From Nitrospirota bacterium (lineage in GTDB: Bacteria > Nitrospinota_A > UBA7883), in contig JAJRZK010000024.1 of the NCBI GenBank assembly GCA_024275315.1, positions 1 through 64,000 of the forward strand: a DNA stretch of 64,000 nucleotides. Reading direction: 5' to 3'. The translations under genes and the position numbers were made by a program. The notes beneath the pieces were generated by a model that was not told the origin of the DNA, searched no databases, and worked only from the letters and a program-made list of their open reading frames with translations. Of the stretch, positions 1 to 64,000 are shown in pieces (the first letter of the stretch is position 1; each line of letters opens with the position of its first letter).

Positions 1-183
1 AAATCAAGGTGGATTGGCTTCGGAAGAATATCTGGTATAATCAGTTGAGAAAAACAGTCCGTCATCGAACCCCCTTCCGGGTTATCAGCGTTAACATACT
101 GATATATAAAATCGAAAGTGGGGTTCGTCTGCCTTTCCGATAACCTTTTATGAATTATCCGGGCTAGATAAAATTTTGTTGGT

Positions 184-1713
184 TTAAAACTCCTGGTCGA
201 ACTCCGGATCCAGAGCCAGGCATTTGTCATAAGCTTTTCTGGCCTCGGCCTCGTTTCCGGAAGCCTTCAGGGCTCTGCTCAGGTTAAACAGGATCCCGGG
301 ATCGTCCGGTTCGAGCTTTATCGCCCGCCGGTAATGTTCCACGGCTTTTTCTGGCTGGCCCCTTTTGCGGCATATAATCCCCAGGATGTTGTGACAATAG
401 GATTCGTCGGGCGTTTCTTTTTGTATAATTTTCAGGATGGCTTCCGCCTTGTCGATCAACCCGTATTGCAGGAAAAGCTCCGCTACCAGCTTTCGATACT
501 TCAGATTGCTCCACTCCAGTTTCAAGGCTCGTTCCAGAGCAAAAGAAACTTTCTTGATGTCATTATTCTGAAAATACGCCTCGGCCAGGCTTATCCAGCT
601 ATCCGCGTCTTTCGGCTCCATTTTCCTGATCCGGTCGAACACCTGCATCGCCTTTTGTTTTTCGCCCATTTTCTTGTATGTGACCATCAGGTTATAGTTG
701 GCCGCCAGAAAATCAGGATCCAGCTCGGATGATTTCTTGAAATCCTGGACTGCGCGGCCCATCAGGTTCTTATTACCCTCCTTGTCACCTTTTGCCCTGT
801 ACGCCTGCCCCCGGAGGTTGAGACCCCTGGACATCAGTTGCGCTTTCTGGTCCGCCGCCCTGGTTTGAGCCTCGGTCATGGTGATGACAGAGTTGAACGT
901 GACTATGGAATCGTTCAGCCGGCCGGCCTTAAGTTGTATTTCGCCCAGCTTTTCATACGCCGCCACCAGGCCGCTGACGCTGGCGGATTGTTTAGCGTGC
1001 TTGATCGCCTTGTCATGCTCTCCATTCGCGGCATAGTGGTCCGACAAAAGGTCGAGCGCCCTGGTCGAGTTTTGATTTAGGTCCAGCGCTTTTCGAAGAT
1101 ACGGCGCCGCCTTGCCGCTGGTTCCCAGGTTAATAAACATCTCTCCGAGTTGCAAAAAAATCGGCTCGTAAAATGGAAACGCAACCTGGAGGAGATTCAG
1201 ACGCTTGATAACTTCGATGTACAGGTTTTTCTTTTCCTTTTGCTCTGTGACCAGGTCCAGGTGATGTTTTTCTATCTCCCCCTCGGTTTTCCTGTAATAA
1301 TCGCTAACCTTGTCTGTCCGAAACTTCGCGGCCCCCTTGACCTGGTTGATCAGGGCCATCGAGGTAAGAGGTTTTACCACATATCCGTCCGCGCCCTCCT
1401 TGCGGGCCTTGATTATATCCTCGGATGTTTTAAGAAACGATGTCAGGATAACCGGGATATGCGCCAGGTCCTTGTCCCCCCGGATTGATTTTAAAAGGTC
1501 CATACCACTTAGCTGTGCGTTTTGGGCGTCCGCGACCACGATATCCCCGACCCCGGACTTGACCAGGTCCAGCGCCTCCTTGGAGTCCTTGAGCGACCTG
1601 GAATCGTGGTATTTAAGCTCTCTTAGGGCTCTGCGGATTATGTCCCTGTTCCTGCTCTGTCCATCGGCGAGGATAAGAATGGTTTCCCTGCTGTTGTTTT
1701 GTTGCAATGTCAC
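184..1713 (-). CDS. Response-regulator receiver domain fused to TPR repeats
   Basis: Predicted cytoplasmic signalling or scaffold protein of 509 aa. Residues about 10-130 form a CheY-like receiver with phospho-acceptor Asp62, Thr91 and Lys114 of the K-P motif. The acidic pair of the receiver pocket is weakened: the first strand reads ILADG instead of the usual double Asp. Residues from about 180 to the end are roughly seven or eight TPR-like helical pairs, with clear units such as the segment around AVEHYRRAIKLEPDDP. The start is GTG with AGGA just upstream. It lies 66 bp downstream of a second receiver gene on the same strand, probably one operon. The output is likely protein-protein interaction, since no DNA-binding or enzymatic domain is visible. 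Confidence 0.85.
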   Translation of the reverse strand: MTLQQNNSRETILILADGQSRNRDIIRRALRELKYHDSRSLKDSKEALDLVKSGVGDIVVADAQNAQLSGMDLLKSIRGDKDLAHIPVILTSFLKTSEDIIKARKEGADGYVVKPLTSMALINQVKGAAKFRTDKVSDYYRKTEGEIEKHHLDLVTEQKEKKNLYIEVIKRLNLLQVAFPFYEPIFLQLGEMFINLGTSGKAAPYLRKALDLNQNSTRALDLLSDHYAANGEHDKAIKHAKQSASVSGLVAAYEKLGEIQLKAGRLNDSIVTFNSVITMTEAQTRAADQKAQLMSRGLNLRGQAYRAKGDKEGNKNLMGRAVQDFKKSSELDPDFLAANYNLMVTYKKMGEKQKAMQVFDRIRKMEPKDADSWISLAEAYFQNNDIKKVSFALERALKLEWSNLKYRKLVAELFLQYGLIDKAEAILKIIQKETPDESYCHNILGIICRKRGQPEKAVEHYRRAIKLEPDDPGILFNLSRALKASGNEAEARKAYDKCLALDPEFDQEF

Positions 1714-1779
1714 ATTTCCTGGACCGGCTTACAGTCCGGCGCGGTTAAACATTGCCAAATCCAGGTATGCTTTGGCGCC

Positions 1780-2166
1780 TCAGCTATTGCCGTTGAGGAT
1801 GTCATTTATGGAAACCATCATTTCGGGCAGATCAAACGGCTTGCTGAACGACAGATCCGCGCCAACGTTTTTGGCTACGGACAGCAGGAAATCCACATCA
1901 TCGGCTTCGGCGACTTTTGTTCCGCCGGATATGACGATCACTTTTAACTTTGGGAAATCCCGCTTCAGCGCCATGATTATTTCTATGCCTTCTTTTTTCG
2001 GCATAACAATATCGGTGATCAGCAGATCAGCGGGATTTTCTCGAAAAAGGCTCTCCGCCTGTTCTCCATCCTGCGCCAACTCCACCTCGTACCCTTCCAT
2101 CTCCAGAGCGCGTTTGAGCGAAAGCCGAATGCCTTCTTCGTCATCAACTATAAGAACTCTAGCCAC
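1780..2166 (-). CDS. Stand-alone CheY-like response regulator receiver
   Basis: Single-domain receiver of 128 aa. All canonical residues are visible: Asp8/Asp9 (VDDE), phospho-acceptor Asp52 in ITDIVMP, Ser80 and Lys109 in SKPFD. There is no output domain, so it acts by protein contact, as in phosphorelays, pili or chemotaxis. The start is GTG with no strong Shine-Dalgarno. It precedes the receiver-TPR gene and follows a pilin gene, so a role in pilus or surface behaviour is possible but is inferred from context only. Confidence 0.88.
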   Translation of the reverse strand: MARVLIVDDEEGIRLSLKRALEMEGYEVELAQDGEQAESLFRENPADLLITDIVMPKKEGIEIIMALKRDFPKLKVIVISGGTKVAEADDVDFLLSVAKNVGADLSFSKPFDLPEMMVSINDILNGNS

Positions 2167-2274
2167 GGGTCAAATCTCGAAATGTGTGGTTTTGCAGATG
2201 AACCCCTCCAACTTCCCGCTATACGTGAGGTTACTATAACGCCGGCTGGTTGGGAAACAAAATACTGGTTTCGA

Positions 2275-2288
2275 CCGGGATATCCCGG
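2275..2288. promoter_or_regulatory. 14-bp perfect palindrome upstream of the receiver gene
   Basis: CCGGGATATCCCGG is perfectly self-complementary. It lies about 110 bp upstream of the receiver start and 73 bp past the pilin stop (both genes on the minus strand). No T-tract follows, so it looks more like an operator than an intrinsic terminator. Function unproven. Confidence 0.3.
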
Positions 2289-2360
2289 CGACCCGGATGA
2301 TCGTGAGCGGAGCCCCGGGCCCGCTTTGCGAAATTTTATGAAAATATCAGCGACAGTTGT

Positions 2361-2753
2361 TTATTGAAACCCGCCGGCGGAGCTGTCGTATGTGTAGGGG
2401 CTTTCGTTGCAATTGGGGTGATCCGCCGAGGCGGTCCATTTGCTGTTGTCCGCCGTGGAGGAGACTAAGGTGACGCCGGTGGACCAGTAAAACTGGGGAA
2501 CATTGGACGAGTTGTCCGCGTTGCGGGTTACGGCCAGGTATTGATCATAATCGTAAAAATAGGCCTCCTCGGCTATGGCCAGGTTCGCCAGGTCTGATTT
2601 GACCAAAGCGCAATAGCTCTTTTGCCGATACGAGGAGAATTGGGGTATGGCGATCGAAGCGAGAATACCAATAACGGCGACCACGATTAACAGCTCTACG
2701 AGTGTAAAACCCTTGTTTTGATTTATCACCGCAAGGTTACCCATCACATACAT
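2361..2753 (-). CDS. Type IV pilin / pseudopilin
   Basis: Short prepilin of 130 aa. The class III signal is textbook: a leader ending in Gly15, cleavage before Phe16, then FTLVELLIVVAVIGILASIA with Glu at mature position 5 and a long hydrophobic helix. The mature protein would be about 115 aa with two cysteines (Cys48 and Cys115 of the precursor) that could form the C-terminal disulfide loop. It is shorter than most major pilins, so a minor pilin or a small PilA-type pilin is possible. Met4 is an alternative start, favoured because the predicted promoter lies only about 14 bp upstream of the first ATG. No assembly genes are nearby. Confidence 0.88.
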   Translation of the reverse strand: MYVMGNLAVINQNKGFTLVELLIVVAVIGILASIAIPQFSSYRQKSYCALVKSDLANLAIAEEAYFYDYDQYLAVTRNADNSSNVPQFYWSTGVTLVSSTADNSKWTASADHPNCNESPYTYDSSAGGFQ

Positions 2754-2766
2754 GCAATTGAGTTGT

Positions 2767-2795
2767 ATTATAACAGATATTTCACTTGAACTGAA
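2767..2795 (-). promoter_or_regulatory. Candidate promoter for the pilin gene
   Basis: On the minus strand a perfect TATAAT (2767-2772) has a weak TTCAGT (2790-2795) 17 bp upstream. Transcription would start near 2760, giving a very short leader and favouring the Met4 start of the pilin. Confidence 0.35.
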
Positions 2796-3164
2796 ATTAA
2801 TTGATACGGGAAACGTCCCGAAAACAGGTGTTTTTCAGAGCTTTATCTTTCGAACCCCGGCGTTTCAGCGCTTTTGCGGTTGTTGCAAATAACACCCTGG
2901 AGGCCAGGCTTGTATTACGATGGATAAGGGAACATATCCCCACAGCGACTGCGCGCGTCTGTTTTCGCCTGTACGACGCATCCGCAAGTGTCACCTATGG
3001 TGGGCTGGATATTTGGCGTCGCCAGCGTAAAGTCGCAACGGGAGGAGCCATCCTGAAAAAGTCCGCCTGAAAAGAGGGAAGATCATGGACGGCAAATGAA
3101 AAATGTCAGACAATGCACAATAACAAAGTTACGCCACGGCTCGATTCCCGGGGGATAATAAGGC
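2796..3164. other. Divergent intergenic region between pilin and fcl-like gene
   Basis: The whole gap 2754-3164 (411 bp) separates two divergent genes. Apart from the pilin promoter I see no convincing gene: the short frames on either strand lack ribosome-binding sites and recognisable content. Its right end holds the TAACAAAGTTA dyad at 3121-3131 and a GGGG/AAGG purine stretch before the ATG at 3165. Confidence 0.5.
3121..3131. promoter_or_regulatory. Operator-like dyad TAACAAAGTTA (copy 1)
   Basis: An 11-bp inverted repeat TAAC-AAA-GTTA, 33 bp before the fcl-like start codon. The same word in reverse complement occurs at 7102-7112 before the nucleotidyltransferase-kinase fusion. This suggests a shared regulator of the two glycan transcription units. 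Confidence 0.35.
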
Positions 3165-4106
3165 ATGCGAAGTTCCGACAAGATATACGTGGCCGGCCAT
3201 AAGGGTCTGGTCGGGTCCGCAATAGTGCGCGCCCTGGAAAAAGAGGGATACACCAACTTGATTCTTCGGTCCAGAGAGGAAATGGACCTGGAGGACCAGG
3301 CGAAAGTTCGGGATTTTTTTGAAACGGAACGGCCCGATTATGTCTTTCTCGCCGCGGCTCGGGTCGGCGGCATCATGGCGAACAGCACGTATCGGGCGGA
3401 ATTTATCTTCAACAACCTGATAATCCAGACAAATGTGATCGACGCCGCGTGGCGTAGCGGGGTCGAAAAACTCCTCTTTCTGGGAAGCTCGTGTATCTAT
3501 CCACGCCAATGCCCCCAGCCCATGAAGGAGGAATATCTGCTTACCGGCCCCCTGGAACCGACCAACGAGCCGTACGCCATCGCAAAAATCGCGGGTATAA
3601 AAATGTGCGAGGCGTACAACGATCAATACGGCACGAGTTTCGTTTCCGTCATGCCCACGAATCTGTACGGCCCGTTCGACAATTTCGATTTGGAAACGTC
3701 GCACGTGGCGCCGGCGCTGATACGCAAAATTCACACGGCGAAAATTAATGGAGACCCGTCCATCAGGATCTGGGGAACCGGCGCCCCCCGGAGGGAGTTC
3801 ATGCACGTAGACGACATGGCCTCGGCGTGTTTGTTTGTCATGAGGCGCGACTCGACCAGAATGGTGAACATCGGTGTCGGCTACGAAGTTACAATCAGGA
3901 AGCTGGCGGAGATGGTGTGCGAAGTTGTCGGCTTCCGTGGCGAGCTGATTTTTGACCCGTCAAAGCCCGACGGCTCCCCGCGAAAGCTACTCAACGTGTC
4001 ACGGCTCAACGATATGGGCTGGACGCCGAGGATAGGGCTGGCCGAAGGGTTGGCGAATACGTACAAATGGTTCAGTGATAATCTGGCGGCGAAGTATGGG
4101 GCTTGA
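3165..4106 (+). CDS. fcl: GDP-L-fucose synthase-like NAD(P)-dependent epimerase/reductase
   Basis: Extended SDR of 313 aa, the usual length for GDP-L-fucose synthase. That enzyme turns GDP-4-keto-6-deoxy-mannose into GDP-L-fucose by 3,5-epimerisation and NADPH reduction. Visible features: the N-terminal nucleotide motif GHKGLVGS (11-18), family segments AARVGGI and [16 protein letters not shown] (with Cys110), the catalytic Tyr137-x3-Lys141 pair, NLYGPFDNF, and RREFMHVDD near the C-terminus. No GDP-mannose dehydratase (gmd) is visible nearby, so the substrate supply is outside the window or the true substrate differs. The complete gene is on this arm only; the mirror copy runs off the window. 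Confidence 0.88.
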
Positions 4107-4169
4107 TCACATTATCAGGCCAGCCTGCGTGGCGGGGATCATCGGTCGTCATAATAATCTGCGTAAAAC

Positions 4170-5804
4170 ATGAAAATTTCCCTTGTTCAGATAAACCCGA
4201 CCATCGGGGCGATGGAAAGCAACTCACGCAAGATCATCGAGGCTGTCAAACAAGCCGGGGAGCTTGGCGCAAACCTGGCTATCACCTCCGAAATGGCAAT
4301 CACCGGATACCCCCCCAGGGATCTGCTGGACAGGCCGGATTTCGCGTCGGATTGCGAGGCGGCCCTGCGTGGGATGATATCGGAGGTGAAAGGGATCGCG
4401 GTTCTTTGCGGCCATATAGAGCGGGTGGACATCCGCAGGGGAAAACACCTGGCCAACGCCGCCACACTGTTCAGGGATGGCGAAGTGTTGGGTCGCTCAC
4501 AAAAGATGCTGCTTCCGACGTATGACGTGTTTGATGAGCTGAGATACTTCAGTCCTGGTGAACGCCCGGCCTTGTGCGAGTTGGACGGCGTAAAAATCGG
4601 CGTAACGATCTGCGAAGATGTCTGGAGCGAGCCGGGTTATGACAACGTCGGCTCTTATGACCGCAACCCGGTGGAAGAGCTTGTAAAAGAAGGAGCGGAG
4701 ATGATCGTCAACCTTTCCGCCTCCCCGTACCACCTCGGCCAGCGGGCGTTGCGTGAAAGCCTCGGGCAAGCGATAGCAAGAAAACATGGCGTTCCGTTTT
4801 TCCTGGTCAACCAGGTTGGTGGCAACGACGACCTGCTGTTTGACGGGCACAGCTTCGCCATGGCAAAAGATGGCGCTGTAGTGGCCAGGGCCAAGGGGTT
4901 TGAGGAAGACATGGTGACCGTCGACACGCAAAGCTGGACCGGTGACATCAGGGAGGTGGAGCGGTCCAGGGAGGGGAAGGTGTACAGGGCGCTTTCCATG
5001 GGAATTCGCGATTACCTGGGCAAATGCCGGTTCACCAAAGCCGTCATCGGCCTTTCGGGAGGTGTCGATTCGTCCGTTGTCGCCGTGCTCGCGGTCAACG
5101 CGCTCGGGCCGGAGAACGTGACCGGCGTGAGCATGCCGTCGCAATATACGGCTAGAATGAGCGAGGATGACGCGGCCACGCTAGCCAGGAACCTGGGCAT
5201 CGAGTTTCATACGGTTCCGATCAAGGGGCTGTTCGAAATGTATAAAAAGACTCTCAAACCGCTGTTCGAAGGGCGCGAGGAAGACGTGACCGAGGAGAAC
5301 CTGCAGGCCCGGATCAGGGGCGATATCCTGATGGCCGTCTCCAACAAATTCGGCGGGATGGTGCTGTCCACCGGCAACAAAAGCGAAACTGCGGTGGGCT
5401 ACTGCACATTGTACGGCGATATGGCGGGCGGCCTGGCGGCCATTTCGGACCTGCCCAAAATCAGTGTCTACAACCTCGCCAGATGGATAAACCGGGAGCG
5501 GGAGATCATCCCTTCTAACGTGCTGACAAGGCCGCCATCGGCTGAACTCCGCCCAGACCAGACCGATCAGGACAGCCTGCCCGATTATGACACGCTCGAT
5601 GAAATACTCGAGGCCTATGTGGAAAACCAGGAATCCCCGGAAACGATTATCGCACGCGGTTTCGACAAGGATATCACAATGAAAGTCACCCGGCTGGTGG
5701 ACAGAAACGAATATAAACGCCAGCAGGCCGCACCGGGCCTGAAGATCACGGGCAAGGCGTTCGGCAGCGGCAGGCGCATCCCCATCGCGCAAAAATACGC
5801 GTGA
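4170..5804 (+). CDS. nadE: Glutamine-dependent NAD+ synthetase
   Basis: Bifunctional enzyme of 544 aa that amidates nicotinic acid adenine dinucleotide to NAD+, using ammonia from glutamine. The N-terminal nitrilase-type glutaminase has the Glu41-Lys112-Cys148 triad (SEMAITGYPPRD, SQKMLLPTYDVFDE, TICEDVW). The C-terminal ATP-pyrophosphatase domain has the P-loop SGGVDSS at 296-302 and STGNKSE further on. The length fits glutamine-dependent forms. It starts 63 bp after the fcl-like gene on the same strand. It is a housekeeping gene lying within glycan genes, so it probably marks older chromosomal backbone. Confidence 0.95.
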   Translation: MKISLVQINPTIGAMESNSRKIIEAVKQAGELGANLAITSEMAITGYPPRDLLDRPDFASDCEAALRGMISEVKGIAVLCGHIERVDIRRGKHLANAATLFRDGEVLGRSQKMLLPTYDVFDELRYFSPGERPALCELDGVKIGVTICEDVWSEPGYDNVGSYDRNPVEELVKEGAEMIVNLSASPYHLGQRALRESLGQAIARKHGVPFFLVNQVGGNDDLLFDGHSFAMAKDGAVVARAKGFEEDMVTVDTQSWTGDIREVERSREGKVYRALSMGIRDYLGKCRFTKAVIGLSGGVDSSVVAVLAVNALGPENVTGVSMPSQYTARMSEDDAATLARNLGIEFHTVPIKGLFEMYKKTLKPLFEGREEDVTEENLQARIRGDILMAVSNKFGGMVLSTGNKSETAVGYCTLYGDMAGGLAAISDLPKISVYNLARWINREREIIPSNVLTRPPSAELRPDQTDQDSLPDYDTLDEILEAYVENQESPETIIARGFDKDITMKVTRLVDRNEYKRQQAAPGLKITGKAFGSGRRIPIAQKYA

Positions 5805-5857
5805 ACCTCCGTTGACGCGGGTCGGCTTGTGCGTTTACGGCTGGAGCCGTTTCGCAT

Positions 5858-6826
5858 TCAACCACGCAGATAGGGTTTTAGCGGACCTTTATCCATTACC
5901 CTCCATAGATCCAGGGTTCCGGTTTTTCTTGTTTTCTGTATCGTCCGCCTCTGGCGTAGCGCAACAGGCAACCTTCTTATGGCGTCCAGTTTGGCTTTGA
6001 AAATGATTTTCCCTCTGCCTTTCAGGGAAAATACGATCGCCGTCACCAGGTTCATTATCAGGTGCTGTGGCAAATAGAGCCAGAACAACGGCCACGGCAT
6101 GTTCTTGACGAAAGTCCATACCAGGTTGCGGTGGCCATGGTATATCTGGAAATCACTGTGACGCGAAGTGGAGGCGGAGCCAACGTGAGCCACAACGGCT
6201 TCATCCACATGAAGGCAGCGCCTTCCCATCAGCCGCAACCGGAATCCCAGATCCACGTCTTCGGAATAGCAGAAATATCCCTCGTCGAAACCACCGGCGT
6301 TCATGAATTCCGCGGTCCTGAAAAGAGCCGCCGCCGCGCAGGGAGAGAATACCTCCCGCATTTCCCGGCTAGATTCGCCAATGGGCGCCCCGTGACCTTT
6401 GCGCCATACCAGCCCCGACACATGGTAAACATCCCCGGTTCCGTCCAGAAGACCGGGATTGCCGGCGTCCAGCATCCGGCTGGAGAAAAAGGAGAATTCA
6501 GGATTACGCCCCGCGGCTTCCAGAAGGTTTCCAAGCCACTCCGGCTCCGGGAAAGCGTCCGGGTTGAGCAGGGCTATCCATTCGCAATCCACGGCCTTTC
6601 TGGCGCCCAGGTTGTTGGCGGCGGCGAACCCGATGTTTTTGTCCAGCCGCATAACGTCAACACCCTGACAGCGGTTTTCCATCCCGTCGGCGGATCCGTC
6701 GGAGCTTGCGTTGTCTATGATAACCGTTCGTTTCGGACGGACGACCTGGGCTTTCAGGGCATCGAGGGTTTTTCCCAGAAGTTCTCCGGAATTCCAGTTG
6801 ACTATTATGATAGCCACATCGGACAT
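5858..6826 (-). CDS. GT2 family glycosyltransferase
   Basis: Family 2 (GT-A fold, rhamnosyltransferase-like) enzyme of about 322 aa that transfers an activated sugar to a surface glycan. Visible motifs: IIIVNWNSGE at the N-terminus, DNASSDGS, the NPDA segment in the metal/nucleotide region, and EDVDLGFRLRLMG with the catalytic-type acidic pair. The C-terminus has a hydrophobic stretch (WPLFWLYLPQHLIMNLVTAIV) followed by a basic tail, suggesting membrane association. I chose the ATG at 6826 because the family fold begins there. Two upstream in-frame ATGs (to 6871) lie inside a 17-bp tandem repeat and are less likely starts. It converges with nadE. Confidence 0.87.
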   Translation of the reverse strand: MSDVAIIIVNWNSGELLGKTLDALKAQVVRPKRTVIIDNASSDGSADGMENRCQGVDVMRLDKNIGFAAANNLGARKAVDCEWIALLNPDAFPEPEWLGNLLEAAGRNPEFSFFSSRMLDAGNPGLLDGTGDVYHVSGLVWRKGHGAPIGESSREMREVFSPCAAAALFRTAEFMNAGGFDEGYFCYSEDVDLGFRLRLMGRRCLHVDEAVVAHVGSASTSRHSDFQIYHGHRNLVWTFVKNMPWPLFWLYLPQHLIMNLVTAIVFSLKGRGKIIFKAKLDAIRRLPVALRQRRTIQKTRKTGTLDLWRVMDKGPLKPYLRG

Positions 6827-6839
6827 TTGCTGTTCCACT

Positions 6840-6873
6840 GTATGTTCCATGCAATCGTATGTTCCATGCAATC
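6840..6873. repeat. 17-bp tandem duplication at the GT2 5' end
   Basis: GTATGTTCCATGCAATC occurs twice back-to-back (6840-6856 and 6857-6873), just upstream of the chosen GT2 start. Each unit contributes an alternative upstream ATG. Since 17 is not a multiple of three, gain or loss of a unit would change which upstream ATG is in frame. Confidence 0.85.
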
Positions 6874-6960
6874 AAAGTCACACGGGGCAACATTATACAA
6901 CAACGCCGGAGCGTGACCGGCAGTCCAGGCGTGACCGCGTTGGATGATGTGGATTTGACC

Positions 6961-6997
6961 ATGTCCTGGTGTTGATTACCAGATTATTTCAGGACAT
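6961..6997. promoter_or_regulatory. Nested inverted repeat between divergent glycan genes
   Basis: ATGTCCTG (6961-6968) pairs with CAGGACAT (6990-6997), and inside it CTGGT (6966-6970) pairs with ACCAG (6978-6982). The two pairings overlap and are mutually exclusive. This could be an operator or a switchable hairpin. The rest of the 385-bp gap 6827-7211 shows no gene. Confidence 0.35.
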
Positions 6998-7099
6998 CTT
7001 CGATTATTACAAGTTGATTCCAGAAGAAAAGTTTTGCGAAAATCGGTGCGGATTCGAGCGCCGTCCATTTTCCGCCAAATCAAGGGCGGGCTCGTGGCG

Positions 7100-7122
7100 A
7101 ATAACTTTGTTATTAGTATAAT
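7100..7122 (+). promoter_or_regulatory. Operator-like dyad (copy 2) with -10 box upstream of the nucleotidyltransferase-kinase gene
   Basis: AATAACTTTGTTATT (7100-7114) is a 15-bp dyad containing the reverse complement of the 3121-3131 word. It is followed at once by a perfect TATAAT (7117-7122). The -35 region is poor, as in activator-dependent promoters. The dyad sits in the -35/-10 spacer, so a bound protein would block RNA polymerase. The start codon lies 90 bp downstream. Confidence 0.4.
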
Positions 7123-7211
7123 ATCGCCAGCGCAAAAGCCCAGAATATTATTGGTTTCAATCGCCAAATATGCTACAAGGATCGTTTCAAACTAAAAGCC
7201 CGGATCACTAG

Positions 7212-8759
7212 ATGGATTTTAGCGCCTACCAGGAAAATGGTCATGCGAAAATCAAGACCATAGATGCGTTGGCGAAAATTACAGCCGCTAAGAAGGCTTC
7301 GCAAAATGTCGTCGTGCTGTGCCATGGTGTCTTCGACCTGCTGCATATCGGGCATATCAAGCACCTCGAAGCGGCGCGAAAAATGGGCGATGTCCTCATC
7401 GTGTCGATAACGGCCGACAGGTTTGTCAACAAGGGGCCGCACCGTCCCGCTTTTCCGGAGTCGCTGAGGGCGGAGGCGCTGTCGGCGTTGAGCTGCGTGG
7501 ATTACGTGGTTATAAACCAGGAGCCCACCGCGGTGAATATGATCAACGCCATAAAACCGTCGCAGTATGTAAAAGGCATCGTGCGCGGCGAGGGGAAGAG
7601 GGACCATTCCGAAGCTATAGAGCATGAGGAGGACGCCATCCGGAAAGCCGGGGGCAAGATGGTGTTTACCGACGAGGAGACATATAGCGCATCCACCCTC
7701 ATAAACCGCTTCATGGATATTTTCACCCACGAAGCCAAAGCTTTTTTAAACAGCTTCAGAGAAAGACACACGCCTGAGGAGATCATAGGCTATCTTCAAT
7801 CCATCCGGCCCCTGAAGGTGCTGACGATCGGGGAGACGATAATAGACGAATACAATTTCTGCTCCGCGATGGGCAAGGCCAACAAAGAGCCGGTGCTCGC
7901 GGTTCGCAGCCTGTACAAGGAAACCTACGCCGGCGGGATCCTGGCCATCGCCAACCACATATCCGGTTTTTGTGACAACGTGCGGCTCCTGAGTTTTCTT
8001 GGCGAGAACCGCTCTTTTAAAGAATTCATATCGAACCAGCTGTATAGCAATATATCCACCAAGTTCCTGTTAAAACCTGGCGCGCCGACAATAGTCAAAC
8101 GCAGGTATGTTGAAACATATCTGGGGACCAAGCTTTTCGAAGTGTATGAGATGGAGGATAACTCCGATAATCCCCAGATGGAGCGTTCTTTTCTGGAAAA
8201 ACTCGATGATTGGTTGCCGGAGAGCGATGTGGTTATTGTCGCGGACTACGGGCATGGTCTTTTTACGGGAAAAACAATAGAAAAAATCTGCGAAAAGTCT
8301 AAATTCCTCGCGGTCAACACCCAGACCAACGCTGGCAACAAAGGTTATAACCTGATTTCCAAATATCCGAGAGCTGATTTTATTTCTATCGCGGAACCCG
8401 AGATTAGACTGGATAACAGAAACATGAACGTAGGCATACGTGACCTGACATCCAACACGGCTTCACGTCTGAATTGCGGCAAGATGATGATAACGCGGGG
8501 GAAAAAGGGATGTCTTTTCTTCGACAATGAAAGGGGATTCGTGGAGGTGCCCGCTTTCTCGGTTAAAATGGTGGACCGCATAGGCGCCGGAGACGCGGTC
8601 CTGTCGATTACCGCCCCACTGGTGGCGGCTGGCGCTCCCATGGAAGCGGTTGGATTTCTGGGCAACGTAATCGGCGCGGAGGCCTGTTCGATAATGGGTA
8701 ACAAAAAGCCTATAGAGCCGTCAGGCCTTTTCCGCCACATTACCTCGCTTATGAATTGA
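7212..8759 (+). CDS. Nucleotidyltransferase-PfkB sugar kinase fusion (HldE-like, reversed domain order)
   Basis: Bifunctional protein of 515 aa. Residues about 30-170 form a cytidylyltransferase-like domain with HIGH at 45-48 in CHGVFDLLHIGH. Residues about 200-515 form a PfkB/ribokinase-type kinase with the second PfkB signature DRIGAGD at 455-461 and catalytic Asp461. E. coli HldE, which makes ADP-heptose from heptose-7-phosphate, has the kinase first and the nucleotidyltransferase second; here the order is reversed. Together the domains could phosphorylate a sugar phosphate at C1 and attach a nucleotide. The SIS isomerase gene follows 24 bp later, consistent with a heptose route. The exact sugar and nucleotide are unknown. 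Confidence 0.85.
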   Translation: MDFSAYQENGHAKIKTIDALAKITAAKKASQNVVVLCHGVFDLLHIGHIKHLEAARKMGDVLIVSITADRFVNKGPHRPAFPESLRAEALSALSCVDYVVINQEPTAVNMINAIKPSQYVKGIVRGEGKRDHSEAIEHEEDAIRKAGGKMVFTDEETYSASTLINRFMDIFTHEAKAFLNSFRERHTPEEIIGYLQSIRPLKVLTIGETIIDEYNFCSAMGKANKEPVLAVRSLYKETYAGGILAIANHISGFCDNVRLLSFLGENRSFKEFISNQLYSNISTKFLLKPGAPTIVKRRYVETYLGTKLFEVYEMEDNSDNPQMERSFLEKLDDWLPESDVVIVADYGHGLFTGKTIEKICEKSKFLAVNTQTNAGNKGYNLISKYPRADFISIAEPEIRLDNRNMNVGIRDLTSNTASRLNCGKMMITRGKKGCLFFDNERGFVEVPAFSVKMVDRIGAGDAVLSITAPLVAAGAPMEAVGFLGNVIGAEACSIMGNKKPIEPSGLFRHITSLMN

Positions 8760-8783
8760 GCGAGACTGGGTATATATTGCTGT

Positions 8784-9368
8784 ATGCAGGATTCATTCTG
8801 GAGCGATGAGGTCAACCGGTTAGCCGACCTGCTGTTGCAACTCTCATTTACCAACAGTGATAAAGGTGAACTGTCGCAGGAGGATGGTTTTGCCACCTGG
8901 AGCGACATGACCCGCGGTCTGCGTGAAAACGACCGGATCTGTTACCTTGCCGGCAACGGCGCTTCGGCCTCCATGGCCAGCCACATATCCGCCGACCTCG
9001 CCAAGAACGCCAGCGTGCACACCCAGGTCTTTTCCGATCTGTCTCTCATCACCGCGATGGCCAACGATATCAGCTATGAGGCCGTATTCTCAGAGCCACT
9101 CAAGTCGAGAGGTGTTCCCGGTGATATGCTGCTGGTTATAAGCAGTTCGGGCAGGTCGCGCAACGTGATAAAGGCGGTGGAGACCGCGCGGGAGCTTGGC
9201 ATGACCGTGGTGACGCTTTCCGCCATGGACAGGGACAATCCGTTGAGATTTATCGGCGACCTCAACGCATATGTTCCGGCGCGGGACTATGGCCACGCAG
9301 AAACATGCCACGCGGCTATACTTCATTTATGGGTGGACCTGGTTAGCGTCTCCGGCGCCGGGCGTTAG
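8784..9368 (+). CDS. SIS-domain phosphosugar isomerase (GmhA-like)
   Basis: SIS protein of 194 aa, the length of sedoheptulose-7-phosphate isomerase GmhA, which supplies heptose-7-phosphate to HldE. Visible: the phosphate-binding loop YLAGNGASASMASH, the second sugar-phosphate loop ISSSGRSRNVIKAV, and a C-terminal histidine-bearing helix HAETCHAAILHLW as in GmhA-type enzymes. It lies 24 bp after the nucleotidyltransferase-kinase gene and 34 bp before the next gene, so the three are probably co-transcribed. Another SIS isomerase activity cannot be excluded. Confidence 0.8.
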   Translation: MQDSFWSDEVNRLADLLLQLSFTNSDKGELSQEDGFATWSDMTRGLRENDRICYLAGNGASASMASHISADLAKNASVHTQVFSDLSLITAMANDISYEAVFSEPLKSRGVPGDMLLVISSSGRSRNVIKAVETARELGMTVVTLSAMDRDNPLRFIGDLNAYVPARDYGHAETCHAAILHLWVDLVSVSGAGR

Positions 9369-9402
9369 CCGGGTCCTGGGCGATAACAGAGAAAGGCGGA
9401 AC

Positions 9403-10359
9403 ATGGCCCGGTTATTCGACAGATCACGCCTGACGCTCAAACCATTGTCAGACAGAAAAAACGAGCTGGATATTTCTGTCGTTAAAAAGCTGGAAGAGGG
9501 CGGGGGGGGCGAAGGCGACTTTCCGGAGCTTGCCGAGGTGGCGTCGCGTATTGTTTCCTCGCGTGAAAACAACGCTTCGGTAATAATGATTTTGGGCGCT
9601 CACGTCCTCAGGAGGGGAACCCAGCGATTCATCATTGACATGATGGAGAAAGGATTCATTTCGCTGGTGGCCACCAATGGAGCGGCGATTGTCCACGACT
9701 ATGAACTCGCGCTGACGGGCGAAACCACGGAAAGTGTCGCGCGATACATATCAGAGGGTCAATTCGGCCTTTGGGAAGAGACCGGGCGGATCAACGATAT
9801 TGTGGCGGACGGGTATAGGCGCGGCCTCGGAATTGGCGAAGCCGTCGGCAGAGCCATCGAGGAGGAGGGCTTGAAATATCGCGACACCAGCCTGTTCGCC
9901 GCCGGGTACCGGTTGGGCGTGCCGGTGACATCTCATGTGGGGATTGGATACGATATAGTCCATGAACACCCGAACTGTGACGGAGCGGCGTACGGCGGAG
10001 CGAGTTATATCGACTTTTTAAAATTCACCCACGAGATCGAGAATCTTGAAAACGGGGTGGTGATGAATTTTGGAAGCTCTGTCATGGGGCCGGAGGTGTT
10101 TTTAAAAGCGTTGGCCATGGCGCGAAACGTCGCCAAAAAAGAAAAGCGCGAGATCAGTGATTTCACGACACTTGTTTGCGACATTCAGGCTGTTCCCGGC
10201 AATTTTCACAAGGAGCCTTCCAGGGACAATCCGATTTATTTTTTTCGTCCGCTGAAAACCATGCTTATTCGCACTGTGGCCGATGGCGGTAAAAGCTTTT
10301 ATGTTCGTGGATCGCACGAGGATACCATTCCCTTTCTATGGAAGCGGTTGACTCGATGA
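9403..10359 (+). CDS. Conserved protein of uncertain function in heptose operon
   Basis: Predicted cytoplasmic protein of 318 aa. I chose the ATG at 9403, preceded by AAGG at good spacing; an upstream extension to 9271 would overlap the SIS gene and has no family-like content. Recognisable segments are MILGAHVLRRGTQRFI, VATNGAAIVHDYE and GIGYDIVHEHPNCDGA, with alternating hydrophobic strands and Gly/His-rich turns as in Rossmann-like folds. It faintly recalls deoxyhypusine-synthase-type proteins, but I cannot confirm that and see no catalytic lysine motif. Its place next to the isomerase and nucleotidyltransferase suggests a step in the same sugar pathway. Confidence 0.7.
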   Translation: MARLFDRSRLTLKPLSDRKNELDISVVKKLEEGGGGEGDFPELAEVASRIVSSRENNASVIMILGAHVLRRGTQRFIIDMMEKGFISLVATNGAAIVHDYELALTGETTESVARYISEGQFGLWEETGRINDIVADGYRRGLGIGEAVGRAIEEEGLKYRDTSLFAAGYRLGVPVTSHVGIGYDIVHEHPNCDGAAYGGASYIDFLKFTHEIENLENGVVMNFGSSVMGPEVFLKALAMARNVAKKEKREISDFTTLVCDIQAVPGNFHKEPSRDNPIYFFRPLKTMLIRTVADGGKSFYVRGSHEDTIPFLWKRLTR

Positions 10360-10361
10360 CC

Positions 10362-10387
10362 GGTTAACTGGTTAACCTGAGGTTAAC
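10362..10387. promoter_or_regulatory. Overlapping GGTTAAC palindromes before the SDR gene
   Basis: Three GTTAAC words form two overlapping dyads: GGTTAACTGGTTAACC (10362-10377) and GTTAACCTGAGGTTAAC (10371-10387). They fill the 79-bp gap before the SDR start, which has its own TGGAG ribosome-binding site 5 nt before the ATG. No T-tract follows, so this resembles a multi-site operator more than a terminator. Confidence 0.4.
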
Positions 10388-10438
10388 GGGTTGGCCTGAT
10401 TTGCCGGAAATGTATTTTGTTTCGAGTTTGGAGATTTT

Positions 10439-11473
10439 ATGGCTGATAAATTGAACGCAAACCCTGAACCGCTCCTTTTTGAATCTGTCCTGATCACCGG
10501 GGGGGGCGGATATGTCGGAAGCGCTTTAACACCGCAACTTTTGGCTGATGGTTACAAGGTGAAGGTGGTGGACACATTCTGGTACGGCAAGGATGTGTTT
10601 GACGACATTGCCGACCATCCACACCTGCGGCTTGTTGAGATGGACATACGCGATGGAGACAGGATGTTTGATGAACTCGAGGGCGCCGACGCTGTCATAC
10701 ATCTCGCCTGCATATCAAACGATCCAAGCTACGACCTGGACCCCGCGCTTGGCAAATCGATCAACTATGACGCGTTCGGAACACTTATCCGGAACGCAGC
10801 CAAACAAAAAGTTAAAAGATTTATATACGCCAGCTCCTCAAGTGTTTATGGCGTCAAGGATGACCCGCACGTAAAGGAGGACGCCGAGCCCCAGCCGATG
10901 ACCGATTATTCAAAATATAAACTTGCCTGCGAGCATGACCTTCTCCAGATGAGCGACGCCGGGAACATGGTGAAAGTGATTATCCGGCCGGCGACTGTTT
11001 GCGGTTACGCGCCCCGCCTGCGACTCGATCTGGCGGTGAATATTTTAACTATCCACGCCCTTGTGAACAAGAAGATACGGATATTCGGCGGAAAACAGCT
11101 CAGGCCGAATATCAACATACTTGATATGGTGAGGGCGTACCAGGTTCTGCTGACGGCCGAGTCGGAAAAAATCAACGGTGAGGCTTTTAACTGCGGGTTT
11201 CAGAATATGGCCGTCGAGGATATCGCCAAGTTGATCCGTGACATCATCGAAGATGAAAATATCGAGCTTGAATATGTGCCCACCGATGACAACCGCTCTT
11301 ACCACATCAACTCGGACAAGATAAAAGATGTGTTGGGATTTGTCCCTGATCACAACATAGAGGACGCTGTTAACAGCATTGCCGACGCGTACGACAACGG
11401 CCTGATCGGCGACCCGATGACCGATCCGAGATACGCCAACATAAAGCTGATGAAGCAACTGTGCGTCAAGTGA
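10439..11473 (+). CDS. NAD-dependent sugar epimerase/dehydratase (extended SDR)
   Basis: Extended SDR of 344 aa acting on a nucleotide sugar. Visible: the NAD-binding GGGGYVGS loop from Gly21, the serine cluster ASSSSVYG (131-138), the catalytic Tyr157-x3-Lys161 pair and RPATVCGYAPRLR. It fits GalE-like or heptose-modifying epimerases, but the product cannot be told from motifs. The HAD gene starts 12 bp downstream, so they share an operon. A ribosome-binding site TGGAG supports the start. The paired GTTAAC dyads just upstream could allow separate control from the isomerase genes. Confidence 0.85.
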   Translation: MADKLNANPEPLLFESVLITGGGGYVGSALTPQLLADGYKVKVVDTFWYGKDVFDDIADHPHLRLVEMDIRDGDRMFDELEGADAVIHLACISNDPSYDLDPALGKSINYDAFGTLIRNAAKQKVKRFIYASSSSVYGVKDDPHVKEDAEPQPMTDYSKYKLACEHDLLQMSDAGNMVKVIIRPATVCGYAPRLRLDLAVNILTIHALVNKKIRIFGGKQLRPNINILDMVRAYQVLLTAESEKINGEAFNCGFQNMAVEDIAKLIRDIIEDENIELEYVPTDDNRSYHINSDKIKDVLGFVPDHNIEDAVNSIADAYDNGLIGDPMTDPRYANIKLMKQLCVK

Positions 11474-11485
11474 CATCCGGGTAAT

Positions 11486-12115
11486 ATGAAGACACTCTCC
11501 GTGGGCGTTGATTTCGATAACACGATAGCCGATTACGACGAGTTGATCCGGGATGTGGCGCTGGAAAAAAATTTCATCAGCTCCGGCGCCACGAAAAATA
11601 AAAAACTGATACGCGACTCAATACGCCTCCTTCCAAACGGCGAAACCGAATGGAGGATTGTACAGGGGATCATATATGGAGAAAGAATGCTCGAGGCGAA
11701 ACTCGGCGATGGTGTGAAGAATTTTTTTGCGGAATGCACCAGGCGCGGGATTGCCTTATATATAGTCAGCCACAAGACGGAATACGCCGATTTTGACGCC
11801 ACGAAAACCAACCTGCGCGAGGTGGCTCTTGACTGGATGGGCAAGCATGGTTTTTTTGTTGAGGATAATATAAAAATCAGCCGTGAAAATGTTTATTTCG
11901 AACCCACAAGGGAGGAGAAGATAAAACGAATCGCCGGCCTGCGGCTTACGCATTTTATCGATGACCTGGAGGAGACTTTTCAGGAGCCCGGTTTTCCTGC
12001 GGGGACAACAAAGATTCTCTATTCCCGAAACCATGACCTGCCCCCGGGTTCGCCTGTTGTAGTCAAGCGCACCTGGGCTGACATTCAGAAATATCTGTTT
12101 AATGACTGCAACTGA
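11486..12115 (+). CDS. HAD-superfamily phosphatase
   Basis: Haloacid dehalogenase-like hydrolase of 209 aa. The motif I nucleophile and acid are Asp9 and Asp11 (DFDNTIADYD), motif II is Ser95 in SHKTE, and motif IV is the Asp159-Asp160 pair in HFIDDLEE. The substrate is probably a sugar phosphate, given its place between a sugar epimerase and an APH-type kinase; a GmhB-like dephosphorylation of a heptose bisphosphate is one option but is not supported by specific motifs. Its last 14 bp overlap the next gene, implying translational coupling. Confidence 0.82.
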   Translation: MKTLSVGVDFDNTIADYDELIRDVALEKNFISSGATKNKKLIRDSIRLLPNGETEWRIVQGIIYGERMLEAKLGDGVKNFFAECTRRGIALYIVSHKTEYADFDATKTNLREVALDWMGKHGFFVEDNIKISRENVYFEPTREEKIKRIAGLRLTHFIDDLEETFQEPGFPAGTTKILYSRNHDLPPGSPVVVKRTWADIQKYLFNDCN

Positions 12116-13163
12116 TACGACCGATCACAAGCTGGCCGCCGAAGTGTCCAGACTGCTGAACATTCCAGTCGCGTCTGTGGCGAACATTGGAACCGGGCGC
12201 AACAGCAGGGTCTACAGGATAATATGCGATGACGGTTCCGACTATACCGCAAAGCTCTACTACGGAAAAACTATGGACAACCGGAGCAGGCTTGACGTGG
12301 AGTTTTCCGGATTGAATTTCCTGCGTGGCGCCGGTGTCAGATGTGTCCCTGAGCCGGTTGTTTGTGATGAAAAAAACCAGCTGGCGATATACAGGTTTAT
12401 CGATGGCAGACAGATCGGTTCAGACGAAGTCGGGGCGGGGGAAATTGATCAATGCCTGTCGTTTGTAAAAGAGCTCAAAGAGCTCGCCCGCGCCAACATG
12501 CGCGAAAACCTGTGGCCCGCGGCGGAGGCGTGCTTTTCGGCGCAGGATATTATCGACAACCTGGTGTCCCGTCTTGATTTGCTAAACGCCATTGATGAGA
12601 ATGGAGGAGCGTATCAGGAGCTGAAAGACTTCCTCCATAACCGGTTTGCGCCTGCTTTGGAGACAATTTCGAATTGGGCCACACTCGATCTGGAAAAACA
12701 GGGTGGGTCTGCGACAGGCTGTCTGCCGGACGATAAACGAACGTTGAGCCCGTCCGACTTCGGATTTCACAACGCCCTGCTTCTTGGGAACGGCAGGGTG
12801 GTGTTTTTGGATTTTGAATATTTCGGATGGGACGATCCGGCTAAATTAATTTCCGATTTCCTGTTGCATCCCGCCATGAAACTTGATAGACACTTGAACG
12901 ACCGGTTCGCGAAAGGAGCGGTTAAAATCTTTGAATCCGACAGCGCGCTGGAGCCAAGGTTAAAGGCTGTCTACCCGTTGTTCGGTCTGAAATGGATATT
13001 GATTATGCTTAACGTATTTATCCCGGAATATTCGAGAGCCAGGGGGAACGTTGCTGACCACAAGGAGTCGCTTGAAGGCGCCAGAGAGCGCCAGCTCCAT
13101 ATGGCTTGCTCGAGGCTGGACCATGTTGTTTCTGAATATCAGGCTTTCCCATTCGATCTATGA
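12102..13163 (+). CDS. Aminoglycoside phosphotransferase/choline kinase-family kinase
   Basis: APH-type small-molecule kinase of 353 aa. Lys51 (TAKLYYG) fits the ATP-binding lysine. The catalytic loop is LSPSDFGFHNAL, with Asp219 and Asn224, where the usual His-x-Asp is replaced by Ser-Pro-Ser-Asp. The metal-binding motif is FLDFEYFGWDDP with Asp237. Located inside a glycan operon, it more likely phosphorylates a sugar or a polyol/amino-alcohol substituent than an antibiotic. It overlaps the HAD gene by 14 bp and the transketolase gene by 4 bp. Confidence 0.82.
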   Translation: MTATDTTDHKLAAEVSRLLNIPVASVANIGTGRNSRVYRIICDDGSDYTAKLYYGKTMDNRSRLDVEFSGLNFLRGAGVRCVPEPVVCDEKNQLAIYRFIDGRQIGSDEVGAGEIDQCLSFVKELKELARANMRENLWPAAEACFSAQDIIDNLVSRLDLLNAIDENGGAYQELKDFLHNRFAPALETISNWATLDLEKQGGSATGCLPDDKRTLSPSDFGFHNALLLGNGRVVFLDFEYFGWDDPAKLISDFLLHPAMKLDRHLNDRFAKGAVKIFESDSALEPRLKAVYPLFGLKWILIMLNVFIPEYSRARGNVADHKESLEGARERQLHMACSRLDHVVSEYQAFPFDL

Positions 13164-13978
13164 TTACAAAAGGAAAGACCAGCGCGCTGGACGAAAGATC
13201 CAGAGAGCTTCGTAAAACGATCGTGCACACGTTAAATGAAGCCGGCAGAGGCCATCTGGGACCGGCGTTTTCCATTGTTGAAATTGTGCGGACATTATAT
13301 GACGACGTGATGCGCTACAGGCCTAACGACCCGGCCTGGTCCGGGCGTGACCGGTTTATCCTCAGCAAGGGGCATGGATGCGTGGCCCTTTACACGATTT
13401 TGGCTGACAAGGGCTTTATACCGCGTGAAAAGCTCGAGGGGCTGTGCAAGTTTGACGGGATGCTTGGAGGCCATCCGGAAAGCGATATTCCCGGCGTGGA
13501 AGCTTCCACGGGCAGTCTCGGGCACGGACTGTCCATAGGGATCGGCATGGCGCTCAACGCCAGGCATAAAAAGTATGACTGTCGCGTGTTCGTGCTGATG
13601 GGTGACGGGGAGTGCAACGAGGGATCCGTTTGGGAAGCGGCGTTAAGCGCGTCGAAACACAAGCTTGCGAATCTGGTGGCCATGGTCGATTACAACAAAT
13701 CACAGGCGTATGGATTCTCCAGCGAAGTGCTGGACTTAGAGCCGTTCGCCGACAAGTGGAAAAGCTTCGGCTTTGCCGTAACCGAGGTCGACGGCCACGA
13801 CATGGCTCAATTGCGGGCGGCGGTGGACAAAACTTCCAATGACAAACCAACTTGCGTCATATGCCACACTGTAAAGGGGAAGGGAACCTTGCTTACGGAA
13901 AACAATATGGCGTGGCATCACAAAAATAAAATCAGCGAAGAGGAGCTTCGTCAGGTGCTCGAGGGGCTTGGGGGTTGA
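13160..13978 (+). CDS. Transketolase N-terminal subunit (TPP-binding)
   Basis: Thiamine-diphosphate half of a split transketolase, 272 aa. Visible: SKGH at 69-72, GSLGHGLS at 118-125, and the TPP/Mg motif running from GDGECNEG (148-155) to Asn179 in DYNK. Two-subunit transketolases move a two-carbon unit between sugar phosphates, with this subunit providing most cofactor contacts. The ATG overlaps the kinase stop by 4 bp and the C-terminal subunit follows immediately. Its presence in a glycan operon suggests production of a ketose or C2-extended precursor rather than central metabolism. Confidence 0.92.
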   Translation: MITKGKTSALDERSRELRKTIVHTLNEAGRGHLGPAFSIVEIVRTLYDDVMRYRPNDPAWSGRDRFILSKGHGCVALYTILADKGFIPREKLEGLCKFDGMLGGHPESDIPGVEASTGSLGHGLSIGIGMALNARHKKYDCRVFVLMGDGECNEGSVWEAALSASKHKLANLVAMVDYNKSQAYGFSSEVLDLEPFADKWKSFGFAVTEVDGHDMAQLRAAVDKTSNDKPTCVICHTVKGKGTLLTENNMAWHHKNKISEEELRQVLEGLGG

Positions 13979-13980
13979 TT

Positions 13981-14910
13981 ATGCGCAGGACATGTCTCAA
14001 CTCCGTTTACAAACTGGCCAAAGAGGACGACCGGGTTTTTTTCATCGGCTCCGACCTTGGCGTGGGCACGCTGGATATCTTCAAGCAGGAGATGCCGGAC
14101 AGGTTTTTCATGGAGGGTATCAGCGAACAGCACGTCATAGGAATGTCATCCGGGCTTGCGATGGAGGGAAACATCCCCTATGTAAACACCATCGCGGTTT
14201 TTCTCACCAGACGATGTTTCGAGCAGATATGCCTCGACTTGTGCCTGCACAACGTTAACGTTCGCCTGATAGGCAACGGAGGCGGGCTTGTATACGCCCC
14301 TCTCGGTCCCACTCATTTTGCGACAGACGACATCGCCATTTTGCGCACTTTACCGAACATGACTATTCTCGCCCCGGCCGACGCGAAGGAGATGGAACGG
14401 CTGATGAGGCTTACTCTCGATTATGACGGGCCTATCTATATCCGGCTGGCCAAGGGGGGCGACAAGATTGTGACACCGGATGACAGGAAATACAAAATCG
14501 GGAAATCGGTTGAGGTCAGGGATGGCAGGGACGCTCTGATTATCACCACCGGCATCGGGTTGCAGATCGCTCTTGAAGCCGCCGATGAGCTCGCCGGCAA
14601 GGGTCTAGACGCAGGCGTTCTCCATATCCACACCGTAAAACCGCTGGATGTCGAGTCGATCAGGGACAAACTCGCCGAAGTTCCGGTCGCTGTCACAGTG
14701 GAGGAGGGGGTTGTCACCGGCGGGCTGGGAAGCGCCGTCGCCGAAATCATCGCCGAGGCCGGTTTTGAGCAGGTGAAAAAATTCAGGAGAATAGGTATTC
14801 CGGATGTTTTCTGCGAGCATTTCGGCTCCCAGGCCCTTCTGCTGGAGAGCTTCGGCATCACTTCTGAAAATGTGGCTCGTACCACGCTCGAGCTTGCAGG
14901 AGGAAAATAG
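13981..14910 (+). CDS. Transketolase C-terminal subunit
   Basis: Pyrimidine-binding and C-terminal domains of a split transketolase, 309 aa. The catalytic-type glutamate is Glu49 in MEGISEQHVIG. A phenylalanine-poor linker leads to ADAKEMERLM and to the C-terminal Rossmann-like domain starting near ALIITTGIGLQ. I chose the ATG at 13981, two bases after the partner's stop and preceded by a long G-run; an in-frame TTG at 13975 is possible. It pairs with the upstream gene to form one enzyme. Confidence 0.92.
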   Translation: MRRTCLNSVYKLAKEDDRVFFIGSDLGVGTLDIFKQEMPDRFFMEGISEQHVIGMSSGLAMEGNIPYVNTIAVFLTRRCFEQICLDLCLHNVNVRLIGNGGGLVYAPLGPTHFATDDIAILRTLPNMTILAPADAKEMERLMRLTLDYDGPIYIRLAKGGDKIVTPDDRKYKIGKSVEVRDGRDALIITTGIGLQIALEAADELAGKGLDAGVLHIHTVKPLDVESIRDKLAEVPVAVTVEEGVVTGGLGSAVAEIIAEAGFEQVKKFRRIGIPDVFCEHFGSQALLLESFGITSENVARTTLELAGGK

Positions 14911-14913
14911 ACC

Positions 14914-15576
14914 ATGGGTAAGCTACTGTCCGTCATAACGCCGCTTCATAAACGCACCCAGCGTGACTACATCGGCCGGATGACCGATGACAAGGTCGCC
15001 TGTATGAAAGTCGCCCGCAGATACGGCAGGGACTTCTGGGATGGAGACAGGAGGTATGGCTACGGCGGATACAAATATGACGGCAGATGGTCCGTTGTAG
15101 CCAAAAAACTTATTGAAACCTATTCCCTGCCCGATGACGCGAAAATACTGGATGTAGGAAGCGGGAAGGGTTTTTTACTTTACGAATTCACGAAGCTGGC
15201 GCCAAGGGCCACGGTCGCCGGTTTTGATATTTCCGAATACGCGATTGAAAACGCGAAGGAGGAGGTGAAACCATATCTCTTCAAGCTCAGCGCCGATTCC
15301 GAGTATCCATACGACGACAAGGAGTTTGATCTGGTAGTCTCCATCACCACACTGCACAATCTTCCCGTTGACAGGTTGGGTGTGGCGCTCAGGGAAATCG
15401 AAAGAGTGGGCAAAAACAAATATTTCGCCGTGGAAAGTTTTCGATCCGAGCTCGAGCTTTTCAATCTCCAGTGCTGGGCGTTGACCTGCGAGGCGTTTTT
15501 CCGTCCGGAGGGCTGGGTCTCGCTGTGCGACCAGGCCGGGTATACCGGCGACTATGAATTTATTTATTTCGAGTAG
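14914..15576 (+). CDS. SAM-dependent methyltransferase (class I)
   Basis: Class I methyltransferase of 220 aa with motif I ILDVGSGKGF at 78-87, an acidic motif II in AGFDISEYAIENA, and a motif IV region around DLVVSITTLHNL. A strong AGGAGG lies about 11 nt before the ATG, which is 3 bp after the transketolase stop. The acceptor is unknown; sugar or lipid-linked glycan methylation is likely from context. It has an N-terminal basic and tyrosine-rich segment (about 30-60) not typical of the core fold. Confidence 0.82.
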   Translation: MGKLLSVITPLHKRTQRDYIGRMTDDKVACMKVARRYGRDFWDGDRRYGYGGYKYDGRWSVVAKKLIETYSLPDDAKILDVGSGKGFLLYEFTKLAPRATVAGFDISEYAIENAKEEVKPYLFKLSADSEYPYDDKEFDLVVSITTLHNLPVDRLGVALREIERVGKNKYFAVESFRSELELFNLQCWALTCEAFFRPEGWVSLCDQAGYTGDYEFIYFE

Positions 15577-15591
15577 GTGACACTGTCGATC

Positions 15592-16662
15592 ATGAGCCGG
15601 GTTTACTCCCAAATGAAAATATTCCATTATATGGACAAGATCGACTCGCTCCCGGCCGACTGCGACACCATTTTGCCTCCAACCCATATCCGGATCAAAC
15701 CCACGAACGTATGCGGCCACAACTGCTGGTATTGCGCCTACAAGTCATCGGATCTTCAGCTCGGCAAGGATATGAACGAGCGGGACTCTATTCCGAGAGA
15801 AAAGATGATGGAGATCATAGATGATCTTGCCGATATGAATGTAAAAGCGGTCACTTTCAGCGGCGGGGGAGATCCGTTTTATTATCCTCACCTGGCGGAG
15901 GCGGTGAAAAAGCTCGCGGAAACGGGCATAGCGTTCGCCGCGCTTTCCAACGGCTCGAGGCTTAAAGGTGAGGTGGCGGAGCTGTTCTCGACATATGGCA
16001 CGTGGCTTCGCATATCCCTGGATGGATGGAACGACAAAAGCTACTCCGAGTACAGGGGCGTAAAAGAGGGTGAATTCAGCCGTGTGATGGAGAATATACG
16101 TAGCTTCAAAAAATTGTCCGGCTCATGCTATCTTGGCGCTGTTGTGATAGTCGACCAGAAAAACGCCTCTCACGTCTACGATCTCACAGCGACGCTCAGA
16201 GACGCAGGCGCCGACAGCGTGAAGATATCTCCGGGGATAGTCAGCAACAACGGAGGAAAAAACAACGAGTATCACCAGAAGATATTCGACAGTGTAAAAG
16301 CCCAATCGCAAAAGGCCATCGAGAAGATGGCCCGAAACGGATTCGAGATATTCGATTCCTACCATCTGCTGGACGAGAAGTTTAAAAAGGATTACTCCTG
16401 GTGCCCGTATCTTCAGATATTGCCCATAATCGGGGCGGACCAAAACATATATTCCTGCCAGGACAAGGCTTATAACCTGGATTGCGGATTGATAGGATCG
16501 ATCAGGGACCAAAGCTTCAAAAGCTTCTGGTTTTCAGACAAGGAGAAGTTTTTTACCATTGACCCCTCCCGGCATTGCGATCACCATTGTGTTTCCAATT
16601 CCAAAAACAGGCTTATCATCGATTATCTGAGCTCCGATGAGAAGCATCTGGGGTTTGTGTGA
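15592..16662 (+). CDS. Radical SAM protein with C-terminal cysteine-rich (SPASM-like) region
   Basis: Radical SAM enzyme of about 356 aa. The [4Fe-4S]/SAM motif is Cys41-x3-Cys45-x2-Cys48 (CGHNCWYC), followed by VTFSGGGDP, the GGE-like SAM-binding strand. The C-terminus has several spaced cysteines (YSWCPYLQ, YSCQDKAYNLDCG, HCDHHC) that could bind auxiliary clusters, as in SPASM or twitch domains. An in-frame GTG at 15577, directly after the upstream stop, is an alternative start; I prefer the ATG with AGGTGA upstream. Operon position suggests radical modification of a sugar or carrier, but peptide modification cannot be excluded. Confidence 0.83.
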   Translation: MSRVYSQMKIFHYMDKIDSLPADCDTILPPTHIRIKPTNVCGHNCWYCAYKSSDLQLGKDMNERDSIPREKMMEIIDDLADMNVKAVTFSGGGDPFYYPHLAEAVKKLAETGIAFAALSNGSRLKGEVAELFSTYGTWLRISLDGWNDKSYSEYRGVKEGEFSRVMENIRSFKKLSGSCYLGAVVIVDQKNASHVYDLTATLRDAGADSVKISPGIVSNNGGKNNEYHQKIFDSVKAQSQKAIEKMARNGFEIFDSYHLLDEKFKKDYSWCPYLQILPIIGADQNIYSCQDKAYNLDCGLIGSIRDQSFKSFWFSDKEKFFTIDPSRHCDHHCVSNSKNRLIIDYLSSDEKHLGFV

Positions 16663-16701
16663 TATTTTGAAGATAATTATTTTCTATCGGCCGTCAACCA
16701 G

Positions 16702-17385
16702 ATGAAACTTGATAAGACCCAAGAGCCGCAATATAACCGGCTACTCGAGCTTCGCGACAAAAAAGGAATTACGCCGCTTGGCTTGATGACAAACCAGGTG
16801 TGGCACGACGATCCAAAGCGTCTTGTGTTCACCCTTGCGCGATACAAGTTCGTCTCGAAAATGCTGCACGGAAAGAAAAGCGTTCTGGAAGTGGGGTGCG
16901 GAGATGGTTTTGGAAGCAGGATCGTGCTGGCGGAAGTCGACCGCCTGACAACCATCGACTTCGATCCTGTATTTATACAAGACATTGAAAACCGGATGGA
17001 GGACAAATGGCGGTTCGACACAAGGCTCCACGATATTCTGTCCGGACCCGTGCCGGGGCGGTTCGACGCGGCTTACAGCCTGGATCTGATAGAGCATATT
17101 CCCAGGCAAAGCGAGGAAATATTTTTTTCGAATATATCCGACTCGCTGGAAAACGACGGCGTTCTTATCATCGGAACTCCCAGCGCGCAATCCGAGCCAT
17201 ACGCCTCGCCCTCCAGCAAAGAGGGGCATATCAATCTCAAAACCCATACCGAGCTCAAACGGCTGGCCCGGAAATATTTTACCAACGTATTTGTTTTTTC
17301 CATGAACGATGAAGTTGTGCATACCGGATTCTACCCCATGGCGCATTACCTTTTCGCCTTGTGTGTCGGGAAAAAAGGGGCCTGA
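16702..17385 (+). CDS. SAM-dependent methyltransferase (UbiG-like fold)
   Basis: Class I methyltransferase of 227 aa. Motif I is VLEVGCGDGF at 61-70, the acidic residue of motif II lies in TIDFDPVF, and the motif IV segment is YSLDLIEHIP. The product is probably a methylated glycan component. It follows the radical SAM gene by 39 bp on the same strand. A 183-bp gap without a recognisable gene (17386-17568) separates it from the next methyltransferase. Confidence 0.82.
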   Translation: MKLDKTQEPQYNRLLELRDKKGITPLGLMTNQVWHDDPKRLVFTLARYKFVSKMLHGKKSVLEVGCGDGFGSRIVLAEVDRLTTIDFDPVFIQDIENRMEDKWRFDTRLHDILSGPVPGRFDAAYSLDLIEHIPRQSEEIFFSNISDSLENDGVLIIGTPSAQSEPYASPSSKEGHINLKTHTELKRLARKYFTNVFVFSMNDEVVHTGFYPMAHYLFALCVGKKGA

Positions 17386-17568
17386 AAGACTCGCGATCGA
17401 TACGATGACACACGGATGCGTTCTTGATGGAACCTCTGATAATTGTTTTCACGACGAAACCGATTATCGCAAACTCCTGTAAAAATGAAGCCCGCCCGAT
17501 GGAGGACAAAACCGGGGGGCGAATCCAAACCATATAACCACTGAAAAGCGGGCGTTACGAACCTGATC

Positions 17569-18630
17569 ATGCCGAGCCAAGCAGGGCGGCGCAAGCCCTC
17601 TCCCGAATCGATCCAGGAGCCGCGCTGTCCCCTTTGCGGCGGTTCCGGCGAGCTTCTTCATCGGGATTTGACCGATCGGCTGTACGGGGTCGCGGGACGC
17701 TGGCGGTTGTCGCGTTGCGCAAACCGCGACTGCGGTCTCGCCTGGCTCGACCCGGCGCCGAAAGAGCTCGCGGCGGCGTATGAGAGCTACTACACACATG
17801 CGATCAGGGACGACGGCTCGTGGCGCCGGAGGCTTTATGAACGGTTGCGTAGCGGGTACCTGGCCACGCGCTTCGGCTATGGGGGTCGCAACACAGAGGT
17901 ATGGGAAAAATTCGGGGGGAACCTTCTGGCCTGCCTGCCTCATCGCTGCGCGGCTTTCGACGCCGGCGTGATGTGGCTACCCGCGCAACCAGGAGGCAAA
18001 CTGCTGGAGATCGGCTGTGGAAACGGCGACCTGCTGGAACGGATGGCGGCGCTCGGCTGGCAGGTTCAGGGCATCGAGCCCGATTCGAAATCCGCCGATA
18101 TCGCTCTCGCCCGGGGTTTGCCGGTCATCGTCGGCGAACTCGGCGACCTCGATGAGCTCGACGAACAGAAATTCGGTCCCGGCGCATTCGACGCGATCAT
18201 TATGAGCCACGTCATCGAGCATGTCGCCGACCCTGTCGCCCTGCTGCGGGCCTGCCGGAGAATTCTCAAAACCGATGGCCGCCTGGTGACGCTCACTCCC
18301 AACCTGGAAGCGCTCGGACGCCGCTGGTTCGGCCGCGACTGGTTGCACCTGGATCCGCCACGGCACCTGCATCTGTTTACACCGGAGTCCATGTTAATCG
18401 CATGCGACCAGGCTGGGTTTGTCAACGCCTCATGCCAGACCACCATACGCGACGCGAACTGGACCCTTGGCGCCAGCCTGGCGTTGCGTCTCAAGGGTCG
18501 CTACCGCATGGGGGAGCTGTCCTGGTTGACGCGAACCGCCGGACTGGCGCTTCTTTATCTGGAATGGTTTTACATATGGTTCGACGACCGGACGGGCGAA
18601 GAGTTGGTCGTCGTCGCGCGTAAAGGATGA
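17569..18630 (+). CDS. Zinc-ribbon class I methyltransferase
   Basis: Methyltransferase of 353 aa. An N-terminal cysteine cluster (Cys20-x2-Cys23 … Cys50-x4-Cys55) looks like a zinc ribbon. The core has motif I LLEIGCGNGD at 145-154, an acidic motif II (QGIEPDSKS) and IMSHVIEHVADP. Such proteins are common in O-antigen and capsule loci. By eye this gene and the next look richer in G+C than the preceding operon, which may mean separate acquisition. It overlaps the next gene by 4 bp. Confidence 0.84.
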   Translation: MPSQAGRRKPSPESIQEPRCPLCGGSGELLHRDLTDRLYGVAGRWRLSRCANRDCGLAWLDPAPKELAAAYESYYTHAIRDDGSWRRRLYERLRSGYLATRFGYGGRNTEVWEKFGGNLLACLPHRCAAFDAGVMWLPAQPGGKLLEIGCGNGDLLERMAALGWQVQGIEPDSKSADIALARGLPVIVGELGDLDELDEQKFGPGAFDAIIMSHVIEHVADPVALLRACRRILKTDGRLVTLTPNLEALGRRWFGRDWLHLDPPRHLHLFTPESMLIACDQAGFVNASCQTTIRDANWTLGASLALRLKGRYRMGELSWLTRTAGLALLYLEWFYIWFDDRTGEELVVVARKG

Positions 18631-19898
18631 TAAAAGCCTTGGTCAACTGGTCGCATTTTATACATCGAGTCAAATTTGAATTACGTCGCATCCATCGGCA
18701 GGGTTTCCCCGTTGTGTTTCTCAAGACGGTCGCCCGTCTGATCAGTGTGGCGCTCTGGTTGCTACTGTTACCGCTCACAATCATTTTGCATCTTGCGGGA
18801 TTCAGACGCGTCATGGTTTTTACCGATAGAATCGGGCACCTGGCCCTCGAGCCGGACTGCCTGCTCAAGGAGCGGGCCCTTGGCCTTGTTCGCTGGCGCC
18901 GGTGGTTCATTCTCGCTCCGCCAAGGCGCGTCGCCAACAGGCGCCTGTTGAATTACTGGAAACCCCTGATTCGTATCCATGAGAGCAGGGCTGTTTGCTT
19001 TGTACTGGAGAGCATGAGCCTTTGGGGGTTTATGCGCCATGACGTCTCCCGCTACGTCCTCGCCATCAACAAGGCTCAGGCCGCTTACCGGATCTATGCG
19101 CTATGGGGAGACCGCCCCCCCCTGCTCACCATCACAGAGGCGGACGAGAGATGGGGCGCGCAGGCGTTGCGCCAGTTGGGATTACCCGACGGGGCGTGGT
19201 TTGTCTGCGTTCATGTCAGAGAGCGCGGCTTCTCACCCGTCGACGAGGAACTCCACGCCCACCGCAACGGCGACATTGAAGCGGTTTTACCTGCCATACG
19301 GGAAATCACCAGCCGGGGGGGATGGGTCATAAGAATCGGCGACCCCACCGGCAAACAACTGCCACCTTTACCCCAAGTCATAGATTATGCGCACCACACC
19401 CTGAAAAGCGAGCGGCTCGATATCATTCTTTGCGCCAAGGCCCGGTTTATTCTTGGCAACACATCGGGCATCGCCCTGGTAGGCTCGGCTTTCGGTGTGC
19501 CATGCGCGCTGGCCAATATGATTCCGTTTCCAGCCCTGGGGCTTGGTTTAAACGATATCAGCATCCCAAAGTTGCTTTGGTCTGGAGATTTGTCACGATA
19601 TCTGAGATATCAGGAGATTCTGGATTCCCCGATATCGAGTTTTATATATGCAATCCAATATCGGGAGAATGGAATCAGGGTGGTGGATAATTCAGCGGAG
19701 GATATTCGATCGCTCGTGGTGGAAATGTTTCAGAAACTCGAGGGCCGGGACCGGAATGGTAAAATTAACGAGACGCAAAGCGCGGAAGTGGTTAATAAAC
19801 TCAAACCCCATCATTACGGGTATGGGAGTGTCGCCACTATCGGCTCTTGTTTTATTCGGAAAAACAAAGAGCTGTTCAAAGGCCTGGTCCCGGAGTGA
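18627..19898 (+). CDS. Putative glycosyltransferase, TIGR04372-like
   Basis: Protein of 423 aa resembling the TIGR04372 putative glycosyltransferase family, often found in surface-polysaccharide loci. Recognised segments are FVCVHVRERGF, the repeated turn region GGWVIRIGDPTGK, IDYAHHTLKSERLDIILCAKARFILGNTSG and the following glycine-rich helix. Residues about 33-58 are strongly hydrophobic, so it is probably anchored to the inner membrane. It overlaps the preceding methyltransferase by 4 bp and is the last gene before the IS-like repeats and tRNA-Ser. CGGAG/CTCCG around its stop codon could form a weak hairpin, without a T-tract. Confidence 0.75.
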   Translation: MIKALVNWSHFIHRVKFELRRIHRQGFPVVFLKTVARLISVALWLLLLPLTIILHLAGFRRVMVFTDRIGHLALEPDCLLKERALGLVRWRRWFILAPPRRVANRRLLNYWKPLIRIHESRAVCFVLESMSLWGFMRHDVSRYVLAINKAQAAYRIYALWGDRPPLLTITEADERWGAQALRQLGLPDGAWFVCVHVRERGFSPVDEELHAHRNGDIEAVLPAIREITSRGGWVIRIGDPTGKQLPPLPQVIDYAHHTLKSERLDIILCAKARFILGNTSGIALVGSAFGVPCALANMIPFPALGLGLNDISIPKLLWSGDLSRYLRYQEILDSPISSFIYAIQYRENGIRVVDNSAEDIRSLVVEMFQKLEGRDRNGKINETQSAEVVNKLKPHHYGYGSVATIGSCFIRKNKELFKGLVPE

Positions 19899-19958
19899 AG
19901 CTCCGCGCCCGACTCCGCAGAAAACTTTGCTACCTCTCGACAATCCGTTCGGCGAGGC

Positions 19959-19996
19959 TGTCACCTGTGTCTTAGGTACGTTCTGTTACCTATGTC
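19959..19996. mobile_element. Possible insertion-sequence end remnant next to tRNA-Ser
   Basis: TGTCACCTGTGTC (19959-19971) and TGTTACCTATGTC (19984-19996) are imperfect direct repeats 25 bp apart, followed by a GGTCGGACC stretch. Repeated ACCTATGTC words followed by a GTCGGACC-like stretch resemble the transposase-binding ends of IS481-type elements as I remember them. No transposase gene is present, so at best this is a solo end or scar. Confidence 0.35.
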
Positions 19997-20019
19997 TACG
20001 GGTCGGACCAAAATCAAAA

Positions 20020-20105
20020 TGGCGGAGAGGGCAGGATTCGAACCTGCGGAACTTTCGTTCAACGGTTTTCAAGACCGCCGCCTTAAACCGCTCGGCCACC
20101 CCTCC
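20020..20105 (-). tRNA. tRNA-Ser (anticodon UGA)
   Basis: Class II tRNA with a long variable arm. The acceptor stem GGAGGGG pairs with CCTCTCC through one G-U pair, the D-arm is GCCGAGCGG, the anticodon loop is CTTGAAA (anticodon UGA) and the T-arm is GGTTCGAATCC. The CCA end is encoded. It reads UCA-type serine codons. Its 3' end faces the glycan region and the IS-like repeats, the usual side for integration of genomic islands. Confidence 0.96.
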
Positions 20106-20183
20106 TTATGTTCCGGATAATATAGCATAACCGGCCTAAGAATTATCTGGCAGGTTCGCCCGCGCCGTTACGATCGCCGTCGT

Positions 20184-20786
20184 TCACCAGATCAGAGAGC
20201 AGGCGTCGTAGAACTTGTTCAGATAGGAGTAGGATCTCGATCCGTTGTCCTCGAATTTCAGCCCGATCTGGTTTTCGTCTTTTCTTGTTTTAACACTGCG
20301 CACAACGCACGGGAGCTTGTCCACCATCTCCCCGGAGGGCATGGTTGTTGTGATCACGCATTTATCATTGTGCTTCAGGCTCGTTTTCTTGCAGACAAAA
20401 AGACCTCCGCCTTCGCTCAAATCTATCAGGGCCCCTTCCGAGACAGAAGAACCGGAGCTTAGCCTGGCTGGAAGAAACGTGCTGACTCGCTTGCTTTTTC
20501 GCAAGTTGATGCTCTGGAAAGAATCGGGGTATTCGGCCATCCAAACACTGATCGGTTTTGTGTACGCTTTTTTAAGGCCCGTCTCGAACCCGTGCACCAT
20601 GCCATCGCTCAGGAGCCGGACTATGAAAATCGCGTTATGTGGTATGACGACATATCTGCGGTTTACTATCGGTATGTCAAAAGCTATATATTCCGGAACC
20701 GAATAACCCCTGATGGCGGAGGCGTATTTCACATTGTCGATTTCTATCTGGCATATATCACCGACCGAAATTTTTACCTTGTCCAC
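20184..20786 (-). CDS. PilZ-domain c-di-GMP-binding protein (paralogue 1)
   Basis: Protein of 200 aa with an N-terminal YcgR-like beta domain (about 1-95) and a C-terminal PilZ domain. The c-di-GMP motif is intact: R-K-S-K-R (RxxxR), then DLSEGG (D-x-S-x-x-G). It is closely related to the next upstream gene; IVRLLSDGMVHGFETGLKKAYTKP matches IVRFLDEGMVHGFETTLVKSYTKP there with few changes. It has a GTG start with a weak ribosome-binding site. A 239-bp AT-rich gap separates it from paralogue 2, suggesting its own promoter. Likely an effector of motility, pili or exopolysaccharide. Confidence 0.85.
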   Translation of the reverse strand: MDKVKISVGDICQIEIDNVKYASAIRGYSVPEYIAFDIPIVNRRYVVIPHNAIFIVRLLSDGMVHGFETGLKKAYTKPISVWMAEYPDSFQSINLRKSKRVSTFLPARLSSGSSVSEGALIDLSEGGGLFVCKKTSLKHNDKCVITTTMPSGEMVDKLPCVVRSVKTRKDENQIGLKFEDNGSRSYSYLNKFYDACSLIW

Positions 20787-21025
20787 AGCTTTCGCACCCT
20801 GTTCCGTTGCGCCTGGCCCTACTTGAATTATTGTAACTTTACGATACCTTATTTACTAATAAAATAATCATGCCCCTATTCTGGTCTGTCGCAAAGAGTG
20901 GCCTTAACTAATTTATATTATGCGTATTACAAAACAGGAAAGGGCGGATAAAAATCGTGAATGATATGAAACGTGACAAGAACCCACATGGCTCATCTTC
21001 TTGGTGCGGTAGTTATGTGATTACG
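20787..21025. other. AT-rich intergenic gap between PilZ paralogues
   Basis: This 239-bp gap holds no recognisable gene. It is clearly more AT-rich than the flanking genes and probably carries the promoter of PilZ paralogue 1, but I could not fix a convincing -35/-10 pair. Confidence 0.5.
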
Positions 21026-21655
21026 TTATACCCACATTACCCGACAGGAGTCATAAAACGATTTGAAGCGCAAATAGGGTTTCCCCTTGTCTTCAAGGAA
21101 ACACAGACCAACCTGCACATGGTTTTGTATTGTCTGGACCGAGCAAACTTTGCACTTGATGTTTTCCACTTCTCCGCTAGAGGGGAACGAAACGCTGACA
21201 TGGCAAGTCGCGCCCTTGCTGAAATTCGATTCGTCGGCGTCGATCGTGGAAAACAGGCCCCCTTTTTCGCTTATGTCGATTATAGCTCCGTCGAAAAAGG
21301 TGCTCGCCTTGGTTTCCAGCCGTGTCGGTAAAAGAGTGCTGATTCTTCTGCTTTGACGCATGTTAATGGTTTTGAATTTATACGGATAATCCGCCACCCA
21401 CAGGTTGAACGGTTTTGTATACGACTTTACCAGCGTCGTCTCGAAACCGTGGACCATTCCCTCGTCCAGAAATCGAACGATAAATATGGAACCGGCGGGG
21501 ATGACCTCATATTTACCCTTTACTATCGGAATATCCAGCAACACATATTTTGGAGCGCAAACCCCCCTGAAGACGGACCGGTATTTTATCACCCCGATCT
21601 GTACCTGGCACAATTCCCCCACGGGGATTACGATGTCATTCCTGTTGTCGCTCAA
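21026..21655 (-). CDS. PilZ-domain c-di-GMP-binding protein (paralogue 2)
   Basis: Protein of 209 aa with the same two-domain layout as paralogue 1. The RxxxR motif is R-Q-S-R-R in NMRQSRRIS and the second motif is DISEKGG. It starts with TTG 8 bp after paralogue 3, with an AAGGTAG stretch upstream, so the two are probably co-translated. Sharing of whole segments with paralogue 1 shows a recent local duplication. Confidence 0.85.
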   Translation of the reverse strand: MSDNRNDIVIPVGELCQVQIGVIKYRSVFRGVCAPKYVLLDIPIVKGKYEVIPAGSIFIVRFLDEGMVHGFETTLVKSYTKPFNLWVADYPYKFKTINMRQSRRISTLLPTRLETKASTFFDGAIIDISEKGGLFSTIDADESNFSKGATCHVSVSFPSSGEVENIKCKVCSVQTIQNHVQVGLCFLEDKGKPYLRFKSFYDSCRVMWV

Positions 21656-21663
21656 TTTGCCCG

Positions 21664-22293
21664 CTACCTTATCTGGTAAGCCTGTACTTGTTTAAGGAAC
21701 TCTCTCAAGGGATTGAGCTCATCGTCGTCGATCACATCAAACTCCACACCGTACGAGTTTTTATCGCCCAGGTTGGTTTCCGCTCTCAGGATGCACGCCA
21801 GCTTGTCAATGCGCGAGCCTGTTGGGAAATCGATTTGCAGGAAGATTTTCGAACCGACATGGTATGTTTTCTGGCAGACCAGCTTGCACCCACCTTCGCT
21901 TATGTCGGTGATCACCCCGACATCGTCGGCTTGGCCGGTTTCGGCGCTCCTGGATATGGTCACTGGTAGCGTGGCGTTGTAACGTTCGTTCTGGCGGTAC
22001 GAGGTGGCCATGATATCGTCCGGATACCGCAACACGACCAGCTTGAACTCCATGAGAACCCCGAGTTGCGTTGTGGTAAAACCATAGTAGCGCCCCTTGC
22101 CGAAAAGCCTTCCTATAATTTCGGAGCTATCAGGCCGGCTCCAGGATATGTCCGGCATCTCGACCAGCAAATAGTGGCTATTCTTCCAGCCGCGCAAAAC
22201 CGCCTTGGACACTTTTGAGCCTTTTTCAAGGGATAGCTCCATCCCGGTTTCCAGGTTCAGGGTCTCGTTCATCTGTTTTACCCGTAACATCAC
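21664..22293 (-). CDS. PilZ-domain c-di-GMP-binding protein (paralogue 3)
   Basis: The most divergent of the three tandem PilZ proteins, 209 aa from the longest start. RxxxR is R-Q-N-E-R in YRQNERYNATLP and the second motif is DISEGGC. The N-terminal domain (about 10-105) is YcgR-like with YYGFTTTQLGVLMEFKLVVLRYP. The first codons offer GTG, ATG and a later ATG (22273), so the start is uncertain by up to 7 residues. It heads the PilZ operon, with a perfect -10 box about 50 bp upstream. Confidence 0.83.
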   Translation of the reverse strand: MMLRVKQMNETLNLETGMELSLEKGSKVSKAVLRGWKNSHYLLVEMPDISWSRPDSSEIIGRLFGKGRYYGFTTTQLGVLMEFKLVVLRYPDDIMATSYRQNERYNATLPVTISRSAETGQADDVGVITDISEGGCKLVCQKTYHVGSKIFLQIDFPTGSRIDKLACILRAETNLGDKNSYGVEFDVIDDDELNPLREFLKQVQAYQIR

Positions 22294-22346
22294 CGAAAGA
22301 ATCTGCGCAAAATACGCTGGGATAATTTACAATGGTTCGCCGCTTT

Positions 22347-22352
22347 ATTATA
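22347..22352 (-). promoter_or_regulatory. Candidate -10 box for PilZ operon
   Basis: Perfect TATAAT on the minus strand, about 50 nt upstream of the PilZ paralogue 3 start. No good -35 exists at 17 bp; TTGCCA lies 23 bp upstream. Between this box and the serS stop is a 7-bp-stem hairpin (ACGCCGT/ACGGTGT) without a T-tract, which may end serS transcription weakly. Confidence 0.35.
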
Positions 22353-22439
22353 GTACATTGCTTGCCTTGCGCGGCTGGCAATGCCATACAGACCTCGACG
22401 CAACACCGTCTTGCACGGCGTCACAGGATGTCGTTACGG

Positions 22440-23711
22440 TCAGCGGATAGTTTCCAGCCCGTTCATATATGGCCGCAGAGCTTTTGGAATCGAAATGGAA
22501 CCGTCATCGCACTGCATGTTTTCCATGATCGCCACAACAGTTCTGCCTACGGCCAGACCGGATCCGTTCAGGGTATGGACATATTCCGGTTTGGATTTTT
22601 TCCCCCTGCGAACACGTATATTCGCCCGGCGGGCCTGGTAATCTGTAAACCAGGAGCATGAAGAAATTTCCCTGTATTTGCCCTGGGACGGAACCCATAC
22701 CTCCAGATCATAGGTTTTGGCCGCGGAAAAACCGAGATCGCCTCCACACAGGTTCACCACCCGGTACGGCAGGTTTAGCCTGCGCAGGATCTCCTCGGCG
22801 TTGCCTGTCAGTTTTTCCAGCTCTGATTCCGCCTCTTCGGCGTACGCCAGCTTGACCAGCTCTACCTTGTTGAACTGGTGCTGGCGGATCAGCCCGGTGG
22901 TATCGCGCCCGTAAGACCCCGCCTCCGACCGGAAACATGGAGTAAAAGCACACATAAGCACCGGCATGTCGGCTCCATCGAGAATCTCGCCAGCATACAG
23001 GTTTGTAAGGGGCGCCTCGGCGGTCGGGATAAGCCAGTAATCCGTGGAGCTGATCTTGAACAGGTCATCTTTAAATTTCGGCAGTTGGCCTGTGCCGGTC
23101 ATGGTGTCGCTGTTTACCAGGTATGGAGGAGCCACTTCCAGATAGCCATGTTCGCGTGTGTGAATATCAAGCATGAAATTGATCAGGGCCCGCTCCAGTT
23201 CGGCGCCTGGTCCCTTGTAGACGGTGAACCTGGCCCCGGCGATCTTCGCGGCCCTGGAAAAATCCAGAATGCCCAGCGCCTCGCCCAGCTCCACATGCGA
23301 CCTGGGTCTGAACGTGAATTCCGGTGTTTCGCCCCAGCGTCTTATTTCCACATTAAAGGACTCGTCATCGCCTTCCGGTATGGTTTCATCAGGCGTGTTC
23401 GGAATTGTCAGCAGTTTCGACCGGATATCGGACTCGATGTTTTTTAACGAGCTCTCCAGCTCTTTTATTTCAGAGCCGATCCTGCGGGATTCGGACTGGA
23501 TGTCATCCGCGTTTTCCCCCGATTTTTTTCGCGCTCCGATTATCCTGCTGATTTCGTTGCGGGCGCGTTTGAGCTCATCGGTCTTATGAACCAGATGGAG
23601 CCGGTCCTTGTCGAGCTTCAGCAATCCGCCGATGTCATAATCGCCCCCCCGCTTTTCGAGCAGGGCGCGTACACGCTGTTCGTTTTCCCTGATCGATTTT
23701 ATATCCAGCAT
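22440..23711 (-). CDS. serS: Seryl-tRNA synthetase
   Basis: Class II aminoacyl-tRNA synthetase of 423 aa that charges tRNA-Ser (and tRNA-Sec). Residues 1 to about 110 form the long coiled-coil tRNA-binding arm, rich in Glu/Lys/Leu. The catalytic core has TAEAPLTNLYAGE, motif 2 FRSEAGSYGRDTTGLIRQHQ and motif 3 GSGLAVGRTVVAIMENMQ. The length is typical. It begins 8 bp after the TPR lipoprotein gene, so gyrA, the lipoprotein gene and serS appear to be one transcription unit. A tRNA-Ser gene lies about 2.3 kb away. Confidence 0.97.
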   Translation of the reverse strand: MLDIKSIRENEQRVRALLEKRGGDYDIGGLLKLDKDRLHLVHKTDELKRARNEISRIIGARKKSGENADDIQSESRRIGSEIKELESSLKNIESDIRSKLLTIPNTPDETIPEGDDESFNVEIRRWGETPEFTFRPRSHVELGEALGILDFSRAAKIAGARFTVYKGPGAELERALINFMLDIHTREHGYLEVAPPYLVNSDTMTGTGQLPKFKDDLFKISSTDYWLIPTAEAPLTNLYAGEILDGADMPVLMCAFTPCFRSEAGSYGRDTTGLIRQHQFNKVELVKLAYAEEAESELEKLTGNAEEILRRLNLPYRVVNLCGGDLGFSAAKTYDLEVWVPSQGKYREISSCSWFTDYQARRANIRVRRGKKSKPEYVHTLNGSGLAVGRTVVAIMENMQCDDGSISIPKALRPYMNGLETIR

Positions 23712-23719
23712 GCCATTCG

Positions 23720-24538
23720 CTACCGTTTTCTCATTCTCATGCGCTTGTTGAGCGAGTCGATTTTCCTGTCCACCAGCTCTTTGTCGGGAAATTCCTTTTT
23801 CATGGTCTCATAAACCTCAAGCGCCTCTTTAAGCTGGTCCATATCCTCATAGGCCGAGGCGACGCTGAGATGGATGTCGTACAGGTATTTGTTGCCAGGA
23901 TAATCGTGCAACAATTGCTTTAGCAGTACAATCGCTTTTTTCGGCTCGCCATTTATCAACCTGGAGCTTGCCACCTGGTAGCGCGCGTCCAGGGCAAGAT
24001 CACTATCGGGATACTCCTGAAGAAGGGTTTGGTACTCGATGATCGCCTGGGCGTATTCATGCTTGTTAAAATACGCCTTGGCTATAAGATACCTGTATGC
24101 GTCCGGTTTGACTGAGTCGGAAAACTCGCTGAGGATTCTTTGGTATTGCAGGATCGCAAGATCATGATCGCCCAGCGAGCGCTCGTATATCTCCGCGATA
24201 TACTTGTATGCGCGCAGTGTAAGCTTGCTCTTGTCTTCACGCTCGACGACCCGGGAAAAATAATCAAGCGCCCGGGTGGGATCGTCCAGATTCAGGTAGT
24301 GTATCTCCCCCAGGCGGAAAAGGGCCATGGACGCAAGTTTCGAGTCGGGATATTCCGCCGTAATCAACCGGAACTTGTCAACCGCCTCGACATATTCATC
24401 CTTTAGCCAATGATCCTGGGCCGAGTCGTACAGCGCCTTGTCCCGCCCCTGGCAACCGGATAAAACCATCAGCAGCATAAGAAAAAATCCCTGCGTGGCA
24501 TTCCGTACCCATGAGCGTTTAATCCGCCTTTGCGTCAT
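23720..24538 (-). CDS. TPR-repeat lipoprotein (BamD/YfiO-like)
   Basis: Lipoprotein of 272 aa. A basic N-terminus and hydrophobic stretch lead to the lipobox LSGC with Cys29, followed by Gln-Gly, consistent with outer-membrane sorting. The rest is about five TPR-like repeats (for example [30 protein letters not shown]). I chose the ATG at 24538, which overlaps the end of gyrA by 20 bp and has AGGAGCAGGA upstream; a longer frame to 24592 lacks support. Similar proteins work in outer-membrane assembly (BamD) or as Tol-Pal partners, but specific assignment is not possible. Confidence 0.82.
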
Positions 24539-26981
24539 CCTGGTCCTGCTCCTGCAACCTGCCCACGGATTGAACCCGGTCTCCTTTGCCAAGGCTGATC
24601 ACCCGAACTCCTTTCGTGTTGCGACCGATAACGGACACATCGGAAGCCTCGATACGTATCACCACGCCTGAACCGCTGATTATTATCAGGTCGTCACCGG
24701 CCTCGACACGTTTGACAGCCACAACAGGGCCCGACGAAGAGTCGATCTTGATATCTATCACGCCCTTCCCCCCGCGCCGCTGCAGCGGATACCTGGCCAG
24801 CTGGGTCCTCTTACCATACCCGTCTTCCCTGATTGTAAAATAGGACGCCTGCCCTTTGTCGTCCTGGTCAAACATGGCCATGCCGACAACAGAGCCGCCT
24901 TCCAAAAGGGATATGGCGCGAACGCCCCTGGCCGATCTACCCATGGGGCGGATGTCGTTTTCGTGGAACCGGATAGCGTATCCATAGCTGGTGGACAGGA
25001 CAACGTTCTGCCTGCCATCGGTGACGTTCGCGGCGATAACGTCGTCATCGTCGTCGAGACCGGTGGCGATGATGCCGCCCGCGTGAATTCTTGAAAAAGC
25101 GTCCAGGCTGGTCTTTTTAATATATCCCTTGCGCGTGGCGGTCACCAGGAACATGTCTTTACCGAAAGCCTTCACCGGAAATATCGTCGCCACTTTTTCC
25201 TCCGGCTGAAGCTGGATCAGGTTTACCACGGCCTTGCCCTTCGCCACCCTGGAGGCGGCCGGTATTTCGTACACTTTCTTACGGAAAATACGCCCGCGGT
25301 TGGTGAAAAACAGGATATTGTCATGCGTGGATGCGACGAAAAGATCCTGTACGATGTCCTCCTCTTTCATCCTCATACCCTTCACCCCCTTGCCGCCACG
25401 TTTCTGGGCGCGAAATTCGGCTACCGGGTTGCGCTTTATATATCCGGACATCGAGGTGGTCACAACCATGTCCTCCTCGGCTATCAGGTCCTCCATGTCC
25501 ACTTCGCTCTCAACGGGAACCAGGCGGGTGCGCCTTTCGTCACCGAACACGGTTTTGAGGGTCAGCAGTTCTTTTTTGATAATATTGAGCTTTTCATCCT
25601 CATGGTCGCGGATATACTCCAGCCTCTCTATCGTCTGCAATATTTGCTTCCTCTCGTCGATTATCTTGCGCCTCTCCATCCCGGTGAGCCTTTGGAGCCG
25701 CAACTCTAAAATCGCTTTCGCCTGCTCCAGCGTGAACCCGAATTGTTCCACAAGCCCCGACCTGGCCTGTTCCGGTCCCTCCGCGGCCCTGATCAGCTTT
25801 ATGACTTCATTGAGATTTTCAAGGGCCTTGACGTATCCGGCCAGGATATGCTCCCGTTGCCCGGCTTTTCTCAGGTCGAACAGCGTCCTGCGTGTGACAA
25901 TCACGCGGCGGTGCTCCACGAAATGAAAAAGAGCCTCCTTCAGGTTAAGCTGTCTCGGCCGCCCGTTCACCAGGGCGATCATGATCACGCCAAAAGTGTC
26001 CTGTAGCTGGGTATGCTTGTAAAGCTGGTTAAGCGCCACCTGGCCGACGGCGTCTTTTTTAAGCTCTATCACCACACGCATCCCTTCACGGTCCGATTCG
26101 TCCCGTATATCGGATATGCCGGTGATTTTCTTGTCCTTGGTAAGCTCGGCGATTTTCTCCACCAGCTTGGCCTTGTTTACCTGGTAGGGAATCTCGTTGA
26201 TGACGATTCGCTCCCGGTTCCCCTTTTCCATCTGTTCGATTTCCGCCTTGCCGCGCATCACTATCAGCCCGCGCCCCGTGACATAGGCCTCGCGGATGCC
26301 CGCGGAGCCGTGAATCTCCCCCGCGGTGGGGAAATCAGGCCCTTTTATATGCTCCATCAGGTCGAATACGCTGCATTCGGGATTGTCGATAAGGTGAACC
26401 AGACCGTCGACCACCTCGCCAAGGTTGTGGGGCGGGATATTTGTCGCCATCCCCACCGCGATGCCGCTGGCGCCGTTTATCAGAAGGTTGGGAATCTTCG
26501 ACGGCAGGACCTTGGGTTCGCTTTCGGATTCGTCGTAGTTCGGGATGAAATCGACCGTTTCCTTGTCCAGGTCCTCAAGCAATTCAGCGCTTATTTTCTC
26601 GAGCCGGGCTTCGGTGTAACGCATGGCCGCAGGAGAATCGCCGTCTATGGAGCCGAAGTTGCCCTGGCCATCCACCAGCCTGTAACGCAATGAAAAAACC
26701 TGCGCCATTCGGACAAGGGCGTCATAAACCGCGGCGTCGCCGTGTGGGTGGTATTTGGCTATGACTTCACCGACCGTCCGGGCGGATTTCTTGTACGCTT
26801 TGTTATGGTGGTTGCCCATCCCGTGCATCGCATACAGAATCCTGCGGTGCACAGGTTTTAACCCGTCCCGCACGTCCGGCAACGCACGGGACACGATCAC
26901 GCTCATTGAATATTCGAGAAAAGACGATTTCATCTCGTCTTCTATGGCGACGGGAAGAGTCCTCAGATTTGCTTCAGTCAT
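24519..26981 (-). CDS. gyrA: DNA gyrase subunit A
   Basis: Type II topoisomerase subunit of 820 aa that cuts and rejoins DNA during negative supercoiling, with GyrB as partner. The catalytic tyrosine is Tyr122 ([10 protein letters not shown]). The C-terminal domain carries the GyrA box QRRGGKG at 734-740, which marks gyrase rather than topoisomerase IV. Numbering matches E. coli in the quinolone region: position 83 is Ala ([10 protein letters not shown]) and position 87 is Asp. Ala83 in place of Ser is known to lower quinolone sensitivity in some bacteria. It starts the gyrA-lipoprotein-serS unit. Confidence 0.97.
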
Positions 26982-27031
26982 TCTGTCTCTTTAAAAATGT
27001 ACCAATAATTATCGATGTAGCACAATCGGGC

Positions 27032-27060
27032 ATTTTATCATTTTTCATGCCTGTATTAAA
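27032..27060 (-). promoter_or_regulatory. Candidate promoter for gyrA
   Basis: On the minus strand TAAAAT (27032-27037) lies 17 bp from a weak TTTAAT (27055-27060), giving a leader of about 45 nt to the gyrA ATG. The remaining gap to 27228 (end of the cytochrome b gene) shows no gene and no clear terminator. Confidence 0.3.
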
Positions 27061-27228
27061 CCTTTTTATTTGATAATTGACGTGGAAAATCAACGAATTA
27101 CACCGCGACACCACCGATCCGGCCTGTAATGTTCGACGTACAGCTCCGCGCTGTTCGTCCAAAACCCGGGAATGATCGGCTACCCTGGCGGGTTAAGCGG
27201 GATGAATTAAAAAGTCAATACAAAGCGG

Positions 27229-28041
27229 CTAGAAATAAAACGCGGCCATTATGTGGAACAGCGCAACCACAAACAGGGCCGAGGTAAACCCGACATGCCA
27301 TATCAGCCACCGGTTCATCAGCCTCTGGTACGCCTGGCTTCTTCTGATCTCGATTATGTCCATCACCTTTTCAACCATCCACTGGAAAATCTCCCGTTCC
27401 CGGTCGCTGACCACGTCCAGATCGCGGGCGGCGGCGTTCGGGTCCTTTGAGGATTGATCGTACCTGGACAGCAGGGCCTCCTGCTGTTCACTGGTAGGGA
27501 GGGTAATCGACAGGGCCGGAAGGATATGGCGCTGGTACACCCGTTCAAAGGCCGGTGTTCTTCCCTCGAGCTTGCTGGATATTTCACGCAACAGGGCGTT
27601 GACACTGTCCTGCATTTCGTCCTTGTAGACCGGGTCCTGAAGTGTCATTGTCATGGTTTTGGGGACGACACCCTGCACCGCAATTCCCCAAACGCCCGTC
27701 AGCGCGACTCCAAGCGTCAAAAAGCCGGTGGCAAACCCTGCGCCAAGCCCCAGCGACCCGCCTGAATGGAGAAACATCAGCGCAACCGCGGCCAGCCCTG
27801 TCCACACATGGGCTATCTTCCAGTATATAAGCTGGCCGGGGGCCTGCAACAGCTCCCTTTTCCGGAGGCTGTACATCACAGACGTCACCACCATCACCAG
27901 CGTGACCCATCCGAACGCAGGTTTTACAATCGACACAGAGAACGACGCGGCCGGCCCAAACGGGGCGGTGGCCATCGTGGCAAAAGCGATCACCATGCAG
28001 ACCGCCGACGAGGCGAGCAGCAACCTGGCGTCTTTTGTCAT
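27229..28041 (-). CDS. Membrane cytochrome b-like protein
   Basis: Integral membrane protein of 270 aa with about five hydrophobic segments (6-26, 38-58, 74-93, 101-123, 246-268) and a soluble loop of about 120 residues between the last two. Four histidines fall as two pairs spaced 14 residues: His78/His92 in one helix and His249/His263 in another. This is the pattern of bis-heme b ligation in quinone-linked cytochromes. I start it at the ATG overlapping the upstream stop (ATGA). It probably links the quinone pool to the Fe-S and multiheme subunits encoded just upstream. No family is recognised with certainty. Confidence 0.75.
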   Translation of the reverse strand: MTKDARLLLASSAVCMVIAFATMATAPFGPAASFSVSIVKPAFGWVTLVMVVTSVMYSLRKRELLQAPGQLIYWKIAHVWTGLAAVALMFLHSGGSLGLGAGFATGFLTLGVALTGVWGIAVQGVVPKTMTMTLQDPVYKDEMQDSVNALLREISSKLEGRTPAFERVYQRHILPALSITLPTSEQQEALLSRYDQSSKDPNAAARDLDVVSDREREIFQWMVEKVMDIIEIRRSQAYQRLMNRWLIWHVGFTSALFVVALFHIMAAFYF

Positions 28042-29540
28042 TTCGCCACCCGTCCGTAGGTAGTGAAATACTCCGACGGCTTGACCGATTTTATGGCTCC
28101 GGTGGGGCAGTTGTGCTGGCATCCGAGGTGATCGAAATCCATGCAGAGGTCGCATTTGACCGCCCGTTGCCTGACGGCTTTTTTGCCGCCTGCGGCCACG
28201 CGGTCGTCCGCGGCCACGTGGTCGCCCGCGGTCACTCGACCGCCACCAATCCATGACCGTACCCTGTCGGTCATTCGCAGTCCGGCGCCGTCTGTTTGCC
28301 TGTCCACTATGCTTATATTCCCGAAGGGGCATCTTCGCGCGCAGTTTCCGCATCCGATGCACTCGTCCGTATGATAGACCTCGCCATGGGTGTTGCGCTT
28401 GATGGCGCCGGTCGGGCATCCGATCATGCATGTAGGTTCGCGGCAGTGCCGGCAGGACGTGGGGATGAGAATGTTCCTGTACCGGACGCCGTTATGCGTG
28501 ATCCTTGTAACTCCCTGATGGAGCTTGGCGCACGTGACGATGCAGTTCAGGCATCGAACGCACTGGTTGAGGTCCAGTATCAAAACGGCGTCCGCGGTTA
28601 AAATATCATGGCTGGCGACCCATTTGAGCATATCCTGCTCGGTTTCGCTCTGGATTTTCGTCGAGTCTGTGTATCGCTCCGCGGCGATAGCCTTCAGGCC
28701 GGAGGCGACCTCCGGATACGCCAGAAGTATCTTGTTGAACTCCCGCTTCCCTATCTTCACAAGCTCGACCCTGGTCAGCGCCCGGGCGGTGGCGGACCTT
28801 CGCCGGTTGCCGAACAAGGAGCGTTCTCCAAAATAGAAACCTCTGCCCAGATAGGCCAGGATAAACTCTTCTTTCTTTTTCGCCTTCGACGGGCTGATGT
28901 ACGCCTTGTCGAACCGGGAATCGAAAAACCGGCTCTCGTCCTTGTCCGCCGCTCTGGATATCTGCACAAAACCGTCCCGGATAAGATAAAAGGCGTCCGC
29001 GTCGTCACCTTCGGAGAAAATGACATCCCCCTTGGCGCGCACCTCGAGCTTCACCTGTTTGGCGATGGCTTTCATGGTGGGGCCCTCTATCCCGGAAAGA
29101 ACGTCGACGGATTTAAGCGAGCCGAGCAGGGCCCTCTCGCGGTAGCGCTCGTCCAGCCTCTCCTTGACGGCCGGAGTGGAGTCTATGAGCTTTAAAAAAC
29201 CCTCCCTGCCGATCCGGAGCAACCTGGCTTCCCGCACACACCTGACCTCCGCCAACCGGGGGTTGCCAGACAGTATCGACATCTCCCCCAAAAGCTCACC
29301 GGGTCCCAGACTCCGGACCTGCCTCTTCTTCCCCGTCTCCTTGTCGGTGACCAGCACTTCGAAAGCTCCCTTGAGCACGATATAGCATATCTGCTCATAC
29401 TCACCCTCCTCGATGATAACCTCCCCGGCCGGGATATGGACCAGGTCGGCCTCCTGGACAAGGGTCTCTATAGCTTCCTTGGACGCCCCTGCAAAAAAGG
29501 GGCTCTTGGCGATCAGCTCCACCAGGCTGGCAAACTCCAT
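28038..29540 (-). CDS. Dual cyclic-nucleotide-binding domain, four-cluster ferredoxin fusion
   Basis: Protein of 500 aa. Two cNMP-binding (CRP-type) beta-barrels span about 5-130 and 145-290, with phosphate-cassette-like segments GELLGEMSILSGNPRLAEV and FGERSLFGNRRRSATARA. After about 325 there are four cysteine quartets: CVRCLNCIVTC, CRHCREPTCMIGC, CIGCGNCARRC and CDLCMDFDHLGCQHNC, fitting four [4Fe-4S] clusters as in DmsB/HycB-type electron-transfer subunits. The fusion suggests electron transfer gated by a nucleotide second messenger. The ATG shares one base with the stop of the cytochrome c gene. An 18-bp minisatellite lies between clusters 3 and 4. Confidence 0.85.
   Translation of the reverse strand: MEFASLVELIAKSPFFAGASKEAIETLVQEADLVHIPAGEVIIEEGEYEQICYIVLKGAFEVLVTDKETGKKRQVRSLGPGELLGEMSILSGNPRLAEVRCVREARLLRIGREGFLKLIDSTPAVKERLDERYRERALLGSLKSVDVLSGIEGPTMKAIAKQVKLEVRAKGDVIFSEGDDADAFYLIRDGFVQISRAADKDESRFFDSRFDKAYISPSKAKKKEEFILAYLGRGFYFGERSLFGNRRRSATARALTRVELVKIGKREFNKILLAYPEVASGLKAIAAERYTDSTKIQSETEQDMLKWVASHDILTADAVLILDLNQCVRCLNCIVTCAKLHQGVTRITHNGVRYRNILIPTSCRHCREPTCMIGCPTGAIKRNTHGEVYHTDECIGCGNCARRCPFGNISIVDRQTDGAGLRMTDRVRSWIGGGRVTAGDHVAADDRVAAGGKKAVRQRAVKCDLCMDFDHLGCQHNCPTGAIKSVKPSEYFTTYGRVAK
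28185..28235. repeat. 18-bp minisatellite inside ferredoxin coding sequence
   Basis: About 2.7 in-frame copies of an 18-bp unit encode V-T/A-A-G/D-D-H/R, between the third and fourth Fe-S cysteine groups. Unit length is a multiple of three, so copy-number change would alter linker length without frameshift. Confidence 0.75.
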
Positions 29541-30868
29541 CAACCTTCCGCTCCCTTTTGCGTAATCGATCCCGTCGCGGGTTCGTTCATATCTCTGCCA
29601 CTCTCCATTTTGCCATCATCGATCAGGCGCGGCGACCTCAGGGCGTACTCCAGCCCCGGCGGCTCCGTAGTGGGGGCGATTGTGAAATTCGACTTTACAA
29701 CCTCCGGGTCGTACAGGCTCTGCAACGAAAACGCCAGCCCATGGCAACGGACGCAGACATAAACCGCCATCCGCTCCTTGGTGGACACCAACCACGACTC
29801 GTTATGCTCGGTCACTCCGCCATTCCCCTCCAGCCGGGGCATGTGACATCCGGCGCAATCGACGCCTGTCATCGGTTTGTATAAAAACACCGGGTCGGAC
29901 AGATACCTGTAGTGGCCCGACTTACCGTAGTTGCGCACATGGGCGCTCTGACCATGGCACAGCTCGCACGCTTTCATCCTCGCGTCCTGCGTCCCGAGGC
30001 TGTGAACGTCATGGCAACCACCGCACCCCACCTGGCTTCCAGGGTCCGAAAAGGGCTCTAGCCCCTGCAGATCGTGGACACCGTGACGGCCGGCCCCATA
30101 CCCCCTGGTCTGGATAGGGTGGCATTCCTGGCAGACTTTTGCGCCCGGCCGCATGTTGACGCCGCCACCGCGCGCGTCCGCCCCGGCTTTTCCCTTGTGG
30201 CACCTGTCGCATGTGGCCTGCGTGCCGTAGTGCCGGCTGATCTGGTATTGGGCCATGATGACAGGGTTGCTCCTGTAAAAGGGGGTGCGACGCATCTTGT
30301 TTATGCCGGCCGATCCTATACCGATATGCTCGACCTTTGCGGGGGGTGCGACCACTTTCGACCTCGGCAAAATCATCCTCCTGTCGGCGCGGGCGAAGTC
30401 GTCGGCCCCGATGTTGAAATGGTATGTGTGGCATGACGGGGTCGAGCAGGATTCCAGATCGAACCTGGCGTGACCCTCGTTGAGGCGCCTCTTCGGGTGG
30501 CACATGACGCAAAGACCCGGCGGACCGGTATATCCCGACCTGGCCTCGACGGACCGGTGCTCCCTGTGGCAGGTCACGCACGAAAGAGAGGTCAACCGCT
30601 CCGGCACTTCGGCCTTGACGGGGTTGACCATCCTCGCGGCGCCATGGGTGTCGACGCCGATAAATTTTTCATGACACGAAAGACATTTCCGGTCGTCCAC
30701 ACCGCTCCATTTCTCATGGCACGCGAAACAACCGTCGGCGAACCGCTTGTGGCCATCGAACATCGGACCGGGCCTGAACATGGACATTTTCGCGCCGGTT
30801 ATCGCCGACACCATGACCGCGGTTATGATAATCGTCGTCAACGTGATCAGAGCCGTGTGTTTTTTCAT
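29540..30868 (-). CDS. Undecaheme c-type cytochrome
   Basis: Membrane-anchored or secreted multiheme cytochrome of 442 aa. An N-terminal hydrophobic segment (about 7-25) acts as signal or anchor to the periplasmic side. I count ten CXXCH heme-binding motifs (CFACH, CLSCH, CVTCH, CVMCH, CDRCH, CQECH, CGGCH, CELCH, CAGCH, CVRCH) plus one wider CX4CH (CSTPSCH), so eleven hemes. Several extra histidines (HREHRS, HDVHSLG) can be distal ligands. It is the first gene of a three-gene overlapping redox operon and presumably passes electrons to or from the Fe-S/cytochrome b pair. The electron partner outside the operon is unknown. Confidence 0.9.
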   Translation of the reverse strand: MKKHTALITLTTIIITAVMVSAITGAKMSMFRPGPMFDGHKRFADGCFACHEKWSGVDDRKCLSCHEKFIGVDTHGAARMVNPVKAEVPERLTSLSCVTCHREHRSVEARSGYTGPPGLCVMCHPKRRLNEGHARFDLESCSTPSCHTYHFNIGADDFARADRRMILPRSKVVAPPAKVEHIGIGSAGINKMRRTPFYRSNPVIMAQYQISRHYGTQATCDRCHKGKAGADARGGGVNMRPGAKVCQECHPIQTRGYGAGRHGVHDLQGLEPFSDPGSQVGCGGCHDVHSLGTQDARMKACELCHGQSAHVRNYGKSGHYRYLSDPVFLYKPMTGVDCAGCHMPRLEGNGGVTEHNESWLVSTKERMAVYVCVRCHGLAFSLQSLYDPEVVKSNFTIAPTTEPPGLEYALRSPRLIDDGKMESGRDMNEPATGSITQKGAEG

Positions 30869-30974
30869 CCCGCTATTATGACATTAAAACCGGCGCGTTT
30901 GACGGGTGATTATCGCGAATTTACCCGGGCGCAACCGTTACCGCGCCATTGTCTGCCATTCCCCCCGGACCCGT

Positions 30975-30994
30975 CCCGCCCTTTCCGGGGCGGG
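30975..30994. promoter_or_regulatory. GC-rich hairpin in the divergent control region
   Basis: CCCGCCC (30975-30981) and GGGCGGG (30988-30994) form a perfect 7-bp stem with a 6-nt loop. It lies in the 5' region of the cytochrome c operon. It could act on mRNA leader structure; there is no T-tract in either direction. Confidence 0.35.
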
Positions 30995-31000
30995 GCGATG

Positions 31001-31021
31001 TTATGTAGTATTACTTCATAA
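31001..31021. promoter_or_regulatory. Operator-like 21-bp dyad (RpiR/HexR-like)
   Basis: A 21-bp near-perfect inverted repeat with one mismatched pair, in the gap between the divergent cytochrome and rpiR-BMC operons. Its core TGTAGTATTACTTCA (31004-31018) fits 14 of 15 positions of TGTARTWWWAYTACA, the consensus I recall for HexR, an RpiR-family regulator. It lies 24 bp upstream of the rpiR -35 box. It is the obvious candidate for autoregulation of the BMC operon and may also affect the cytochrome operon. Confidence 0.5.
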
Positions 31022-31044
31022 ATATTAAAATAATGTAAAAAAAC

Positions 31045-31073
31045 TTGATATATCCTCTTAGCCGGTGTACAAT
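31045..31073 (+). promoter_or_regulatory. Sigma-70-type promoter of the rpiR-BMC operon
   Basis: TTGATA (31045-31050), a 17-bp spacer and TACAAT (31068-31073): each hexamer matches five of six consensus bases. Transcription would start near 31080. This excludes the GTG at 31065 as a start codon and supports the ATG at 31098. Confidence 0.65.
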
Positions 31074-31097
31074 GCAGGACAAAACACGGGATCGACC

Positions 31098-32012
31098 ATG
31101 CAATTGACAGGTAATACATCCATGAGTGTCCGGGGCGGATCAAAGCGGCGCAAGCAGGCTCCGGCCCTGTCCGGGGCGGGGGCCAGGATCAGGGGGATCA
31201 TGCCGTCTCTCCTGCCGGCGGAACGCAAGGTGGCCGAATACGTGGTCGCAAGCCCCGAATCGATAATCGGGGAGTCGATAGGCGAGGTGGCGGCGCATTC
31301 GGGCGTGTCGGAAGCCACCATCATAAGGTTTTGCCGGACCGCGGGATTCAGAGGGTTTCAGGATCTGAAAATCAGCCTGGCCAGGCTTCTGGTCAGCCCC
31401 CTGGCGTCGGCCCTGCACGAGGATGTGACCGCCAGGGACGACATGGCCACTGTCGCCCGCAAGGTGTTCGCCGCGAACATCGACTCTCTCAACGATACGC
31501 TGGCGCTTGTCGACCCGGACATGGTGTCCGCCGCCGTGCAGATCGTATCCGGCGCCGGCAAACTGCTTGTAATAGGTGTGGGCACCTCCGCCCCTGTGGC
31601 TTTTGACGCCTACGCGAAATTGATGCGGCTGGGTGTTGCGGCCACTTTGCAGACAGATTCGCATCTTCAGATGATGGAGGCGGCCCTGCTGGGGAAGGGT
31701 GACGCGATACTCGCCATCAGCCATTCCGGATCCACCATGGACCCTGTCGAAACCGTCAAGGTCGGCAAATCGGCCGGGGCGAAGGCTGTCTGCATAACGT
31801 GCAACTCGCTTTCTCCCCTGGCGAAGATATCAGACGTGACACTGCTCACCGCCAGCCGCGAGACCAGGTTCCGCTCCTAGGCGCTGGCGTCGAGGATCGC
31901 GCAGGCCAGCGTGATCGACCTGCTTTATGTGGCTATCGGCCTGAAAGAGAAAAAGCGCGCCCTGGCCAGCGCAAAAAGGATAGAGGACGTTATAACCTCG
32001 AAACAGTATTGA
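31098..32012 (+). pseudogene. RpiR-family SIS transcriptional regulator interrupted by in-frame TAG
   Basis: Read through the stop, this frame gives 304 residues, the normal size for RpiR regulators. It has an N-terminal helix-turn-helix (AAHSGVSEATIIRFCRTAGFRG) and a C-terminal SIS sugar-phosphate sensor (VIGVGTSAPVAFDAY, AISHSGSTMDPVETV). Codon 261 is TAG (31878-31880) in ETRFRS*ALASRIAQ, where relatives usually have Glu (GAG), so one base change explains it. Frame and family likeness continue to the TGA at 32010. Options are a sequencing error, a recent mutation leaving a protein without its last SIS helices, or UAG read-through. It is first in the BMC operon, so it probably regulates the shell genes in response to a phosphosugar. 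Confidence 0.85.
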
Positions 32013-32068
32013 ACATGGCGGACGCCGTAACAGGGTCTTAAGCCAGACCGGATTATATAGGAGAGACA

Positions 32069-32698
32069 ATGATTTCATTACGCACATACATATTGCTGGA
32101 CAGTTTGCAGGAGCAACTGGCTTCGTATATCGGATCGACCGCCAAGGGGTTTTTGCCGGTGCCGGGGGTGGCGTCCCTGTTCGTGGAGATAGCGCCGGGC
32201 CTTGCGATCAACCGTGTCACCGACGCCGCGCTCAAGGCGACCCGGGTCCAGCCCGCCATACAGATAGTGGAGAGAGCTTTCGGGTTGCTGGAGGTTCACG
32301 ACCATGACAAGGGAGAGGTCATGAGCGCAGGAGAGGCGATCCTCGATTTTCTCGATCTTACGGAGGGGGAGCGGATCAGGCCGAACCTCGTGTCGAACCA
32401 GATCATCCGGTCGATGGAGGCGTACCAGTGCCAGCTGATCAACCGCAACAGGAGCGGGTCGATGATACTTCCCGGCGAGTCGCTTTTCATACTGGAGACC
32501 GAGCCGGCGGGGTACGCCGTGTACGCCGCTAACGAGGCGGAAAAGGCAGCCCGGGTGAAGCTGGTCGATGTGAGGCCGTTCGGAGCATTCGGCCGGCTTT
32601 ACATGTCGGGCCCTGAATCGGAGGTGGATTCCGCCGCCAAGGCCGCGGTATCGGCTATCGAAGGTGTTACCGGCGTCGAAAATGTAAGGAAAAAATAG
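32069..32698 (+). CDS. BMC-T trimeric shell protein (tandem BMC domains)
   Basis: Shell protein of 209 aa with two fused BMC domains. The first spans about 40-105 ([22 protein letters not shown] … [10 protein letters not shown]), the second about 135-205 ([31 protein letters not shown] … [10 protein letters not shown]). BMC-T trimers form pseudohexagonal tiles with a larger, sometimes gated pore for cofactors or bulky substrates. It has a strong AGGAGAG ribosome-binding site and starts 56 bp after the regulator frame. A preceding segment of about 35 residues is not part of the BMC fold. Confidence 0.85.
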
Positions 32699-32727
32699 TC
32701 ATTTATTTTAAACAGGAGATATCAAAA

Positions 32728-33021
32728 ATGTCCGAAGCTTTGGGTTTGATCGAAACAAAGGGGTTCGTCGGGATGGTGGAAGCCTCCGACGCCATGGTCA
32801 AGGCCGCCAAGGTAGAGCTGGTGGGATACGAAAAAATCGGCGGCGGTTATGTGACCTCGATCGTCCGCGGCGACGTGGCCGCGGTGAAAGCGGCTACCGA
32901 CGCAGGTTCGCGCGCGGCCGAAAAGGTGGGGGAGCTGGTGTCGGTGCACGTGATACCGCGTCCGCACAGCAACATTGACAAGGCGCTCCCGCTGGGCAGG
33001 GGCGACGCGGTCGAGGGGTAG
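32728..33021 (+). CDS. BMC-H hexameric shell protein (PduA/EutM/CcmK type)
   Basis: Canonical shell protein of 97 aa. It begins [20 protein letters not shown], and the pore loop is KIGGG in [17 protein letters not shown]. Hexamers tile the shell faces and pass small polar substrates. AGGAGAT lies 8 nt before the ATG. The adjoining P-type gene starts 3 bp downstream. No unusual extension is present; it is the standard facet tile of this compartment. Confidence 0.96.
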
Positions 33022-33024
33022 GCC

Positions 33025-33339
33025 GTGTTGATCGGCAAGATCGTGGGGACGGTGGTTTCCACGCACAAGACGGAGTCGCTTGAGGGGCTCAAGCTCTATG
33101 TCGTGAAAAACATAGGCGCCGACGGCAAAGACGCCAGCGGATATGTCGTCGCGGCCGATTCGGTGGGGTCGGGCGTGGGGGAGGTCGTCTTGTACGCCAC
33201 CGGATCATCCGCCCGCCAGACCAGCGTGACTGACAATCGCCCTGTAGACGCGATTATTATGGGCGTCATCGACACCTGGGACATCGAGGGCGATACCATC
33301 TACACCAAGGATGAATCGGCGGAAACCGCGGATGAATAA
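33025..33339 (+). CDS. BMC-P pentameric vertex protein (EutN/CcmL type)
   Basis: Vertex protein of 104 aa that closes the compartment. It opens with MLIGKIVGTVVSTHKTESLEGLKLYVV, the EutN/CcmL signature, and continues through ADSVGSGVGEVVLYATGSSAR. The start is GTG with a G-rich ribosome-binding region overlapping the BMC-H stop. Having T, H and P types in order gives the minimal set for a closed shell. Confidence 0.95.
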   Translation: MLIGKIVGTVVSTHKTESLEGLKLYVVKNIGADGKDASGYVVAADSVGSGVGEVVLYATGSSARQTSVTDNRPVDAIIMGVIDTWDIEGDTIYTKDESAETADE

Positions 33340-33363
33340 ACAAATTGCAAGTGAGTTTTAGCG

Positions 33364-33856
33364 ATGAAATTTGAGACGGACCAGATAGCCGAAATTGTGG
33401 CCAGGGTGGTCGCTCGTATCGACGCCGGCCACAACCCGCCTTCCCGTCAAACCCCCGATCGCCCGGCTCCCTCCTTCGTGGAGAGGCCGGCCGGCCAGAC
33501 CGGGATATACGGCTCTGTCGGTGAGGCGGTGGCCGCGGCCAGGGTGTCGTTTGAGAGCCTGGGCGAAGCGTCCCTTGAAAAGCGGGGTGAGATTATAGAA
33601 TCCATGCGGGCCGCCGCCCGGGAAGAGGCCCGGACGCAGGCGGAGCTTACGGTGGAGGAGACCCGGCTCGGAAGGGTGGAGGACAAATATCTGAAGAACA
33701 TGCTTGCGGCGGACAAGACCCCCGGCGTGGAGATTCTAAGGCCGGTCTGTTACACGGGTGACAACGGGATGGCGCTGGTGGAACGCGCTCCGTACGGAGT
33801 GATAGGGTCCATAACTCCCTGCACCAACCCGGCGGCCACCGTTGTCTCCAACTCTA
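33364..33856 (+). CDS. BMC-associated CoA-acylating aldehyde dehydrogenase, N-terminal part (PduP/EutE-like), cut at the axis
   Basis: Only the first 164 residues are genuine. After the axis the frame reads its own antisense up to 33963. Residues 1-20 form an amphipathic helix (MKFETDQIAEIVARVVARID) followed by a Pro/Gly-rich linker, as in the encapsulation peptides that target cargo into BMCs. The body (YGSVGEAVAAARVSFESL … ERAPYGVIGSITPCTNPAATVVSNS) is the N-terminal NAD(P)/CoA-binding part of PduP/EutE-type enzymes, which turn a compartment aldehyde into acyl-CoA. Full-length relatives have about 460-490 residues. This cargo identifies an aldehyde-processing metabolosome; the signature enzyme is not in the window. 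Confidence 0.88.
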
Positions 33857-33872
33857 TAGAGTTGGAGACAAC
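33841..33872. other. Symmetry axis / fold-back junction
   Basis: The dyad axis lies inside the self-complementary core CTCTATAGAG, between 33856 and 33857. Left of the axis the sequence is ordinary aldehyde dehydrogenase coding sequence (…NPAATVVSNS). Right of it the frame reads the antisense of the same gene until a stop ending at 33963. A short native palindrome such as CTATAG could have primed a fold-back during amplification or library preparation, but the native downstream sequence is not visible here. Confidence 0.9.
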
Positions 33873-34349
33873 GGTGGCCGCCGGGTTGGTGCAGGGAGTT
33901 ATGGACCCTATCACTCCGTACGGAGCGCGTTCCACCAGCGCCATCCCGTTGTCACCCGTGTAACAGACCGGCCTTAGAATCTCCACGCCGGGGGTCTTGT
34001 CCGCCGCAAGCATGTTCTTCAGATATTTGTCCTCCACCCTTCCGAGCCGGGTCTCCTCCACCGTAAGCTCCGCCTGCGTCCGGGCCTCTTCCCGGGCGGC
34101 GGCCCGCATGGATTCTATAATCTCACCCCGCTTTTCAAGGGACGCTTCGCCCAGGCTCTCAAACGACACCCTGGCCGCGGCCACCGCCTCACCGACAGAG
34201 CCGTATATCCCGGTCTGGCCGGCCGGCCTCTCCACGAAGGAGGGAGCCGGGCGATCGGGGGTTTGACGGGAAGGCGGGTTGTGGCCGGCGTCGATACGAG
34301 CGACCACCCTGGCCACAATTTCGGCTATCTGGTCCGTCTCAAATTTCAT
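33857..34349 (-). CDS. Aldehyde dehydrogenase N-terminal part (mirror copy)
   Basis: Reverse-complement copy of the PduP/EutE-like fragment, also ending at the axis with 164 genuine residues. The two fragments meet head-on at their truncated 3' ends, so neither copy can be a complete gene. This is strong evidence that the join is not natural. Confidence 0.88.
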
Positions 34350-34373
34350 CGCTAAAACTCACTTGCAATTTGT

Positions 34374-34688
34374 TTATTCATCCGCGGTTTCCGCCGATTC
34401 ATCCTTGGTGTAGATGGTATCGCCCTCGATGTCCCAGGTGTCGATGACGCCCATAATAATCGCGTCTACAGGGCGATTGTCAGTCACGCTGGTCTGGCGG
34501 GCGGATGATCCGGTGGCGTACAAGACGACCTCCCCCACGCCCGACCCCACCGAATCGGCCGCGACGACATATCCGCTGGCGTCTTTGCCGTCGGCGCCTA
34601 TGTTTTTCACGACATAGAGCTTGAGCCCCTCAAGCGACTCCGTCTTGTGCGTGGAAACCACCGTCCCCACGATCTTGCCGATCAACAC
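34374..34688 (-). CDS. BMC-P vertex protein (mirror copy)
   Basis: Identical 104-aa EutN/CcmL-type pentamer protein of the shell vertices. It has a GTG start and sits 3 bp after the BMC-H copy in the same operon order. Confidence 0.95.
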   Translation of the reverse strand: MLIGKIVGTVVSTHKTESLEGLKLYVVKNIGADGKDASGYVVAADSVGSGVGEVVLYATGSSARQTSVTDNRPVDAIIMGVIDTWDIEGDTIYTKDESAETADE

Positions 34689-34691
34689 GGC

Positions 34692-34985
34692 CTACCCCTC
34701 GACCGCGTCGCCCCTGCCCAGCGGGAGCGCCTTGTCAATGTTGCTGTGCGGACGCGGTATCACGTGCACCGACACCAGCTCCCCCACCTTTTCGGCCGCG
34801 CGCGAACCTGCGTCGGTAGCCGCTTTCACCGCGGCCACGTCGCCGCGGACGATCGAGGTCACATAACCGCCGCCGATTTTTTCGTATCCCACCAGCTCTA
34901 CCTTGGCGGCCTTGACCATGGCGTCGGAGGCTTCCACCATCCCGACGAACCCCTTTGTTTCGATCAAACCCAAAGCTTCGGACAT
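34692..34985 (-). CDS. BMC-H shell protein (mirror copy)
   Basis: Identical 97-aa hexameric facet protein with the KIGGG pore loop. The good ribosome-binding site AGGAGAT is preserved on this arm. Confidence 0.96.
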
Positions 34986-35014
34986 TTTTGATATCTCCTG
35001 TTTAAAATAAATGA

Positions 35015-35644
35015 CTATTTTTTCCTTACATTTTCGACGCCGGTAACACCTTCGATAGCCGATACCGCGGCCTTGGCGGCGGAATCCACCTCCGATTCAG
35101 GGCCCGACATGTAAAGCCGGCCGAATGCTCCGAACGGCCTCACATCGACCAGCTTCACCCGGGCTGCCTTTTCCGCCTCGTTAGCGGCGTACACGGCGTA
35201 CCCCGCCGGCTCGGTCTCCAGTATGAAAAGCGACTCGCCGGGAAGTATCATCGACCCGCTCCTGTTGCGGTTGATCAGCTGGCACTGGTACGCCTCCATC
35301 GACCGGATGATCTGGTTCGACACGAGGTTCGGCCTGATCCGCTCCCCCTCCGTAAGATCGAGAAAATCGAGGATCGCCTCTCCTGCGCTCATGACCTCTC
35401 CCTTGTCATGGTCGTGAACCTCCAGCAACCCGAAAGCTCTCTCCACTATCTGTATGGCGGGCTGGACCCGGGTCGCCTTGAGCGCGGCGTCGGTGACACG
35501 GTTGATCGCAAGGCCCGGCGCTATCTCCACGAACAGGGACGCCACCCCCGGCACCGGCAAAAACCCCTTGGCGGTCGATCCGATATACGAAGCCAGTTGC
35601 TCCTGCAAACTGTCCAGCAATATGTATGTGCGTAATGAAATCAT
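35015..35644 (-). CDS. BMC-T shell protein (mirror copy)
   Basis: Identical 209-aa tandem BMC-domain shell protein, 29 bp upstream of the BMC-H copy in transcript order. Confidence 0.85.
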
Positions 35645-35700
35645 TGTCTCTCCTATATAATCCGGTCTGGCTTAAGACCCTGTTACGGCGTCCGCCATGT

Positions 35701-36615
35701 TCAATACTGTTTCGAGGTTATAACGTCCTCTATCCTTTTTGCGCTGGCCAGGGCGCGCTTTTTCTCTTTCAGGCCGATAGCCACATAAAGCAGGTCGATC
35801 ACGCTGGCCTGCGCGATCCTCGACGCCAGCGCCTAGGAGCGGAACCTGGTCTCGCGGCTGGCGGTGAGCAGTGTCACGTCTGATATCTTCGCCAGGGGAG
35901 AAAGCGAGTTGCACGTTATGCAGACAGCCTTCGCCCCGGCCGATTTGCCGACCTTGACGGTTTCGACAGGGTCCATGGTGGATCCGGAATGGCTGATGGC
36001 GAGTATCGCGTCACCCTTCCCCAGCAGGGCCGCCTCCATCATCTGAAGATGCGAATCTGTCTGCAAAGTGGCCGCAACACCCAGCCGCATCAATTTCGCG
36101 TAGGCGTCAAAAGCCACAGGGGCGGAGGTGCCCACACCTATTACAAGCAGTTTGCCGGCGCCGGATACGATCTGCACGGCGGCGGACACCATGTCCGGGT
36201 CGACAAGCGCCAGCGTATCGTTGAGAGAGTCGATGTTCGCGGCGAACACCTTGCGGGCGACAGTGGCCATGTCGTCCCTGGCGGTCACATCCTCGTGCAG
36301 GGCCGACGCCAGGGGGCTGACCAGAAGCCTGGCCAGGCTGATTTTCAGATCCTGAAACCCTCTGAATCCCGCGGTCCGGCAAAACCTTATGATGGTGGCT
36401 TCCGACACGCCCGAATGCGCCGCCACCTCGCCTATCGACTCCCCGATTATCGATTCGGGGCTTGCGACCACGTATTCGGCCACCTTGCGTTCCGCCGGCA
36501 GGAGAGACGGCATGATCCCCCTGATCCTGGCCCCCGCCCCGGACAGGGCCGGAGCCTGCTTGCGCCGCTTTGATCCGCCCCGGACACTCATGGATGTATT
36601 ACCTGTCAATTGCAT
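35701..36615 (-). pseudogene. RpiR-family regulator with in-frame TAG (mirror copy)
   Basis: Same 304-codon frame and the same amber codon (35833-35835). The stop occurring at the mirrored place shows that both arms derive from one template, so it cannot be counted as independent confirmation of the mutation. Confidence 0.85.
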
Positions 36616-36639
36616 GGTCGATCCCGTGTTTTGTCCTGC

Positions 36640-36668
36640 ATTGTACACCGGCTAAGAGGATATATCAA
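36640..36668 (-). promoter_or_regulatory. rpiR-BMC promoter (mirror copy)
   Basis: Mirror of the TTGATA-17-TACAAT promoter, read on the minus strand: -10 at 36640-36645 and -35 at 36663-36668. Confidence 0.65.
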
Positions 36669-36691
36669 GTTTTTTTACATTATTTTAATAT

Positions 36692-36712
36692 TTATGAAGT
36701 AATACTACATAA
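36692..36712. promoter_or_regulatory. RpiR/HexR-like 21-bp dyad (mirror copy)
   Basis: Mirror of the operator-like dyad between the divergent cytochrome and BMC operons, with the same single mismatched pair. The GC hairpin mirror follows at 36719-36738. Confidence 0.5.
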
Positions 36713-36844
36713 CATCGCCCCGCCCCGGAAAGGGCGGGACGGGTCCGGGGGGAATGGCAGACAATGGCGCGGTAACGGTTGCGCCCGGGTAAATTCGCGA
36801 TAATCACCCGTCAAACGCGCCGGTTTTAATGTCATAATAGCGGG

Positions 36845-38173
36845 ATGAAAAAACACACGGCTCTGATCACGTTGACGACGATTATCATAACCGCGGTCAT
36901 GGTGTCGGCGATAACCGGCGCGAAAATGTCCATGTTCAGGCCCGGTCCGATGTTCGATGGCCACAAGCGGTTCGCCGACGGTTGTTTCGCGTGCCATGAG
37001 AAATGGAGCGGTGTGGACGACCGGAAATGTCTTTCGTGTCATGAAAAATTTATCGGCGTCGACACCCATGGCGCCGCGAGGATGGTCAACCCCGTCAAGG
37101 CCGAAGTGCCGGAGCGGTTGACCTCTCTTTCGTGCGTGACCTGCCACAGGGAGCACCGGTCCGTCGAGGCCAGGTCGGGATATACCGGTCCGCCGGGTCT
37201 TTGCGTCATGTGCCACCCGAAGAGGCGCCTCAACGAGGGTCACGCCAGGTTCGATCTGGAATCCTGCTCGACCCCGTCATGCCACACATACCATTTCAAC
37301 ATCGGGGCCGACGACTTCGCCCGCGCCGACAGGAGGATGATTTTGCCGAGGTCGAAAGTGGTCGCACCCCCCGCAAAGGTCGAGCATATCGGTATAGGAT
37401 CGGCCGGCATAAACAAGATGCGTCGCACCCCCTTTTACAGGAGCAACCCTGTCATCATGGCCCAATACCAGATCAGCCGGCACTACGGCACGCAGGCCAC
37501 ATGCGACAGGTGCCACAAGGGAAAAGCCGGGGCGGACGCGCGCGGTGGCGGCGTCAACATGCGGCCGGGCGCAAAAGTCTGCCAGGAATGCCACCCTATC
37601 CAGACCAGGGGGTATGGGGCCGGCCGTCACGGTGTCCACGATCTGCAGGGGCTAGAGCCCTTTTCGGACCCTGGAAGCCAGGTGGGGTGCGGTGGTTGCC
37701 ATGACGTTCACAGCCTCGGGACGCAGGACGCGAGGATGAAAGCGTGCGAGCTGTGCCATGGTCAGAGCGCCCATGTGCGCAACTACGGTAAGTCGGGCCA
37801 CTACAGGTATCTGTCCGACCCGGTGTTTTTATACAAACCGATGACAGGCGTCGATTGCGCCGGATGTCACATGCCCCGGCTGGAGGGGAATGGCGGAGTG
37901 ACCGAGCATAACGAGTCGTGGTTGGTGTCCACCAAGGAGCGGATGGCGGTTTATGTCTGCGTCCGTTGCCATGGGCTGGCGTTTTCGTTGCAGAGCCTGT
38001 ACGACCCGGAGGTTGTAAAGTCGAATTTCACAATCGCCCCCACTACGGAGCCGCCGGGGCTGGAGTACGCCCTGAGGTCGCCGCGCCTGATCGATGATGG
38101 CAAAATGGAGAGTGGCAGAGATATGAACGAACCCGCGACGGGATCGATTACGCAAAAGGGAGCGGAAGGTTGA
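36845..38173 (+). CDS. Undecaheme c-type cytochrome (mirror copy)
   Basis: Identical 442-aa periplasmic cytochrome with ten CXXCH sites and one CX4CH. First gene of the redox operon on this arm. The stop overlaps the next ATG by one base. Confidence 0.9.
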   Translation: MKKHTALITLTTIIITAVMVSAITGAKMSMFRPGPMFDGHKRFADGCFACHEKWSGVDDRKCLSCHEKFIGVDTHGAARMVNPVKAEVPERLTSLSCVTCHREHRSVEARSGYTGPPGLCVMCHPKRRLNEGHARFDLESCSTPSCHTYHFNIGADDFARADRRMILPRSKVVAPPAKVEHIGIGSAGINKMRRTPFYRSNPVIMAQYQISRHYGTQATCDRCHKGKAGADARGGGVNMRPGAKVCQECHPIQTRGYGAGRHGVHDLQGLEPFSDPGSQVGCGGCHDVHSLGTQDARMKACELCHGQSAHVRNYGKSGHYRYLSDPVFLYKPMTGVDCAGCHMPRLEGNGGVTEHNESWLVSTKERMAVYVCVRCHGLAFSLQSLYDPEVVKSNFTIAPTTEPPGLEYALRSPRLIDDGKMESGRDMNEPATGSITQKGAEG

Positions 38174-39675
38174 TGGAGTTTGCCAGCCTGGTGGAGCTGA
38201 TCGCCAAGAGCCCCTTTTTTGCAGGGGCGTCCAAGGAAGCTATAGAGACCCTTGTCCAGGAGGCCGACCTGGTCCATATCCCGGCCGGGGAGGTTATCAT
38301 CGAGGAGGGTGAGTATGAGCAGATATGCTATATCGTGCTCAAGGGAGCTTTCGAAGTGCTGGTCACCGACAAGGAGACGGGGAAGAAGAGGCAGGTCCGG
38401 AGTCTGGGACCCGGTGAGCTTTTGGGGGAGATGTCGATACTGTCTGGCAACCCCCGGTTGGCGGAGGTCAGGTGTGTGCGGGAAGCCAGGTTGCTCCGGA
38501 TCGGCAGGGAGGGTTTTTTAAAGCTCATAGACTCCACTCCGGCCGTCAAGGAGAGGCTGGACGAGCGCTACCGCGAGAGGGCCCTGCTCGGCTCGCTTAA
38601 ATCCGTCGACGTTCTTTCCGGGATAGAGGGCCCCACCATGAAAGCCATCGCCAAACAGGTGAAGCTCGAGGTGCGCGCCAAGGGGGATGTCATTTTCTCC
38701 GAAGGTGACGACGCGGACGCCTTTTATCTTATCCGGGACGGTTTTGTGCAGATATCCAGAGCGGCGGACAAGGACGAGAGCCGGTTTTTCGATTCCCGGT
38801 TCGACAAGGCGTACATCAGCCCGTCGAAGGCGAAAAAGAAAGAAGAGTTTATCCTGGCCTATCTGGGCAGAGGTTTCTATTTTGGAGAACGCTCCTTGTT
38901 CGGCAACCGGCGAAGGTCCGCCACCGCCCGGGCGCTGACCAGGGTCGAGCTTGTGAAGATAGGGAAGCGGGAGTTCAACAAGATACTTCTGGCGTATCCG
39001 GAGGTCGCCTCCGGCCTGAAGGCTATCGCCGCGGAGCGATACACAGACTCGACGAAAATCCAGAGCGAAACCGAGCAGGATATGCTCAAATGGGTCGCCA
39101 GCCATGATATTTTAACCGCGGACGCCGTTTTGATACTGGACCTCAACCAGTGCGTTCGATGCCTGAACTGCATCGTCACGTGCGCCAAGCTCCATCAGGG
39201 AGTTACAAGGATCACGCATAACGGCGTCCGGTACAGGAACATTCTCATCCCCACGTCCTGCCGGCACTGCCGCGAACCTACATGCATGATCGGATGCCCG
39301 ACCGGCGCCATCAAGCGCAACACCCATGGCGAGGTCTATCATACGGACGAGTGCATCGGATGCGGAAACTGCGCGCGAAGATGCCCCTTCGGGAATATAA
39401 GCATAGTGGACAGGCAAACAGACGGCGCCGGACTGCGAATGACCGACAGGGTACGGTCATGGATTGGTGGCGGTCGAGTGACCGCGGGCGACCACGTGGC
39501 CGCGGACGACCGCGTGGCCGCAGGCGGCAAAAAAGCCGTCAGGCAACGGGCGGTCAAATGCGACCTCTGCATGGATTTCGATCACCTCGGATGCCAGCAC
39601 AACTGCCCCACCGGAGCCATAAAATCGGTCAAGCCGTCGGAGTATTTCACTACCTACGGACGGGTGGCGAAATGA
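38173..39675 (+). CDS. cNMP-binding/four-cluster ferredoxin fusion (mirror copy)
   Basis: Identical 500-aa protein with two cNMP-binding domains and sixteen cluster cysteines. The 18-bp minisatellite lies at 39478-39528. Confidence 0.85.
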   Translation: MEFASLVELIAKSPFFAGASKEAIETLVQEADLVHIPAGEVIIEEGEYEQICYIVLKGAFEVLVTDKETGKKRQVRSLGPGELLGEMSILSGNPRLAEVRCVREARLLRIGREGFLKLIDSTPAVKERLDERYRERALLGSLKSVDVLSGIEGPTMKAIAKQVKLEVRAKGDVIFSEGDDADAFYLIRDGFVQISRAADKDESRFFDSRFDKAYISPSKAKKKEEFILAYLGRGFYFGERSLFGNRRRSATARALTRVELVKIGKREFNKILLAYPEVASGLKAIAAERYTDSTKIQSETEQDMLKWVASHDILTADAVLILDLNQCVRCLNCIVTCAKLHQGVTRITHNGVRYRNILIPTSCRHCREPTCMIGCPTGAIKRNTHGEVYHTDECIGCGNCARRCPFGNISIVDRQTDGAGLRMTDRVRSWIGGGRVTAGDHVAADDRVAAGGKKAVRQRAVKCDLCMDFDHLGCQHNCPTGAIKSVKPSEYFTTYGRVAK

Positions 39676-40484
39676 CAAAAGACGCCAGGTTGCTGCTCGC
39701 CTCGTCGGCGGTCTGCATGGTGATCGCTTTTGCCACGATGGCCACCGCCCCGTTTGGGCCGGCCGCGTCGTTCTCTGTGTCGATTGTAAAACCTGCGTTC
39801 GGATGGGTCACGCTGGTGATGGTGGTGACGTCTGTGATGTACAGCCTCCGGAAAAGGGAGCTGTTGCAGGCCCCCGGCCAGCTTATATACTGGAAGATAG
39901 CCCATGTGTGGACAGGGCTGGCCGCGGTTGCGCTGATGTTTCTCCATTCAGGCGGGTCGCTGGGGCTTGGCGCAGGGTTTGCCACCGGCTTTTTGACGCT
40001 TGGAGTCGCGCTGACGGGCGTTTGGGGAATTGCGGTGCAGGGTGTCGTCCCCAAAACCATGACAATGACACTTCAGGACCCGGTCTACAAGGACGAAATG
40101 CAGGACAGTGTCAACGCCCTGTTGCGTGAAATATCCAGCAAGCTCGAGGGAAGAACACCGGCCTTTGAACGGGTGTACCAGCGCCATATCCTTCCGGCCC
40201 TGTCGATTACCCTCCCTACCAGTGAACAGCAGGAGGCCCTGCTGTCCAGGTACGATCAATCCTCAAAGGACCCGAACGCCGCCGCCCGCGATCTGGACGT
40301 GGTCAGCGACCGGGAACGGGAGATTTTCCAGTGGATGGTTGAAAAGGTGATGGACATAATCGAGATCAGAAGAAGCCAGGCGTACCAGAGGCTGATGAAC
40401 CGGTGGCTGATATGGCATGTCGGGTTTACCTCGGCCCTGTTTGTGGTTGCGCTGTTCCACATAATGGCCGCGTTTTATTTCTAG
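39672..40484 (+). CDS. Membrane cytochrome b-like protein (mirror copy)
   Basis: Identical 270-aa membrane protein with the two 14-spaced histidine pairs. The start overlaps the ferredoxin stop as ATGA. A frame extending upstream to 39282 only shadows the ferredoxin gene. Confidence 0.75.
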   Translation: MTKDARLLLASSAVCMVIAFATMATAPFGPAASFSVSIVKPAFGWVTLVMVVTSVMYSLRKRELLQAPGQLIYWKIAHVWTGLAAVALMFLHSGGSLGLGAGFATGFLTLGVALTGVWGIAVQGVVPKTMTMTLQDPVYKDEMQDSVNALLREISSKLEGRTPAFERVYQRHILPALSITLPTSEQQEALLSRYDQSSKDPNAAARDLDVVSDREREIFQWMVEKVMDIIEIRRSQAYQRLMNRWLIWHVGFTSALFVVALFHIMAAFYF

Positions 40485-40652
40485 CCGCTTTGTATTGACT
40501 TTTTAATTCATCCCGCTTAACCCGCCAGGGTAGCCGATCATTCCCGGGTTTTGGACGAACAGCGCGGAGCTGTACGTCGAACATTACAGGCCGGATCGGT
40601 GGTGTCGCGGTGTAATTCGTTGATTTTCCACGTCAATTATCAAATAAAAAGG

Positions 40653-40681
40653 TTTAATACAGGCATGAAAAATGATAAAAT
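40653..40681 (+). promoter_or_regulatory. Candidate gyrA promoter (mirror copy)
   Basis: TTTAAT-17-TAAAAT on the plus strand, about 50 bp before the gyrA ATG at 40732. The gap 40485-40652 holds no recognisable gene. Confidence 0.3.
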
Positions 40682-40731
40682 GCCCGATTGTGCTACATCG
40701 ATAATTATTGGTACATTTTTAAAGAGACAGA

Positions 40732-43194
40732 ATGACTGAAGCAAATCTGAGGACTCTTCCCGTCGCCATAGAAGACGAGATGAAATCGTCTTTTCTCGAA
40801 TATTCAATGAGCGTGATCGTGTCCCGTGCGTTGCCGGACGTGCGGGACGGGTTAAAACCTGTGCACCGCAGGATTCTGTATGCGATGCACGGGATGGGCA
40901 ACCACCATAACAAAGCGTACAAGAAATCCGCCCGGACGGTCGGTGAAGTCATAGCCAAATACCACCCACACGGCGACGCCGCGGTTTATGACGCCCTTGT
41001 CCGAATGGCGCAGGTTTTTTCATTGCGTTACAGGCTGGTGGATGGCCAGGGCAACTTCGGCTCCATAGACGGCGATTCTCCTGCGGCCATGCGTTACACC
41101 GAAGCCCGGCTCGAGAAAATAAGCGCTGAATTGCTTGAGGACCTGGACAAGGAAACGGTCGATTTCATCCCGAACTACGACGAATCCGAAAGCGAACCCA
41201 AGGTCCTGCCGTCGAAGATTCCCAACCTTCTGATAAACGGCGCCAGCGGCATCGCGGTGGGGATGGCGACAAATATCCCGCCCCACAACCTTGGCGAGGT
41301 GGTCGACGGTCTGGTTCACCTTATCGACAATCCCGAATGCAGCGTATTCGACCTGATGGAGCATATAAAAGGGCCTGATTTCCCCACCGCGGGGGAGATT
41401 CACGGCTCCGCGGGCATCCGCGAGGCCTATGTCACGGGGCGCGGGCTGATAGTGATGCGCGGCAAGGCGGAAATCGAACAGATGGAAAAGGGGAACCGGG
41501 AGCGAATCGTCATCAACGAGATTCCCTACCAGGTAAACAAGGCCAAGCTGGTGGAGAAAATCGCCGAGCTTACCAAGGACAAGAAAATCACCGGCATATC
41601 CGATATACGGGACGAATCGGACCGTGAAGGGATGCGTGTGGTGATAGAGCTTAAAAAAGACGCCGTCGGCCAGGTGGCGCTTAACCAGCTTTACAAGCAT
41701 ACCCAGCTACAGGACACTTTTGGCGTGATCATGATCGCCCTGGTGAACGGGCGGCCGAGACAGCTTAACCTGAAGGAGGCTCTTTTTCATTTCGTGGAGC
41801 ACCGCCGCGTGATTGTCACACGCAGGACGCTGTTCGACCTGAGAAAAGCCGGGCAACGGGAGCATATCCTGGCCGGATACGTCAAGGCCCTTGAAAATCT
41901 CAATGAAGTCATAAAGCTGATCAGGGCCGCGGAGGGACCGGAACAGGCCAGGTCGGGGCTTGTGGAACAATTCGGGTTCACGCTGGAGCAGGCGAAAGCG
42001 ATTTTAGAGTTGCGGCTCCAAAGGCTCACCGGGATGGAGAGGCGCAAGATAATCGACGAGAGGAAGCAAATATTGCAGACGATAGAGAGGCTGGAGTATA
42101 TCCGCGACCATGAGGATGAAAAGCTCAATATTATCAAAAAAGAACTGCTGACCCTCAAAACCGTGTTCGGTGACGAAAGGCGCACCCGCCTGGTTCCCGT
42201 TGAGAGCGAAGTGGACATGGAGGACCTGATAGCCGAGGAGGACATGGTTGTGACCACCTCGATGTCCGGATATATAAAGCGCAACCCGGTAGCCGAATTT
42301 CGCGCCCAGAAACGTGGCGGCAAGGGGGTGAAGGGTATGAGGATGAAAGAGGAGGACATCGTACAGGATCTTTTCGTCGCATCCACGCATGACAATATCC
42401 TGTTTTTCACCAACCGCGGGCGTATTTTCCGTAAGAAAGTGTACGAAATACCGGCCGCCTCCAGGGTGGCGAAGGGCAAGGCCGTGGTAAACCTGATCCA
42501 GCTTCAGCCGGAGGAAAAAGTGGCGACGATATTTCCGGTGAAGGCTTTCGGTAAAGACATGTTCCTGGTGACCGCCACGCGCAAGGGATATATTAAAAAG
42601 ACCAGCCTGGACGCTTTTTCAAGAATTCACGCGGGCGGCATCATCGCCACCGGTCTCGACGACGATGACGACGTTATCGCCGCGAACGTCACCGATGGCA
42701 GGCAGAACGTTGTCCTGTCCACCAGCTATGGATACGCTATCCGGTTCCACGAAAACGACATCCGCCCCATGGGTAGATCGGCCAGGGGCGTTCGCGCCAT
42801 ATCCCTTTTGGAAGGCGGCTCTGTTGTCGGCATGGCCATGTTTGACCAGGACGACAAAGGGCAGGCGTCCTATTTTACAATCAGGGAAGACGGGTATGGT
42901 AAGAGGACCCAGCTGGCCAGGTATCCGCTGCAGCGGCGCGGGGGGAAGGGCGTGATAGATATCAAGATCGACTCTTCGTCGGGCCCTGTTGTGGCTGTCA
43001 AACGTGTCGAGGCCGGTGACGACCTGATAATAATCAGCGGTTCAGGCGTGGTGATACGTATCGAGGCTTCCGATGTGTCCGTTATCGGTCGCAACACGAA
43101 AGGAGTTCGGGTGATCAGCCTTGGCAAAGGAGACCGGGTTCAATCCGTGGGCAGGTTGCAGGAGCAGGACCAGGATGACGCAAAGGCGGATTAA
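40732..43194 (+). CDS. gyrA: DNA gyrase subunit A (mirror copy)
   Basis: Identical 820-aa GyrA with Tyr122, Ala83, Asp87 and the QRRGGKG box. A second identical gyrA in one genome would be extraordinary, which supports the artefact interpretation of this arm. Confidence 0.97.
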
Positions 43195-43993
43195 ACGCTC
43201 ATGGGTACGGAATGCCACGCAGGGATTTTTTCTTATGCTGCTGATGGTTTTATCCGGTTGCCAGGGGCGGGACAAGGCGCTGTACGACTCGGCCCAGGAT
43301 CATTGGCTAAAGGATGAATATGTCGAGGCGGTTGACAAGTTCCGGTTGATTACGGCGGAATATCCCGACTCGAAACTTGCGTCCATGGCCCTTTTCCGCC
43401 TGGGGGAGATACACTACCTGAATCTGGACGATCCCACCCGGGCGCTTGATTATTTTTCCCGGGTCGTCGAGCGTGAAGACAAGAGCAAGCTTACACTGCG
43501 CGCATACAAGTATATCGCGGAGATATACGAGCGCTCGCTGGGCGATCATGATCTTGCGATCCTGCAATACCAAAGAATCCTCAGCGAGTTTTCCGACTCA
43601 GTCAAACCGGACGCATACAGGTATCTTATAGCCAAGGCGTATTTTAACAAGCATGAATACGCCCAGGCGATCATCGAGTACCAAACCCTTCTTCAGGAGT
43701 ATCCCGATAGTGATCTTGCCCTGGACGCGCGCTACCAGGTGGCAAGCTCCAGGTTGATAAATGGCGAGCCGAAAAAAGCGATTGTACTGCTAAAGCAATT
43801 GTTGCACGATTATCCTGGCAACAAATACCTGTACGACATCCATCTCAGCGTCGCCTCGGCCTATGAGGATATGGACCAGCTTAAAGAGGCGCTTGAGGTT
43901 TATGAGACCATGAAAAAGGAATTTCCCGACAAAGAGCTGGTGGACAGGAAAATCGACTCGCTCAACAAGCGCATGAGAATGAGAAAACGGTAG
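43175..43993 (+). CDS. TPR-repeat lipoprotein (mirror copy)
   Basis: Identical 272-aa outer-membrane-type lipoprotein with lipobox LSGC. The start codon lies inside the last 20 bp of gyrA. Confidence 0.82.
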
Positions 43994-44001
43994 CGAATGG
44001 C

Positions 44002-45273
44002 ATGCTGGATATAAAATCGATCAGGGAAAACGAACAGCGTGTACGCGCCCTGCTCGAAAAGCGGGGGGGCGATTATGACATCGGCGGATTGCTGAAGCTC
44101 GACAAGGACCGGCTCCATCTGGTTCATAAGACCGATGAGCTCAAACGCGCCCGCAACGAAATCAGCAGGATAATCGGAGCGCGAAAAAAATCGGGGGAAA
44201 ACGCGGATGACATCCAGTCCGAATCCCGCAGGATCGGCTCTGAAATAAAAGAGCTGGAGAGCTCGTTAAAAAACATCGAGTCCGATATCCGGTCGAAACT
44301 GCTGACAATTCCGAACACGCCTGATGAAACCATACCGGAAGGCGATGACGAGTCCTTTAATGTGGAAATAAGACGCTGGGGCGAAACACCGGAATTCACG
44401 TTCAGACCCAGGTCGCATGTGGAGCTGGGCGAGGCGCTGGGCATTCTGGATTTTTCCAGGGCCGCGAAGATCGCCGGGGCCAGGTTCACCGTCTACAAGG
44501 GACCAGGCGCCGAACTGGAGCGGGCCCTGATCAATTTCATGCTTGATATTCACACACGCGAACATGGCTATCTGGAAGTGGCTCCTCCATACCTGGTAAA
44601 CAGCGACACCATGACCGGCACAGGCCAACTGCCGAAATTTAAAGATGACCTGTTCAAGATCAGCTCCACGGATTACTGGCTTATCCCGACCGCCGAGGCG
44701 CCCCTTACAAACCTGTATGCTGGCGAGATTCTCGATGGAGCCGACATGCCGGTGCTTATGTGTGCTTTTACTCCATGTTTCCGGTCGGAGGCGGGGTCTT
44801 ACGGGCGCGATACCACCGGGCTGATCCGCCAGCACCAGTTCAACAAGGTAGAGCTGGTCAAGCTGGCGTACGCCGAAGAGGCGGAATCAGAGCTGGAAAA
44901 ACTGACAGGCAACGCCGAGGAGATCCTGCGCAGGCTAAACCTGCCGTACCGGGTGGTGAACCTGTGTGGAGGCGATCTCGGTTTTTCCGCGGCCAAAACC
45001 TATGATCTGGAGGTATGGGTTCCGTCCCAGGGCAAATACAGGGAAATTTCTTCATGCTCCTGGTTTACAGATTACCAGGCCCGCCGGGCGAATATACGTG
45101 TTCGCAGGGGGAAAAAATCCAAACCGGAATATGTCCATACCCTGAACGGATCCGGTCTGGCCGTAGGCAGAACTGTTGTGGCGATCATGGAAAACATGCA
45201 GTGCGATGACGGTTCCATTTCGATTCCAAAAGCTCTGCGGCCATATATGAACGGGCTGGAAACTATCCGCTGA
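44002..45273 (+). CDS. serS: Seryl-tRNA synthetase (mirror copy)
   Basis: Identical 423-aa class II synthetase with a coiled-coil arm and motifs 2 and 3. It follows the lipoprotein gene by 8 bp. Confidence 0.97.
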   Translation: MLDIKSIRENEQRVRALLEKRGGDYDIGGLLKLDKDRLHLVHKTDELKRARNEISRIIGARKKSGENADDIQSESRRIGSEIKELESSLKNIESDIRSKLLTIPNTPDETIPEGDDESFNVEIRRWGETPEFTFRPRSHVELGEALGILDFSRAAKIAGARFTVYKGPGAELERALINFMLDIHTREHGYLEVAPPYLVNSDTMTGTGQLPKFKDDLFKISSTDYWLIPTAEAPLTNLYAGEILDGADMPVLMCAFTPCFRSEAGSYGRDTTGLIRQHQFNKVELVKLAYAEEAESELEKLTGNAEEILRRLNLPYRVVNLCGGDLGFSAAKTYDLEVWVPSQGKYREISSCSWFTDYQARRANIRVRRGKKSKPEYVHTLNGSGLAVGRTVVAIMENMQCDDGSISIPKALRPYMNGLETIR

Positions 45274-45360
45274 CCGTAACGACATCCTGTGACGCCGTGC
45301 AAGACGGTGTTGCGTCGAGGTCTGTATGGCATTGCCAGCCGCGCAAGGCAAGCAATGTAC

Positions 45361-45366
45361 TATAAT
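45361..45366 (+). promoter_or_regulatory. Candidate -10 box for PilZ operon (mirror copy)
   Basis: Perfect TATAAT between serS and the first PilZ gene, without a good -35 at standard spacing. Confidence 0.35.
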
Positions 45367-45419
45367 AAAGCGGCGAACCATTGTAAATTATCCCAGCGTA
45401 TTTTGCGCAGATTCTTTCG

Positions 45420-46049
45420 GTGATGTTACGGGTAAAACAGATGAACGAGACCCTGAACCTGGAAACCGGGATGGAGCTATCCCTTGAAAAAGGCTCAAAA
45501 GTGTCCAAGGCGGTTTTGCGCGGCTGGAAGAATAGCCACTATTTGCTGGTCGAGATGCCGGACATATCCTGGAGCCGGCCTGATAGCTCCGAAATTATAG
45601 GAAGGCTTTTCGGCAAGGGGCGCTACTATGGTTTTACCACAACGCAACTCGGGGTTCTCATGGAGTTCAAGCTGGTCGTGTTGCGGTATCCGGACGATAT
45701 CATGGCCACCTCGTACCGCCAGAACGAACGTTACAACGCCACGCTACCAGTGACCATATCCAGGAGCGCCGAAACCGGCCAAGCCGACGATGTCGGGGTG
45801 ATCACCGACATAAGCGAAGGTGGGTGCAAGCTGGTCTGCCAGAAAACATACCATGTCGGTTCGAAAATCTTCCTGCAAATCGATTTCCCAACAGGCTCGC
45901 GCATTGACAAGCTGGCGTGCATCCTGAGAGCGGAAACCAACCTGGGCGATAAAAACTCGTACGGTGTGGAGTTTGATGTGATCGACGACGATGAGCTCAA
46001 TCCCTTGAGAGAGTTCCTTAAACAAGTACAGGCTTACCAGATAAGGTAG
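45420..46049 (+). CDS. PilZ-domain protein, paralogue 3 (mirror copy)
   Basis: Identical 209-aa c-di-GMP effector with R-Q-N-E-R and DISEGGC motifs. Alternative ATG starts lie at 45423 and 45441. Confidence 0.83.
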   Translation: MMLRVKQMNETLNLETGMELSLEKGSKVSKAVLRGWKNSHYLLVEMPDISWSRPDSSEIIGRLFGKGRYYGFTTTQLGVLMEFKLVVLRYPDDIMATSYRQNERYNATLPVTISRSAETGQADDVGVITDISEGGCKLVCQKTYHVGSKIFLQIDFPTGSRIDKLACILRAETNLGDKNSYGVEFDVIDDDELNPLREFLKQVQAYQIR

Positions 46050-46057
46050 CGGGCAAA

Positions 46058-46687
46058 TTGAGCGACAACAGGAATGACATCGTAATCCCCGTGGGGGAAT
46101 TGTGCCAGGTACAGATCGGGGTGATAAAATACCGGTCCGTCTTCAGGGGGGTTTGCGCTCCAAAATATGTGTTGCTGGATATTCCGATAGTAAAGGGTAA
46201 ATATGAGGTCATCCCCGCCGGTTCCATATTTATCGTTCGATTTCTGGACGAGGGAATGGTCCACGGTTTCGAGACGACGCTGGTAAAGTCGTATACAAAA
46301 CCGTTCAACCTGTGGGTGGCGGATTATCCGTATAAATTCAAAACCATTAACATGCGTCAAAGCAGAAGAATCAGCACTCTTTTACCGACACGGCTGGAAA
46401 CCAAGGCGAGCACCTTTTTCGACGGAGCTATAATCGACATAAGCGAAAAAGGGGGCCTGTTTTCCACGATCGACGCCGACGAATCGAATTTCAGCAAGGG
46501 CGCGACTTGCCATGTCAGCGTTTCGTTCCCCTCTAGCGGAGAAGTGGAAAACATCAAGTGCAAAGTTTGCTCGGTCCAGACAATACAAAACCATGTGCAG
46601 GTTGGTCTGTGTTTCCTTGAAGACAAGGGGAAACCCTATTTGCGCTTCAAATCGTTTTATGACTCCTGTCGGGTAATGTGGGTATAA
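46058..46687 (+). CDS. PilZ-domain protein, paralogue 2 (mirror copy)
   Basis: Identical 209-aa protein with R-Q-S-R-R and DISEKGG motifs. TTG start, 8 bp after paralogue 3. Confidence 0.85.
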   Translation: MSDNRNDIVIPVGELCQVQIGVIKYRSVFRGVCAPKYVLLDIPIVKGKYEVIPAGSIFIVRFLDEGMVHGFETTLVKSYTKPFNLWVADYPYKFKTINMRQSRRISTLLPTRLETKASTFFDGAIIDISEKGGLFSTIDADESNFSKGATCHVSVSFPSSGEVENIKCKVCSVQTIQNHVQVGLCFLEDKGKPYLRFKSFYDSCRVMWV

Positions 46688-46926
46688 CGTAATCACATAA
46701 CTACCGCACCAAGAAGATGAGCCATGTGGGTTCTTGTCACGTTTCATATCATTCACGATTTTTATCCGCCCTTTCCTGTTTTGTAATACGCATAATATAA
46801 ATTAGTTAAGGCCACTCTTTGCGACAGACCAGAATAGGGGCATGATTATTTTATTAGTAAATAAGGTATCGTAAAGTTACAATAATTCAAGTAGGGCCAG
46901 GCGCAACGGAACAGGGTGCGAAAGCT

Positions 46927-47529
46927 GTGGACAAGGTAAAAATTTCGGTCGGTGATATATGCCAGATAGAAATCGACAATGTGAAATACGCCTCCGCCAT
47001 CAGGGGTTATTCGGTTCCGGAATATATAGCTTTTGACATACCGATAGTAAACCGCAGATATGTCGTCATACCACATAACGCGATTTTCATAGTCCGGCTC
47101 CTGAGCGATGGCATGGTGCACGGGTTCGAGACGGGCCTTAAAAAAGCGTACACAAAACCGATCAGTGTTTGGATGGCCGAATACCCCGATTCTTTCCAGA
47201 GCATCAACTTGCGAAAAAGCAAGCGAGTCAGCACGTTTCTTCCAGCCAGGCTAAGCTCCGGTTCTTCTGTCTCGGAAGGGGCCCTGATAGATTTGAGCGA
47301 AGGCGGAGGTCTTTTTGTCTGCAAGAAAACGAGCCTGAAGCACAATGATAAATGCGTGATCACAACAACCATGCCCTCCGGGGAGATGGTGGACAAGCTC
47401 CCGTGCGTTGTGCGCAGTGTTAAAACAAGAAAAGACGAAAACCAGATCGGGCTGAAATTCGAGGACAACGGATCGAGATCCTACTCCTATCTGAACAAGT
47501 TCTACGACGCCTGCTCTCTGATCTGGTGA
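46927..47529 (+). CDS. PilZ-domain protein, paralogue 1 (mirror copy)
   Basis: Identical 200-aa protein with R-K-S-K-R and DLSEGG motifs. GTG start after the AT-rich 239-bp gap 46688-46926. Confidence 0.85.
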   Translation: MDKVKISVGDICQIEIDNVKYASAIRGYSVPEYIAFDIPIVNRRYVVIPHNAIFIVRLLSDGMVHGFETGLKKAYTKPISVWMAEYPDSFQSINLRKSKRVSTFLPARLSSGSSVSEGALIDLSEGGGLFVCKKTSLKHNDKCVITTTMPSGEMVDKLPCVVRSVKTRKDENQIGLKFEDNGSRSYSYLNKFYDACSLIW

Positions 47530-47607
47530 ACGACGGCGATCGTAACGGCGCGGGCGAACCTGCCAGATAATTCTTAGGCCGGTTATGCTATATTATCCGG
47601 AACATAA

Positions 47608-47693
47608 GGAGGGGTGGCCGAGCGGTTTAAGGCGGCGGTCTTGAAAACCGTTGAACGAAAGTTCCGCAGGTTCGAATCCTGCCCTCTCCGCCA
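47608..47693 (+). tRNA. tRNA-Ser (UGA) (mirror copy)
   Basis: Identical tRNA read on the plus strand: anticodon loop CTTGAAA, long variable arm, encoded CCA at 47691-47693. TATATT at 47589-47594 may be its -10 box. Confidence 0.96.
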
Positions 47694-47716
47694 TTTTGAT
47701 TTTGGTCCGACCCGTA

Positions 47717-47754
47717 GACATAGGTAACAGAACGTACCTAAGACACAGGTGACA
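47717..47754. mobile_element. Possible IS end remnant (mirror copy)
   Basis: Mirror of the two imperfect 13-bp direct repeats, 24 bp downstream of the tRNA-Ser 3' end. There is no transposase gene. Confidence 0.35.
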
Positions 47755-47814
47755 GCCTCGCCGAACGGATTGTCGAGAGGTAGCAAAGTTTTCTGCGGAG
47801 TCGGGCGCGGAGCT

Positions 47815-49086
47815 TCACTCCGGGACCAGGCCTTTGAACAGCTCTTTGTTTTTCCGAATAAAACAAGAGCCGATAGTGGCGACACTCCCATACCCGTAAT
47901 GATGGGGTTTGAGTTTATTAACCACTTCCGCGCTTTGCGTCTCGTTAATTTTACCATTCCGGTCCCGGCCCTCGAGTTTCTGAAACATTTCCACCACGAG
48001 CGATCGAATATCCTCCGCTGAATTATCCACCACCCTGATTCCATTCTCCCGATATTGGATTGCATATATAAAACTCGATATCGGGGAATCCAGAATCTCC
48101 TGATATCTCAGATATCGTGACAAATCTCCAGACCAAAGCAACTTTGGGATGCTGATATCGTTTAAACCAAGCCCCAGGGCTGGAAACGGAATCATATTGG
48201 CCAGCGCGCATGGCACACCGAAAGCCGAGCCTACCAGGGCGATGCCCGATGTGTTGCCAAGAATAAACCGGGCCTTGGCGCAAAGAATGATATCGAGCCG
48301 CTCGCTTTTCAGGGTGTGGTGCGCATAATCTATGACTTGGGGTAAAGGTGGCAGTTGTTTGCCGGTGGGGTCGCCGATTCTTATGACCCATCCCCCCCGG
48401 CTGGTGATTTCCCGTATGGCAGGTAAAACCGCTTCAATGTCGCCGTTGCGGTGGGCGTGGAGTTCCTCGTCGACGGGTGAGAAGCCGCGCTCTCTGACAT
48501 GAACGCAGACAAACCACGCCCCGTCGGGTAATCCCAACTGGCGCAACGCCTGCGCGCCCCATCTCTCGTCCGCCTCTGTGATGGTGAGCAGGGGGGGGCG
48601 GTCTCCCCATAGCGCATAGATCCGGTAAGCGGCCTGAGCCTTGTTGATGGCGAGGACGTAGCGGGAGACGTCATGGCGCATAAACCCCCAAAGGCTCATG
48701 CTCTCCAGTACAAAGCAAACAGCCCTGCTCTCATGGATACGAATCAGGGGTTTCCAGTAATTCAACAGGCGCCTGTTGGCGACGCGCCTTGGCGGAGCGA
48801 GAATGAACCACCGGCGCCAGCGAACAAGGCCAAGGGCCCGCTCCTTGAGCAGGCAGTCCGGCTCGAGGGCCAGGTGCCCGATTCTATCGGTAAAAACCAT
48901 GACGCGTCTGAATCCCGCAAGATGCAAAATGATTGTGAGCGGTAACAGTAGCAACCAGAGCGCCACACTGATCAGACGGGCGACCGTCTTGAGAAACACA
49001 ACGGGGAAACCCTGCCGATGGATGCGACGTAATTCAAATTTGACTCGATGTATAAAATGCGACCAGTTGACCAAGGCTTTTATCAT
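47815..49086 (-). CDS. TIGR04372-like glycosyltransferase (mirror copy)
   Basis: Identical 423-aa protein with one hydrophobic N-terminal segment. Last gene of the glycan unit on this arm. Confidence 0.75.
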   Translation of the reverse strand: MIKALVNWSHFIHRVKFELRRIHRQGFPVVFLKTVARLISVALWLLLLPLTIILHLAGFRRVMVFTDRIGHLALEPDCLLKERALGLVRWRRWFILAPPRRVANRRLLNYWKPLIRIHESRAVCFVLESMSLWGFMRHDVSRYVLAINKAQAAYRIYALWGDRPPLLTITEADERWGAQALRQLGLPDGAWFVCVHVRERGFSPVDEELHAHRNGDIEAVLPAIREITSRGGWVIRIGDPTGKQLPPLPQVIDYAHHTLKSERLDIILCAKARFILGNTSGIALVGSAFGVPCALANMIPFPALGLGLNDISIPKLLWSGDLSRYLRYQEILDSPISSFIYAIQYRENGIRVVDNSAEDIRSLVVEMFQKLEGRDRNGKINETQSAEVVNKLKPHHYGYGSVATIGSCFIRKNKELFKGLVPE

Positions 49087-50144
49087 CCTTTACGCGCGAC
49101 GACGACCAACTCTTCGCCCGTCCGGTCGTCGAACCATATGTAAAACCATTCCAGATAAAGAAGCGCCAGTCCGGCGGTTCGCGTCAACCAGGACAGCTCC
49201 CCCATGCGGTAGCGACCCTTGAGACGCAACGCCAGGCTGGCGCCAAGGGTCCAGTTCGCGTCGCGTATGGTGGTCTGGCATGAGGCGTTGACAAACCCAG
49301 CCTGGTCGCATGCGATTAACATGGACTCCGGTGTAAACAGATGCAGGTGCCGTGGCGGATCCAGGTGCAACCAGTCGCGGCCGAACCAGCGGCGTCCGAG
49401 CGCTTCCAGGTTGGGAGTGAGCGTCACCAGGCGGCCATCGGTTTTGAGAATTCTCCGGCAGGCCCGCAGCAGGGCGACAGGGTCGGCGACATGCTCGATG
49501 ACGTGGCTCATAATGATCGCGTCGAATGCGCCGGGACCGAATTTCTGTTCGTCGAGCTCATCGAGGTCGCCGAGTTCGCCGACGATGACCGGCAAACCCC
49601 GGGCGAGAGCGATATCGGCGGATTTCGAATCGGGCTCGATGCCCTGAACCTGCCAGCCGAGCGCCGCCATCCGTTCCAGCAGGTCGCCGTTTCCACAGCC
49701 GATCTCCAGCAGTTTGCCTCCTGGTTGCGCGGGTAGCCACATCACGCCGGCGTCGAAAGCCGCGCAGCGATGAGGCAGGCAGGCCAGAAGGTTCCCCCCG
49801 AATTTTTCCCATACCTCTGTGTTGCGACCCCCATAGCCGAAGCGCGTGGCCAGGTACCCGCTACGCAACCGTTCATAAAGCCTCCGGCGCCACGAGCCGT
49901 CGTCCCTGATCGCATGTGTGTAGTAGCTCTCATACGCCGCCGCGAGCTCTTTCGGCGCCGGGTCGAGCCAGGCGAGACCGCAGTCGCGGTTTGCGCAACG
50001 CGACAACCGCCAGCGTCCCGCGACCCCGTACAGCCGATCGGTCAAATCCCGATGAAGAAGCTCGCCGGAACCGCCGCAAAGGGGACAGCGCGGCTCCTGG
50101 ATCGATTCGGGAGAGGGCTTGCGCCGCCCTGCTTGGCTCGGCAT
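49083..50144 (-). CDS. Zinc-ribbon methyltransferase (mirror copy)
   Basis: Identical 353-aa SAM-dependent methyltransferase with the N-terminal four-cysteine cluster. It overlaps the glycosyltransferase gene by 4 bp. Confidence 0.84.
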   Translation of the reverse strand: MPSQAGRRKPSPESIQEPRCPLCGGSGELLHRDLTDRLYGVAGRWRLSRCANRDCGLAWLDPAPKELAAAYESYYTHAIRDDGSWRRRLYERLRSGYLATRFGYGGRNTEVWEKFGGNLLACLPHRCAAFDAGVMWLPAQPGGKLLEIGCGNGDLLERMAALGWQVQGIEPDSKSADIALARGLPVIVGELGDLDELDEQKFGPGAFDAIIMSHVIEHVADPVALLRACRRILKTDGRLVTLTPNLEALGRRWFGRDWLHLDPPRHLHLFTPESMLIACDQAGFVNASCQTTIRDANWTLGASLALRLKGRYRMGELSWLTRTAGLALLYLEWFYIWFDDRTGEELVVVARKG

Positions 50145-50327
50145 GATCAGGTTCGTAACGCCCGCTTTTCAGTGGTTATATGGTTTGGATTCGCCCCCCG
50201 GTTTTGTCCTCCATCGGGCGGGCTTCATTTTTACAGGAGTTTGCGATAATCGGTTTCGTCGTGAAAACAATTATCAGAGGTTCCATCAAGAACGCATCCG
50301 TGTGTCATCGTATCGATCGCGAGTCTT

Positions 50328-51011
50328 TCAGGCCCCTTTTTTCCCGACACACAAGGCGAAAAGGTAATGCGCCATGGGGTAGAATCCGGTATGCACAACT
50401 TCATCGTTCATGGAAAAAACAAATACGTTGGTAAAATATTTCCGGGCCAGCCGTTTGAGCTCGGTATGGGTTTTGAGATTGATATGCCCCTCTTTGCTGG
50501 AGGGCGAGGCGTATGGCTCGGATTGCGCGCTGGGAGTTCCGATGATAAGAACGCCGTCGTTTTCCAGCGAGTCGGATATATTCGAAAAAAATATTTCCTC
50601 GCTTTGCCTGGGAATATGCTCTATCAGATCCAGGCTGTAAGCCGCGTCGAACCGCCCCGGCACGGGTCCGGACAGAATATCGTGGAGCCTTGTGTCGAAC
50701 CGCCATTTGTCCTCCATCCGGTTTTCAATGTCTTGTATAAATACAGGATCGAAGTCGATGGTTGTCAGGCGGTCGACTTCCGCCAGCACGATCCTGCTTC
50801 CAAAACCATCTCCGCACCCCACTTCCAGAACGCTTTTCTTTCCGTGCAGCATTTTCGAGACGAACTTGTATCGCGCAAGGGTGAACACAAGACGCTTTGG
50901 ATCGTCGTGCCACACCTGGTTTGTCATCAAGCCAAGCGGCGTAATTCCTTTTTTGTCGCGAAGCTCGAGTAGCCGGTTATATTGCGGCTCTTGGGTCTTA
51001 TCAAGTTTCAT
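50328..51011 (-). CDS. UbiG-like methyltransferase (mirror copy)
   Basis: Identical 227-aa class I methyltransferase with motif VLEVGCGDGF. Confidence 0.82.
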   Translation of the reverse strand: MKLDKTQEPQYNRLLELRDKKGITPLGLMTNQVWHDDPKRLVFTLARYKFVSKMLHGKKSVLEVGCGDGFGSRIVLAEVDRLTTIDFDPVFIQDIENRMEDKWRFDTRLHDILSGPVPGRFDAAYSLDLIEHIPRQSEEIFFSNISDSLENDGVLIIGTPSAQSEPYASPSSKEGHINLKTHTELKRLARKYFTNVFVFSMNDEVVHTGFYPMAHYLFALCVGKKGA

Positions 51012-51050
51012 CTGGTTGACGGCCGATAGAAAATAATTATCTTCAAAATA

Positions 51051-52121
51051 TCACACAAACCCCAGATGCTTCTCATCGGAGCTCAGATAATCGATGATAA
51101 GCCTGTTTTTGGAATTGGAAACACAATGGTGATCGCAATGCCGGGAGGGGTCAATGGTAAAAAACTTCTCCTTGTCTGAAAACCAGAAGCTTTTGAAGCT
51201 TTGGTCCCTGATCGATCCTATCAATCCGCAATCCAGGTTATAAGCCTTGTCCTGGCAGGAATATATGTTTTGGTCCGCCCCGATTATGGGCAATATCTGA
51301 AGATACGGGCACCAGGAGTAATCCTTTTTAAACTTCTCGTCCAGCAGATGGTAGGAATCGAATATCTCGAATCCGTTTCGGGCCATCTTCTCGATGGCCT
51401 TTTGCGATTGGGCTTTTACACTGTCGAATATCTTCTGGTGATACTCGTTGTTTTTTCCTCCGTTGTTGCTGACTATCCCCGGAGATATCTTCACGCTGTC
51501 GGCGCCTGCGTCTCTGAGCGTCGCTGTGAGATCGTAGACGTGAGAGGCGTTTTTCTGGTCGACTATCACAACAGCGCCAAGATAGCATGAGCCGGACAAT
51601 TTTTTGAAGCTACGTATATTCTCCATCACACGGCTGAATTCACCCTCTTTTACGCCCCTGTACTCGGAGTAGCTTTTGTCGTTCCATCCATCCAGGGATA
51701 TGCGAAGCCACGTGCCATATGTCGAGAACAGCTCCGCCACCTCACCTTTAAGCCTCGAGCCGTTGGAAAGCGCGGCGAACGCTATGCCCGTTTCCGCGAG
51801 CTTTTTCACCGCCTCCGCCAGGTGAGGATAATAAAACGGATCTCCCCCGCCGCTGAAAGTGACCGCTTTTACATTCATATCGGCAAGATCATCTATGATC
51901 TCCATCATCTTTTCTCTCGGAATAGAGTCCCGCTCGTTCATATCCTTGCCGAGCTGAAGATCCGATGACTTGTAGGCGCAATACCAGCAGTTGTGGCCGC
52001 ATACGTTCGTGGGTTTGATCCGGATATGGGTTGGAGGCAAAATGGTGTCGCAGTCGGCCGGGAGCGAGTCGATCTTGTCCATATAATGGAATATTTTCAT
52101 TTGGGAGTAAACCCGGCTCAT
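51051..52121 (-). CDS. Radical SAM protein (mirror copy)
   Basis: Identical radical SAM enzyme with CGHNCWYC and C-terminal auxiliary cysteines. A GTG start at 52136 is the alternative. Confidence 0.83.
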   Translation of the reverse strand: MSRVYSQMKIFHYMDKIDSLPADCDTILPPTHIRIKPTNVCGHNCWYCAYKSSDLQLGKDMNERDSIPREKMMEIIDDLADMNVKAVTFSGGGDPFYYPHLAEAVKKLAETGIAFAALSNGSRLKGEVAELFSTYGTWLRISLDGWNDKSYSEYRGVKEGEFSRVMENIRSFKKLSGSCYLGAVVIVDQKNASHVYDLTATLRDAGADSVKISPGIVSNNGGKNNEYHQKIFDSVKAQSQKAIEKMARNGFEIFDSYHLLDEKFKKDYSWCPYLQILPIIGADQNIYSCQDKAYNLDCGLIGSIRDQSFKSFWFSDKEKFFTIDPSRHCDHHCVSNSKNRLIIDYLSSDEKHLGFV

Positions 52122-52136
52122 GATCGACAGTGTCAC

Positions 52137-52799
52137 CTACTCGAAATAAATAAATTCATAGTCGCCGGTATACCCGGCCTGGTCGCACAGCGAGACCCAG
52201 CCCTCCGGACGGAAAAACGCCTCGCAGGTCAACGCCCAGCACTGGAGATTGAAAAGCTCGAGCTCGGATCGAAAACTTTCCACGGCGAAATATTTGTTTT
52301 TGCCCACTCTTTCGATTTCCCTGAGCGCCACACCCAACCTGTCAACGGGAAGATTGTGCAGTGTGGTGATGGAGACTACCAGATCAAACTCCTTGTCGTC
52401 GTATGGATACTCGGAATCGGCGCTGAGCTTGAAGAGATATGGTTTCACCTCCTCCTTCGCGTTTTCAATCGCGTATTCGGAAATATCAAAACCGGCGACC
52501 GTGGCCCTTGGCGCCAGCTTCGTGAATTCGTAAAGTAAAAAACCCTTCCCGCTTCCTACATCCAGTATTTTCGCGTCATCGGGCAGGGAATAGGTTTCAA
52601 TAAGTTTTTTGGCTACAACGGACCATCTGCCGTCATATTTGTATCCGCCGTAGCCATACCTCCTGTCTCCATCCCAGAAGTCCCTGCCGTATCTGCGGGC
52701 GACTTTCATACAGGCGACCTTGTCATCGGTCATCCGGCCGATGTAGTCACGCTGGGTGCGTTTATGAAGCGGCGTTATGACGGACAGTAGCTTACCCAT
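52137..52799 (-). CDS. SAM-dependent methyltransferase (mirror copy)
   Basis: Identical 220-aa methyltransferase with motif ILDVGSGKGF and a strong AGGAGG upstream. Confidence 0.82.
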   Translation of the reverse strand: MGKLLSVITPLHKRTQRDYIGRMTDDKVACMKVARRYGRDFWDGDRRYGYGGYKYDGRWSVVAKKLIETYSLPDDAKILDVGSGKGFLLYEFTKLAPRATVAGFDISEYAIENAKEEVKPYLFKLSADSEYPYDDKEFDLVVSITTLHNLPVDRLGVALREIERVGKNKYFAVESFRSELELFNLQCWALTCEAFFRPEGWVSLCDQAGYTGDYEFIYFE

Positions 52800-52802
52800 G
52801 GT

Positions 52803-53732
52803 CTATTTTCCTCCTGCAAGCTCGAGCGTGGTACGAGCCACATTTTCAGAAGTGATGCCGAAGCTCTCCAGCAGAAGGGCCTGGGAGCCGAAATGCTCGC
52901 AGAAAACATCCGGAATACCTATTCTCCTGAATTTTTTCACCTGCTCAAAACCGGCCTCGGCGATGATTTCGGCGACGGCGCTTCCCAGCCCGCCGGTGAC
53001 AACCCCCTCCTCCACTGTGACAGCGACCGGAACTTCGGCGAGTTTGTCCCTGATCGACTCGACATCCAGCGGTTTTACGGTGTGGATATGGAGAACGCCT
53101 GCGTCTAGACCCTTGCCGGCGAGCTCATCGGCGGCTTCAAGAGCGATCTGCAACCCGATGCCGGTGGTGATAATCAGAGCGTCCCTGCCATCCCTGACCT
53201 CAACCGATTTCCCGATTTTGTATTTCCTGTCATCCGGTGTCACAATCTTGTCGCCCCCCTTGGCCAGCCGGATATAGATAGGCCCGTCATAATCGAGAGT
53301 AAGCCTCATCAGCCGTTCCATCTCCTTCGCGTCGGCCGGGGCGAGAATAGTCATGTTCGGTAAAGTGCGCAAAATGGCGATGTCGTCTGTCGCAAAATGA
53401 GTGGGACCGAGAGGGGCGTATACAAGCCCGCCTCCGTTGCCTATCAGGCGAACGTTAACGTTGTGCAGGCACAAGTCGAGGCATATCTGCTCGAAACATC
53501 GTCTGGTGAGAAAAACCGCGATGGTGTTTACATAGGGGATGTTTCCCTCCATCGCAAGCCCGGATGACATTCCTATGACGTGCTGTTCGCTGATACCCTC
53601 CATGAAAAACCTGTCCGGCATCTCCTGCTTGAAGATATCCAGCGTGCCCACGCCAAGGTCGGAGCCGATGAAAAAAACCCGGTCGTCCTCTTTGGCCAGT
53701 TTGTAAACGGAGTTGAGACATGTCCTGCGCAT
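52803..53732 (-). CDS. Transketolase C-terminal subunit (mirror copy)
   Basis: Identical 309-aa subunit with the GISEQ catalytic-glutamate region. ATG start two bases after the partner stop. Confidence 0.92.
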   Translation of the reverse strand: MRRTCLNSVYKLAKEDDRVFFIGSDLGVGTLDIFKQEMPDRFFMEGISEQHVIGMSSGLAMEGNIPYVNTIAVFLTRRCFEQICLDLCLHNVNVRLIGNGGGLVYAPLGPTHFATDDIAILRTLPNMTILAPADAKEMERLMRLTLDYDGPIYIRLAKGGDKIVTPDDRKYKIGKSVEVRDGRDALIITTGIGLQIALEAADELAGKGLDAGVLHIHTVKPLDVESIRDKLAEVPVAVTVEEGVVTGGLGSAVAEIIAEAGFEQVKKFRRIGIPDVFCEHFGSQALLLESFGITSENVARTTLELAGGK

Positions 53733-53734
53733 AA

Positions 53735-54553
53735 TCAACCCCCAAGCCCCTCGAGCACCTGACGAAGCTCCTCTTCGCTGATTTTATTTTTGTGATGCCA
53801 CGCCATATTGTTTTCCGTAAGCAAGGTTCCCTTCCCCTTTACAGTGTGGCATATGACGCAAGTTGGTTTGTCATTGGAAGTTTTGTCCACCGCCGCCCGC
53901 AATTGAGCCATGTCGTGGCCGTCGACCTCGGTTACGGCAAAGCCGAAGCTTTTCCACTTGTCGGCGAACGGCTCTAAGTCCAGCACTTCGCTGGAGAATC
54001 CATACGCCTGTGATTTGTTGTAATCGACCATGGCCACCAGATTCGCAAGCTTGTGTTTCGACGCGCTTAACGCCGCTTCCCAAACGGATCCCTCGTTGCA
54101 CTCCCCGTCACCCATCAGCACGAACACGCGACAGTCATACTTTTTATGCCTGGCGTTGAGCGCCATGCCGATCCCTATGGACAGTCCGTGCCCGAGACTG
54201 CCCGTGGAAGCTTCCACGCCGGGAATATCGCTTTCCGGATGGCCTCCAAGCATCCCGTCAAACTTGCACAGCCCCTCGAGCTTTTCACGCGGTATAAAGC
54301 CCTTGTCAGCCAAAATCGTGTAAAGGGCCACGCATCCATGCCCCTTGCTGAGGATAAACCGGTCACGCCCGGACCAGGCCGGGTCGTTAGGCCTGTAGCG
54401 CATCACGTCGTCATATAATGTCCGCACAATTTCAACAATGGAAAACGCCGGTCCCAGATGGCCTCTGCCGGCTTCATTTAACGTGTGCACGATCGTTTTA
54501 CGAAGCTCTCTGGATCTTTCGTCCAGCGCGCTGGTCTTTCCTTTTGTAATCAT
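53735..54553 (-). CDS. Transketolase N-terminal subunit (mirror copy)
   Basis: Identical 272-aa TPP-binding subunit with GDGECNEG and SKGH motifs. Confidence 0.92.
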   Translation of the reverse strand: MITKGKTSALDERSRELRKTIVHTLNEAGRGHLGPAFSIVEIVRTLYDDVMRYRPNDPAWSGRDRFILSKGHGCVALYTILADKGFIPREKLEGLCKFDGMLGGHPESDIPGVEASTGSLGHGLSIGIGMALNARHKKYDCRVFVLMGDGECNEGSVWEAALSASKHKLANLVAMVDYNKSQAYGFSSEVLDLEPFADKWKSFGFAVTEVDGHDMAQLRAAVDKTSNDKPTCVICHTVKGKGTLLTENNMAWHHKNKISEEELRQVLEGLGG

Positions 54554-55611
54554 AGATCGAATGGGAAAGCCTGATATTCAGAAACAACATGGTCCAGCCT
54601 CGAGCAAGCCATATGGAGCTGGCGCTCTCTGGCGCCTTCAAGCGACTCCTTGTGGTCAGCAACGTTCCCCCTGGCTCTCGAATATTCCGGGATAAATACG
54701 TTAAGCATAATCAATATCCATTTCAGACCGAACAACGGGTAGACAGCCTTTAACCTTGGCTCCAGCGCGCTGTCGGATTCAAAGATTTTAACCGCTCCTT
54801 TCGCGAACCGGTCGTTCAAGTGTCTATCAAGTTTCATGGCGGGATGCAACAGGAAATCGGAAATTAATTTAGCCGGATCGTCCCATCCGAAATATTCAAA
54901 ATCCAAAAACACCACCCTGCCGTTCCCAAGAAGCAGGGCGTTGTGAAATCCGAAGTCGGACGGGCTCAACGTTCGTTTATCGTCCGGCAGACAGCCTGTC
55001 GCAGACCCACCCTGTTTTTCCAGATCGAGTGTGGCCCAATTCGAAATTGTCTCCAAAGCAGGCGCAAACCGGTTATGGAGGAAGTCTTTCAGCTCCTGAT
55101 ACGCTCCTCCATTCTCATCAATGGCGTTTAGCAAATCAAGACGGGACACCAGGTTGTCGATAATATCCTGCGCCGAAAAGCACGCCTCCGCCGCGGGCCA
55201 CAGGTTTTCGCGCATGTTGGCGCGGGCGAGCTCTTTGAGCTCTTTTACAAACGACAGGCATTGATCAATTTCCCCCGCCCCGACTTCGTCTGAACCGATC
55301 TGTCTGCCATCGATAAACCTGTATATCGCCAGCTGGTTTTTTTCATCACAAACAACCGGCTCAGGGACACATCTGACACCGGCGCCACGCAGGAAATTCA
55401 ATCCGGAAAACTCCACGTCAAGCCTGCTCCGGTTGTCCATAGTTTTTCCGTAGTAGAGCTTTGCGGTATAGTCGGAACCGTCATCGCATATTATCCTGTA
55501 GACCCTGCTGTTGCGCCCGGTTCCAATGTTCGCCACAGACGCGACTGGAATGTTCAGCAGTCTGGACACTTCGGCGGCCAGCTTGTGATCGGTCGTATCA
55601 GTTGCAGTCAT
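54550..55611 (-). CDS. APH-family kinase (mirror copy)
   Basis: Identical 353-aa kinase with the altered catalytic loop SPSDFGFHN. It overlaps both neighbours. Confidence 0.82.
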   Translation of the reverse strand: MTATDTTDHKLAAEVSRLLNIPVASVANIGTGRNSRVYRIICDDGSDYTAKLYYGKTMDNRSRLDVEFSGLNFLRGAGVRCVPEPVVCDEKNQLAIYRFIDGRQIGSDEVGAGEIDQCLSFVKELKELARANMRENLWPAAEACFSAQDIIDNLVSRLDLLNAIDENGGAYQELKDFLHNRFAPALETISNWATLDLEKQGGSATGCLPDDKRTLSPSDFGFHNALLLGNGRVVFLDFEYFGWDDPAKLISDFLLHPAMKLDRHLNDRFAKGAVKIFESDSALEPRLKAVYPLFGLKWILIMLNVFIPEYSRARGNVADHKESLEGARERQLHMACSRLDHVVSEYQAFPFDL

Positions 55612-56227
55612 TAAACAGATATTTCTGAATGTCAGCCCAGGTGCGCTTGACTACAACAGGCGAACCCGGGGGCAGGTCATGGTTTCGGGAATAGAGAATC
55701 TTTGTTGTCCCCGCAGGAAAACCGGGCTCCTGAAAAGTCTCCTCCAGGTCATCGATAAAATGCGTAAGCCGCAGGCCGGCGATTCGTTTTATCTTCTCCT
55801 CCCTTGTGGGTTCGAAATAAACATTTTCACGGCTGATTTTTATATTATCCTCAACAAAAAAACCATGCTTGCCCATCCAGTCAAGAGCCACCTCGCGCAG
55901 GTTGGTTTTCGTGGCGTCAAAATCGGCGTATTCCGTCTTGTGGCTGACTATATATAAGGCAATCCCGCGCCTGGTGCATTCCGCAAAAAAATTCTTCACA
56001 CCATCGCCGAGTTTCGCCTCGAGCATTCTTTCTCCATATATGATCCCCTGTACAATCCTCCATTCGGTTTCGCCGTTTGGAAGGAGGCGTATTGAGTCGC
56101 GTATCAGTTTTTTATTTTTCGTGGCGCCGGAGCTGATGAAATTTTTTTCCAGCGCCACATCCCGGATCAACTCGTCGTAATCGGCTATCGTGTTATCGAA
56201 ATCAACGCCCACGGAGAGTGTCTTCAT
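55598..56227 (-). CDS. HAD-superfamily phosphatase (mirror copy)
   Basis: Identical 209-aa phosphatase with nucleophile motif DFDNT. Confidence 0.82.
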   Translation of the reverse strand: MKTLSVGVDFDNTIADYDELIRDVALEKNFISSGATKNKKLIRDSIRLLPNGETEWRIVQGIIYGERMLEAKLGDGVKNFFAECTRRGIALYIVSHKTEYADFDATKTNLREVALDWMGKHGFFVEDNIKISRENVYFEPTREEKIKRIAGLRLTHFIDDLEETFQEPGFPAGTTKILYSRNHDLPPGSPVVVKRTWADIQKYLFNDCN

Positions 56228-56239
56228 ATTACCCGGATG

Positions 56240-57274
56240 TCACTTGACGCACAGTTGCTTCATCAGCTTTATGTTGGCGTATCTCGGATCGGTCATCGGG
56301 TCGCCGATCAGGCCGTTGTCGTACGCGTCGGCAATGCTGTTAACAGCGTCCTCTATGTTGTGATCAGGGACAAATCCCAACACATCTTTTATCTTGTCCG
56401 AGTTGATGTGGTAAGAGCGGTTGTCATCGGTGGGCACATATTCAAGCTCGATATTTTCATCTTCGATGATGTCACGGATCAACTTGGCGATATCCTCGAC
56501 GGCCATATTCTGAAACCCGCAGTTAAAAGCCTCACCGTTGATTTTTTCCGACTCGGCCGTCAGCAGAACCTGGTACGCCCTCACCATATCAAGTATGTTG
56601 ATATTCGGCCTGAGCTGTTTTCCGCCGAATATCCGTATCTTCTTGTTCACAAGGGCGTGGATAGTTAAAATATTCACCGCCAGATCGAGTCGCAGGCGGG
56701 GCGCGTAACCGCAAACAGTCGCCGGCCGGATAATCACTTTCACCATGTTCCCGGCGTCGCTCATCTGGAGAAGGTCATGCTCGCAGGCAAGTTTATATTT
56801 TGAATAATCGGTCATCGGCTGGGGCTCGGCGTCCTCCTTTACGTGCGGGTCATCCTTGACGCCATAAACACTTGAGGAGCTGGCGTATATAAATCTTTTA
56901 ACTTTTTGTTTGGCTGCGTTCCGGATAAGTGTTCCGAACGCGTCATAGTTGATCGATTTGCCAAGCGCGGGGTCCAGGTCGTAGCTTGGATCGTTTGATA
57001 TGCAGGCGAGATGTATGACAGCGTCGGCGCCCTCGAGTTCATCAAACATCCTGTCTCCATCGCGTATGTCCATCTCAACAAGCCGCAGGTGTGGATGGTC
57101 GGCAATGTCGTCAAACACATCCTTGCCGTACCAGAATGTGTCCACCACCTTCACCTTGTAACCATCAGCCAAAAGTTGCGGTGTTAAAGCGCTTCCGACA
57201 TATCCGCCCCCCCCGGTGATCAGGACAGATTCAAAAAGGAGCGGTTCAGGGTTTGCGTTCAATTTATCAGCCAT
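56240..57274 (-). CDS. Extended SDR sugar epimerase (mirror copy)
   Basis: Identical 344-aa NAD-dependent epimerase with GGGGYVGS and the Tyr-x3-Lys pair. Confidence 0.85.
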   Translation of the reverse strand: MADKLNANPEPLLFESVLITGGGGYVGSALTPQLLADGYKVKVVDTFWYGKDVFDDIADHPHLRLVEMDIRDGDRMFDELEGADAVIHLACISNDPSYDLDPALGKSINYDAFGTLIRNAAKQKVKRFIYASSSSVYGVKDDPHVKEDAEPQPMTDYSKYKLACEHDLLQMSDAGNMVKVIIRPATVCGYAPRLRLDLAVNILTIHALVNKKIRIFGGKQLRPNINILDMVRAYQVLLTAESEKINGEAFNCGFQNMAVEDIAKLIRDIIEDENIELEYVPTDDNRSYHINSDKIKDVLGFVPDHNIEDAVNSIADAYDNGLIGDPMTDPRYANIKLMKQLCVK

Positions 57275-57325
57275 AAAATCTCCAAACTCGAAACAAAATA
57301 CATTTCCGGCAAATCAGGCCAACCC

Positions 57326-57351
57326 GTTAACCTCAGGTTAACCAGTTAACC
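57326..57351. promoter_or_regulatory. Overlapping GTTAAC palindromes (mirror copy)
   Basis: Mirror of the two overlapping dyads upstream of the SDR gene. Confidence 0.4.
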
Positions 57352-57353
57352 GG

Positions 57354-58310
57354 TCATCGAGTCAACCGCTTCCATAGAAAGGGAATGGTATCCTCGTGCG
57401 ATCCACGAACATAAAAGCTTTTACCGCCATCGGCCACAGTGCGAATAAGCATGGTTTTCAGCGGACGAAAAAAATAAATCGGATTGTCCCTGGAAGGCTC
57501 CTTGTGAAAATTGCCGGGAACAGCCTGAATGTCGCAAACAAGTGTCGTGAAATCACTGATCTCGCGCTTTTCTTTTTTGGCGACGTTTCGCGCCATGGCC
57601 AACGCTTTTAAAAACACCTCCGGCCCCATGACAGAGCTTCCAAAATTCATCACCACCCCGTTTTCAAGATTCTCGATCTCGTGGGTGAATTTTAAAAAGT
57701 CGATATAACTCGCTCCGCCGTACGCCGCTCCGTCACAGTTCGGGTGTTCATGGACTATATCGTATCCAATCCCCACATGAGATGTCACCGGCACGCCCAA
57801 CCGGTACCCGGCGGCGAACAGGCTGGTGTCGCGATATTTCAAGCCCTCCTCCTCGATGGCTCTGCCGACGGCTTCGCCAATTCCGAGGCCGCGCCTATAC
57901 CCGTCCGCCACAATATCGTTGATCCGCCCGGTCTCTTCCCAAAGGCCGAATTGACCCTCTGATATGTATCGCGCGACACTTTCCGTGGTTTCGCCCGTCA
58001 GCGCGAGTTCATAGTCGTGGACAATCGCCGCTCCATTGGTGGCCACCAGCGAAATGAATCCTTTCTCCATCATGTCAATGATGAATCGCTGGGTTCCCCT
58101 CCTGAGGACGTGAGCGCCCAAAATCATTATTACCGAAGCGTTGTTTTCACGCGAGGAAACAATACGCGACGCCACCTCGGCAAGCTCCGGAAAGTCGCCT
58201 TCGCCCCCCCCGCCCTCTTCCAGCTTTTTAACGACAGAAATATCCAGCTCGTTTTTTCTGTCTGACAATGGTTTGAGCGTCAGGCGTGATCTGTCGAATA
58301 ACCGGGCCAT
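57354..58310 (-). CDS. Conserved protein of uncertain function (mirror copy)
   Basis: Identical 318-aa protein between the isomerase and SDR genes. The start at 58310 is preceded by AAGG. Confidence 0.7.
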   Translation of the reverse strand: MARLFDRSRLTLKPLSDRKNELDISVVKKLEEGGGGEGDFPELAEVASRIVSSRENNASVIMILGAHVLRRGTQRFIIDMMEKGFISLVATNGAAIVHDYELALTGETTESVARYISEGQFGLWEETGRINDIVADGYRRGLGIGEAVGRAIEEEGLKYRDTSLFAAGYRLGVPVTSHVGIGYDIVHEHPNCDGAAYGGASYIDFLKFTHEIENLENGVVMNFGSSVMGPEVFLKALAMARNVAKKEKREISDFTTLVCDIQAVPGNFHKEPSRDNPIYFFRPLKTMLIRTVADGGKSFYVRGSHEDTIPFLWKRLTR

Positions 58311-58344
58311 GTTCCGCCTTTCTCTGTTATCGCCCAGGACCCGG

Positions 58345-58929
58345 CTAACGCCCGGCGCCGGAGACGCTAACCAGGTCCACCCATAAATGAAGTATAGCCG
58401 CGTGGCATGTTTCTGCGTGGCCATAGTCCCGCGCCGGAACATATGCGTTGAGGTCGCCGATAAATCTCAACGGATTGTCCCTGTCCATGGCGGAAAGCGT
58501 CACCACGGTCATGCCAAGCTCCCGCGCGGTCTCCACCGCCTTTATCACGTTGCGCGACCTGCCCGAACTGCTTATAACCAGCAGCATATCACCGGGAACA
58601 CCTCTCGACTTGAGTGGCTCTGAGAATACGGCCTCATAGCTGATATCGTTGGCCATCGCGGTGATGAGAGACAGATCGGAAAAGACCTGGGTGTGCACGC
58701 TGGCGTTCTTGGCGAGGTCGGCGGATATGTGGCTGGCCATGGAGGCCGAAGCGCCGTTGCCGGCAAGGTAACAGATCCGGTCGTTTTCACGCAGACCGCG
58801 GGTCATGTCGCTCCAGGTGGCAAAACCATCCTCCTGCGACAGTTCACCTTTATCACTGTTGGTAAATGAGAGTTGCAACAGCAGGTCGGCTAACCGGTTG
58901 ACCTCATCGCTCCAGAATGAATCCTGCAT
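58345..58929 (-). CDS. GmhA-like SIS isomerase (mirror copy)
   Basis: Identical 194-aa phosphosugar isomerase with loop AGNGASAS. Confidence 0.8.
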   Translation of the reverse strand: MQDSFWSDEVNRLADLLLQLSFTNSDKGELSQEDGFATWSDMTRGLRENDRICYLAGNGASASMASHISADLAKNASVHTQVFSDLSLITAMANDISYEAVFSEPLKSRGVPGDMLLVISSSGRSRNVIKAVETARELGMTVVTLSAMDRDNPLRFIGDLNAYVPARDYGHAETCHAAILHLWVDLVSVSGAGR

Positions 58930-58953
58930 ACAGCAATATATACCCAGTCTCGC

Positions 58954-60501
58954 TCAATTCATAAGCGAGGTAATGTGGCGGAAAAGGCCTGACGGCTCTA
59001 TAGGCTTTTTGTTACCCATTATCGAACAGGCCTCCGCGCCGATTACGTTGCCCAGAAATCCAACCGCTTCCATGGGAGCGCCAGCCGCCACCAGTGGGGC
59101 GGTAATCGACAGGACCGCGTCTCCGGCGCCTATGCGGTCCACCATTTTAACCGAGAAAGCGGGCACCTCCACGAATCCCCTTTCATTGTCGAAGAAAAGA
59201 CATCCCTTTTTCCCCCGCGTTATCATCATCTTGCCGCAATTCAGACGTGAAGCCGTGTTGGATGTCAGGTCACGTATGCCTACGTTCATGTTTCTGTTAT
59301 CCAGTCTAATCTCGGGTTCCGCGATAGAAATAAAATCAGCTCTCGGATATTTGGAAATCAGGTTATAACCTTTGTTGCCAGCGTTGGTCTGGGTGTTGAC
59401 CGCGAGGAATTTAGACTTTTCGCAGATTTTTTCTATTGTTTTTCCCGTAAAAAGACCATGCCCGTAGTCCGCGACAATAACCACATCGCTCTCCGGCAAC
59501 CAATCATCGAGTTTTTCCAGAAAAGAACGCTCCATCTGGGGATTATCGGAGTTATCCTCCATCTCATACACTTCGAAAAGCTTGGTCCCCAGATATGTTT
59601 CAACATACCTGCGTTTGACTATTGTCGGCGCGCCAGGTTTTAACAGGAACTTGGTGGATATATTGCTATACAGCTGGTTCGATATGAATTCTTTAAAAGA
59701 GCGGTTCTCGCCAAGAAAACTCAGGAGCCGCACGTTGTCACAAAAACCGGATATGTGGTTGGCGATGGCCAGGATCCCGCCGGCGTAGGTTTCCTTGTAC
59801 AGGCTGCGAACCGCGAGCACCGGCTCTTTGTTGGCCTTGCCCATCGCGGAGCAGAAATTGTATTCGTCTATTATCGTCTCCCCGATCGTCAGCACCTTCA
59901 GGGGCCGGATGGATTGAAGATAGCCTATGATCTCCTCAGGCGTGTGTCTTTCTCTGAAGCTGTTTAAAAAAGCTTTGGCTTCGTGGGTGAAAATATCCAT
60001 GAAGCGGTTTATGAGGGTGGATGCGCTATATGTCTCCTCGTCGGTAAACACCATCTTGCCCCCGGCTTTCCGGATGGCGTCCTCCTCATGCTCTATAGCT
60101 TCGGAATGGTCCCTCTTCCCCTCGCCGCGCACGATGCCTTTTACATACTGCGACGGTTTTATGGCGTTGATCATATTCACCGCGGTGGGCTCCTGGTTTA
60201 TAACCACGTAATCCACGCAGCTCAACGCCGACAGCGCCTCCGCCCTCAGCGACTCCGGAAAAGCGGGACGGTGCGGCCCCTTGTTGACAAACCTGTCGGC
60301 CGTTATCGACACGATGAGGACATCGCCCATTTTTCGCGCCGCTTCGAGGTGCTTGATATGCCCGATATGCAGCAGGTCGAAGACACCATGGCACAGCACG
60401 ACGACATTTTGCGAAGCCTTCTTAGCGGCTGTAATTTTCGCCAACGCATCTATGGTCTTGATTTTCGCATGACCATTTTCCTGGTAGGCGCTAAAATCCA
60501 T
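58954..60501 (-). CDS. Nucleotidyltransferase-PfkB kinase fusion (mirror copy)
   Basis: Identical 515-aa reversed-order HldE-like fusion: HIGH in the N-terminal half, GAGD in the C-terminal half. Confidence 0.85.
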   Translation of the reverse strand: MDFSAYQENGHAKIKTIDALAKITAAKKASQNVVVLCHGVFDLLHIGHIKHLEAARKMGDVLIVSITADRFVNKGPHRPAFPESLRAEALSALSCVDYVVINQEPTAVNMINAIKPSQYVKGIVRGEGKRDHSEAIEHEEDAIRKAGGKMVFTDEETYSASTLINRFMDIFTHEAKAFLNSFRERHTPEEIIGYLQSIRPLKVLTIGETIIDEYNFCSAMGKANKEPVLAVRSLYKETYAGGILAIANHISGFCDNVRLLSFLGENRSFKEFISNQLYSNISTKFLLKPGAPTIVKRRYVETYLGTKLFEVYEMEDNSDNPQMERSFLEKLDDWLPESDVVIVADYGHGLFTGKTIEKICEKSKFLAVNTQTNAGNKGYNLISKYPRADFISIAEPEIRLDNRNMNVGIRDLTSNTASRLNCGKMMITRGKKGCLFFDNERGFVEVPAFSVKMVDRIGAGDAVLSITAPLVAAGAPMEAVGFLGNVIGAEACSIMGNKKPIEPSGLFRHITSLMN

Positions 60502-60590
60502 CTAGTGATCCGGGCTTTTAGTTTGAAACGATCCTTGTAGCATATTTGGCGATTGAAACCAATAATATTCTGGGCTTTTGCGCTGGCGAT

Positions 60591-60613
60591 ATTATACTAA
60601 TAACAAAGTTATT
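60591..60613 (-). promoter_or_regulatory. Operator-like dyad and -10 box (mirror copy)
   Basis: Mirror of the AATAAC/GTTATT dyad and TATAAT box. The nested inverted repeat mirrors at 60716-60752 in the same 385-bp gap (60502-60886), which holds no gene. Confidence 0.4.
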
Positions 60614-60839
60614 CGCCACGAGCCCGCCCTTGATTTGGCGGAAAATGGACGGCGCTCGAATCCGCACCGATTTTCGCAAAACTTTTCTTCTGGAATCAAC
60701 TTGTAATAATCGAAGATGTCCTGAAATAATCTGGTAATCAACACCAGGACATGGTCAAATCCACATCATCCAACGCGGTCACGCCTGGACTGCCGGTCAC
60801 GCTCCGGCGTTGTTGTATAATGTTGCCCCGTGTGACTTT

Positions 60840-60873
60840 GATTGCATGGAACATACGATTGCATGGAACATAC
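60840..60873. repeat. 17-bp tandem duplication (mirror copy)
   Basis: Two adjacent copies of GATTGCATGGAACATAC on the plus strand, upstream of the GT2 start. Confidence 0.85.
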
Positions 60874-60886
60874 AGTGGAACAGCAA

Positions 60887-61855
60887 ATGTCCGATGTGGC
60901 TATCATAATAGTCAACTGGAATTCCGGAGAACTTCTGGGAAAAACCCTCGATGCCCTGAAAGCCCAGGTCGTCCGTCCGAAACGAACGGTTATCATAGAC
61001 AACGCAAGCTCCGACGGATCCGCCGACGGGATGGAAAACCGCTGTCAGGGTGTTGACGTTATGCGGCTGGACAAAAACATCGGGTTCGCCGCCGCCAACA
61101 ACCTGGGCGCCAGAAAGGCCGTGGATTGCGAATGGATAGCCCTGCTCAACCCGGACGCTTTCCCGGAGCCGGAGTGGCTTGGAAACCTTCTGGAAGCCGC
61201 GGGGCGTAATCCTGAATTCTCCTTTTTCTCCAGCCGGATGCTGGACGCCGGCAATCCCGGTCTTCTGGACGGAACCGGGGATGTTTACCATGTGTCGGGG
61301 CTGGTATGGCGCAAAGGTCACGGGGCGCCCATTGGCGAATCTAGCCGGGAAATGCGGGAGGTATTCTCTCCCTGCGCGGCGGCGGCTCTTTTCAGGACCG
61401 CGGAATTCATGAACGCCGGTGGTTTCGACGAGGGATATTTCTGCTATTCCGAAGACGTGGATCTGGGATTCCGGTTGCGGCTGATGGGAAGGCGCTGCCT
61501 TCATGTGGATGAAGCCGTTGTGGCTCACGTTGGCTCCGCCTCCACTTCGCGTCACAGTGATTTCCAGATATACCATGGCCACCGCAACCTGGTATGGACT
61601 TTCGTCAAGAACATGCCGTGGCCGTTGTTCTGGCTCTATTTGCCACAGCACCTGATAATGAACCTGGTGACGGCGATCGTATTTTCCCTGAAAGGCAGAG
61701 GGAAAATCATTTTCAAAGCCAAACTGGACGCCATAAGAAGGTTGCCTGTTGCGCTACGCCAGAGGCGGACGATACAGAAAACAAGAAAAACCGGAACCCT
61801 GGATCTATGGAGGGTAATGGATAAAGGTCCGCTAAAACCCTATCTGCGTGGTTGA
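60887..61855 (+). CDS. GT2 family glycosyltransferase (mirror copy)
   Basis: Identical glycosyltransferase with IIIVNWNSGE and EDVDLGFR motifs. Upstream in-frame ATG alternatives extend to 60842. Confidence 0.87.
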   Translation: MSDVAIIIVNWNSGELLGKTLDALKAQVVRPKRTVIIDNASSDGSADGMENRCQGVDVMRLDKNIGFAAANNLGARKAVDCEWIALLNPDAFPEPEWLGNLLEAAGRNPEFSFFSSRMLDAGNPGLLDGTGDVYHVSGLVWRKGHGAPIGESSREMREVFSPCAAAALFRTAEFMNAGGFDEGYFCYSEDVDLGFRLRLMGRRCLHVDEAVVAHVGSASTSRHSDFQIYHGHRNLVWTFVKNMPWPLFWLYLPQHLIMNLVTAIVFSLKGRGKIIFKAKLDAIRRLPVALRQRRTIQKTRKTGTLDLWRVMDKGPLKPYLRG

Positions 61856-61908
61856 ATGCGAAACGGCTCCAGCCGTAAACGCACAAGCCGACCCGCGTCA
61901 ACGGAGGT

Positions 61909-63543
61909 TCACGCGTATTTTTGCGCGATGGGGATGCGCCTGCCGCTGCCGAACGCCTTGCCCGTGATCTTCAGGCCCGGTGCGGCCTGCTGGCGTTTAT
62001 ATTCGTTTCTGTCCACCAGCCGGGTGACTTTCATTGTGATATCCTTGTCGAAACCGCGTGCGATAATCGTTTCCGGGGATTCCTGGTTTTCCACATAGGC
62101 CTCGAGTATTTCATCGAGCGTGTCATAATCGGGCAGGCTGTCCTGATCGGTCTGGTCTGGGCGGAGTTCAGCCGATGGCGGCCTTGTCAGCACGTTAGAA
62201 GGGATGATCTCCCGCTCCCGGTTTATCCATCTGGCGAGGTTGTAGACACTGATTTTGGGCAGGTCCGAAATGGCCGCCAGGCCGCCCGCCATATCGCCGT
62301 ACAATGTGCAGTAGCCCACCGCAGTTTCGCTTTTGTTGCCGGTGGACAGCACCATCCCGCCGAATTTGTTGGAGACGGCCATCAGGATATCGCCCCTGAT
62401 CCGGGCCTGCAGGTTCTCCTCGGTCACGTCTTCCTCGCGCCCTTCGAACAGCGGTTTGAGAGTCTTTTTATACATTTCGAACAGCCCCTTGATCGGAACC
62501 GTATGAAACTCGATGCCCAGGTTCCTGGCTAGCGTGGCCGCGTCATCCTCGCTCATTCTAGCCGTATATTGCGACGGCATGCTCACGCCGGTCACGTTCT
62601 CCGGCCCGAGCGCGTTGACCGCGAGCACGGCGACAACGGACGAATCGACACCTCCCGAAAGGCCGATGACGGCTTTGGTGAACCGGCATTTGCCCAGGTA
62701 ATCGCGAATTCCCATGGAAAGCGCCCTGTACACCTTCCCCTCCCTGGACCGCTCCACCTCCCTGATGTCACCGGTCCAGCTTTGCGTGTCGACGGTCACC
62801 ATGTCTTCCTCAAACCCCTTGGCCCTGGCCACTACAGCGCCATCTTTTGCCATGGCGAAGCTGTGCCCGTCAAACAGCAGGTCGTCGTTGCCACCAACCT
62901 GGTTGACCAGGAAAAACGGAACGCCATGTTTTCTTGCTATCGCTTGCCCGAGGCTTTCACGCAACGCCCGCTGGCCGAGGTGGTACGGGGAGGCGGAAAG
63001 GTTGACGATCATCTCCGCTCCTTCTTTTACAAGCTCTTCCACCGGGTTGCGGTCATAAGAGCCGACGTTGTCATAACCCGGCTCGCTCCAGACATCTTCG
63101 CAGATCGTTACGCCGATTTTTACGCCGTCCAACTCGCACAAGGCCGGGCGTTCACCAGGACTGAAGTATCTCAGCTCATCAAACACGTCATACGTCGGAA
63201 GCAGCATCTTTTGTGAGCGACCCAACACTTCGCCATCCCTGAACAGTGTGGCGGCGTTGGCCAGGTGTTTTCCCCTGCGGATGTCCACCCGCTCTATATG
63301 GCCGCAAAGAACCGCGATCCCTTTCACCTCCGATATCATCCCACGCAGGGCCGCCTCGCAATCCGACGCGAAATCCGGCCTGTCCAGCAGATCCCTGGGG
63401 GGGTATCCGGTGATTGCCATTTCGGAGGTGATAGCCAGGTTTGCGCCAAGCTCCCCGGCTTGTTTGACAGCCTCGATGATCTTGCGTGAGTTGCTTTCCA
63501 TCGCCCCGATGGTCGGGTTTATCTGAACAAGGGAAATTTTCAT
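61909..63543 (-). CDS. nadE: Glutamine-dependent NAD+ synthetase (mirror copy)
   Basis: Identical 544-aa enzyme with the glutaminase triad and SGGVDSS P-loop. Confidence 0.95.
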   Translation of the reverse strand: MKISLVQINPTIGAMESNSRKIIEAVKQAGELGANLAITSEMAITGYPPRDLLDRPDFASDCEAALRGMISEVKGIAVLCGHIERVDIRRGKHLANAATLFRDGEVLGRSQKMLLPTYDVFDELRYFSPGERPALCELDGVKIGVTICEDVWSEPGYDNVGSYDRNPVEELVKEGAEMIVNLSASPYHLGQRALRESLGQAIARKHGVPFFLVNQVGGNDDLLFDGHSFAMAKDGAVVARAKGFEEDMVTVDTQSWTGDIREVERSREGKVYRALSMGIRDYLGKCRFTKAVIGLSGGVDSSVVAVLAVNALGPENVTGVSMPSQYTARMSEDDAATLARNLGIEFHTVPIKGLFEMYKKTLKPLFEGREEDVTEENLQARIRGDILMAVSNKFGGMVLSTGNKSETAVGYCTLYGDMAGGLAAISDLPKISVYNLARWINREREIIPSNVLTRPPSAELRPDQTDQDSLPDYDTLDEILEAYVENQESPETIIARGFDKDITMKVTRLVDRNEYKRQQAAPGLKITGKAFGSGRRIPIAQKYA

Positions 63544-63606
63544 GTTTTACGCAGATTATTATGACGACCGATGATCCCCGCCACGCAGGCTGGCCTGATA
63601 ATGTGA

Positions 63607-64000
63607 TCAAGCCCCATACTTCGCCGCCAGATTATCACTGAACCATTTGTACGTATTCGCCAACCCTTCGGCCAGCCCTATCCTCGGCGTCCAGCCCATA
63701 TCGTTGAGCCGTGACACGTTGAGTAGCTTTCGCGGGGAGCCGTCGGGCTTTGACGGGTCAAAAATCAGCTCGCCACGGAAGCCGACAACTTCGCACACCA
63801 TCTCCGCCAGCTTCCTGATTGTAACTTCGTAGCCGACACCGATGTTCACCATTCTGGTCGAGTCGCGCCTCATGACAAACAAACACGCCGAGGCCATGTC
63901 GTCTACGTGCATGAACTCCCTCCGGGGGGCGCCGGTTCCCCAGATCCTGATGGACGGGTCTCCATTAATTTTCGCCGTGTGAATTTTGCGTATCAGCGCC
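63607..64000 (-). CDS. fcl: GDP-L-fucose synthase-like SDR, C-terminal part (mirror copy, cut by window edge)
   Basis: The C-terminal 130 or so residues of the fcl-like protein, identical to the complete copy on the left arm. Its N-terminal half lies beyond base 64000, so the mirror continues outside the window. Confidence 0.88.
   Translation of the reverse strand, partial: ALIRKIHTAKINGDPSIRIWGTGAPRREFMHVDDMASACLFVMRRDSTRMVNIGVGYEVTIRKLAEMVCEVVGFRGELIFDPSKPDGSPRKLLNVSRLNDMGWTPRIGLAEGLANTYKWFSDNLAAKYGA

Follow-up and report, generated by a model that had tools for sequence, protein, structure and literature searches.

Contigs that are palindromic over their entire length are known from short-read assemblies. 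In Mycobacterium bovis, such assemblies yielded 81 entirely palindromic contigs, which the authors judged to be assembly errors (PMC9455707), and palindromic contigs were removed as likely assembly artefacts from single-cell cyanobacterial assemblies (PMC12755884). Fold-back chimeras, whose inverted copies arise through the action of a polymerase or through annealing, are documented from whole-genome amplification and library preparation (PMC6218980, PMC10908179); they are of read or fragment length and are often found at natural inverted repeats.

The contig considered here (C15) is one of 63 in a 2.9-Mb genome, and its first 64,000 bases form the window, that is, the whole stretch of DNA that was analysed. 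As in M. bovis, the palindrome takes up the entire contig, and its genes recur as identical reverse-complement copies. The M. bovis contigs came from isolates and another pipeline, whereas here the overlaps between contig ends suggest an assembler with k=141 and a bin from a metagenome. Similarly, the cyanobacterial genomes had been amplified from single cells, while we see no sign of amplification in the present case. An event of the fold-back type could have seeded the junction in C15, but the arm of 33.9 kb appears to be set by the assembly graph (from a repeat branch to the axis) rather than by fragment length, and no inverted repeat is found at the axis. We consider it almost certain that the palindrome is an assembly artefact, in which a k=141 de Bruijn graph (MEGAHIT-style) connected a unitig with its own reverse complement and the link to another contig, C26, went missing.

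Extent and content of the palindrome

Bases 3713-33856 and 33857-64000 of the window are exact reverse complements of each other (30,144 bp per arm, no mismatch, no spacer); when centres between 30000 and 38000 were scanned, the next longest zero-spacer arm measured 7 bp. The initial annotation had reported a perfect palindrome without spacer at 3713-64000. Perfection and lack of spacer stand, and the extent has to be revised, because the window is cut at 64,000, inside C15. The contig measures 67,712 bp, which is 2 x 33,856, and is identical to its own reverse complement, base for base, along all of this length, with arms of 33,856 bp each and no unique sequence anywhere. Window positions 1-3712 belong to the left arm and are mirrored at contig positions 64001-67712. 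Two checks proposed at the outset thus lose their footing: the comparison of read depth between 1-3712 and the arms presupposed a unique flank, which is in fact left arm, and reads crossing the axis find no unique anchor within a contig that is palindromic throughout.

The left arm (1-33856, + strand) is best read as the one real chromosomal copy, a unitig running from the repeat branch to the axis, given the symmetry of C15 and the 141 bp that it has in common with a C13 end. The right arm (33857-64000, - strand, continuing to contig base 67,712) would be an artefactual reverse-complement copy, as its exact symmetry suggests, and the axis (33856/33857), which has no spacer and lies within an aldehyde dehydrogenase gene, a false junction.

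Several housekeeping genes are duplicated by this symmetry only, namely gyrA (24519-26981, - strand; mirror 40732-43194, + strand), serS (22440-23711, - strand; mirror 44002-45273, + strand), and the NAD+ synthase gene nadE (4170-5804, + strand; mirror 61909-63543, - strand). Tandem repeats are mirrored too (28187-28235 with 39478-39526, and 6840-6873 with 60840-60873). The duplication of gyrA, serS, and a minisatellite had been pointed out before, and we located the mirror copies on C15; that of nadE and of an in-frame TAG, also listed at the time, follows necessarily from exact symmetry. At the genome scale, gyrA exceeds the cut-off at just two places, both on C15 (a weaker match on C42 is presumably the parC paralogue). 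For serS, relatives carry at most one copy over the curated cut-off (22 searched, 18 with serS), while there are two here, both on C15. Upstream of the serS end, three PilZ-like genes of about 200-209 aa lie in tandem (window 20184-22293, - strand), the third being assigned from its resemblance to the corresponding position in a relative.

Continuation of the dehydrogenase gene on C26

A genome search with the axis region returned C15 itself and the first 139 bases of C26, a contig of 7,112 bp. These 139 bases are identical to window positions 33719-33857 (+ strand), after which C26 leaves the palindrome; we read them as the true continuation of the arm, which is therefore present in the same assembly and the same bin. 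The gene interrupted at the axis encodes a truncated EutE-type aldehyde dehydrogenase (33364-33963, + strand; mirror 33750-34349, - strand), of which residues 1-164 are most probably real and the remainder antisense readthrough: when read across the axis, the frame turns antisense and stops. When read from the arm into C26, in contrast, it gives an uninterrupted dehydrogenase of 486 aa, followed by an RnfC/PduS-like gene. The arm piece and the C26 piece match the front and the rear of one profile, NF011927 (EutE-type aldehyde dehydrogenase). The initial annotation had suggested searching other contigs for a continuous aldehyde dehydrogenase, and this search succeeded, as C26 completes the enzyme in frame.

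Relatives provide information on the arrangement across the axis. In genomes from the same family, order, and class, the dehydrogenase is a single uninterrupted frame (60-73% identity). Arm genes, dehydrogenase, and C26 genes follow each other in the same order and orientation in all ten relatives for which flanks were retrieved. One of the ten is a 4-contig assembly; in L203, the contig breaks off a short way into the gene that follows the dehydrogenase. The BMC shell protein and the EutN/CcmL pentamer are present in all ten, the RpiR-type regulator in nine, and none of the ten shows a fold-back at this locus. Together, these comparisons of sequence and gene order argue strongly for a chromosome in which the arm leads into C26.

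The genes for the RpiR-type regulator, the BMC shell protein, and the EutN/CcmL pentamer (31065-33339, + strand) adjoin the axis and are syntenic with the C26 genes in relatives. They are part of a microcompartment operon that is split at the axis, window positions 31065-33856 being continued on C26 at 1-4514. Its order is RpiR-type regulator, CcmP-like BMC shell protein, EutN/CcmL pentamer, EutE-type aldehyde dehydrogenase, and PduS/RnfC-like protein, followed on C26 by additional small shell-like genes and what looks like a class II aldolase (the last ones judged by eye). This order is conserved across family, order, and class, and the closest named homologues belong to Nitrospinota and Nitrospirae MAGs.

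An alternative put forward in the initial annotation was a head-to-head dimer of a linear hairpin-ended replicon, to which a hairpin telomere that had been read through may be added. Zero-spacer symmetry would look alike in that case. However, the gene in which the axis falls goes on intact on C26, so no physical DNA end is present at this point, relatives have ordinary contiguous chromosome there, and the arm carries housekeeping genes such as gyrA, serS, and nadE. This alternative is contradicted by C26, and we regard its probability as negligible. The first choice of the initial annotation, a fold-back or assembly error, is the best supported reading, since C26 completes the gene and relatives keep the arm-C26 order.

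Contig overlaps and the assembly graph

When the 117 readable contig ends were compared (the end of C63 was left out), 20 pairs were found to overlap or to be identical over exactly 141 bp, and besides C15 against itself no other exact end match exceeded 124 bp. Exact 141-bp overlaps are characteristic of de Bruijn assemblies whose final k is 141, which is also the default maximum k of MEGAHIT. Both ends of C15, which are among these pairs, have their last 141 bp in common with a C13 end, so that the arm would correspond to the unitig extending from a repeat branch to the axis.

A dispersed repeat of about 170 bp, with copies 95-99% identical, lies at the outer end of the arm (window 1-221) and terminates several contigs; copies are also found on C13, C29, C17, and C32 (stretches L008 1-167, L009 1501-1624, L010 1501-1591, and L011 1501-1544). 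Elsewhere in the bin, C4 (29,183 bp) has an overlap of exactly 141 bp between its start and its end, and its start is also reached from the end of C56, so that this contig may represent a tandem repeat or a circular element.

Under the artefact hypothesis, the 33,856-bp unitig would have ended in a self-complementary 142-mer or junction that linked it to its own reverse complement. Such a junction may have been seeded by a few sequenced fold-back chimeric reads, or made by a step of the assembler. The link from the arm to C26 would have been lost through missing 142-mers, and the assembler would then have output the arm followed by its reverse complement, with one and the same repeat branch as the stopping point on both sides. 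The chromosome itself would thus contain a single copy, in the order repeat, arm, C26. We built a toy graph (k=141) in which the arm and a short palindromic junction were combined with C26 taken from its actual first base. It yielded two contigs, a self-complementary one of exactly 67,712 bp and a second, separate one of 7,112 bp; once the two 142-mers missing from the true path were put back, the arm stopped at 33,857. The arm-C26 link is absent from this graph because a normal branch would require two more bases at the start of C26. This shows sufficiency, not cause.

Three observations count against an artefact. C26 lacks two bases at its start compared with the usual 141-bp overlap at a branch, and dropped edges would explain this by inference only. 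Secondly, the axis offers no inverted repeat to seed a fold-back: the arm-to-C26 sequence has a palindromic core of 2 bp only, and no inverted repeat of at least 6 bp with a loop below 40 was found centred on it. Finally, no other contig end in the bin folds back, as a scan of the outer 2.5 kb of its contigs detected no perfect arm longer than 9 bp (the apparent palindromic ends of C5, C8, C28, and C51 are runs of N, not sequence).

These observations have to be weighed together with another explanation, namely a real minor inverted duplication (of the tandem-inversion type, or a replicated hairpin-capped break) present in part of the population and chosen by the assembler over the C26 path. 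In E. coli, inverted duplications driven by hairpins are known to occur (PMC3315005). Moreover, the final graph retained the palindromic connection but not that to C26, suggesting that junction k-mers were present. One known cause of palindrome instability may also be lacking, as sbcD was not found with TIGR00619 in this genome, which is rated 100% complete (among the 14 control genomes, Caulobacter vibrioides likewise had no match); we thus no longer argue that a palindrome of this kind would be destroyed by SbcCD. On the other hand, the lack of a seeding repeat weighs against a real duplication as well, and its junction would lie inside a gene with zero spacer. In addition, the normal arrangement is present in the same bin as C26, none of the ten relatives shows a duplication, and entirely palindromic contigs are a known assembly error (PMC9455707, PMC12755884). 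Such a duplication is therefore very improbable, and slightly more so in its specific form of a genuine zero-spacer 2 x 33.9-kb inverted duplication, borne by part of an uncultured population beside the normal C26 arrangement and perhaps tolerated without a recognisable SbcD.

Consequences for copy number and synteny

An assembly artefact of this size affects the genome record in several ways. C15 doubles about 30 genes (gyrA, serS, nadE, and others) and inflates genome size by 33.9 kb; it also makes two broken copies from one enzyme gene and splits the microcompartment operon. Screening for contigs that equal their own reverse complement would flag such cases automatically. The palindrome is of the same kind as the published entirely palindromic contigs and holds no biological novelty, and its relevance is one of data hygiene only: for copy-number, synteny, and pangenome work, the locus should be represented by one arm joined to C26.

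Follow-up and report, generated by a model that had tools for sequence, protein, structure and literature searches.

Three overlapping genes on the minus strand form a trio near the middle of the 64-kb window, by which we mean the whole stretch of DNA that was analysed. The gene at 29540..30868 encodes a 442-aa cytochrome c that has one N-terminal hydrophobic segment and is predicted to be periplasmic. It carries 10 CXXCH haem motifs and one CX4CH motif and therefore holds 11 haems, the number given in the initial annotation. The gene at 28038..29540 encodes a 500-aa protein in which two cyclic-nucleotide-binding (CNB) domains precede an Fe-S region. This CNB-Fe-S protein has no N-terminal signal or clear transmembrane (TM) segment and is predicted to be cytoplasmic. 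The gene at 27229..28041 encodes a putative membrane cytochrome b subunit of 270 aa with five predicted TM helices. The cytochrome c stop codon overlaps the CNB-Fe-S start by 1 bp (TGATG, position 29540), and the CNB-Fe-S stop overlaps the cytochrome b start by 4 bp (ATGA, 28038-28041), exactly as had been read from the sequence earlier. An intergenic region (30869..31064) separates the trio from a divergent operon with an RpiR-type regulator and microcompartment genes.

The domain structure of the CNB-Fe-S protein confirms the initial proposal that two CNB domains are fused to a four-cluster subunit. PF00027 matches it twice (E 8e-42; 141.5 bits against a cut-off of 27.5). CNB domain 1 (29178..29441, minus strand; aa 34-121) contains G85, E86 and R95, with L96 at a position where Ser or Thr is usual. 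CNB domain 2 (28707..29063, minus strand; about aa 160-278, the outer limits being approximate) contains G238, E239, R248, S249 and A250. The Fe-S region (28107..28562, minus strand) consists of Fer4 domains of the DmsB/HydN-like kind, in which 16 Cys, from C327 to C478, are spaced for four [4Fe-4S] clusters. All 16 are invariant in an alignment of 46 CNB-Fe-S members.

In the cytochrome b, nine residues are invariant across 37 sequences: Trp74, His78, His92, Gly116, Gly119, Pro127, Trp245, His249 and His263. The His residues form two pairs, His78/His92 and His249/His263, each with H-x13-H spacing, and the positive charges put His78 and His249 on the cytoplasmic side of the membrane. This spacing and charge distribution would create two haem sites, one inner and one outer. 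Two invariant TM His pairs spaced for two haems, set among five predicted helices, agree with the earlier description of a bis-haem b membrane subunit, which we keep as a prediction.

This cytochrome b shows no convincing relationship to the named families that we compared it with. Pfam returned no match, and specifically none to PF02665, PF01292 or PF01794. PDB sequence searches yielded no match, and the structure model of the cytochrome b (pLDDT 84) has no significant PDB fold match by Foldseek. Comparison with NarI-type and hydrogenase-type sets using hhalign gave probabilities of about 1% or below, one row of the hydrogenase set being a wrong frame, and nothing was found with a ferric-reductase-type set of only 4 sequences. 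PF01794 (Ferric_reduct) reached 20 bits, below its cut-off of 28, against a distant cousin of the cytochrome b. Contig C42 of the window's genome carries a CNB-free cousin of the system, where a cytochrome b of the trio's family (profile E 9e-26 in a one-sequence search) lies directly before a [4Fe-4S]/Pyr_redox protein. The cytochrome b family has no Pfam name and is defined by the trio family.

A mirror copy of the trio lies at 36845..40484 on the plus strand and is an artefact of a palindromic contig. The window is one perfect inverted repeat, in which position p pairs with 67713-p at 100% identity over 30,144 pairs, and the full 67,712-base contig is identical to its own reverse complement. 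The centre of the repeat, at 33856/33857, is the 16-bp palindrome CAACTCTATAGAGTTG, within a microcompartment aldehyde dehydrogenase gene. In the same genome, contig C26 is identical to the window over its first 139 bp, up to the centre, and then diverges towards a PduS-like gene. Taken together, these observations identify the mirror half as an assembly fold-back, and the trio is counted once. The trio itself is not an assembly artefact, and its gene order is not due to chance, since the same order recurs in related genomes, including one assembled in four contigs (G013), and in other phyla.

The genes adjoining the window's trio are gyrA on one side and the microcompartment regulator on the other. 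The trio keeps this position in relatives, where it precedes gyrA, a TPR-type gene and serS. The arrangement with a divergent RpiR-type regulator and microcompartment operon is kept at L038 and L041/L119 and is not kept at L117. We did not adopt a functional tie between the trio and the microcompartment operon, as the two were seen linked in families f1 and f4 only and as 20 of the 24 Nitrospinota genomes contain shell genes whether or not they have the trio.

Searching other genomes for the trio, a check that the initial annotation had suggested, revealed a conserved operon. Same-family relatives place the window in a Nitrospinota genome. A CNB-Fe-S homologue was found at E<=1e-30 in 15 of the 24 genomes of this phylum that were searched, and a scan of GTDB genomes gave at least 529 confirmed relatives of this protein. 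Nitrospinota, Acidobacteriota, Pseudomonadota, Planctomycetota, Nitrospirota and Binatota are represented among the best 80 of these at least 529 loci. Within the same best 80, 68 loci have cytochrome b as the next gene to CNB-Fe-S, 76 have a multihaem gene (>=5 haem motifs) in the vicinity, and 66 have both. An adjacent cytochrome b was not detected in the other 12 of the best 80. At one of these (L064) cytochrome b was called in an overlapping frame, and several others lie on contigs that stop too soon. Others with ample flank (L079, L096 and L111) truly lack it, and apart from L064 and the short contigs, most of the 12 have two further multihaem genes immediately upstream. These data show that the trio is conserved as an operon within Nitrospinota and well outside that phylum.

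The operon occurs in two arrangements. Type 1, the order in the window, is 11-haem cytochrome c (c11), CNB-Fe-S, cytochrome b. Type 2, which is more widespread, is CNB-Fe-S, cytochrome b, then a cytochrome c with about 8-10 haems. In the 24 Nitrospinota genomes, full-length c11 matches were present in 8/8 genomes with a type-1 CNB-Fe-S gene and in 0/16 others; outside those eight, c11 matches were short and weak only. One type-1 genome (G014) has its c11 gene on a separate contig. The window's own genome also encodes a type 2 paralogue on contig C56, with one in-frame TAG. Recoding was rejected as an explanation for this codon, which falls at a Ser position and is taken as a mutation or sequence error.

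Conservation of the CNB pockets bears on whether these domains could still bind a ligand. Among the 46 aligned members, the Gly-Glu of the phosphate-binding cassette (G85/E86 and G238/E239) is present in 46/46 in both domains, and the cassette Arg is present in 45/46 in CNB-1 (R95) and 44/46 in CNB-2 (R248). The initial annotation had named degenerate cNMP pockets in all homologues as a finding that would speak against it; we reject family-wide degeneracy on this conservation, apart from an atypical residue in type-1 CNB-1. There, the residue after the Arg is Leu, Phe or His in 6/7 type-1 proteins, Ser or Thr being usual elsewhere, so in type 1 one site may not bind cNMP. In the structure model of the CNB-Fe-S protein (mean pLDDT 81, pTM 0.64), the CNB pair resembles the paired CNB domains in PKA and PKG structures (Foldseek E about 1e-21). 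The fold matches include 6hyq and 6flo, which are trypanosomatid PKA regulatory subunits described as cAMP-independent and nucleoside-bound.

Gene neighbourhoods in relatives also suggest a ligand. A class III cyclase gene lies within or beside the operon at L070, L082, L099, L102 and L108. On Sphingobium plasmids, the operon runs CNB-Fe-S, cytochrome b, 10-haem cytochrome c and then a gene annotated cpdA, which matches cyclic-nucleotide phosphodiesterase models below both NCBIfam cut-offs; the products of the three core genes there (BDX74041-BDX74043) carry only the annotation hypothetical. The presence of cyclases in a genome as a whole was rejected as a marker of the trio. The window's genome has seven cyclase-domain matches, but cyclases are found in 23 of the 24 Nitrospinota genomes whether or not these have the trio, so their presence is not specific to it. 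From the pocket residues and the cyclase and phosphodiesterase neighbours in relatives, we infer that the CNB domains bind a cyclic nucleotide, most likely cAMP.

In many relatives the core is joined to a module that handles NAD(P)H or flavin electrons, and the identity of that module differs between lineages. Proteobacteria and Nitrospirota have a thioredoxin-reductase/YpdA-like domain fused at the N-terminus of the CNB-Fe-S protein. In Acidobacteriota, a NuoG/HoxU-like domain forms the N-terminus of the protein, and a NuoE-NuoF fusion is encoded by the preceding gene. At Binatota and delta loci, the multihaem protein ends in a Pyr_redox domain, and a second hydrophobic segment was counted there. 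A glutamate-synthase-like protein is encoded upstream at three Nitrospinota loci. Because every one of these interchangeable modules deals with NAD(P)H or flavin electrons, the conserved core probably trades electrons with pyridine nucleotides of the cytoplasm, and the modules suggest a direction of electron flow. No flavin or pyridine-nucleotide module is fused to the window operon or lies beside it, and the window copy is thus not itself of the NAD(P)H-linked form. If the NAD(P)H reading is right, its partner must be encoded elsewhere.

Each part of the trio has counterparts in known systems. NADPH oxidase and ferric reductase (FRD) would be alike in moving electrons from cytoplasmic NAD(P)H and flavin outward through a stack of two b haems whose His-pair ligands sit on two helices. 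The trio differs from them in adding Fe-S clusters, a multihaem cytochrome c and CNB domains, and Ferric_reduct touches only a distant cousin, below cut-off. The NuoE/NuoF/NuoG input of complex I, HoxFU and FeFe-hydrogenase A6, which takes in NADH, is shared by the acidobacteriotal relatives and absent from the window copy. No hydrogenase or quinone-reductase core was seen here, and the output is a cytochrome b and a multihaem cytochrome c. The tandem CNB fold with an intact phosphate-binding cassette is common to the trio and to PKA/PKG regulatory subunits, CRP and SthK. In the trio, however, the effector is a four-cluster Fe-S domain rather than a kinase partner, a DNA-binding domain or a channel, and we know of no characterised example of CNB domains fused to such an effector.

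The Ohc, Nhc, Hmc, Qrc and Cbc complexes of sulfate and iron reducers have a multihaem cytochrome c in the periplasm, an Fe-S subunit and, in the membrane, a cytochrome b or other integral subunit. These complexes are not known to contain CNB domains. Among the NCBIfam matches listed, none of the three proteins scores above a model's cut-off. Nor did we find a characterised matching complex in the PDB, NCBIfam or the open-access full-text literature. The parts of the trio are therefore known, their combination was not found in these sources, and the initial view that this is not a standard named complex holds within them.

On balance, and with modest confidence, we prefer the reading that the trio forms an electron conduit across the membrane, regulated by a cNMP, which would link NAD(P)H or flavin in the cytoplasm to the periplasmic multihaem cytochrome. 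We infer complex formation, the direction of flow, the identity of the ligand and gating. The interpretation in the initial annotation, in which a second messenger would directly control respiratory electron flow, is supported in part. NAD(P)H or another cytoplasmic donor would reduce a flavin module, fused or encoded in the operon in relatives and presumably supplied by another protein in the window organism. Electrons would then pass to the four [4Fe-4S] clusters, from there to the inner b haem (His78/His249) and the outer b haem (His92/His263), and finally through the 11-haem cytochrome c to further periplasmic acceptors. Binding of cNMP to the tandem CNB domains, which are N-terminal to the clusters in the same chain, would open or close either the cluster-to-haem or the flavin-to-cluster step.

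The CNB domains might instead serve as scaffolds or bind some other ligand, such as a nucleoside, leaving the complex an ordinary constitutive oxidoreductase. The bulky residue after the CNB-1 Arg in type 1 and the appearance of cAMP-independent, nucleoside-bound tandem CNB domains (6hyq, 6flo) among the fold matches are consistent with this. We nevertheless consider it unlikely, as an invariant Glu and a near-invariant Arg in both domains across several phyla would be unexpected had cNMP binding been lost, and as a predicted phosphodiesterase and cyclases occur in the operons of relatives. Those same neighbours fit an arrangement in which signalling runs the other way: the redox state of the periplasmic cytochrome, the b haems or the Fe-S clusters would alter cNMP affinity or release, and the CNB domains would buffer or report cAMP rather than act as a gate. 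Such a redox sensor would explain why CNB and Fe-S domains share one chain, and a Nitrospinota relative (L049) adjoins HD-domain signalling genes, including one that encodes a separate pair of CNB domains. However, four clusters and 10-13 haems fit a conduit better, and the fused NuoG-like and TrxR-like domains and the NuoEF gene resemble a catalytic electron input that a sensor would not need, so a sensor too seems improbable.

A quinol-linked respiratory module resembling Ohc, Nhc, Qrc or Cbc, with quinol rather than NAD(P)H as donor or acceptor, would account for the lack of a flavin gene in the window operon, and its part list is broadly shared with those anaerobe complexes. We think this very unlikely. 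The NCBIfam scores fall well below cut-off (15.2 bits against 180 for the QrcA-type cytochrome, 29 against 420 for HmcB and 38 against 200 for DsrO), the cytochrome b has neither a PDB sequence match nor NarI- or hydrogenase-type profile similarity, and NAD(P)H modules are present in relatives.

The bacterial cNMP effectors known so far work mainly through transcription, channels or protein modification. More tentatively than for the conduit itself, we propose that the trio represents a widespread class of transmembrane oxidoreductase in which cAMP or cGMP, bound to the electron-transfer subunit, acts as an on-off switch for the export of electrons from NAD(P)H to multihaem cytochromes in the periplasm. 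The Sphingobium plasmids provide a culturable carrier, which makes the trio testable. Two intact CNB domains on an electron-transfer subunit, in hundreds of genomes, would let the messenger tune redox flow directly and fast. If this more tentative proposal is true, a second messenger would control an electron wire without transcription.

The trio is adjoined in the window by a divergent RpiR-type regulator and an operon for microcompartment shell proteins and aldehyde dehydrogenase (31065-33857). This linkage of the trio to a microcompartment operon is also present in the related loci L038 and L041/L119 but is absent in L117. We also observed that a perfect palindrome centred at 33856/33857 takes up the window (1-64000) and indeed all 67,712 bases of the contig. 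The palindrome originates from an assembly fold-back at CAACTCTATAGAGTTG. Another contig of the same genome, C26, overlaps the palindrome centre by 139 bp, and the sequence continues onward in C26.

The same genome encodes two relatives of the trio. Contig C56 carries a paralogous type-2 cluster, in the order CNB-Fe-S protein, cytochrome b and 8-haem cytochrome c (L036:5321-8343). The CNB-2 coding sequence of this cluster contains a single in-frame TAG, which falls on a Ser position. Contig C42 carries a CNB-free cousin (L123:401-2767), in which the gene for a cytochrome b sharing the His signature of the trio cytochrome b lies ahead of one for a [4Fe-4S]/pyridine-nucleotide oxidoreductase, and Etf-like genes come after the pair.

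Cytochrome b was not detected in the proteobacterial variant loci L111, L096, L098 and L079, where an LVIVD-repeat multihaem protein comes first, a cytochrome c554-like protein second and a CNB-Fe-S protein with an N-terminal thioredoxin-reductase-like domain third. In the proteobacterial multihaem cytochrome c of L099 (7334-8908) and similar loci, an FHA domain lies N-terminal to the haem region.

Follow-up and report, generated by a model that had tools for sequence, protein, structure and literature searches.

The window analysed here (bases 1-64000 of contig C15, 64,000 bases in all, from a genome assembly of 63 contigs and 2.9 Mb) carries a microcompartment locus consisting of two genes for BMC-domain shell proteins, a short open frame and the gene of a microcompartment-type acylating aldehyde dehydrogenase (PduP/EutE-like), all on the forward strand (Table 1). 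A multihaem cytochrome c (Cytochrom_c3_2, paired CXXCH) is encoded near this locus at 29540-30868 (-). The dehydrogenase frame, which opens at 33364 (+), matches positions 2-156 of the 465 of the NCBIfam profile PRK15398, that is, its N-terminal third, and residues 45-167 of the query match acylating aldehyde dehydrogenases of known structure (PDB 5dru, 5dbv and 4c3s). Within codon 165 the frame crosses an axis of mirror symmetry, beyond which it runs antisense to itself until it meets a stop at 33963. A previous reading of the DNA from its letters (the sequence-only reading) had placed such an axis inside a BMC aldehyde dehydrogenase, and the family match upholds that placement. The 34 residues that follow the axis match solely the opposite strand of the dehydrogenase gene (seen at 18 of the 51 loci of relatives), because the right arm is a mirror copy of the left.

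Table 1. Features of the window, in the coordinates of contig C15
Feature	Position	Strand	Basis
Left arm, sole independent sequence of C15 (33,856 bases)	1..33856	+	End-to-end reverse-complement identity; repeat scan
BMC-domain shell protein, CcmP-like, ahead of the dehydrogenase in the same locus	32069..32698	+	Domain match
BMC-domain shell protein, single BMC domain	32728..33021	+	Domain match
Open frame of 104 residues, putative EutN-like, between shell gene and dehydrogenase	33025..33339	+	Position only
Dehydrogenase, N-terminal part (codons 1-165); rest on C26:140-1106	33364..33857	+	Family, PDB and C26 matches
Identical stretch of 139 bases with which C26 also opens; C26 bears the native continuation	33719..33857	+	Own-genome search, alignment
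Fold axis, between two bases; native sequence departs from the palindrome at 33858	33856..33857	.	Palindrome and C26 comparison
Tail of the open frame, almost certainly false (34 residues, antisense of the same gene)	33858..33963	+	Relatives' loci comparison
Right arm, almost certainly a spurious mirror copy, its genes not second copies; runs on to 67712 beyond the window	33857..64000	-	0 mismatches

Extent of the palindrome and its ten-base core

The axis lies at 33856|33857, the exact middle of the range (33841-33872) to which the sequence-only reading had drawn attention. All base pairs about the axis that are visible in the window (3713-64000) are complementary, 30,144 of 30,144, with 0 mismatches. 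The contig itself ends at 67,712, which is 2 x 33,856, and the axis is thus its midpoint; in a whole-contig comparison C15 proved to be its own reverse complement over 67,712 of 67,712 bases. No exact 20-mer repeat, direct or inverted, was found within the left half of C15 (33,856 bases). Second copies of gyrA (40732-43194) and serS (44002-45273) appear in the window as the mirror of the left half, and are not countable as gene content.

At the axis itself stands CTCTATAGAG, the short self-complementary core that had been proposed to coincide with the join. The core is indeed present; it is nonetheless uninformative, because a palindrome appears at the join whenever a sequence is fused to its reverse complement. 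Perfect 10-base palindromes number 44 in the left half of C15, against about 33 expected.

Continuation of the dehydrogenase gene beyond the axis

A search of the same genome found the first 139 bases of a second contig, C26 (7,112 bases), to be identical to the window just before the axis and one base past it. From 33858 the two part: the window reads AGAGTTGGAG, and C26 reads CGGGATGATC. When the frame is read through C26 it comes to 486 residues and reads NPAATVVSNSIGMIAAGNAVVF across the break, where the folded window gives ...NSIELETTVAAG, and alignment puts the first non-homologous residue of the folded frame at residue 166. By itself the C26 part reaches 558 bits, above the PRK15398 cut-off of 403, and covers profile positions 106-465, such that the full-length match is obtained in two parts, one from each contig. 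The suspicion of a false join, with a native gene that continues non-palindromically, is thereby borne out. The same reading expected the divergence at or just after CTATAG, which is close; the actual point lies inside that motif, two bases before its end.

The native junction revealed by C26 is CTCTA|TCGGG at the axis (CTCTAT|CGGG at the divergence), with a self-complementary arm of 1 base. With native self-complementarity so limited, CTCTATAGAG arises from the join instead of accounting for it, and only the TA of the core is native. We therefore reject the idea that a short native palindrome caused the fold.

Downstream of the dehydrogenase, C26 encodes an RnfC/PduS-like protein (its actual match is to RnfC) and a PduT-like protein with two BMC domains; two EutN-like proteins, a class II aldolase and a sodium symporter are also encoded there. 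The EutN-like proteins also match, in relatives, the position equivalent to that of the 104-residue frame of the window. On the strength of these sequence comparisons, C15 and C26 are two pieces of one microcompartment operon.

Two sets of homologous loci were compared, 51 from named genomes and 20 from the own genome and its relatives, with some genomes common to both. A single alignment spans residues 155-176 of the dehydrogenase in 50 of the 51 named loci, and the break residue is crossed in one alignment in 19 of the 20 others (one of the 19 being C26 itself). As for the loci that do not cross, L173 matches only residues 193-486, starting at base 2 of its locus, and L203 only residues 376-486. 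Homologues that truly end or branch at this site, which would have refuted the false-join reading, were looked for in these 51 and 20 partly overlapping loci and none was found. The nearest named loci (67-72% identity) belong to five Nitrospinota MAGs and one genome labelled Nitrospirae. In three of the Nitrospinota MAGs (L135, L136 and L137) the order shell, shell, EutN-like, dehydrogenase, RnfC-like, PduT-like, two EutN-like and aldolase is unbroken; gene content and order match those found here, with no order difference seen, except that here the locus is split over two contigs.

These comparisons bear directly upon the notion that the axis is the hairpin telomere or the replication terminus of a linear replicon. 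A closed hairpin end, with reads passing round it, would also yield a mirror-image contig, and in that respect the symmetry of C15 fits such an end. Against this, the sequence does not end at the axis: the chromosome runs past it on C26, within the same gene and the same operon, which refutes a hairpin telomere for the main population, and relatives keep an unbroken order across the site. The native site offers 1 base per arm. Zero-spacer palindromes within 300 bases of the homologous site were also measured in relatives, and the longest at each locus has arms of 3 to 9 bases, mostly 3-5 (60 loci, spanning loci with a minus-strand match left out). Given that the dehydrogenase gene continues on C26, we reject the hairpin or terminus reading, to which we attach next to no credence, in agreement with the disfavour in which the sequence-only reading had held it.

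Contig ends and the origin of the fold

The ends of the 63 contigs were compared over 1,000 bases each side; C5, C8, C28 and C51 read as N and were dropped, which left 59 readable contigs. Exact 141-base dovetails occur at ten pairs of contig ends, C4 with itself among them, and in another ten pairs the ends share a 141-mer that points outwards; among these are both ends of C15, each paired with the left end of C13. Contigs from MEGAHIT and metaSPAdes have common ends of length maxK, as described in the relevant part of the COBRA paper (PMC10914622), where the k list used for MEGAHIT also ends in 141. The exact 141-base overlaps are indicative of a de Bruijn assembly whose top k was 141, MEGAHIT-like, although the assembler itself is inferred. 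The overlap of C26 is 138 bases with the unfolded half of C15 and 139 with the folded contig, owing to a one-base match past the axis; it is shorter than the 141 of an ordinary branch and groups with five other short overlaps (124, 115, 49, 46 and 22).

Taken together, we consider it almost certain that the fold is an assembly artefact, in which the operon was broken in the dehydrogenase gene and the contig was then joined to its own reverse complement. It is reasonable to postulate two steps. In the first, a short-read de Bruijn assembly (top k 141) would have broken the microcompartment operon within the dehydrogenase gene, the native link to C26 presumably being lost for want of full-length k-mers. 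In the second, one false fold-back link at the open end would have fused the contig with its own reverse complement, turning 33,856 bases into a record of 67,712. Only two bases (TA) at the native end are matched by its own reverse complement, too few for an ordinary k-mer overlap to have caused the join; the link would more plausibly have come from a chimeric fold-back read or fragment.

A real zero-spacer inverted duplication (2 x 33.9 kb), whether chromosomal or confined to some cells, would likewise give a perfect whole-contig palindrome, given that a very recent duplication could be perfect too. Such a duplication, however, would have to stop on both outer sides at the same base, in the same 141-mer where C13 ends, and it would leave the cell with two copies of gyrA and serS and interrupt a catalytic gene, while the intact junction is present on C26. 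As the outer ends of C15 fall at one 141-mer shared with C13, they have the look of an assembly-graph break. A zero-spacer palindrome with arms of about 33.9 kb is furthermore expected to be unstable. We regard a real duplication as very improbable, and hold it to be just as improbable that a minority of cells might carry a real inverted dimer of the 33.9-kb region, arisen by fold-back replication at the broken dehydrogenase end, whose path the assembler would have chosen.

If the fold is an artefact, the false link might have originated in chimeras of whole-genome amplification (MDA), as opposed to the assembler or the preparation of the library. Inversions predominate among MDA chimeras (406 of 475 in PMC1855051); in the portion of that paper concerned, however, the inversions have an intervening deletion, whereas the spacer in C15 is zero. 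Palindromic ends were found nowhere else in the genome, C15 being the only case among the 59 readable contigs (1,000 bases each side), and there is no sign that this genome was amplified. An MDA origin of the artefact appears unlikely.

Precedents, curation and other contig ends

The fold is a true description of the sequence and no biological feature, and artefacts of its kind are already known. In the relevant section of a Mycobacterium bovis pangenome study (PMC9455707), palindromic contigs were taken as a likely assembly error and removed. The corresponding passage of a report on cyanobacterial single-cell genomes (PMC12755884) tells of contigs whose second half mirrors the first exactly, which were considered very likely assembly artefacts and were also removed. 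PMC7111523, as far as the pertinent text goes, deals with direct repeats that are artificially concatenated, and not with mirror copies. C15 displays end-to-end reverse-complement identity together with a non-palindromic native continuation on C26; it is palindromic like the contigs of the first two studies, and differs from them in that its native continuation was found as well.

The value of the observation is for curation only. The right half of the window holds zero independent sequence. The mirror copy adds 33,856 bases to the size of the assembly, makes single genes such as gyrA and serS look duplicated, and leaves the dehydrogenase falsely cut short. Other features inferred from the mirror symmetry of the window are to be dismissed together with it. 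Comparison of a contig with its own reverse complement detects such cases at once.

Two minor observations concern contig ends. Matches to the first 167 bases of the window, in part 97-99% identical, lie at C13:1-167, C29:24803-24926 and C17:6904-6994; these bases constitute a dispersed repeat at which C15 ends. Separately, the ends (L015 and L075) of C4, a contig of 29,183 bases, overlap directly by 141 bases end to end, and this overlap also matches the right end of C56; C4 may be an element that is circular or integrated, or the overlap may be a repeat node.
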